A stretch of DNA of 42,104 bases from positions 1 to 42,104 of the forward strand of contig NEEC01000180.1 in NCBI GenBank assembly GCA_002189035.1, in the 5' to 3' direction. The notes beneath the pieces are model-generated. The model saw only the letters and a list, made by a program, of their open reading frames with translations. It was not told where the DNA came from and searched no databases. Below are positions 1 to 42,104 of the stretch, piece by piece. Position numbers and translations under genes: made by a program. The first letter of the stretch is position 1. Every line of letters begins with the position of its first letter. Origin of the DNA: Utricularia gibba (taxonomy: Eukaryota > Streptophyta > Magnoliopsida > Lamiales > Lentibulariaceae).

Positions 1-290
1 GGGGGGGAAGAGGAACCGGACAAAGGTCAGCATAGGCTTTGGCGGAAAGTAAGTTGTAGCCCGGCAAAGAAAGTGATGTATGTATTAACGTTCGGTTTTC
101 GAGGTTGCTTACATGGTTTTTCATGGAACAACTTCTCCTTTACTGGCGGCCAGTCTCGCTAGGAAATTGGACCGGGCCCCTGATTCTTTATGGCTCATGA
201 GGACAAAGGATGCAAATCGATGACTATAATGATGCATTGTTTAAATTACGATATCACGTGCACCCTACATCATTTTTTCAACAACATACT
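1..290 (+). repeat. Partial p monomer at left window edge (M0)
   Basis: The window opens in the G-run of a p-family monomer, just after the missing anchor. Family markers are ttggcggaaag near 37, tcatggaacaac near 120, tttactggcgg near 138 and aaattggaccggg near 162. About 20 bp of the 5' end are cut off by the window. Confidence 0.9.
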
Positions 291-1538
291 TTATACTTGA
301 GGAGGTGGTGTTCGGGGCAAGGGGAACCGGAAAAAGGTCAGCTTAGGCTTGGGCCGAAAGTAAGTTGTAGCCCGGCAAATAAAGTGATGTATTTCTTAAC
401 GTTCGGTTTTCGTGGTTGCCTACATGGTTTTTCAAGGTACAGCTTCTCGTTTTGTGGCGCCCTGTATCGCATGGAACTTGGTCCGGGCCCCTAATTCATT
501 ATGGCTCATGAGGACAAAGGGTGCAATTCGATGAAAAAAATGATGCATTTGTTTAAATTACGATATCACGTGCACCGTACATGATTTTTTCAACAACTTA
601 CTTTATACTTGAGGAGGTGGTGTTCCGGGGCAAGAGGAACCGGAAAAAGGTCAGCTTAGGCTTGGGCCGAAAGTAAGTTGTAGCCCGTCAAAGAAAGTGA
701 TGTATTTCTTAACGTTCGGTTTTCAGGGGCTGCCTACATGTTTTTCAAGGAATATCTTTCGTTTTGTGGCGGCCAGTCTCACTAGGAACTTGGTCCGGGC
801 CCCCGAATCTTTATGGCTCATGAGTACAAAGGATGCAGTTCGATGATACAATGATGCATTTGTTTAACTTACGATATCACGTGCACCCTACATCATTTTT
901 TCAATAACGTACTTTATACTTGAGGAGGTGGTCTTGGGGGCAAGAGGAACCGGACAAAGGTCAGTAAAGGTTTGGCCGAAAGTAAGTTGTAGCCCGGCAA
1001 AGAAAGTGATGTATTTATTAACATTCCGTTTTCGGGGCTGCCTACATGGTTTTTCAAGGAACATCTTCTCGTTTTTTGGCGGCTAGTCTTGTTGGGAACC
1101 TGGTCCTAGACCCCGATTTTGTATGGCTCATGGGGTCAACCGGATGCAAATCGATTAATACAATGATGCATTTGTTTAAATTACGATATCACGTGCACCC
1201 TATATCATTTTTTCAATAACGTACTATATACTTGAGGAGGTGGTCTTGGGGGGGAAGAGGAACCGGACAAAGGTCAGCATAGGCTTTGGCGGAAAGTAAG
1301 TTGTAGCACGGCAAAGAAAGTGATGTATGTATTAACGTTCGGTTTTCGAGGTTGCTTACATGGTTTTTCATGGAACAACTTCTCCTTTACTGGCGGCCAG
1401 TCTTGCTAGGAAATTGGACCGGGCCCCTGATTCTTTATGGCTCATGAGTACAAAGGATGCAATTCGATGAATACAATGATGCATTTGTTTAAATTACGAT
1501 ATCACGTGCACCCTACATGATTTTTTCAACAACTTACT
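291..1538 (+). repeat. Four-monomer block k1-s-l-p (M1-M4)
   Basis: Monomers start at 291 (k1), 603 (s), 914 (l) and 1226 (p). This is the clearest single turn of the left-domain cycle. M2 has a small disruption (tttcaggggctgcc near 721 and a missing g in atgtttttc near 738). M4 ends with a k-like catgatttttt tail rather than catcatttttt. Confidence 0.85.
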
Positions 1539-2476
1539 TTATACTTGAGGAGGTGGTCTTCGGGGGTAAGAGGAACCGGAAAAAGGTCAGCTTAGGCTTG
1601 GGCCGAAAGTAAGTTGTAGCCCGGCAAATAAAGTGATGTATTTATTAAGGTTCGGTTTTCGGGGTTGCCAACATGGTTTTTAAAGGAACAGCTTCTCGTT
1701 TTGTGGCGCCCTGTATCGCATGGAACTTGGTCCGGGCCCCTAATTCTTTATGGCTCCTGAGGACAAAAGGATGCAATTCGATGAATACAATGATGCATTT
1801 GTTTAAATTACGATATCACGTGCACCCTACATGATTTTTTCAACAACTTACTTTATACTTGAGGAGGTGGTCTTCGGGGGTAAGAGGAACCAGAAAAAGG
1901 TCAGCTTAGGCTTGGGCCGAAAGTAAGTTGTAGCCCGGCAAATAAAGTGATGTATTTATTAAGGTTCGGTTTTCGGGGTTGCCAACATGGTTTTTAAAGG
2001 AACAGCTTCTCGTTTTGTGGCGCCCTGTATCGCATGGAACTTGGTCCGGGCCCCTAATTCTTTATGGCTCATGAGGACAAAAGGATGCAAATCGATGAAA
2101 AAATGATGCATTTGTTTAAATTACGATATCACGTGCACCCTACATGATTTTTTCAACAACTTACTTTATACTTGAGGAGGTGGTCTTGGGGGCAAGGGGA
2201 ACCGGAAAAAGTTCAGCTTAGGCTTGGGCCGAAAGTAAGTTGTAGCCCGGCAAATAAAGTGTTGTATTTCTTAACGTTCGGTTTTCGTGGTTGCCTACAT
2301 GGTTTTTCAAGGTACAGCTTCTCGTTTTGTGGCGCCCTGTATCGCATGGAACTTGGTCTGGGCCCCTAATTCATTATGGCTCATGAGGACAAAGGGTGCA
2401 ATTCGATGAAAAAATGATGCATTTGTTTAAATTACGATATCACGTGCACCGTACATGATTTTTTCAACAACTTACT
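1539..2476 (+). repeat. k-family run k2-k2-k1 (M5-M7)
   Basis: Monomers start at 1539, 1853 and 2166. The two k2 copies are almost identical and carry gccaacatgg, tttttaaagg and gcgccctgtatcgcatgg. M7 is k1 and carries the private variants aaaaagttcagc (near 2209) and ggtctgggcc (near 2353). M22 at 6861 has both of these too, so M7 and M22 descend from one recent copy. Confidence 0.85.
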
Positions 2477-3418
2477 TTATACTTGAGGAGGTGGTGTTCC
2501 GGGGCAAGAGGAACCGGAAAAAGGTCAGCTTAGGCTTGGGCCGAAAGTAAGTTGTAGCCCGACAAAGAAAGTGATGTATTTATCAAGGTTCGGTTTTCGG
2601 GGTTGCCTACATGGTTTTTCAAGGAACAGCTTCTCGTTTTGTGGCGGCCAGTATCGCAAGGAACTTGGTCCGGGCGCCTGATTCTTTATGGCTCATGAGG
2701 ACAAAAGTATGCAAATCGATGAAAAAAATGATGCATTTGTTTAAATTACGATATCACGTGCACCCTACATGATTTTTTCAACAACTTACTTTATACTTGA
2801 GGAGGTGCTCTTGGGGGGCAAGAGGAACCGGACAAAGGTCAGCTTAGGCTTAGGCCGAAAGTAAGTTGTAGCCCGGCAAAGAAAGTGATGTATTTATTAA
2901 CATTCAGTTTTCGGGGGCTGCCTACATGGTTTTTCAAGGAACATATTCTCGTTTTTTGGCGGCTAGTCACATTGGGAACCTGGTCCTAGACCCCGATTCT
3001 GTATGGCTCATGGGGTCAACCGGATGCAAATCGATGAATACAATGATGCATTTGTTTAAATTGCGATATTACGTGCACCCTACATCATTTTTTCAACAAC
3101 GTACTTTATACTTGAGGAGGTGGTCTTGGGGGGGAGAGGAACCGGACAAAGGTTAGCATAGGCTTTGGTCGAAAGTAAGTTGTAGCCCGGCAAAGAAAAG
3201 TGATATATGTATTTACGTTCGGTTTTCGGGGATGCCTACATGGTTTTTCAAGGAACAACTTCTCCTTTAGTGGCGGCCAGTCTCGCTAGGAACTTGGTCC
3301 GGGCCCCCGATTCTTTATGGCTCATGAGTACAAAGGATGCAGTTCGATGAGTACAATGATGCATTTGTTTAACTTACGATATCACGTGCACCCTACATCA
3401 TTTTTTCAATAACGTACT
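2477..3418 (+). repeat. Island of right-domain families K-L-P (M8-M10)
   Basis: M8 (2477) starts like an s monomer and switches to K near 2575. M9 (2791) is a full L monomer, with acatattctcg, cctagacccc, ttctgtatgg and aattgcgat. M10 (3106) is P up to about 3325 and then s. So about 750 bp of right-domain sequence lies inside the left domain. The opening gtgctcttgggg of M9 is shared with M70 (21804) and M94 (29278). M9 is also one of only two monomers in which the CACGTG core is broken (ttacgtg near 3068). Confidence 0.85.
2531..2787 (+). repeat. Internal half-monomer duplication, offset 157-158 bp (example in M8)
   Basis: Within one monomer, 2531-2581 aligns without gaps to 2688-2738: I count 29 identities in 51 positions. 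The words tgatgtattt (2572) and tgatgcattt (2729) are 157 apart. The words cctacatgg (2606) and cctacatga (2764) are 158 apart, and each leads into a T run and then caa. The same pairing is visible in the other families. The 313-bp unit therefore looks like a diverged dimer. Confidence 0.75.
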
Positions 3419-5293
3419 TTATACTTGAGGAGGTGGTCTTGGGGGGCAAGAGGAACCGGACAAAGGTCAGTAAAGGCTTTGGCCGAAAGTAAGTTGTAGC
3501 CCGGCAAAGAAAGTGATGTATTTATTAACATTCCGTTTTCGGGGCTGCCTACATGGTTTTTCAAGGAACATCTTCTCGTTTTTTGGCGGCTAGTCTCGTT
3601 GGGAACCTGGTCCTAGACCCCGATTTTGTATGGCTCATGGGGTCAACCGGATGCAAATCGATTAATACAATGATGCATTTGTTTAAATTACGATATCACG
3701 TGCACCCTATATCATTTTTTCAATAACGTACTATATACTTGAGGAGGTGGTCTTGGGGGGAAGAGGAACCGGACAAAGGTCAGCATAGGCTTTGGCGGAA
3801 AGTAAGTTGTAGCACGGCAAAGAAAGTGATGTATGTATTAACGTTCGGTTTTCGAGGTTGCTTACATGGTTTTTCATGGAACAACTTCTCCTTTACTGGC
3901 GGCCAGTCTCGCTAGGAAATTGGACCGGGCCCCTGATTCTTTATGGCTCATGAGGACAAAGGATGCAAATCGATGACTATAATGATGCATTTGTTTAAAT
4001 TACGATATCACGTGCACCCTACATCATTTTTTCAACAACATACTTTATACTTGAGGAGGTGGTGTTCCGGGGCAAGGGGAACCGGAAAAAGGTCAGCTTA
4101 GGCCTTGGCCGAAAGTAAGTTGTAGCCCGGCAAATAAAGTGATGTATTTCTTAACGTTCGGTTTTCGTGGTTGCCTACATGGTTTTTCAAGGTACAGCTT
4201 CTCGTTTTGTGGCGCCCTGTATCGCATGGAACTTGGTCCGGCCCCTAATTCATTATGGCTCATGAGGACAAAGGGTGCAATTCGATGAAAAAAATGATGC
4301 ATTTGTTTAAATTACGATATCACGTGCACCGTACATGATTTTTTCAACAACTTACTTTATACTTGAGGAGGTGGTGTTCCGGGGCAAGAGGAACCGGAAA
4401 AAGGTCAGCTTAGGCTTGGGCCGAAAGTAAGTTGTAGCCCGTCAAAGAAAGTGATGTATTTCTTAACGTTCGGTTTTCGGGGGCTGCCTACATGGTTTTT
4501 CAAGGAATATCTTTCGTTTTGTGGCGGCCAGTCTCACTAGGAACTTGGTCCGGGCCCCCGATTCTTTATGGCTCATGAGTACAAAGGATGCAGTTCGATG
4601 AGTACAATGATGCATTTGTTTAAATTACGATATCACGTGCACCCTACATCATTTTTTCAATAACGTACTTTATACTTGAGGAGGTGGTCTTGGGGGCAAG
4701 AGGAACCGGACAAAGGTCAGTATAGGCTTTGGCCGAAAGTAAGTTGTAGCCCGGCAAAGAAAGTGATGTATTTATTAACATTCCGTTTTCGGGGGCTGCC
4801 TACATGGTTTTTCAAGGAACATCTTCTCGTTTTTTGGCGGCTAGTCTCGTTGGGAACCTGGTCCCAGACCCGATTTTGTATGGCTCACGGGGTCAACCGG
4901 ATGCAAATCGATTAATACAATGATGCATTTGTTTAAATTACGATATCACGTGCACCCTACATCATTTTTTCAATAACGTACTATATACTTGAGGAGGTGG
5001 TCTTGGGGGGAAGTGGAACCGGACAAAGGTCAGCATAGGCTTTGGCGGAAAGTAAGTTGTAGCCCGGCAAAGAAAGTGATGTATGTATTAACGTTTGGTT
5101 TTCGGGTTGCTTACATGGCTTTTCATGGAACAACTTCTCCTTTAGTGGCGGCCAGTCTCGCTAGGAAATTGGTCCGGGCCCCTGATTCTTTATGGCACAT
5201 GAGGACAAAGGATGCAAATCGATGACTACAATGATGCATTTGTTTAAATTACGATATCACGTGCACCGTACATGATTTTTTCAACAACTTACT
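3419..5293 (+). repeat. Six-monomer block l-p-k1-s-l-p (M11-M16)
   Basis: Monomers start at 3419 (l), 3733 (p), 4045 (k1), 4357 (s), 4670 (l) and 4983 (p). The l copies keep gattttgtatgg, gattaataca and the caataacgtac tail. M15 has gtcccagacccg in place of gtcctagacccc. M16 reads gaagtggaacc near its start and ends with the cgtacatg tail typical of k1, which indicates an exchange near its 3' end. Confidence 0.85.
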
Positions 5294-6546
5294 TTATACT
5301 TGAGGAGGTGGTGTTCCGGGGCAAGAGGAACCGGAAAAAGGTCAGCTTAGGCTTAGGCCGAAAGTAAGTTGTAGCCCGTCAAAGAAAGTGATGTATTTCT
5401 TAACGTTCGGTTTTCGGGGGCTGCCTACATGGTTTTTCAAGGAATATCTTTCGTTTTGTGGCGGCCAGTCTCACTAGGAACTTGGTCCGGGCCCCCGATT
5501 CTTTATGGCTCATGAGTACAAAGGATGCAGTTCGATGAGTACAATGATGCATTTGTTTAAATTACGATATCACGTGCACCCTACATCATTTTTTCAATAA
5601 CGTACTTTATACTTGAGGAGGTGGTCTTGGGGGGCAAGGGGAACCGGAAAAAGGTCAGCTTAGGCTTGGGCCGAAAGTAAGTTGTAGCCTGGCAAATAAA
5701 GTGATGTATTTATTAACATTCAGTTTTCGGGGGCTGCCTACATGGTTTTTCAAGGAATATCTTTCGTTTTGTGGCGGCCAGTCTCACTAGGAACTTGGTC
5801 CGGGCCCCCGATTCTTTATGGCTCATGAGTACAAAGGATGCAGTTCGATGAGTACAATGATGCATTTGTTTAACTTACGATATCACGTGCACCCTACATC
5901 ATTTTTTCAATAACGTACTTTATACTTGAGGAGGTGGTCTTGGGGGCAAGAGGAACCGGACAAAGGTCAGTAAAGGCTTTGGCCGAAAGTAAGTTGTAGC
6001 CCGGCAAAGAAAGTGATGTATTTATTAACATTCCGTTTTCGGGGGCTGCCTACATGGTTTTTCAAGGAACATCTTCTCGTTTTTTGGCGGCTAGTCTCGT
6101 TGGGAACCTGGTCCTAGACCCCGATTTTGTATGGCTCATGGGGTCAACCGGATGCAAATCGATTAATACAATGATGCATTTGTTTAAATTAGGATATCAC
6201 GTGCACCCTATATCATTTTTTCAATAACGTACTATATACTTGAGGAGGTGGTCTTGGGGGGGAAGAGGAACCGGACAAAGGTCAGCATAGGCTTTGGCGG
6301 AAAGTAAGTTGTAGCACGGCAAAGAAAGTGATGTATGTATTAACGTTCGGTTTTCGAGGTTGCTTACATGGTTTTTCATGGAACAACTTCTCCTTTACTG
6401 GCGGCCAGTCTCGCTAGGAAATTGGACCGGGCCCCTGATTCTTTATGGCTCATGAGTACAAAGGATGCAATTCGATGAATACAATGATGCATTTGTTTAA
6501 ATTACGATATCACGTGCACCCTACATGATTTTTTTAACAACTTACT

Positions 6547-6860
6547 TTATACTTGAGGAGGTGGTCTTCGGGGGTAAGAGGAACCGGAAAAAGGTCAGCT
6601 TAGGCTTGGGCCGAAAGTAAGTTGTAGCCCGGCAAATAAAGTGATGTATTTATTAAGGTTCGGTTTTCGGGGTTGCCAACATGGTTTTTAAAGGAACAGC
6701 TTCTCGTTTTGTGGCGCCCTGTATCGCATGGAACTTGGTCCGGGCCCCTAATTCTTTATGGCTCCTGAGGACAAAAGGATGCAATTCGATGAATACAATG
6801 ATGCATTTGTTTAAATTACGATATCACGTGCACCCTACATGATTTTTTCAACAACTTACT
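6547..6860 (+). repeat. Family k2 reference monomer (M21)
   Basis: Diagnostic words: cttcgggggtaagagg, attaaggttcgg, gccaacatgg, tttttaaaggaacagc and gcgccctgtatcgcatgg. M5, M6, M29 and the left part of M30 belong to the same family. It is the probable relative of K. Confidence 0.85.
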
Positions 6861-7171
6861 TTATACTTGAGGAGGTGGTCTTGGGGGCAAGGGGAACCGG
6901 AAAAAGTTCAGCTTAGGCTTGGGCCGAAAGTAAGTTGTAGCCCGGCAAATAAAGTGTTGTATTTCTTAACGTTCGGTTTTCGTGGTTGCCTACATGGTTT
7001 TTCAAGGTACAGCTTCTCGTTTTGTGGCGCCCTGTATCGCATGGAACTTGGTCTGGGCCCCTAATTCATTATGGCTCATGAGGACAAAGGGTGCAATTCG
7101 ATGAAAAAATGATGCATTTGTTTAAATTACGATATCACGTGCACCGTACATGATTTTTTCAACAACTTACT
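6861..7171 (+). repeat. Family k1 reference monomer (M22)
   Basis: Diagnostic words: ttcttaacgttcgg, cgtggttgcc, aaggtacagc, gcgccctgtatcgcatgg, aattcattatgg and accgtacatg. M1, M7 and M13 are the other members. At 311 bp it is slightly short because of a shorter A run in gatgaaaaaatg. Confidence 0.85.
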
Positions 7172-7484
7172 TTATACTTGAGGAGGTGGTGTTCCGGGGC
7201 AAGAGGAACCGGAAAAAGGTCAGCTTAGGCTTGGGCCGAAAGTAAGTTGTAGCCCGTCAAAGAAAGTGATGTATTTCTTAACGTTCGGTTTTCGGGGGCT
7301 GCCTACATGGTTTTTCAAGGAATATCTTTCGTTTTGTGGCGGCCAGTCTCACTAGGAACTTGGTCCGGGCCCCCGATTCTTTATGGCTCATGAGTACAAA
7401 GGATGCAGTTCGATGAGTACAATGATGCATTTGTTTAAATTACGATATCACGTGCACCCTACATCATTTTTTCAATAACGTACT
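7172..7484 (+). repeat. Family s reference monomer (M23)
   Basis: Diagnostic words: gtgttccggggcaag, gcccgtcaaag, ttcttaacg, ggaatatctttcg, tctcactagg, gagtacaaagg, gcagttcgatg and caataacgtac. It is found only in the left domain. It is the family without a pure right-domain counterpart. Confidence 0.85.
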
Positions 7485-9676
7485 TTATACTTGAGGAGGT
7501 GGTCTTGGGGGCAAGGGAACCGGAAAAAGGTCAGCTTAGGCTTGGGCTGAAAGTAAGTTGTAGCCTGGCAAATAAAGTGATGTATTTATTAACATTCAGT
7601 TTTCGGGGGCTGCCTACATGGTTTTTCAAGGAATATCTTTCGTTTTGTGGCGGCCAGTCTCACTAGGAACTTGGTCCGGGCCCCGATTCTTTATGGCTCA
7701 TGAGTACAAAGGATGCAGTTCGATGAGTACAATGATGCATTTGTTTAACTTACGATATCACGTGCACCCTACATCATTTTTTCAATAACGTACTTTATAC
7801 TTGAGGAGGTGGTCTTGGGGGGCAAGAGGAACCGGACAAAGGTCAGTAAAGGCTTTGGCCGAAAGTAAGTTGTAGCCCGGCAAAGAAAGTGATGTATTTA
7901 TTAACATTCCGTTTTCGGGGGCTGCCTACATGGTTTTTCAAGGAACATCTTCTCGTTTTTTGGCGGCTAGTCTCGTTGGGAACCTGGTCCTAGACCCCGA
8001 TTTTGTATGGCTCATGGGGTCAACCGGATGCAAATCGATTAATACAATGATGCATTTGTTTAAATTACGATATCACGTGCACCCTATATCATTTTTTCAA
8101 TAACGTACTATTATACTTGAGGAGGTGGTCTTGGGGGGGAAGAGGAACCGGACAAAGGTCAGCATAGGCTTTGGCGGAAAGTAAGTTGTAGCACGGCAAA
8201 GAAAGTGATGTATGTATTAACGTTCGGTTTTCGAGGTTGCTTACATGGTTTTTCATGGAACAACTTCTCCTTTACTGGCGGCCAGTCTCGCTAGGAAATT
8301 GGACCGGGCCCTGATTCTTTATGGCTCATGAGTACAAAGGATGCAATTCGATGAGTACAATGATGCATTTGTTTAACTTACGATATCACGTGCACCCTAC
8401 ATCATTTTTTCAATAACGTACTTTATACTTGAGGAGGTGGTCTTGGGGGGCAAGAGGAACCGGACAAAGGTCAGTAAAGGCTTTGGCCGAAAGTAAGTTG
8501 TAGCCCGGCAAAGAAAGTGATGTATTTATTAACATTCCGTTTTCGGGGGCTGCCTACATGGTTTTTCAAGGAACATCTTCTCGTTTTTTGGCGGCTAGTC
8601 TCGTTGGGAACCTGGTCCTAGACCCCGATTTTGTATGGCTCATGGGGTCAACCGGATGCAAATCGATTAATACAATGATGCATTTGTTTAAATTACGATA
8701 TCACGTGCACCCTATATCATTTTTTCAATAACGTACTATATACTTGAGGAGGTGGTCTTGGGGGGAAGAGGAACCGGACAAAGGTCAGCATAGGCTTTGG
8801 CGGAAAGTAAGTTGTAGCACGGCAAAGAAAGTGATGTATGTATTAACGTTCGGTTTTCGAGGTTGCTTACATGGTTTTTCATGGAACAACTTCTCCTTTA
8901 CTGGCGGCCAGTCTCGCTAGGAAATTGGACCGGGCCCCTGATTCTTTATGGCTCATGAGTACAAAGGATGCAATTCGATGAGTACAATGATGCATTTGTT
9001 TAAATTACGATATCACGTGCACCCTACATGATTTTTTCAACAACTTACTTTATACTTGAGGAGGTGGTCTTCGGGGGTAAGAGGAACCGGAAAAAGGTCA
9101 GCTTAGGCTTGGGCCGAAAGTAAGTTGTAGCCCGGCAAATAAAGTGATGTATTTATTAAGGTTCGGTTTTCGGGGTTGCCAACATGGTTTTTAAAGGAAC
9201 AGCTTCTCGTTTTGTGGCGCCCTGTATCGCATGGAACTTGGTCCGGGCCCCTAATTCTTTATGGCTCATGAGGACAAAAGGATGCAATTCGATGAATACA
9301 ATGATGCATTTGTTTAAATTACGATATCACGTGCACCCTACATGATTTTTTCAACAACTTACTTTATACTTGAGGAGGTGGTCTTGGGGGTAAGAGGAAC
9401 CGGAAAAAGGTCAGCTTAGGCTTGGGCCGAAAGTAAGTTGTAGCCCGGCAAATAAAGTGATGTATTTATTAAGGTTCGGTTTTCGGGGTTGCCAACATGG
9501 TTTTTAAAGGAACAGCTTCTCGTTTTGTGGCGCCCTGTATCGCATGGAACTTGGTCCGGGCCCCTAATTCTTTATGGCTCATGAGGACAAAAGTATGCAA
9601 ATCGATGAAAAAAATGATGCATTTGTTTAAATTACGATATCACGTGCACCCTACATGATTTTTTCAAACACTTACT
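7172..9676 (+). repeat. Block s-s'-l-p-l-p-k2-k2 (M23-M30)
   Basis: Monomers start at 7172, 7485, 7795, 8111, 8423, 8738, 9050 and 9364. The first four repeat the order and private variants of 5294-6546. An extra l-p pair follows (8423-9049), nearly identical to the preceding one, as expected from unequal exchange. M30 switches near 9590 from k2 to K-type sequence (aaaagtatgc, ttcaaacacttac), opening the second right-domain island. Confidence 0.85.
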
Positions 9677-10926
9677 TTATACTTGAGGAGGTGGTCTTGG
9701 GGGGCAAGAGGAACCGGACAAAGGTCAGCTTAGGCTTGGGCCGAAAGTAAGTTGTAGCCCGTCAAAGAAAGTGATGTATTTATTAACATTCAGTTTTCGG
9801 GGGCTGCCTACATGGTTTTTCAAGGAACATATTCTCGTTTTTTGGCGGCTAGTCTCATTGGGAACCTGGTCCTAGACCCCGATTCTGTATGGCTCATGGG
9901 GTCAACCGGATGCAAATCGATGAATACAATGATGCATTTGTTTAAATTGCGATATCACGTGCACCCTACATCATTTTTCAACAACGTACTTTATACTTGA
10001 GGAGGTGGTCTTGGGGGGGAGAGGAACCGGACAAAGGTTAGTATAGGCTTTGGCCGAAAGTAAGTTGTAGCCCGGCAAAGAAAGTGATGTATTTATTAAC
10101 ATTCCGTTTTCGGGGGCTGCCTACATGGTTTTTCAAGGAATATCTTTCGTTTTGTGGCGGCCAGTCTCACTAGGAACTTGGTCCGGGCCCCCGATTCTTT
10201 ATGGCTCATGAGTACAAAGGATGCAGTTCGATGAATACAATGATGCATTTGTTTAAATTACGATATCACGTGCACCCTACATGATTTTTTCAACAACTTA
10301 CTTTATACTTGAGGAGGTGGTCTTGGGGGGTAAGAGGAACCGGAAAAAGGTCAGCTTAGGCTTGGGCCGAAAGTAGTTTAGCCCGGCAAATAAAGTGATG
10401 TATTTCTTAACGATCGGTTTTCGGGGTTGCCAACATGGTTTTTAAAGGAACAGCTTCTCGTTTTGTGGCGCCCAGTATCGCAAGGAACTTGGTCCGGGCC
10501 CCTGATTCTTTATGGCTCATGAGGACAAAAGAATGCAAATCGATGAAAAAAATGATGCATTGTTTAAATTACGATATCACGTGCACCCTACATGATTTTT
10601 TCAACAACTTACTTTATACTTGAGGAGGTGGTCTTGGGGGCAAGTGGAACCGGACAAAAGTCAGCATAGGCTTTGGCCGAAAGTAAGTTGTAGCCCGGCA
10701 AAGAAAAGTGATGTATTTATTAAGGTTCGGTTTTCGGGGTTGCCAACATGGTTTTTAAAGGAACAGCTTCTCGTTTTGTGGCAGCCTGTATCGCAAGGAA
10801 CTTGGTCCGGGCCCCTGATTCTTTATGGCTCATGAGGACAAAGGGATGCAAATCGATGAAAAAAATGATGCATTTGTTTAAATTACGATATCACGTGCAC
10901 CCTACATGATTTTTCAAAAACATACT
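9677..10926 (+). repeat. Transition block L-s-k-k (M31-M34)
   Basis: M31 (9677) is a typical L monomer. M32 (9991) begins as P (gggagaggaacc, gttagtatagg) and becomes l then s. M33 (10303) and M34 (10614) are k monomers with gcgcccagtatcgcaagg and gcagcctgtatcgcaagg, intermediate between k2 and K. M33 has two small deletions (aaagtagtttagcccgg near 10371 and gatgcattgttt near 10554). This is the last stretch without type B. Confidence 0.8.
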
Positions 10927-11238
10927 TTATACTTGAGGAGGTGGTCTTGGGGGCAAGAGGAACCGGAAAAAGGTCAGCTTAGGCTTGGGCCGAAAGTAAG
11001 TTTTAGCCCGGCAAAGAAAGTGATGTATTTATTAACGTTCGGTTTTCGGGGTTGCCTACATGGTTTTCAACGAAATGCTTCTCGTTTTGTGGCGGCCGCT
11101 CTCGCAGGGAACTTGGTCCGGGCCCCGATGCTATATGGCTCATGAGGTCAACCAGATGCAAATCGATGAAGACAAGCATGCTTTTTTTTTTAATTACGAT
11201 ATCACGTGCAGCCCACATGATTTTTTCAACAACTTACT
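10927..11238 (+). repeat. Mosaic boundary monomer, k/K to B (M35)
   Basis: The left part of M35 is the k/K-like form (gcaagaggaaccgg, cagcttaggcttggg). From about 11060 it is type B: caacgaaatgcttctcg, gcggccgctctcgcaggg, gatgctatatggc and gacaagcatgc followed by a T run. It carries the first NotI site of the window (11092-11099). The switch falls inside a monomer, as expected from unequal exchange or conversion between two repeat families. Confidence 0.85.
11092..11099. other. First NotI site of the type B series
   Basis: GCGGCCGC occurs here for the first time and then about 36 times in all (counted by eye), once per intact B or B' monomer. The last is at 40264-40271. No monomer left of this point has it, so it marks the spread of type B. 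Confidence 0.9.
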
Positions 11239-12488
11239 TTATACTTGAGGAGGCGGTCTTGGGATGCACCTGGAACGGGATAAAGGTCAGGTTGGGCTTT
11301 GCCAGAGAGTTAGTTGTAGCCCGGCAAAGAAAGTGTGTATTTATTAACGTTTGGTTTTCGGGGTTGCCTACATGGTTTTTCAACGAAAAGCTTCTCGTTT
11401 TGTGGCGGCCGCTCTCGCAGGGAACTTGGTCCGGGCCCCCGATGCTATATGGCTCATGAGGTCAACCAGATGCAAATCGATGAAGACAAGCATGCTTTTT
11501 TTTATTACGATATCACGTGCAGCCCACATGATTTTTTCAACAACTTACTTTATACTTGAGGAGGCGGTCTTGGGGTGCACCTGGAACGGGATAAAGGTCA
11601 GGTTGGGCTTTGCCAGAGAGTTAGTTGTAGCCCGGCAAAGAAAGTGTTGTATTTATTAACGTTCGGTTTTCGGGGTTGCCTACATGGTTTTTCAACGAAA
11701 AGCTTCTCGTTTTGTGGCGGCCGCTCTCGCAGGGAACTTGGTCCGGGCCCCTGATGCTATATGGCTCATGAGGTCAACCAGATGCAAATCGATGAAGACA
11801 AGCATGCTTTTTTTTTAATTACGATATCACGTGCAGCCCACATGATTTTTTCAACAACTTACTTTATACTTGAGGAGGCGGTCTTGGGGTGCACCTGGAA
11901 CGGGATAAAGGTCAGGTTGGGCTTTGTCAGAGAGTTAGTTGTAGCCCGGCAAAGAAAGTGTTGTATTTATCAAGGTTCGGTTTTCGGGGGTGCCAACATG
12001 GTTTTTCAAGGAACAGCTTCTCGTTTTGTGGCGGCCGCTCTCGCAGGGAACTTGGTCCGGGCCCCCGATGCTATATGGCTCATGAGGTCAACCAGATGCA
12101 AATCGATGAAGACAAGCATGCTTTTTTTTTAATTACGATATCACGTGCAGCCCACATGATTTTTTCAACAACTTACTTTATACTTGAGGAGGCGGTCTTG
12201 GGGTGCACCTGGAACGGGATAAAGGTCAGCTTAGGCAGGCCGAAAGTAAGTTGTAGCCCGGCAAAGAAAGTGATGTATTTATCAAGGTTCGGTTTTCGGG
12301 GTTGCCAACATGGTTTTTCAAGGAACAGCTTCTCGTTTTGTGGCGGCCAGTATCGCAAGAAACTTGGTCCGGGCCCGGATTCTTTATGGCTCATGAGGAC
12401 AAAAGTATGCAAATCGATGAAAAAAATGATGCATTTGTTTAAATTACGATATCACGTGCACCCTACATGATTTTTTCAAACACTTACT
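11239..12488 (+). repeat. B-B-B'-K run (M36-M39)
   Basis: Monomers start at 11239, 11550, 11864 and 12178. The three B monomers have NotI sites, and M38 is the B' hybrid (tatcaaggttcgg on the left, NotI on the right). M39 is K with a short deletion in the cttaggcttgggcc segment (cttaggcaggcc near 12231). With M35 this forms a B tract of four next to the domain boundary. Confidence 0.9.
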
Positions 12489-13733
12489 TTATACTTGAGG
12501 AGGTGGTCTTGGGGGGCAAGAGGAACCGGACAAAGGTCAGCTTAGGCTTGGGCCGAAAGTAAGTTGTAGCCCGTCAAAGAAAGTGATGTATTTATTAACA
12601 TTCAGTTTTCGGGGGCTGCCTACATGGTTTTTCAAGGAACATATTCTCGTTTTTGGCGGCTAGTCTCATTGGGAACCTGGTCCTAGACCCCGATTCTGTA
12701 TGGCTCATGGGGTCAACCGGATGCAAATCGATGAATACAATGATGCATTTGTTTAAATTGCGATATCACGTGCACCCTACATCATTTTTCAACAACGTAC
12801 TTTATACTTGAGGAGGTGGTCTTGGGGGGGGAGAGGAACCGGACAAAGGTTAGCATAGGCTTTGGCCGAAAGTAAGTTGTAGCCCGGCAAAGAAAGTGAT
12901 GTATTTATTAACGTTCGGTTTTCGGGGGCTGCCTACATGGTTTTTCAAGGAAAACTTCTCGTTTTGTGGCGGCCAGTCTCGCTAGGAACTTGGTCCGGGC
13001 CCCCGATTCTTTATGGCTCATGAGGACAAAGGATGCAAATCGATGAATACAATGATGCATTTGTTTAAATTACGATATCACGTGCACCCACATGATTTTT
13101 TCAACAACTTACTTTATACTTGAGGAGGCGGTCTTGGGGGCAGGAACCGGACAAAGGTCAGTTAGGCTTTGGCCGAAAGTTAGTTGTAGCCCGGCAAAGA
13201 AAGTGATGTATTATTTACGTTCGGTTTTCGGGGTTGCCTACATGGTTTTTAACGAAAAGCTTCTCGTTTTGTGGCGGCCGCTCTCGCAGGGAACTTGGTC
13301 CGGGCCCCCGATGCTATATGGCTCATGAGGTCAACCAGATGCAAATCGATGAAGACAAGCATGCTTTTTTTTTAATTACGATATCACGTGCAGCCCACAT
13401 GATTTTTTCAACAACTTACTTTATACTTGAGGAGGCGGTCTTGGGGTGCACCTGGAACGGGATAAAGGTCAGGTTGGGCTTTGCCAGAGAGTTAGTTGTA
13501 GCCCGGCAAAGAAAGTGTTGTATTTATCAAGGTTCGGTTTTCGGGTTGCCAACATGGTTTTTCAAGGAACAGCTTCTCGTTTTGTGGCGGCCAGTATCGC
13601 AAGAAACTTGGTCCGGGCGCCTGATTCTTTATGGCTCATGAGGACAAAAGTATGCAAATCGATGAAAAAAATGATGCATTTGTTTAAATTACGATATCAC
13701 GTGCACCCTACATGATTTTTTCAAACACTTACT
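12489..13733 (+). repeat. Cassette C1: L-P-B-K
   Basis: Monomers start at 12489, 12802, 13114 and 13421. M41 is P at the left end and then mixed (caaggaaaacttctcg near 12944). M42 has a Q/P-like left half and a B right half, and is only 307 bp. Q is absent as a separate monomer. M43 is K with a B-like start (caggttgggctttgcc). Confidence 0.85.
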
Positions 13734-14988
13734 TTATACTTGAGGAGGTGGTCTTGGGGGGCAAGAGGAACCGGACAAAGGTCAGCTTAGGCTTGGGCCG
13801 AAAGTAAGTTGTAGCCCGTCAAAGAAAGTGATGTATTTATTAACATTCTGTTTTCGGGGCTGCCTACATGGTTTTTCAAGGAACATATTCTCGTTTTTTG
13901 GCGGCTAGTCTCATTGGGAACCTGGTCCTAGACCCCGATTCTGTATGGCTCATGGGGTCAACCGGATGCAAATCGATGAATACAATGATGCATTTGTTTA
14001 AATTGCGATATCACGTGCACCCTACATCATTTTTTCAACAACGTACTTTATACTTGAGGAGGTGGTCTTGGGGGGAGAGGAACCGGACAAAGGTTAGCAT
14101 AGGCTTTGGTCGAAAGTTAGTTGTAGCCCGGCAAAGAAAAGTGATGTATGTATTTACGTTCGGTTTTCGGGGTTGCCTACATGGTTTTTAACGAAAAAAG
14201 CTTCTCGTTTTGTGGCGGCCGCTCTCGCAGGGAACTTGGTCCGGGCCCCCGATGCTATATGGCTCATGAGGTCAACCAGATGCAAATCGATGAAGACAAG
14301 CATGCTTTTTTTTAATTACGATATCACGTGCAGCCCACATGATTTTTTCAACAACTTACTTTATACTTGAGGAGGCGGTCTTGGGGTGCACCTGGAACGG
14401 GATAAAGGTCAGGTTGGGCTTTGCCAGAGAGTTAGTTGTAGCCCGGCAAAGAAAGTGTTGTATTTATTAACGTTCGGTTTTCGGGGTTGCCTACATGGTT
14501 TTTTAACGAAAAGCTTCTCGTTTTGTGGCGGCCGCTCTCGCAGGGAACTTGGTCCGGGCCCCTGATGCTATATGGCTCATGAGGTCAACCAGATGCAAAT
14601 CGATGAAGACAAGCATGCTTTTTTTTTAATTACGATATCACGTGCAGCCCACATGATTTTTTCAACAACTTACTTTATACTTGAGGAGGCGGTCTTGGGG
14701 TGCACCTGGAACGGGATAAAGGTCAGGTTGGGCTTTGCCAGAGAGTTAGTTGTAGCCCGGCAAAGAAAGTGTTGTATTTATCAAGGTTCGGTTTTCGGGG
14801 TTGCCAACATGGTTTTTCAAGGAACAGCTTCTCGTTTTGTGGCGGCCAGTATCGCAAGAAACTTGGTCCGGGCGCCTGATTCTTTATGGCTCATGAGGAC
14901 AAAAGTATGCAAATCGATGAAAAAAATGATGCATTTGTTTAAATTACGATATCACGTGCACCCTACATGATTTTTTCAAACACTTACT
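13734..14988 (+). repeat. Cassette C2: L-P/B-B-K
   Basis: Monomers start at 13734, 14048, 14361 and 14675. M45 is a clean fusion, with P on the left (gttagcatagg, gaaaagtgatgtatgta) and B with NotI on the right. M44 has the private variant aacattctg, shared with M53 at 16551, nine monomers later. Confidence 0.85.
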
Positions 14989-15302
14989 TTATACTTGAGG
15001 AGGTGGTCTTGGGGGCAAGAGGAACCGGACAAAGGTCAGCTTAGGCTTGGGCCGAAAGTAAGTTGTAGCCCGTCAAAGAAAGTGATGTATTTATTAACAT
15101 TCAGTTTTCGGGGGCTGCCTACATGGTTTTTCAAGGAACATATTCTCGTTTTTTGGCGGCTAGTCTCATTGGGAACCTGGTCCTAGACCCCGATTCTGTA
15201 TGGCTCATGGGGTCAACCGGATGCAAATCGATGAATACAATGATGCATTTGTTTAAATTGCGATATCACGTGCACCCTACATCATTTTTTCAACAACGTA
15301 CT
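14989..15302 (+). repeat. Family L reference monomer (M48)
   Basis: Diagnostic words in order: acattcagttttcggggg, ggaacatattctcg, ggcggctagtctcattggg, cctggtcctagacccc, ttctgtatggctcatggggt, aattgcgat and acaacgtac. The monomer is 314 bp. Family l of the left domain differs by cattccg, acatcttctcg, gattttgtatgg and gattaataca. Confidence 0.9.
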
Positions 15303-15614
15303 TTATACTTGAGGAGGTGGTCTTGGGGGGAGAGGAACCGGACAAAGGTTAGCATAGGCTTTGGTCGAAAGTTAGTTGTAGCCCGGCAAAGAAAAGTGAT
15401 GTATGTATTTACGTTCGGTTTTCGGGATGCTTACATGGTTTTTCAAGGAACAACTTCTCCTTTAGTGGCGGCCAGTCTCGCTAGGAACTTGGTCCGGGCC
15501 CCTGATTCTTTATGGCTCATGAGGACAAAAGGATGCAAATCGATGAATACAATGATGCATTTGTTTAAATTACGATATCACGTGCACCCCACATCATTTT
15601 TTCAACAACTTACT
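15303..15614 (+). repeat. Family P reference monomer (M49)
   Basis: Diagnostic words: gggagaggaacc, aaaggttagcatagg, gaaaagtgatgtatgta, gatgcttacatgg, aacaacttctcctttagtgg and the tail acttcatacttgatgagg. It is 312 bp long. The left-domain relative p has tcatggaacaac, tttactggcgg and aaattggaccggg. Confidence 0.9.
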
Positions 15615-15927
15615 TCATACTTGATGAGGTGGTCTTGGGGGCAAGAGGAACCGGACAAAGGTCAGCTTAGGCTTGGGCCGAAAGTAAGTTATAGCCCGGC
15701 AAATAAAGTGAAGTATTTATTAACGTTCGGTTTTCGAGGTTGCCTACATGGTTTTTCAAGGAACAACTTCTCCTTTAGTGGCGGCCAGTCTCGCTAGGAA
15801 CTTGGTCCGGGCCCCTGATTCTTTATGGCTCAAGAGGACAAAAGGATGCAAATCGATGAATACAATGATGCATTTGTTTAAATTACGATATCACGTGCAC
15901 CCCACATCATTTTTTCAACAACTTACT
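15615..15927 (+). repeat. Family Q reference monomer (M50)
   Basis: Diagnostic words: gttatagcccggcaaataa, gtgaagtattt, ttcgaggttgcc, acttctcctttagtgg (shared with P), ctcaagaggac and the tail cttgaagaggcgg. Q is 313 bp, always sits between P or L and the first B, and has no counterpart in the left domain. Confidence 0.9.
15887..15900. other. Invariant palindrome box GATATCACGTGCAC (example in M50)
   Basis: Three six-base palindromes overlap: GATATC (15887-15892), CACGTG (15892-15897) and GTGCAC (15895-15900). GATATCACGTGCA is present in essentially every monomer of every family. The exceptions I found are M9 (ttacgtg near 3068), M20 (ggatatc near 6192, CACGTG kept) and M133 (deletion near 41607). 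The ATCACGTG core fits the yeast CDEI consensus RTCACRTG, and CACGTG is also the E-box/G-box core. Binding by any protein here is inference. Confidence 0.7.
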
Positions 15928-16550
15928 TTATACTTGAAGAGGCGGTCTTGGGTGCACCTAGAACGGGACAAAGGTCAGGTTGGGCTTTGCCAGAGAGTTA
16001 GTTGTAGCCCGGCAAAAAGTGATGTATTTATTAACGTTCGGTTTTCGGGGTTGCCTACATGGTTTTTCAACGAAAGCTTCTCGTTTTGTGGCGGCCGCTC
16101 TCGCAGGGAACTTGGTCCGGGCCCCCGATGCTATATGGCTCATGAGGTCAACCAGATGCAAATCGATGAAGACAAGCATGCTTTTTTTTTAATTACGATA
16201 TCACGTGCAGCCCACATGATTTTTTCAACAACTTACTTTATACTTGAGGAGGCGGTCTTGGGGTGCACCTGGAACGGGATAAAGGTCAGGTTGGGCTTTG
16301 CCAGAAGTTAGTTGTAGCCCGGCAAAGAAAGTGATGTATTTATCAAGGTTCGGTTTTCGGGGTTGCCAACATGGTTTTTCAAGGAACAGCTTCTCGTTTT
16401 GTGGCGGCCAGTATCGCAAGAAACTTGGTCCGGGCGCCTGATTCTTTATGGCTCATGAGGACAAAAGTATGCAAATCGATGAAAAAAATGATGCATTTGT
16501 TTAAATTACGATATCACGTGCACCCTACATGATTTTTTCAAACACTTACT

Positions 16551-18108
16551 TTATACTTGAGGAGGTGGTCTTGGGGGGCAAGAGGAACCGGACAAAGGTC
16601 AGCTTAGGCTTGGGCCGAAAGTAAGTTGTAGCCCGTCAAAGAAAGTGATGTATTTATTAACATTCTGTTTTCGGGGCTGCCTACATGGTTTTTCAAGGAA
16701 CATATTCTCGTTTTTTGGCGGCTAGTCTCATTGGGAACCTGGTCCTAGACCCCGATTCTGTATGGCTCATGGGGTCAACCGGATGCAAATCGATGAATAC
16801 AATGATGCATTTGTTTAAATTGCGATATCACGTGCACCCTACATCATTTTTTCAACAACTTACTTATACTTGAGGAGGTGGTCTTGGGGGGGGAGAGGAA
16901 CCGGACAAAGGTTAGCATAGGCTTGGTCGAAAGTAAGTTGTAGCCCGGCAAAGAAAAGTGATGTATGTATTTACGTTCGGTTTTCGGGGATGCTTACATG
17001 GTTTTTCAAGGAACAACTTCTCCTTTAGTGGCGGCCAGTCTCGCTAGGAACTTGGTCCGGGCCCCTGATTCTTTATGGCTCATGAGGACAAAAGGATGCA
17101 AATCGATGAATACAATGATGCATTTGTTTAAATTACGATATCACGTGCACCCACATCATTTTTTCAACAACTTACTTATACTTGATGAGGTGGTCTTGGG
17201 AGGCAAGAGGAACCGGACAAAGGTCAGCTTAGGCTTGGGCCGAAAGTAAGTTATAGCCCGGCAAAAAAGTGAAGTATTTATTAACATTCGGTTTTCGGGT
17301 TGCCTACATGGTTTTTCAAGGAACAACTTCTCCTTTAGTGGCGGCCATTCTCGCTAGGAACTTGGTCCGGGCCCCTGATTCTTTATGGCTCAAGAGGACA
17401 AAAGGATGCAAATCGATGAATACAATGATGCATTTGTTTAAATTACGATATCACGTGCACCCCACATCATTTTTTCAACAACTTACTTTATACTTGAAGA
17501 GGCGGTCTTGGGGTGCACCTAGAACGGGACAAAGGTCAGGTTGGGCTTTGCCAGAGAGTTAGTTGTAGCCCGGCAAAGAAAGTGATGTATTTATTAACGT
17601 TCGGTTTTCGGGGTTGCCTACATGGTTTTTCAACGAAATGCTTCTCGTTTTGTGGCGGCCGCTCTCGCAGGGAACTTGGTCCGGGCCCCGATGCTATATG
17701 GCTCATGAGGTCAACCAGATGCAAATCGATGAAGACAAGCATGCTTTTTTTTTAATTACGATATCACGTGCAGCCCACATGATTTTTTCAACAACTTACT
17801 TTATACTTGAGGAGGCGGTCTTGGGGTGCACCTGGAACGGGATAAAGGTCAGGTTGGGCTTTGCCAGAGAGTTAGTTGTAGCCCGGCAAAGAAAGTGATG
17901 TATTTATCAAGTTCGGTTTTCGGGTTGCCCATGGTTTTTCAAGGAACAGCTTCTCGTTTTGTGGCGGCCAGTCTCGCAAGAAACTTGGTCCGGGCCCTGA
18001 TTCTTTATGGCTCATGAGGACAAAAGTATGCAAATCGATGAAAAAATGATGCATTTGTTTAAATTACGATATCACGTGCACCCTACATGATTTTTTCAAA
18101 CACTTACT
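16551..18108 (+). repeat. Cassette C4: complete L-P-Q-B-K, 1558 bp
   Basis: Monomers start at 16551, 16864, 17176, 17488 and 17801. The order and junctions match C3. The last monomer (M57, 308 bp) begins the stretch rich in single-base deletions: tatcaagttcgg near 17906, gttgcccatgg near 17925 and gggccctgattc near 17993. Confidence 0.9.
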
Positions 18109-19337
18109 TTATACTTGAGGAGGTGGTCTTGGGGGCAAGAGGAACCGGACAAAGGTCAGCTTAGGCTTGGGCCGAAAGTAAGTTGTAGCCCGGCAAAGAA
18201 AGTGATGTATTTATTAACATTCGTTTTCGGGGGCTGCCTACATGGTTTTTCAAGGAACAATTCTCGTTTTTTGGCGGCTAGTCTCATTGGGAACTGGTCC
18301 TAGACCCCGATTCTGTATGGCTCATGGGGTCAACCGGATGCAAATCGATGAATACAATGATGCATTTGTTTAAATTGCGATATCACGTGCACCCTCATTT
18401 TTTCAACAACTACTTTATACTTGAGGAGGTGGTCTTGGGGGAGAGGAACGGACAAAGGTCAGCATAGGCTTTGGCGAAAGTTAGTTGTAGCCCGGCAAAG
18501 AAAAGTGATGTATTATTAAGTTCGGTTTTCGGGGTGCCTACATGGTTTTTCAAGGAACAACTTCTCCTTTAGTGGCGGCCAGTCTCGCTAGGAACTTGGT
18601 CCGGGCCCCTGATTCTTTATGGCTCATGAGGACAAAAGGATGCAAATCGATGAATACAATGATGCATTTGTTTAAATTACGATATCACGTGCACCCACAT
18701 CATTTTTTCAACAACTTACTTTATACTTGAGAGGTGGTCTTGGGGCAAGAGGAACCGGACAAAGGTCAGCTTAGGCTTGGCCGAAAGTAAGTTGTAGCCC
18801 GGCAAAGAAAGTGATGTATTTATTAACGTTCGGTTTTCGGGTTGCCTACATGGTTTTTCAAGGAACACTTCTCGTTTTGTGGCGGCCAGTCTCGCTAGGA
18901 ACTTGGTCCGGGCCCCGATTCTTTATGGCTCATGAGGACAAAAGGATGCAAATCGATGAATACAATGATGCATTTGTTTAAATTACGATATCACGTGCAC
19001 CCCACATCATTTTTTCAACAACTTACTTTATACTTGAGAGGCGGTCTTGGGGTGCACCTGGAACGGGACAAAGGTCAGCTTAGGCTTGGGCCGAAAGTAA
19101 GTTGTAGCCCGGCAAAGAAAGTGATGTATTTATTAACGTTCGGTTTTCGGGGTTGCCAACATGGTTTTTCAAGGAACAGCTTCTCGTTTTGTGGCGGCCA
19201 GTCTCGCAAGAAACTTGGTCCGGGCCCTGATTCTTTATGGCTCATGAGGACAAAAGATGCAAATCGATGAAAAAATGATGCATTTGTTTTAAATTACGAT
19301 ATCACGTGCACCCACATGATTTTTTCAAACACTTACT
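18109..19337 (+). repeat. Cassette C5: L-P-Q-K, no B
   Basis: Monomers start at 18109, 18415, 18721 and 19028. No NotI-bearing B is present, though M61 opens with the B/K-type gtgcacctggaacggg. All four monomers are short (306-310 bp), with deletions at family-variable columns, for example gaactggtcc at 18291 and gaacacttctcg near 18863. The sequence is likely averaged from several copies. Confidence 0.75.
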
Positions 19338-20564
19338 TTATACTTGAGGAGGTGGTCTTGGGGGCAAGAGGAACCGGACAAAGGTCAGCTTAGGCTTGGG
19401 CCGAAAGTAAGTTGTAGCCCGCAAAGAAAGTGATGTATTTATTAACGTTCGTTTTCGGGTGCCTACATGGTTTTTCAAGGAACAATTCTCGTTTTTTGGC
19501 GGCCAGTCTCGCTGGGAACTTGGTCCGACCCGATTCTTATGGCTCATGAGGTCAACCGGATGCAAATCGATGAATACAATGATGCATTTGTTTAAATTAC
19601 GATATCACGTGCACCCTACATCATTTTTTCAACAACTACTTTATACTTGAGGAGGTGGTCTTGGGGGGAGAGGAACCGGACAAAGGTCAGCTAGGCTTTG
19701 GCGAAAGTAAGTTGTAGCCCGGCAAAGAAAGTGATGTATTTTTACGTTCGGTTTTCGGGTTGCCTACATGGTTTTTCAAGGAAAACTTCTCGTTTTGTGG
19801 CGGCCAGTCTCGCTAGGAACTTGGTCCGGGCCCCTGATTCTTTATGGCTCATGAGGACAAAGGATGCAAATCGATGAATACAATGATGCATTTGTTTAAA
19901 TTACGATATCACGTGCACCCCACATCATTTTTTCAACAACTTACTTTATACTTGAGAGGCGGTCTTGGGGTGCACCTAGAACGGGACAAAGGTCAGGTTG
20001 GGCTTTGCCAGAGAGTTAGTTGTAGCCCGGCAAAGAAAGTGATGTATTTATTAACGTTCGGTTTTCGGGGTTGCCTACATGGTTTTTCAAGAAAGCTTCT
20101 CGTTTTGTGGCGGCCGCTCTCGCAGGGAACTTGGTCCGGGCCCCCGATGCTATATGGCTCATGAGGTCAACCAGATGCAAATCGATGAAGACAAGCATGC
20201 TTTTTTTTAATTACGATATCACGTGCAGCCCACATGATTTTTTCAACAACTTACTTTATACTTGAGGAGGCGGTCTTGGGGTGCACCTGGAACGGGATAA
20301 AGGTCAGCTTAGGGGGCCGAAAGTAAGTTGTAGCCCGGCAAAGAAAGTGATGTATTTATTAACGTTCGGTTTTCGGGGTTGCCTACATGGTTTTTCAAGG
20401 AACAGCTTCTCGTTTTGTGGCGGCCAGTCTCGCAAGGAACTTGGTCCGGGCCCTGATTCTTTATGGCTCATGAGGACAAAAGGATGCAAATCGATGAAAA
20501 AAATGATGCATTTGTTTAAATTACGATATCACGTGCACCCTACATGATTTTTTCAACACTTACT
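19338..20564 (+). repeat. Cassette C6: L-P-B-K
   Basis: Monomers start at 19338, 19641, 19946 and 20256. M62 (303 bp) mixes L and P features: aacaattctcg and ttttttggcggccagtctcg. B has caagaaagcttctcg, short of both parental forms. Q is not present as a separate monomer. Confidence 0.75.
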
Positions 20565-21803
20565 TTATACTTGAGGAGGTGGTCTTGGGGGGCAAGAGGA
20601 ACCGGACAAAGGTCAGCTTAGGCTTGGCCGAAAGTAAGTTGTAGCCCGGCAAAGAAAGTGATGTATTTATTAACATTCGTTTTCGGGGTGCCTACATGGT
20701 TTTTCAAAGGAACATATTCTCGTTTTTTGGCGGCTAGTCTCATTGGGAACTGGTCCTAGACCCCGATTCTGTATGGCTCATGGGGTCAACCGGATGCAAA
20801 TCGATGAATACAATGATGCATTTGTTTAAATTACGATATCACGTGCACCCCACATCATTTTTTCAACAACGTACTTTATACTTGAGGAGGTGGTCTTGGG
20901 GGGAGAGGAACCGGACAAAGGTCAGCTAGGCTTTGGCGAAAGTAAGTTGTAGCCCGGCAAAGAAAAGTGATTGTATTACGTTCGGTTTTCGGGTTGCCTA
21001 CATGGTTTTTCAAGGAACAACTTCTCCTTTAGTGGCGGCCAGTCTCGCTAGGAACTTGGTCCGGGCCCCTGATTCTTTATGGCTCAAGAGGACAAAAGGA
21101 TGCAAATCGATGAATACAATGATGCATTTGTTTAAATTACGATATCACGTGCACCCACATCATTTTTTCAACAACTTACTTTATACTTGAAGAGGCGGTC
21201 TTGGGGTGCACCTAGAACGGGACAAAGGTCAGGTTGGGCTTTGCCAGAGAGTTAGTTGTAGCCCGGCAAAGAAAGTGATGTATTTATTAACGTTCGGTTT
21301 TCGGGGTTGCCTACATGGTTTTTCAACGAAAAGCTTCTCGTTTTGTGGCGGCCGCTCTCGCAGGGAACTTGGTCCGGGCCCCCGATGCTATATGGCTCAT
21401 GAGGTCAACCAGATGCAAATCGATGAAGACAAGCATGCTTTTTTTTAATTACGATATCACGTGCAGCCCACATGATTTTTTCAACAACTTACTTTATACT
21501 TGAGGAGGCGGTCTTGGGGTGCACCTGGAACGGGATAAAGGTCAGCTTAGGCTTGGGCCGAAGTAAGTTGTAGCCCGGCAAAGAAAGTGATGTATTTATC
21601 AAGGTTCGGTTTTCGGGTTGCCACATGGTTTTTCAAGGAACAGCTTCTCGTTTTGTGGCGGCCAGTCTCGCAAGGAACTTGGTCCGGGCCCTGATTCTTT
21701 ATGGCTCATGAGGACAAAAGATGCAAATCGATGAAAAAAATGATGCATTTTGTTTAAATTACGATATCACGTGCACCCTACATGATTTTTTCAACAACTT
21801 ACT
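20565..21803 (+). repeat. Cassette C7: L-P/Q-B-K
   Basis: Monomers start at 20565, 20876, 21181 and 21494. M67 is P on the left and Q on the right (ctcaagagg, cttgaagagg), so one monomer appears to be lost by fusion. M67 is 305 bp and contains gattgtattacg near 20969, shorter than either parent. Confidence 0.75.
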
Positions 21804-23663
21804 TTATACTTGAGGAGGTGCTCTTGGGGGGCAAGAGGAACCGGACAAAGGTCAGCTTAGGCTTAGCGAAGTAAGTTGTAGCCCGGCAAAGAAAGTGATG
21901 TATTTATTAACATTCAGTTTTCGGGGGCTGCCTACATGGTTTTTCAAGGAACATATTCTCGTTTTTTGGCGGCTAGTCTCATTGGGAACCTGGTCCTAGA
22001 CCCCGATTCTGTATGGCTCATGGGGTCAACCGGATGCAAATCGATGAATACAATGATGCATTTGTTTAAATTACGATATCACGTGCACCCCACATCATTT
22101 TTTCAACAACTACTTATACTTGAGAGGTGGTCTTGGGGGCAAGAGGAACCGGACAAGGTCAGCTTAGGCTTGGGCGAAAGTAAGTTGTAGCCCGGCAAAA
22201 AAGTGAGTATTTATTAACGTTCGGTTTTCGAGGTTGCCTACATGGTTTTTCAAGGAACAACTTCTCCTTTAGTGGCGGCCAGTCTCGCTAGGAACTTGGT
22301 CCGGGCCCCTGATTCTTTATGGCTCAAGGACAAAGGATGCAAATCGATGAATACAATGATGCATTTGTTTAAATTACGATATCACGTGCACCCCACATCA
22401 TTTTTTCAACAACTTACTTTATACTTGAAGAGGCGGTCTTGGGGTGCACCTAGAACGGGACAAAGGTCAGGTTGGGCTTTGCCAGAGAGTTAGTTGTAGC
22501 CCGGCAAAGAAAGTGATGTATTTATTAACGTTCGGTTTTCGGGTTGCCTACATGGTTTTTCAACGAAATGCTTCTCGTTTTGTGGCGGCCGCTCTCGCAG
22601 GGAACTTGGTCCGGGCCCCGATGCTATATGGCTCATGAGGTCAACCAGATGCAAATCGATGAAGACAAGCATGCTTTTTTTTAATTACGATATCACGTGC
22701 ACCCACATGATTTTTTCAACAACTTACTTTATACTTGAGGAGGCGGTCTTGGGATGCACCTGGAACGGGATAAAGGTCAGGTTGGGCTTTGCCAGAGAGT
22801 TAGTTGTAGCCCGGCAAAGAAAGTGTTGTATTTATTAACGTTCGGTTTTCGGGGTTGCCTACATGGTTTTTCAACGAAAAGCTTCTCGTTTTGTGGCGGC
22901 CGCTCTCGCAGGGAACTTGGTCCGGGCCCCGATGCTATATGGCTCATGAGGTCAACCAGATGCAAATCGATGAAGACAAGCATGCTTTTTTTAATTACGA
23001 TATCACGTGCAGCCCACATGATTTTTTCAACAACTTACTTTATACTTGAGGAGGCGGTCTTGGGGTGCACCTGAACGGGACAAAGGTCAGGTTGGGCTTT
23101 GCCAGAGAGTTAGTTGTAGCCCGGCAAAGAAAGTGTTGTATTTATCAAGGTTCGGTTTTCGGGTTGCCAACATGGTTTTTCAAGGAACAGCTTCTCGTTT
23201 TGTGGCGGCCGCTCTCGCAGGGAACTTGGTCCGGGCCCCCGATGCTATATGGCTCATGAGGTCAACCAGATGCAAATCGATGAAGACAAGCATGCTTTTT
23301 TTTTAATTACGATATCACGTGCAGCCCACATGATTTTTTCAACAACTTACTTTATACTTGAGGAGGCGGTCTTGGGGTGCACCTGGAACGGGATAAAGGT
23401 CAGCTTAGGCTGGGCCGAAAGTAAGTTGTAGCCCGGCAAAGAAAGTGATGTATTTATCAAGTTCGGTTTTCGGGGTTGCCAACATGGTTTTTCAAGGAAC
23501 AGCTTCTCGTTTTGTGGCGGCCAGTATCGCAAGAAACTTGGTCCGGGCGCCTGATTCTTTATGGCTCATGAGGACAAAAGTATGCAAATCGATGAAAAAA
23601 ATGATGCATTTGTTTAAATTACGATATCACGTGCACCCTACATGATTTTTTCAAACACTTACT
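21804..23663 (+). repeat. Cassette C8: L/P-Q-B-B-B'-K
   Basis: Monomers start at 21804, 22114, 22419, 22729, 23040 and 23352. M70 is L on the left with a P-type tail (aaattacgat, ccccacatc), and opens with gtgctcttgggg as M9 and M94 do. This cassette is the first half of second-order unit 1. Confidence 0.85.
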
Positions 23664-25220
23664 TTATACTTGAGGAGGTGGTCTTGGGGGGCAAGAGGAA
23701 CCGGACAAAGGTCAGCTTAGGCTTGGGCCGAAAGTAAGTTGTAGCCCGTCAAAGAAAGTGATGTATTTATTAACATTCAGTTTTCGGGGGCTGCCTACAT
23801 GGTTTTTCAAGGAACATATTCTCGTTTTTTGGCGGCTAGTCTCATTGGGAACCTGGTCCTAGACCCCGATTCTGTATGGCTCATGGGGTCAACCGGATGC
23901 AAATCGATGAATACAATGATGCATTTGTTTAAATTGCGATATCACGTGCACCCTACATTATTTTTTCAACAACGTACTTTATACTTGAGGAGGTGGTCTT
24001 GGGGGGGAGAGGAACCGGACAAAGGTTAGCATAGGCTTTGGTCGAAAGTTAGTTGTAGCCCGGCAAAGAAAGTGATGTATGTATTTACGTTCGGTTTTCG
24101 GGGATGCTTACATGGTTTTTCAAGGAACAACTTCTCCTTTAGTGGCGGCCAGTCTCGCTAGGAACTTGGTCCGGGCCCCTGATTCTTTATGGCTCATGAG
24201 GACAAAAGCATGCAAATCGATGAATACAATGATGCATTTGTTTAAATTACGATATCACGTGCACCCCACATTTTTTCAACAACTTACTTCATACTTGATG
24301 AGGTGGTCTTGGGGGCAAGAGGAACCGGACAAAGGTCAGCTTAGGCTTGGGCCGAAAGTAAGTTATAGCCCGGCAAATAAAGTGATGTATTTATTAACGT
24401 TCGGTTTTCGGGTTGCCTACATGGTTTTTCAAGGAACAACTTCTCCTTTAGTGGCGGCCAGTCTCGCTAGGAACTTGGTCCGGGCCCCTGATTCTTTATG
24501 GCTCAAGAGGACAAAAGGATGCAAATCGATGAATACAATGATGCATTTGTTTAAATTACGATATCACGTGCACCCCACATCATTTTTTCAACAACTTACT
24601 TATACTTGAAGAGGCGGTCTTGGGTGCACCTAGAACGGGACAAAGGTCAGGTTGGGCTTTGCCAGAGAGTTAGTTGTAGCCCGGCAAAGAAAGTGATGTA
24701 TTTATTAAGTTCGGTTTTCGGGGTTGCTACATGGTTTTTCAAGGAAAGCTTCTCGTTTTGTGGCGGCCGCTCTCGCAGGGAACTTGGTCCGGGCCCCCGA
24801 TGCTATATGGCTCATGAGGTCAACCAGATGCAAATCGATGAAGACAAGCATGCTTTTTTTAATTACGATATCACGTGCAGCCCACATGATTTTTTCAACA
24901 ACTTACTTTATACTTGAGGAGGCGGTCTTGGGGTGCACTGGAACGGGATAAAGGTCAGCTTAGGCTTGGGCCGAAAGTAAGTTGTAGCCCGGCAAAGAAA
25001 GTGATGTATTTATCAAGGTTCGGTTTTCGGGGTTGCCAACATGGTTTTTCAAGGAACAGCTTCTCGTTTTGTGGCGGCCAGTATCGCAAGGAACTTGGTC
25101 CGGGCCCTGATTCTTTATGGCTCATGAGGACAAAAGTATGCAAATCGATGAAAAAAATGATGCATTTGTTTTAAATTACGATATCACGTGCACCCTACAT
25201 GATTTTTTCAACAACTTACT
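23664..25220 (+). repeat. Cassette C9: complete L-P-Q-B-K, 1557 bp
   Basis: Monomers start at 23664, 23979, 24289, 24600 and 24908. L has the private tail ctacattatttttt, and P has aaaagcatgcaaatcg. Cassette C11 shares both. This is the second half of second-order unit 1. Confidence 0.9.
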
Positions 25221-26771
25221 TTATACTTGAGGAGGTGGTCTTGGGGGGCAAGAGGAACCGGACAAAGGTCAGCTTAGGCTTGGCCGAAAGTAAGTTGTAG
25301 CCCGGCAAAGAAAGTGATGTATTTATTAACATTCGTTTTCGGGGTGCCTACATGGTTTTTCAAGGAACATATTCTCGTTTTTTGGCGGCTAGTCTCATTG
25401 GGAACTGGTCCGACCCCCGATTCTGTATGGCTCATGGGTCAACCGGATGCAAATCGATGAATACAATGATGCATTTGTTTAAATTACGATATCACGTGCA
25501 CCCCACATCATTTTTTCAACAACTTACTTTATACTTGAGAGGTGGTCTTGGGGGCAAAGGAACCGGACAAAGGTCAGCTTAGGCTTGGGCCGAAAGTAAG
25601 TTGTAGCCCGGCAAAGAAAGTGAAGTATTTATTAACGTTCGGTTTTCGGGTTGCCTACATGGTTTTTCAAGGAACAACTTCTCCTTTTGTGGCGGCCAGT
25701 CTCGCTAGGAACTTGGTCCGGGCCCCTGATTCTTTATGGCTCATGAGGACAAAAGGATGCAAATCGATGAATACAATGATGCATTTGTTTAAATTACGAT
25801 ATCACGTGCACCCCACATCATTTTTTCAACAACTTACTTTATACTTGAAGAGGCGGTCTTGGGGTGCACCTAGAACGGGACAAAGGTCAGGTTGGGCTTT
25901 GCCAGAGAGTTAGTTGTAGCCCGGCAAAGAAAGTGATGTATTTATTAACGTTCGGTTTTCGGGTTGCCTACATGGTTTTTCAAGAAAGCTTCTCGTTTTG
26001 TGGCGGCCGCTCTCGCAGGGAACTTGGTCCGGCCCCGATTCTTATGGCTCATGAGGTCAACCAGATGCAAATCGATGAACAATGATGCATTTTTTTTAAA
26101 TTACGATATCACGTGCACCCCACATCATTTTTTCAACAACTTACTTTATACTTGAGGAGGCGGTCTTGGGTGCACCTGGAACGGGACAAAGGTCAGGTTG
26201 GGCTTTGCCAGAAGTTAGTTGTAGCCCGCAAAGAAAGTGATGTATTTATTAACGTTCGGTTTTCGGGGTTGCCTACATGGTTTTTCAAGAAAAGCTTCTC
26301 GTTTTGTGGCGGCCGCTCTCGCAGGGAACTTGGTCCGGGCCCCCGATGCTATATATGGCTCATGAGGTCAACCAGATGCAAATCGATGAAGACAAGCATG
26401 CTTTTTTTTTTAATTACGATATCACGTGCAGCCCACATGATTTTTTCAACAACTTACTTTATACTTGAGGAGGCGGTCTTGGGGTGCACCTGAAACGGGA
26501 TAAAGGTCAGGTTGGGCTTTGCCAGAGAGTTAGTTGTAGCCCGGCAAAGAAAGTGATGTATTTATTAACGTTCGGTTTTCGGGGTTGCCTACATGGTTTT
26601 TCAACGAAAGCTTCTCGTTTTGTGGCGGCCGCTCTCGCAGGGAACTTGGTCCGGGCCCCCGATGCTATATGGCTCATGAGGTCAACCAGATGCAAATCGA
26701 TGAAGACAAGCATGCTTTTTTTTTAATTACGATATCACGTGCAGCCCACATGATTTTTTCAACAACTTACT

Positions 26772-27085
26772 TTATACTTGAGGAGGCGGTCTTGGGATGC
26801 ACCTGGAACGGGATAAAGGTCAGGTTGGGCTTTGCCAGAGAGTTAGTTGTAGCCCAGCAAAGAAAGTGTTGTATTTATTAACGTTCGGTTTTCGGGGTTG
26901 CCTACATGGTTTTTCAACGAAAAGCTTCTCGTTTTGTGGCGGCCGCTCTCGCAGGGAACTTGGTCCGGGCCCCCGATGCTATATGGCTCATGAGGTCAAC
27001 CAGATGCAAATCGATGAAGACAAGCATGCTTTTTTTTTAATTACGATATCACGTGCAGCCCACATGATTTTTTCAACAACTTACT
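26772..27085 (+). repeat. Family B reference monomer (M86), NotI-bearing
   Basis: Diagnostic words: acctggaacgggat, caggttgggctttgcc, agagagttag, caacgaaaagcttctcg (contains HindIII), gcggccgctctcgcaggg (contains NotI), gatgctatatggc, gaggtcaaccag, gaagacaagcatgc plus a T run, and cagcccacatg. It is 314 bp. B is the most divergent family and appears only right of 11 kb. Confidence 0.92.
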
Positions 27086-27399
27086 TTATACTTGAGGAGG
27101 CGGTCTTGGGGTGCACCTGAAACGGGATAAAGGTCAGGTTGGGCTTTGCCAGAGAGTTAGTTGTAGCCCGGCAAAGAAAGTGTTGTATTTATCAAGGTTC
27201 GGTTTTCGGGGTTGCCAACATGGTTTTTCAAGGAACAGCTTCTCGTTTTGTGGCGGCCGCTCTCGCAGGGAACTTGGTCCGGGCCCCCGATGCTATATGG
27301 CTCATGAGGTCAACCAGATGCAAATCGATGAAGACAAGCATGCTTTTTTTTTAATTACGATATCACGTGCAGCCCACATGATTTTTTCAACAACTTACT
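27086..27399 (+). repeat. Family B' reference monomer (M87), K/B hybrid
   Basis: The centre is K-like (tatcaaggttcgg, gccaacatgg, caaggaacagcttctcg), while the start and the 3' half from the NotI site onward are B. B' usually sits between the B tract and K. Its repeated position suggests one ancestral hybrid that was then amplified, rather than repeated independent exchange. Confidence 0.85.
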
Positions 27400-27712
27400 T
27401 TATACTTGAGGAGGCGGTCTTGGGGTGCACCTGGAACGGGATAAAGGTCAGCTTAGGCATGGGCCGAAAGTAAGTTGTAGCCCGGCAAAGAAAGTGATGT
27501 ATTTATCAAGTTCGGTTTTCGGGGTTGCCAACATGGTTTTTCAAGGAACAGCTTCTCGTTTTGTGGCGGCCAGTATTGCAAGAAACTTGGTCCGGGCGCC
27601 TGATTCTTTATGGCTCATGAGGACAAAAGTATGCAAATCGATGAAAAAAATGATGCATTTGTTTAAATTACGATATCACGTGCACCCTACATGATTTTTT
27701 CAAACACTTACT
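27400..27712 (+). repeat. Family K reference monomer (M88)
   Basis: Diagnostic words: gccaacatgg, ggaacagcttctcg, ggccagtat followed by tgcaag (usually cgcaag), cgggcgcctgattc, aaaagtatgc, gatgaaaaaaatgatg and ttcaaacacttac. This copy has tatcaagttcgg, one g short of the usual tatcaaggttcgg. The left-domain k1 and k2 families are related and differ by gcgccctgtatcgcatgg. Confidence 0.88.
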
Positions 27713-29277
27713 TTATACTTGAGGAGGTGGTCTTGGGGGCAAGAGGAACCGGACAAAGGTCAGCTTAGGCTTGGGCCGAAAGTAAGTTGTAGCCCGTCAA
27801 AGAAAGTGATGTATTTATTAACATTCAGTTTTCGGGGGCTGCCTACATGGTTTTTCAAGGAACATATTCTCGTTTTTTGGCGGCTAGTCTCATTGGGAAC
27901 CTGGTCCTAACCCCGATTCTGTATGGCTCATGGGGTCAACCGGATGCAAATCGATGAATACAATGATGCATTTGTTTAAATTGCGATATCACGTGCACCC
28001 TACATTATTTTTTCAACAACGTACTTTATACTTGAGGAGGTGGTCTTGGGGGGGGAGAGGAACCGGACAAAGGTTAGCATAGGCTTTGGTCGAAAGTTAG
28101 TTGTAGCCCGGCAAAGAAAAGTGATGTATGTATTTACGTTCGGTTTTCGGGGATGCTTACATGGTTTTTCAAGGAACAACTTCTCCTTTAGTGGCGGCCA
28201 GTCTCGCTAGGAACTTGGTCCGGGCCCCTGATTCTTTATGGCTCATGAGGACAAAAGCATGCAAATCGATGAATACAATGATGCATTTGTTTAAATTACG
28301 ATATCACGTGCACCCCACATCATTTTTTCAACAACTTACTTTATACTTGATGAGGTGGTCTTGGGAGGCAAGAGGAACCGGACAAAGGTCAGCTTAGGCT
28401 TGGGCCGAAAGTAAGTTATAGCCCGGCAAATAAAGTGAAGTATTTATTAACGTTCGGTTTTCGAGGTTGCCTACATGGTTTTTCAAGGAACAACTTCTCC
28501 TTTAGTGGCGGCCAGTCTCGCTAGGAACTTGGTCCGGGCCCCTGATTCTTTATGGCTCAAGAGGACAAAAGGATGCAAATCGATGAATACAATGATGCAT
28601 TTGTTTAAATTACGATATCACGTGCACCCCACATCATTTTTTCAACAACTTACTTTATACTTGAAGAGGCGGTCTTGGGGTGCACCTAGAACGGGACAAA
28701 GGTCAGGTTGGGCTTTGCCAGAGAGTTAGTTGTAGCCCGGCAAAGAAAGTGATGTATTTATTAACGTTCGGTTTTCGGGGTTGCTACATGGTTTTTCAAG
28801 GAAAGCTTCTCGTTTTGTGGCGGCCGCTCTCACAGGGAACTTGGTCCGGGCCCCGATGCTATATGGCTCATGAGGTCAACCAGATGCAAATCGATGAAGA
28901 CAAGCATGCTTTTTTTTTAATTACGATATCACGTGCAGCCCACATGATTTTTCAACAACTTACTTTATACTTGAGGAGGCGGTCTTGGGGTGCACCTGGA
29001 ACGGCATAAAGGTCAGCTTAGGCTTGGGCCGAAAGTAAGTTGTAGCCCGCAAAGAAAGTGATGTATTTATCAAGGTTCGGTTTTCGGGGTTGCCAACATG
29101 GTTTTTCAAGGAACAGCTTCTCGTTTTGTGGCGGCCAGTATCGCAAGGAACTTGGTCCGGGCGCCTGATTCTTTATGGCTCATGAGGACAAAAGTATGCA
29201 AATCGATGAAAAAAATGATGCATTTGTTTAAATTACGATATCACGTGCACCCTACATGATTTTTTCAACAACTTACT
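27713..29277 (+). repeat. Cassette C11: complete L-P-Q-B-K, 1565 bp
   Basis: Monomers start at 27713, 28026, 28341, 28655 and 28965. It shares private variants with C9 (ctacattatttttt in L, aaaagcatgc in P), so the two are recent duplicates 4,049 bp apart. In L, gtcctaaccccg near 27905 lacks one base of the usual ctagacccc. Second half of second-order unit 2. Confidence 0.9.
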
Positions 29278-31136
29278 TTATACTTGAGGAGGTGCTCTTG
29301 GGGGGCAAGAGGAACCGGACAAAGGTCAGCTTAGGCTTGGCCGAAAGTAAGTTGTAGCCCGGCAAAGAAAGTGATGTATTTATTAACATTCAGTTTTCGG
29401 GGGCTGCCTACATGGTTTTTCAAGGAACATATTCTCGTTTTTTGGCGGCTAGTCTCATTGGGAACTGGTCCTAGACCCGATTCTGTATGGCTCATGGGGT
29501 CAACCGGATGCAAATCGATGAATACAATGATGCATTTGTTTAAATTACGATATCACGTGCACCCCACATATTTTTTCAACAACTTACTTCATACTTGATG
29601 AGGTGGTCTTGGGGGCAAGAGGAACCGGACAAGGTCAGCTTAGGCTTGGGCCGAAAGTAAGTTATAGCCCGGCAAATAAAGTGAAGTATTTATTAACGTT
29701 CGGTTTTCGAGGTTGCCTACATGGTTTTTCAAGGAACAACTTCTCCTTTAGTGGCGGCCAGTCTCGCTAGGAACTTGGTCCGGGCCCCTGATTCTTTATG
29801 GCTCAAGAGGACAAAAGGATGCAAATCGATGAATACAATGATGCATTTGTTTAAATTACGATATCACGTGCACCCCACATCATTTTTTCAACAACTTACT
29901 TTATACTTGAAGAGGGGGCACCTAGAACGGGACAAAGGTCAGGTTGGGCTTTGCCAGAGAGTTAGTTGTAGCCCGGCAAAGAAAGTGATGTATTTATTAA
30001 CGTTCGGTTTTCGGGGTTGCCTACATGGTTTTTCAACGAAATGCTTCTCGTTTTGTGGCGGCCGCTCTCGCAGGGAACTTGGTCCGGGCCCCCGATGCTA
30101 TATGGCTCATGAGGTCAACCAGATGCAAATCGATGAAGACAAGCATGCTTTTTTTTTTAATTACGATATCACGTGCAGCCCACATGATTTTTTCAACAAC
30201 TTACTTTATACTTGAGGAGGCGGTCTTGGGAGCACCTGGAACGGGATAAAGGTCAGGTTGGCTTTGCCAGAGAGTTAGTTGTAGCCCGCAAAGAAAGTGT
30301 TGTATTTATTAACGTTCGGTTTTCGGGTTGCCTACATGGTTTTTCAACGAAAAGCTTCTCGTTTTGTGGCGGCCGCTCTCGCAGGGAACTTGGTCCGGGC
30401 CCCCGATGCTATATGGGCTCATGAGGTCAACCAGATGCAAATCGATGAAGACAAGCATGCTTTTTTTAATTACGATATCACGTGCAGCCCACATGATTTT
30501 TTCAACAACTTACTTTATACTTGAGGAGGCGGTCTTGGGGTGCACCTGAAACGGGATAAAGGTCAGGTTGGCTTTGCCAGAGAGTTAGTTGTAGCCCGGC
30601 AAAGAAAGTGATGTATTTATTAAGGTTCGGTTTTCGGGGTTGCCAACATGGTTTTTCAAGGAAAGCTTCTCGTTTTGTGGCGGCCGCTCTCGCAGGGAAC
30701 TTGGTCCGGGCCCCCGATGCTATATGGCTCATGAGGTCAACCAGATGCAAATCGATGAAGACAAGCATGCTTTTTTTTAATTACGATATCACGTGCAGCC
30801 CACATGATTTTTTCAACAACTTACTTTATACTTGAGGAGGCGGTCTTGGGGTGCACCTGGAACGGGATAAAAGGTCAGCTTAGGCTGGGCCGAAAGTAAG
30901 TTGTAGCCCGGCAAAAAGTGATGTATTTATTAAGGTTCGGTTTTCGGGGTTGCCAACATGGTTTTTCAAGAACAGCTTCTCGTTTTGTGGCGGCCAGTCT
31001 CGCAAGAAACTTGGTCCGGGCGCCTGATTCTTTATGGCTCATGAGGACAAAAGTATGCAAATCGATGAAAAAAATGATGCATTTGTTTAAATTACGATAT
31101 CACGTGCACCCTACATGATTTTTTCAACAACTTACT
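29278..31136 (+). repeat. Cassette C12: L/P-Q-B-B-B'-K
   Basis: Monomers start at 29278, 29589, 29901, 30206, 30515 and 30826. M94 opens with gtgctcttgggg and ends with the P tail acttcatacttgatgagg, so it is an L/P fusion. M96 has a 10-bp deletion at the start of B (gaagagggggcacctag at about 29910). First half of second-order unit 3. Confidence 0.85.
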
Positions 31137-32691
31137 TTATACTTGAGGAGGTGGTCTTGGGGGCAAGAGGAACCGGACAAAGGTCAGCTTAGGCTTGGGC
31201 CGAAAGTAAGTTGTAGCCCGCAAAGAAAGTGATGTATTTATTAACATTCAGTTTTCGGGGGCTGCCTACATGGTTTTTCAAGGAACATATTCTCGTTTTT
31301 TGGCGGCTAGTCTCATTGGGAACTGGTCCTAGACCCCGATTCTGTATGGCTCATGGGGTCAACCGGATGCAAATCGATGAATACAATGATGCATTTGTTT
31401 AAATTGCGATATCACGTGCACCCTACATATTTTTCAACAACGTACTTTATACTTGAGGAGGTGGTCTTGGGGGGGAGAGGAACGGACAAAGGTTAGCATA
31501 GGCTTTGGTCGAAAGTTAGTTGTAGCCCGGCAAAGAAAAGTGATGTATGTATTTAACGTTCGGTTTTCGGGGTGCTTACATGGTTTTTCAAGGAACAACT
31601 TCTCCTTTAGTGGCGGCCAGTCTCGCTAGGAACTTGGTCCGGGCCCCTGATTCTTATGGCTCATGAGGACAAAAGATGCAAATCGATGAATACAATGATG
31701 CATTTGTTTAAATTACGATATCACGTGCACCCCACATCATTTTTTCAACAACTTACTTTATACTTGAGAGGTGGTCTTGGGGGCAAGAGGAACCGGACAA
31801 AGGTCAGCTTAGGCTTGGGCCGAAAGTAAGTTGTAGCCCGGCAAATAAAGTGATGTATTTATTAACGTTCGGTTTTCGGGTTTGCCTACATGGTTTTTCA
31901 AGGAACAACTTCTCCTTTAGTGGCGGCCAGTCTCGCTAGGAACTTGGTCCGGGCCCCTGATTCTTTATGGCTCAAGAGGACAAAAGGATGCAAATCGATG
32001 AATACAATGATGCATTTGTTTAAATTACGATATCACGTGCACCCACATCATTTTTTCAACAACTTACTTTATACTTGAAGAGGCGGTCTTGGGGTGCACC
32101 TAGAACGGGACAAAGGTCAGGTTGGGCTTTGCCAGAGAGTTAGTTGTAGCCCGGCAAAGAAAGTGATGTATTTATTAACGTTCGGTTTTCGGGGTTGCCT
32201 ACATGGTTTTTCAAGGAAAGCTTCTCGTTTTGTGGCGGCCGCTCTCACAGGAACTTGGTCCGGGCCCCCGATGCTATATGGCTCATGAGGTCAACCAGAT
32301 GCAAATCGATGAAGACAAGCATGCTTTTTTTTTAATTACGATATCACGTGCAGCCCACATGATTTTTTCAACAACTTACTTTATACTTGAGGAGGCGGTC
32401 TTGGGGTGCACCTGGAACGGATAAAGGTCAGCTTAGGCTTGGGCCGAAAGTAAGTTGTAGCCCGGCAAAGAAAGTGATGTATTTATCAAGGTTCGGTTTT
32501 CGGGGTTGCCAACATGGTTTTTCAAGGAACAGCTTCTCGTTTTGTGGCGGCCAGTATCGCAAGGAACTTGGTCCGGGCCCTGATTCTTTATGGCTCATGA
32601 GGACAAAAGATGCAAATCGATGAAAAAAATGATGCATTTGTTTAAATTACGATATCACGTGCACCCTACATGATTTTTTCAACAACTTACT
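31137..32691 (+). repeat. Cassette C13: complete L-P-Q-B-K, 1555 bp
   Basis: Monomers start at 31137, 31447, 31758, 32069 and 32381. Several deletions at variable columns appear (aaaagatgc near 31672, cttgagagg near 31764, gcacccacatc near 32039). Second half of second-order unit 3. Confidence 0.87.
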
Positions 32692-34238
32692 TTATACTTG
32701 AGGAGGTGGTCTTGGGGGGCAAGAGGAACCGGACAAAGGTCAGCTTAGGCTTGGCCGAAAGTAAGTTGTAGCCCGGCAAAGAAAGTGATGTATTTATTAA
32801 CATTCAGTTTTCGGGGGCTGCCTACATGGTTTTTCAAGGAACATATTCTCGTTTTTTGGCGGCTAGTCTCATTGGGAACTTGGTCCTAGACCCCGATTCT
32901 GTATGGCTCATGGGTCAACCGGATGCAAATCGATGAATACAATGATGCATTTGTTTAAATTACGATATCACGTGCACCCTACATCATTTTTTCAACAACT
33001 ACTTTATACTTGAGGAGGTGGTCTTGGGGGGGAGAGGAACCGGACAAAGGTTAGCATAGGCTTTGGCGAAAGTAAGTTGTAGCCCGGCAAAGAAAAGTGA
33101 TGTATTATTTACGTTCGGTTTTCGGGGATGCCTACATGGTTTTTCAAGGAACAACTTCTCCTTTAGTGGCGGCCAGTCTCGCTAGGAACTTGGTCCGGGC
33201 CCCTGATTCTTTATGGCTCATGAGGACAAAAGGATGCAAATCGATGAATACAATGATGCATTTGTTTAAATTACGATATCACGTGCACCCCACATTTTTT
33301 TCAACAACTTACTTTATACTTGAAGAGGCGGTCTTGGGGTGCACCTAGAACGGGACAAAGGTCAGGTTGGGCTTTGAGTTAGTTGTAGCCCGGCAAAGAA
33401 AGTGATGTATTTATTAACGTTCGGTTTTCGGGGTTGCCTACATGGTTTTTCAACGAAAAGCTTCTCGTTTTGTGGCGGCCGCTCTCGCAGGGAACTTGGT
33501 CCGGGCCCCGATGCTATATGGCTCATGAGGTCAACCAGATGCAAATCGATGAAGACAAGCATGCTTTTTTTTTAATTACGATATCACGTGCACCCACATG
33601 ATTTTTTCAACAACTTACTTTATACTTGAGGAGGCGGTCTTGGGGTGCACCTGGAACGGGATAAAGGTCAGCTTAGGCTTGGCCGAAAGTAAGTTGTAGC
33701 CCGGCAAAGAAAGTGATGTATTTATTAACGTTCGGTTTTCGGGGTTGCCACATGGTTTTTCAAGGAACAGCTTCTCGTTTTGTGGCGGCCGCTCTCGCAG
33801 GGAACTTGGTCCGGGCCCCGATGCTATATGGCTCATGAGGTCAACCAGATGCAAATCGATGAAGACAAGCATGCTTTTTTTTTAATTACGATATCACGTG
33901 CACCCACATGATTTTTTCAACAACTTACTTTATACTTGAGGAGGCGGTCTTGGGGTGCACCTGGAACGGGATAAAGGTCAGCTTAGGCTTGGCCGAAAGT
34001 AAGTTGTAGCCCGGCAAAGAAAGTGATGTATTTATTAAGGTTCGGTTTTCGGGGTTGCCAACATGGTTTTTCAAGGAACAGCTTCTCGTTTTGTGGCGGC
34101 CAGTCTCGCAAGGAACTTGGTCCGGGCCCCGATTCTTTATGGCTCATGAGGACAAAGATGCAAATCGATGAAAAAATGATGCATTTGTTTAAATTACGAT
34201 ATCACGTGCACCCTACATGATTTTTTCAACAACTTACT
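32692..34238 (+). repeat. Cassette C14: L-P-B-B'-K
   Basis: Monomers start at 32692, 33004, 33314, 33620 and 33930. P ends with the Q-type tail cttgaagagg, suggesting a P/Q fusion. The first B has gggctttgagttag near 33370, six bases shorter than the usual gctttgccagagagttag; M114 and M119 share this. Confidence 0.82.
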
Positions 34239-36693
34239 TTATACTTGAGGAGGTGGTCTTGGGGGGCAAGAGGAACGGACAAAGGTCAGCTTAGGCTTGG
34301 GCCGAAAGTAAGTTGTAGCCCGGCAAAGAAAGTGATGTATTTATTAACATTCGTTTTCGGGGTGCCTACATGGTTTTTCAAGGAACATTTCTCGTTTTTT
34401 GGCGGCAGTCTCAGGGAACTTGGTCCGACCCCGATTCTTATGGCTCATGGGGTCAACCGGATGCAAATCGATGAATACAATGATGCATTTGTTTAAATTA
34501 CGATATCACGTGCACCCTACATCATTTTTTCAACAACTACTTTATACTTGAGGAGGTGGTCTTGGGGGAGAGGAACCGGACAAAGGTCAGCTAGGCTTTG
34601 GCGAAAGTAAGTTGTAGCCCGGCAAAGAAAGTGATGTATTATTACGTTCGGTTTTCGGGGTGCTTACATGGTTTTTCAAGGAACAACTTCTCCTTTAGTG
34701 GCGGCCAGTCTCGCTAGGAACTTGGTCCGGGCCCCTGATTCTTTATGGCTCATGAGGACAAAAGATGCAAATCGATGAAAAAAATGATGCATTTGTTTAA
34801 ATTACGATATCACGTGCACCCTACATGATTTTTTCAACAACTTACTTTATACTTGAGGAGGTGGTCTTGGGGGCAAGAGGAACCGGACAAAGGTCAGCTT
34901 AGGCTTGGGCCGAAAGTAAGTTGTAGCCCGGCAAAGAAAGTGATGTATTTATTAACGTTCGTTTTCGGGGTGCCTACATGGTTTTTCAAGGAACATTTCT
35001 CGTTTTTGGCGGCTAGTCTCATTGGGAACCTGGTCCTAGACCCCGATTCTGTATGGCTCATGGGGTCAACCGGATGCAAATCGATGAATACAATGATGCA
35101 TTTGTTTAAATTACGATATCACGTGCACCCTACATCATTTTTTCAACAACGTACTTTATACTTGAGGAGGTGGTCTTGGGGGGAGAGGAACCGGACAAAG
35201 GTTAGCATAGGCTTTGGTCGAAAGTAAGTTGTAGCCCGGCAAAGAAAGTGATGTATTATTACGTTCGGTTTTCGGGGTGCCTACATGGTTTTTCAAGGAA
35301 CAACTTCTCCTTTAGTGGCGGCCAGTCTCGCTAGGAACTTGGTCCGGGCCCCTGATTCTTTATGGCTCATGAGGACAAAAGGATGCAAATCGATGAATAC
35401 AATGATGCATTTGTTTAAATTACGATATCACGTGCACCCCACATCATTTTTTCAACAACTTACTTTATACTTGAGAGGCGGTCTTGGGGTGCACCTAGAA
35501 CGGGACAAAGGTCAGGTTGGGCTTTGAGTTAGTTGTAGCCCGGCAAAGAAAGTGATGTATTTATTAACGTTCGGTTTTCGGGTTGCCTACATGGTTTTTC
35601 AAGAAAAGCTTCTCGTTTTGTGGCGGCCGCTCTCGCAGGGAACTTGGTCCGGGCCCCCGATGCTATATGGCTCATGAGGTCAACCAGATGCAAATCGATG
35701 AAGACAATGCTTTTTTTTTAATTACGATATCACGTGCAGCCCACATGATTTTTTCAACAACTTACTTTATACTTGAGGAGGCGGTCTTGGGGTGCACCTG
35801 GAACGGGATAAAGGTCAGGTTGGGCTTTGCCAGAGAGTTAGTTGTAGCCCGGCAAAGAAAGTGTTGTATTTATTAACGTTCGGTTTTCGGGGTTGCCTAC
35901 ATGGTTTTTCAAGAAAGCTTCTCGTTTTGTGGCGGCCGCTCTCGCAGGGAACTTGGTCCGGGCCCCGATGCTATATGGCTCATGAGGTCAACCAGATGCA
36001 AATCGATGAAGACAAGCATGCTTTTTTTTTAATTACGATATCACGTGCAGCCCATGATTTTTTCAACAACTTACTTTATACTTGAGGAGGCGGTCTTGGG
36101 GTGCACCTGGAACGGGATAAAGGTCAGCTTAGGCTTGGGCCGAAAGTAAGTTGTAGCCCGGCAAAGAAAGTGATGTATTTATAAGGTTCGGTTTTCGGGG
36201 TTGCCAACATGGTTTTTCAAGGAACAGCTTCTCGTTTTGTGGCGGCCGTCTCGCAGGGAACTTGGTCCGGGCCCCGATTCTATATGGCTCATGAGGTCAA
36301 CCAGATGCAAATCGATGAAGACAAGCATGCTTTTTTTTAATTACGATATCACGTGCACCCACATGATTTTTTCAACAACTTACTTTATACTTGAGGAGGC
36401 GGTCTTGGGGTGCACCTGGAACGGGACAAAAGGTCAGCTTAGGCTTGGGCCGAAAGTAAGTTGTAGCCCGGCAAAGAAAGTGATGTATTTATTAACGTTC
36501 GGTTTTCGGGGTTGCCTACATGGTTTTTCAAGGAACAGCTTCTCGTTTTGTGGCGGCCAGTCTCGCAGAAACTTGGTCCGGGCCCGATTCTTTATGGCTC
36601 ATGAGGACAAAAGATGCAAATCGATGAAAAATGATGCATTTGTTTAAATTACGATATCACGTGCACCCTACATGATTTTTTCAACAACTTACT
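34239..36693 (+). repeat. Cassette C15: L-P-L-P-B-B-B'-K
   Basis: Monomers start at 34239, 34542, 34847, 35156, 35465, 35767, 36076 and 36385. The L-P pair is doubled. This is among the most deletion-rich stretches (monomers of 302-309 bp). M116 lost the NotI site through ggccgtctcgc near 36245, intermediate between ggccgctctcgc (B) and ggccagtctcgc. Confidence 0.75.
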
Positions 36694-38230
36694 TTATACT
36701 TGAGGAGGTGGTCTTGGGGGGCAAGAGGAACCGGACAAAGGTCAGCTTAGGCTTGGGCCGAAAGTAAGTTGTAGCCCGGCAAAGAAAGTGATGTATTTAT
36801 TAACGTTCGTTTTCGGGGCCTACATGGTTTTTCAAGGAACAATTCTCGTTTTTTGGCGGCCAGTCTCAGGGAACTTGGTCCGCCCCGATTCTTTATGGCT
36901 CATGAGGACAAAGGATGCAAATCGATGAATACAATGATGCATTTGTTTAAATTACGATATCACGTGCACCCCACATCATTTTTTCAACAACTTACTTTAT
37001 ACTTGAAGAGGCGGTCTTGGGGTGCAAGAACGGGACAAAGGTCAGGTTGGGCTTTGAGTTAGTTGTAGCCCGGCAAAGAAAGTGATGTATTTATTAACGT
37101 TCGGTTTTCGGGGTTGCCTACATGGTTTTTCAACGAAAAGCTTCTCGTTTGTGGCGGCCGCTCTCGCAGGGAACTTGGTCCGGGCCCCCGATGCTATATG
37201 GCTCATGAGGTCAACCAGATGCAAATCGATGAAACAAGCATGCTTTTTTTTTAATTACGATATCACGTGCACCCACATGATTTTTTCAACAACTTACTTT
37301 ATACTTGAGGAGGCGGTCTTGGGGTGCACCTGGAACGGGATAAAGGTCAGGTTGGGCTTTGCCAGAAGTTAGTTGTAGCCCGGCAAAGAAAGTGATGTAT
37401 TTATTAACGTTCGGTTTTCGGGGTTGCCTACATGGTTTTTCAAGAAAAGCTTCTCGTTTTGTGGCGGCCGCTCTCGCAGGAACTTGGTCCGGGCCCCCGA
37501 TGCTATATGGCTCATGAGGTCAAAGATGCAAATCGATGAAGACAAGCATGCTTTTTTTTTAATTACGATATCACGTGCAGCCTACATGATTTTTTCAACA
37601 ACTTACTTTATACTTGAGGAGGCGGTCTTGGGGTGCACCTGGAACGGGACAAAGGTCAGCTTAGGCTTGGCCGAAAGTAAGTTGTAGCCCGGCAAAGAAA
37701 GTGATGTATTTATCAAGGTTCGGTTTTCGGGGTTGCCACATGGTTTTTCAAGGAACAGCTTCTCGTTTTGTGGCGGCCGCTCTCGCAGGGAACTTGGTCC
37801 GGGCCCCGATGCTATATGGCTCATGAGGTCAACCAGATGCAAATCGATGAAGACAAGCATGCTTTTTTTTTAATTACGATATCACGTGCAGCCCACATGA
37901 TTTTTTCAACAACTTACTTTATACTTGAGGAGGCGGTCTTGGGGTGCACCTGGAACGGGATAAAGGTCAGCTTAGGCTGGGCCGAAAGTAAGTTGTAGCC
38001 CGGCAAAGAAAGTGATGTATTTATCAAGTTCGGTTTTCGGGGTTGCCAACATGGTTTTTCAAGGAACAGCTTCTCGTTTTGTGGCGGCCAGTATCGCAAG
38101 AAACTTGGTCCGGGCGCCTGATTCTTTATGGCTCATGAGGACAAAAGTATGCAAATCGATGAAAAAAATGATGCATTTGTTTAAATTACGATATCACGTG
38201 CACCCTACATGATTTTTTTAAACACTTACT
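36694..38230 (+). repeat. Cassette C16: L/P-B-B-B'-K
   Basis: Monomers start at 36694, 36997, 37299, 37608 and 37919. M118 (303 bp) is L-like on the left and P/Q-like on the right (ctcatgaggac, cttgaagagg), with cggggcctacatgg near 36814. The first B again has the gctttgagttag form. M121-M122 are clean. Confidence 0.8.
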
Positions 38231-40716
38231 TTATACTTGAGGAGGTGGTCTTGGGGGCAAGAGGAACCGGACAAAGGTCAGCTTAGGCTTGGGCCGAAAG
38301 TAAGTTGTAGCCCGGCAAAGAAAGTGATGTATTTATTAACATTCAGTTTTCGGGGCTGCCTACATGGTTTTTCAAGGAACATATTCTCGTTTTTTGGCGG
38401 CTAGTCTCATTGGGAACCTGGTCCTAGACCCCGATTCTGTATGGCTCATGGGTCAACCGGATGCAAATCGATGAATACAATGATGCATTTGTTTAAATTG
38501 CGATATCACGTGCACCCTACATCATTTTTTCAACAACTACTTTATACTTGAGGAGGTGGTCTTGGGGGGAGAGGAACCGGACAAAGGTTAGCATAGGCTT
38601 TGGCGAAAGTAAGTTGTAGCCCGGCAAAGAAAAGTGATATATGTATTTACGTTCGGTTTTCGGGGTGCCTACATGGTTTTTCAAGGAACAACTTCTCCTT
38701 TAGTGGCGGCCAGTCTCGCTAGGAACTTGGTCCGGGCCCCTGATTCTTTATGGCTCATGAGGACAAAAGGATGCAAATCGATGAATACAATGATGCATTT
38801 GTTTAAATTACGATATCACGTGCACCCTACATCATTTTTTCAACAACTACTTTATACTTGAGGAGGTGGTCTTGGGGGGAGAGGAACCGGACAAAGGTTA
38901 GCATAGGCTTTGGCGAAAGTTAGTTGTAGCCCGGCAAAGAAAAGTGATGTATGTATTTACGTTCGGTTTTCGGGGATGCTTACATGGTTTTTCAAGGAAC
39001 AACTTCTCCTTTAGTGGCGGCCAGTCTCGCTAGGAACTTGGTCCGGGCCCCTGATTCTTTATGGCTCATGAGGACAAAAGGATGCAAATCGATGAATACA
39101 ATGATGCATTTGTTTAAATTACGATATCACGTGCACCCCACATCATTTTTTCAACAACTTACTTTATACTTGAAGAGGCGGTCTTGGGTGCACCTAGAAC
39201 GGGACAAAGGTCAGTTGGGCTTTGCCAGAGAGTTAGTTGTAGCCCGGCAAAGAAAGTGATGTATTTATTAACGTTCGGTTTTCGGGGTTGCCTACATGGT
39301 TTTTCAACGAAAAGCTTCTCCTTTGTGGCGGCCGCTCTCGCAGGAACTTGGTCCGGGCCCCGATGCTATATGGCTCATGAGGTCAACCAGATGCAAATCG
39401 ATGAAGACAAGCATGCTTTTTTTTTAATTACGATATCACGTGCAGCCCACATGATTTTTTCAACAACTTACTTTATACTTGAGGAGGCGGTCTTGGGGTG
39501 CACCTGGAACGGATAAAGGTCAGGTTGGGCTTTGCCAGAGAGTTAGTTGTAGCCCGGCAAAGAAAGTGATGTATTTATTAACGTTCGGTTTTCGGGGTTG
39601 CCTACATGGTTTTTCAACGAAAAGCTTCTCGTTTGTGGCGGCCGCTCTCGCAGGAACTTGGTCCGGGCCCCCGATGCTATATGGCTCATGAGGTCAACCA
39701 GATGCAAATCGATGAAGACAAGCATGCTTTTTTTTTAATTACGATATCACGTGCAGCCCACATGATTTTTTCAACAACTTACTTTATACTTGAGGAGGCG
39801 GTCTTGGGGTGCACCTGGAACGGGATAAAGGTCAGGTTGGGCTTTGCCAGAGAGTTAGTTGTAGCCCGGCAAAGAAAGTGTTGTATTTATTAACGTTCGG
39901 TTTTCGGGGTTGCCTACATGGTTTTTCAACGAAAAGCTTCTCGTTTTGTGGCGGCCGCTCTCGCAGGAACTTGGTCCGGGCCCCCGATGCTATATGGCTC
40001 ATGAGGTCAACCAGATGCAAATCGATGAAGACAAGCATGCTTTTTTTTTAGTTACGATATCACGTGCAGCCTAGATGATTTTTTCAACAACTTACTTTAT
40101 ACTTGAGGAGGCGGTCTTGGGGTGCACCTGGAACGGGATAAAGGTCAGCTTAGGCTTGGGCCGAAAGTAAGTTGTAGCCCGGCAAAGAAAGTGATGTATT
40201 TATCAAGGTTCGGTTTTCGGGGTTGCCAACATGGTTTTTCAAGGAACAGCTTCTCGTTTTGTGGCGGCCGCTCTCGCAGGGAACTTGGTCCGGGCCCCCG
40301 ATGCTATATGGCTCATGAGGTCAACCAGATGCAAATCGATGAAGACAAGCATGCTTTTTTTTTAATTACGATATCACGTGCAGCCCACATGATTTTTTCA
40401 ACAACTTACTTTATACTTGAGGAGGCGGTCTTGGGGTGCACCTGGAACGGATAAAGGTCAGCTTAGGCATGGGCCGAAAGTAAGTTGTAGCCCGGCAAAG
40501 AAAGTGATGTATTTATCAAGGTTCGGTTTTCGGGGTTGCGAACATGGTTTTTCAAGGAACTTCTCGTTTTGTGGCGGCCAGTCTCGCAAGAAACTTGGTC
40601 CGGGCCCTGATTCTTATGGCTCATGAGGACAAAAGATGCAAATCGATGAAAAAATGATGCATTTGTTTAAATTACGATATCACGTGCACCCTACATGATT
40701 TTTTCAACAACTTACT
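38231..40716 (+). repeat. Cassette C17: L-P-P-B-B-B-B'-K
   Basis: Monomers start at 38231, 38542, 38852, 39164, 39473, 39784, 40097 and 40411. Two P monomers follow L; the second ends with the Q tail cttgaagagg. The four B-type monomers are well preserved, apart from gcaggaac (one g short) in M126-M128. Confidence 0.82.
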
Positions 40717-42104
40717 TTATACTTGAGGAGGTGGTCTTGGGGGGCAAGAGGAACCGGGACAAAGGTCAGCTTAGGCTTGGCCGAAAGTAAGTTGTAGCCC
40801 GGCAAAGAAAGTGATGTATTTATTAACATTTCGTTTTCGGGGTGCCTACATGGTTTTTCAAGGAACATATTCTTCGTTTTTTGGCGGCCAGTCGCATTGG
40901 GAACTGGTCCGACCCCGATTCTGTATGGCTCATGGGTCAACCGGATGCAAATCGATGAAACAATGATGCATTTGTTTAAATTACGATATCACGTGCACCC
41001 TACATCATTTTTTCAACAACTTACTTTATACTTGAGGAGGTGGTCTTGGGGGGGGAGAGGAACCGGACAAAGGTCAGCATAGGCTTTGGCCGAAAGTAAG
41101 TTGTAGCCCGGCAAAGAAAGTGATGTATTTATTAACGTTCGGTTTTCGGGGTGCCTACATGGTTTTTCAAGGAACAACTTCTCCTTTAGTGGCGGCCAGT
41201 CTCGCTAGGAACTTGGTCCGGGCCCTGATTCTTTATGGCTCATGAGGACAAAAGGATGCAAATCGATGAATACAATGATGCATTTGTTTAAATTACGATA
41301 TCACGTGCACCCTACATCATTTTTTCAACAACTACTACTTTATACTTGAGGAGGTGGTCTTGGGGGGAGAGGAACCGGACAAAGGTCAGCATTAGGCTTT
41401 GGTCGAAAGTTAGTTGTAGCCCGGCAAAGAAAGTGATGTATTATTACGTTCGGTTTTCGGGGTGCCTACATGGTTTTTCAAGGAACAACTTCTCGTTTTG
41501 TGGCGGCCAGTCTCGCTAGGAACTTGGTCCGGGCCCCTGATTCTTTATGGCTCATGAGGACAAAAGGATGCAAATCGATGAATACAATGATGCATTTGTT
41601 TAAATTACGATGTGCACCCCACACATCATTTTTTCAACAACTTACTTTATACTTGAGGAGGCGGTCTTGGGGGGCAAGAACGGACAAAGGTCAGCTTGGC
41701 TTGCCGAAGTAAGTTGTAGCCCGGCAAAGAAAGTGATGTATTATTAACGTTCGGTTTTCGGGGTTGCCTACATGGTTTTTCAAGGAAAACTTCTCGTTTT
41801 GTGGCGGCCGTCTCGCAGGAACTTGGTCCGGGCCCCCGATTCTTTATGGCTCATGAGGTCAAAAGATGCAAATCGATGAATACAATGATGCATTTGTTTA
41901 AATTACGATATCACGTGCACCCACATCATTTTTTCAACAACTTACTTTATACTTGAGAGGCGGTCTTGGGGTGCACCTGAACGGGACAAAGGTCAGGTTG
42001 GGCTTTGCCAGAGAGTTAGTTGTAGCCCGGCAAAAAAGTGATGTATTTATTAACGTTCGGTTTTCGGGGTTGCCTACATGGTTTTTCAAGGAAAGCTTCT
42101 CGTT
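40717..42104 (+). repeat. Cassette C18: L-P-P-mixed-B, cut by window end
   Basis: Monomers start at 40717, 41026, 41340, 41647 and 41947. M134 is only 300 bp and mixes Q, K and B features (ggccgtctcgcagg, gattctttatgg). M133 lacks the CACGTG box (attacgatgtgcacc near 41604). M135 is a type B start truncated at the window edge. Confidence 0.78.

Follow-up and report, generated by a model that had tools for sequence, protein, structure and literature searches.

The window, the whole 42,104-base stretch analysed here, corresponds to positions 1-42104 of contig C22 in a genome of 100,091,633 bases and 516 contigs. From end to end it is filled by a head-to-tail tandem array, for which TRF gives a 313-bp period and a copy number of 135.4. 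The whole contig (1..42104; all coordinates in the window are on the + strand) is thus a single satellite array of a 313-bp monomer in ~135 copies, with several families in a higher-order pattern. The clustering of monomers on which this pattern is based gives family sets that differ before and after ~11 kb. Monomer families and their order are not the same in 1-11000 as in 11000-42104, which would mean two separate domains of the array or else a misjoined contig. In a 4,001-base portion of the window, no Rfam family reached its gathering score.

Among the matches listed, related copies of the satellite are found on contigs C477, C21, C15, C18, C235, C39 and C475. One 19-base satellite word has 2,549 exact matches genome-wide, corresponding to roughly 0.8 Mb of assembled array if there is one match per monomer, and the copy number of the satellite in the genome is at least about 2,500. 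The 313-bp satellite is thus abundant. For putative centromeric regions in U. gibba, PMC8333044 describes satellite repeats as absent. The genome is very probably that of Utricularia gibba, in its PacBio/HGAP assembly. Its mitochondrial COX1 frame, on contig C515, has two contiguous cysteines (CC); PMC11688529 gives this state for all Utricularia and one Genlisea section, so it is not peculiar to U. gibba. A 136-aa histone H3 of plant type is present as well. According to PMC5793159, the U. gibba genome was assembled with HGAP from 88x PacBio, with pre-assembly of the reads followed by Quiver polishing. Five of 18 contigs checked have lengths that are exact multiples of 2,500 (C1, 8,500,000; C2, 6,192,500; C409, 2,492,500; C505, 3,452,500; C515, 267,500); such lengths may come from cuts made at the edges of processing windows, whether in the original assembly or in the copy analysed.

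Monomer length varies along the contig. The stretch 1..17800 is mostly clean, with a mean monomer of 312.66 bp (56 monomers) and one monomer of ≤308 bp, at 12,936. Further along, two affected stretches have mean monomers of 307.55 bp (18101..21840, 11 monomers, with many single-base gaps) and 306.75 bp (34100..38200, 12 monomers), and a clean stretch lying within the affected half has a mean of 313.88 bp (26200..28800, 8 monomers). The fall in length to ~308 and ~307 bp from 313.5 bp, reported in the preliminary description of this DNA, is borne out by these measurements. The gaps are bunched in particular stretches and monomers. On C8, adjacent matches of the 19-base word are just 281 and 286 bp apart (e.g. 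38464-38745 and 43069-43355), so this contig may be affected still more strongly.

Six pairs of parental forms had been described as collapsing to six short forms. All six pairs and all six short forms exist, within 3 bases of where they had been placed. The short form gaactgg (parents gaacctgg and gaacttgg) is found six times in the window, at 18291..18297 and also at 20747, 25402, 29462, 31320 and 40901. Both aacaactac (parents aacaacgtac and aacaacttac; 18405..18413, also 19631, 22105, 32994, 34532, 38532, 38842 and 41327) and cttgagagg (parents cttgaggagg and cttgaagagg; 18726..18734, also 19033, 19951, 22119, 25534, 31763, 35470 and 41952) have eight instances. Three instances were found of gtattattacg (34636..34646, also 35253 and 41438), which, as read from the letters, is a common subsequence of gtatgtatttacg and gtatttattaacg. 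There is one instance of aacacttc (parents aacagcttc and aacaacttc; 18864..18871) and two of ggccgtctcg (parents ggccgctctcg and ggccagtctcg; 36244..36253, also 41806). In the latter, the g common to both parents survives, and this two-base case fits the common-subsequence rule. All 28 instances of the short forms are at or beyond 18,291, with none in the first 17.8 kb of the window. Parental forms do occur there, with 12 of the 17 gaacctgg sites lying before 17.8 kb. The assembled ratio of gaactgg, gaacctgg and gaacttgg is 6:17:93.

A total of 511 monomers were cut from nine stretches on seven contigs, using a stepwise edit-distance anchor and nhmmer hits. Gaps were listed for 510 of these (one 333-bp monomer was left out), each compared with its nearest full-length monomer, the references being 245 monomers of 312-315 bp. 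The single-base counts exclude the 248 multi-base events among the total of 1,520. Each site was assigned to a class according to the length of its homopolymer run and the presence or absence of a family-variable column in that run. The preliminary description held that single-base deletions sit exactly at columns where families differ, and proposed comparing gap rates in family-variable and invariant columns. In C22 beyond 17.8 kb, this comparison gives single-base gaps at 85/3,294 variable vs 5/7,337 invariant sites for runs of 1, and at 33/1,393 vs 0/1,891 for runs of 2, with a variable/invariant ratio, stratified by run length, of 12.2. Before 17.8 kb, the corresponding values are 11/2,392 vs 7/5,422 (runs of 1) and 3/1,102 vs 5/1,369 (runs of 2), with a stratified ratio of 3.2. 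Deletions are therefore strongly enriched at family-variable columns, although "exactly" is slightly too strong, as 17 of the 209 single-base deletions beyond 17.8 kb are in runs that contain no variable column.

Long-read assemblies can retain ordinary homopolymer indel errors without any mixing of copies, and the gap rate here does increase with run length. Runs of ≥4 bases hold 55 of the 209 deletions beyond 17.8 kb; the variable/invariant ratio in runs of 4 is just 1.24, and some of the long-run gaps are surely errors of this type. However, at run-1 sites, where slippage cannot act, the variable rate in this part of the contig is 38x the invariant rate. Variable exceeds invariant at every run length from 1 to 6 beyond 17.8 kb (before 17.8 kb, runs of 2 are an exception), and an unmixed simulated pile of reads with CLR-like errors yields no deletions (see below). 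Leftover homopolymer errors are thus a very improbable source of the short forms.

The enrichment is not limited to the window, being found also in short monomers on C477 (stratified ratio 6.2) and C21 (7.1). Full-length monomers are enriched too (4.3), at much lower gap rates. With variable columns defined on other contigs only, C22 beyond 17.8 kb has gaps at 84/3,238 vs 6/7,393 sites (Fisher p 1.5e-36) and a Mantel-Haenszel ratio of 11.6 (monomer bootstrap 95% 7.4-21.8, 77 monomers), the nearest references in this test still being drawn from all contigs. A random-deletion control, with five deletions in each of 120 full-length monomers taken through the same pipeline, gives a ratio of 1.25. 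In short monomers, at runs of 1-2, the gap rate climbs unevenly with allele balance: it is 19/12,742 at MAF<0.005, flat at ~0.6% for 0.005-0.05, then 44/2,493, 109/3,531 and 120/2,555 in successive classes, with a dip to 20/977 at 0.3-0.4 and a rise to 170/3,220 at MAF≥0.4.

If the gaps come from mixing, a short form should fit inside both of its parents. This was examined in 11-base windows with local polymorphism, with gaps placed at random within them giving the expectation. Of the 154 windows from C22 beyond 17.8 kb, 122 have a gapped form that two real haplotypes share as a subsequence, against an expectation of 44.5; for all short monomers the figures are 457 of 624, against 187.7. Windows with a further difference were dropped, as were monomorphic windows (8 in C22 beyond 17.8 kb, 32 in all short monomers). 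Parent pairs were inferred for 121 of 210 short monomers, leaving out those that had <3 gap events or differed from the nearest monomer by <2 mismatches. At columns that distinguish the two inferred parents, the gap rate is 319/2,779 (11.5%), compared with 1,870/21,651 (8.6%) for random partners of like divergence, so that specificity is modest. At columns variable elsewhere the rate is 472/13,373, and at invariant columns 162/21,626. Mixing of three or more families could account for the weak parent specificity.

The preliminary description had read the short forms as a consensus built from different copies. This reading is supported by the variable-column enrichment and the common-subsequence signature, together with the simulated graph consensus and the non-recurrence of short monomers among the 511 cut (both below). 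It gains nothing from the inferred parent pairs or from the likelihood model described below, and it is less well matched by the milder enrichment in full-length monomers and in the first 17.8 kb. Judged from the assembled sequence, it is highly probable that the short forms are consensus artefacts produced from reads of different satellite copies, and as biology they are most likely not a real feature. Reads of ~10 kb from different copies would have been piled together because the copies share ~90% of their sequence and single reads are too short to span the array. At read correction or draft building, a graph (DAG) consensus would then turn a mismatch into a deletion plus an insertion, which is how pbdagcon encodes mismatches. 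Where families differ and one allele equals a neighbouring base, both families could share a path that skips the column. With no clear allele majority the shorter path would win, and the contig would receive a common subsequence of the parents that need be present in no molecule. Polishing would presumably have left these gaps in place.

Reads were simulated from eight pairs of real monomers and passed to a simplified DAG consensus modelled on pbdagcon, in which mismatches are written as indels, gaps are pushed right and a path is scored as edge count minus half coverage. With CLR-like errors, a 50:50 mix has a mean loss of 5.88 bp, with deletions at 52/318 differing vs 2/2,184 other positions, in addition to 15 substitutions at differing positions and 7 insertions. 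With the same errors a 60:40 mix loses 1.75 bp and an unmixed pile 0 bp. With substitution-dominated errors, the unmixed pile is shortened by 1.25 bp (10 deletions: 4/318 and 6/2,184) and the 50:50 mix by 10.5 bp. As shortening also occurs under this second profile, even in the unmixed pile, the decisive element is the graph step and not the CLR profile. The simulation reproduces the size and place of the gaps and, in part, their context.

A Quiver-like likelihood model was also tried as a source of the short forms. With assumed CLR rates and six contexts, where the model could choose a parent, a single-base deletion of a parent or the short form, one parent won in every replicate and the short form never did. 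With varied scoring in five contexts, the short form won only at two doublet contexts (cttgagagg in up to 6/6; gaactgg in up to 4/6, and in 1/6 at unsoftened scoring), and never at the other three. The likelihood model mostly fails to make short forms, which points to the graph-consensus step and not to polishing.

At isolated two-allele sites, the deletion rate is lower where neither allele equals a neighbouring base (14/1,238, 1.1%) than where an allele does (141/2,930, 4.8%) or in doublets (21/403, 5.2%). For allele-equals-neighbour, doublet and neither classes, respectively, the DAG simulation gives 14/64, 18/60 and 4/60 at 50:50, 12/64, 10/60 and 0/60 at 60:40, and 5/64, 2/60 and 0/60 at 70:30. 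The neither class ranks lowest in each of the three mixes, whereas the other two classes exchange places between mixes. The observed classes comprise 18, 5 and 6 columns, and in the last two a single column provides 13/21 and 7/14 of the gaps, respectively, so the context evidence is supportive rather than decisive.

True satellite variants spread through copying; errors do not. Among the 511 monomers cut, 14 sequences recur exactly (31 monomers), and all of these are 312-314 bp long. None of the 261 monomers of <312 bp recurs exactly among the 511, which are a sample of a genome with at least about 2,500 copies. Monomers of ≤310 bp have means of 4.0 to 8.9 deletion events, depending on length class, and about one inserted base. 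The 33 shortest monomers have means of 8.9 deletion events vs 1.1 inserted bases.

Real short monomers could arise if families mispaired during gene conversion or unequal exchange and repair then dropped a mismatched base. Such repair would act at family-variable columns too, and it could perhaps be aided by the deletion-biased repair of Lentibulariaceae, which the relevant sections of PMC11688529 propose as a cause of small genomes, linking the bias to COX mutation. However, arrays amplify by copying, and yet no exact recurrence of a monomer of <312 bp is seen in the sample. The gaps are clustered in certain stretches and monomers, and invariant run-1 sites are nearly untouched (5/7,337). The dependence on an allele being equal to a neighbouring base is what alignment ambiguity predicts. 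Thus, repair of this kind is highly unlikely to have made the short monomers. The more specific proposal that the gaps are real because interfamily heteroduplexes were repaired by loss of the mismatched base in a deletion-prone plant, with exchange leaving one-base scars, is extremely improbable. That the short forms are further true, old families with indels can practically be dismissed: some true indels are likely, as the reference monomers themselves range from 312 to 315 bp, but the short monomers carry many deletion events for each inserted base, show no exact recurrence within the sample of 511, and fit as common subsequences of other haplotypes much more often than by chance.

A consensus error of the general kind favoured here has precedents. 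In the collapsed PacBio assembly of T. brucei Lister 427, the passages of PMC8445201 on nearby allelic variants describe a shift in homology by which reads are misaligned and INDEL errors introduced. As proposed here, two similar templates collapsed into one consensus acquire INDEL errors. Those templates are two alleles of a gene, whereas here there are many satellite copies and a measurable signature of column and context. For Canu, the sections of PMC5411767 on repeats and consensus state that mis-assigned repeat reads can be tolerated when they form a small fraction, since they are outvoted in consensus correction, implying failure when the fraction is large, and that the contig consensus uses a modified pbdagcon. 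The deletion signature is not described in those sections, and the assembler differs from the HGAP inferred here. Together the T. brucei and Canu reports show that the kind of error is already known. In the literature covered, mostly from outside subscription journals, only such near cases were found, and no report of a deletion signature of column and context in a satellite.

The artefact reading calls for caution against taking these gaps as biology. Monomer lengths, mutation rates and exchange histories drawn from the affected stretches of C22, C21 and C477 would be wrong. A test for mixed repeat copies can be made without reads, by holding run length constant and comparing the single-base gap rates of variable and invariant columns, and by comparing variable sites that have an allele equal to a neighbour with those that do not.

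The satellite is interrupted on two of the related contigs by a 1.14-kb insert. Two copies are found within the array of C477, at ~103.8-105.0 and 108.2-109.4 kb (L016 7846-8983 and 12234-13372), and two more within that of C15 (L022 1165-2300 and 5219-6358). The four copies are 99.3-99.9% identical and spaced 4.1 to 4.4 kb apart, and in one an open frame matches copia-type gag (PF14223, E 2.3e-27). The insert looks like a retroelement fragment that was amplified together with the array.
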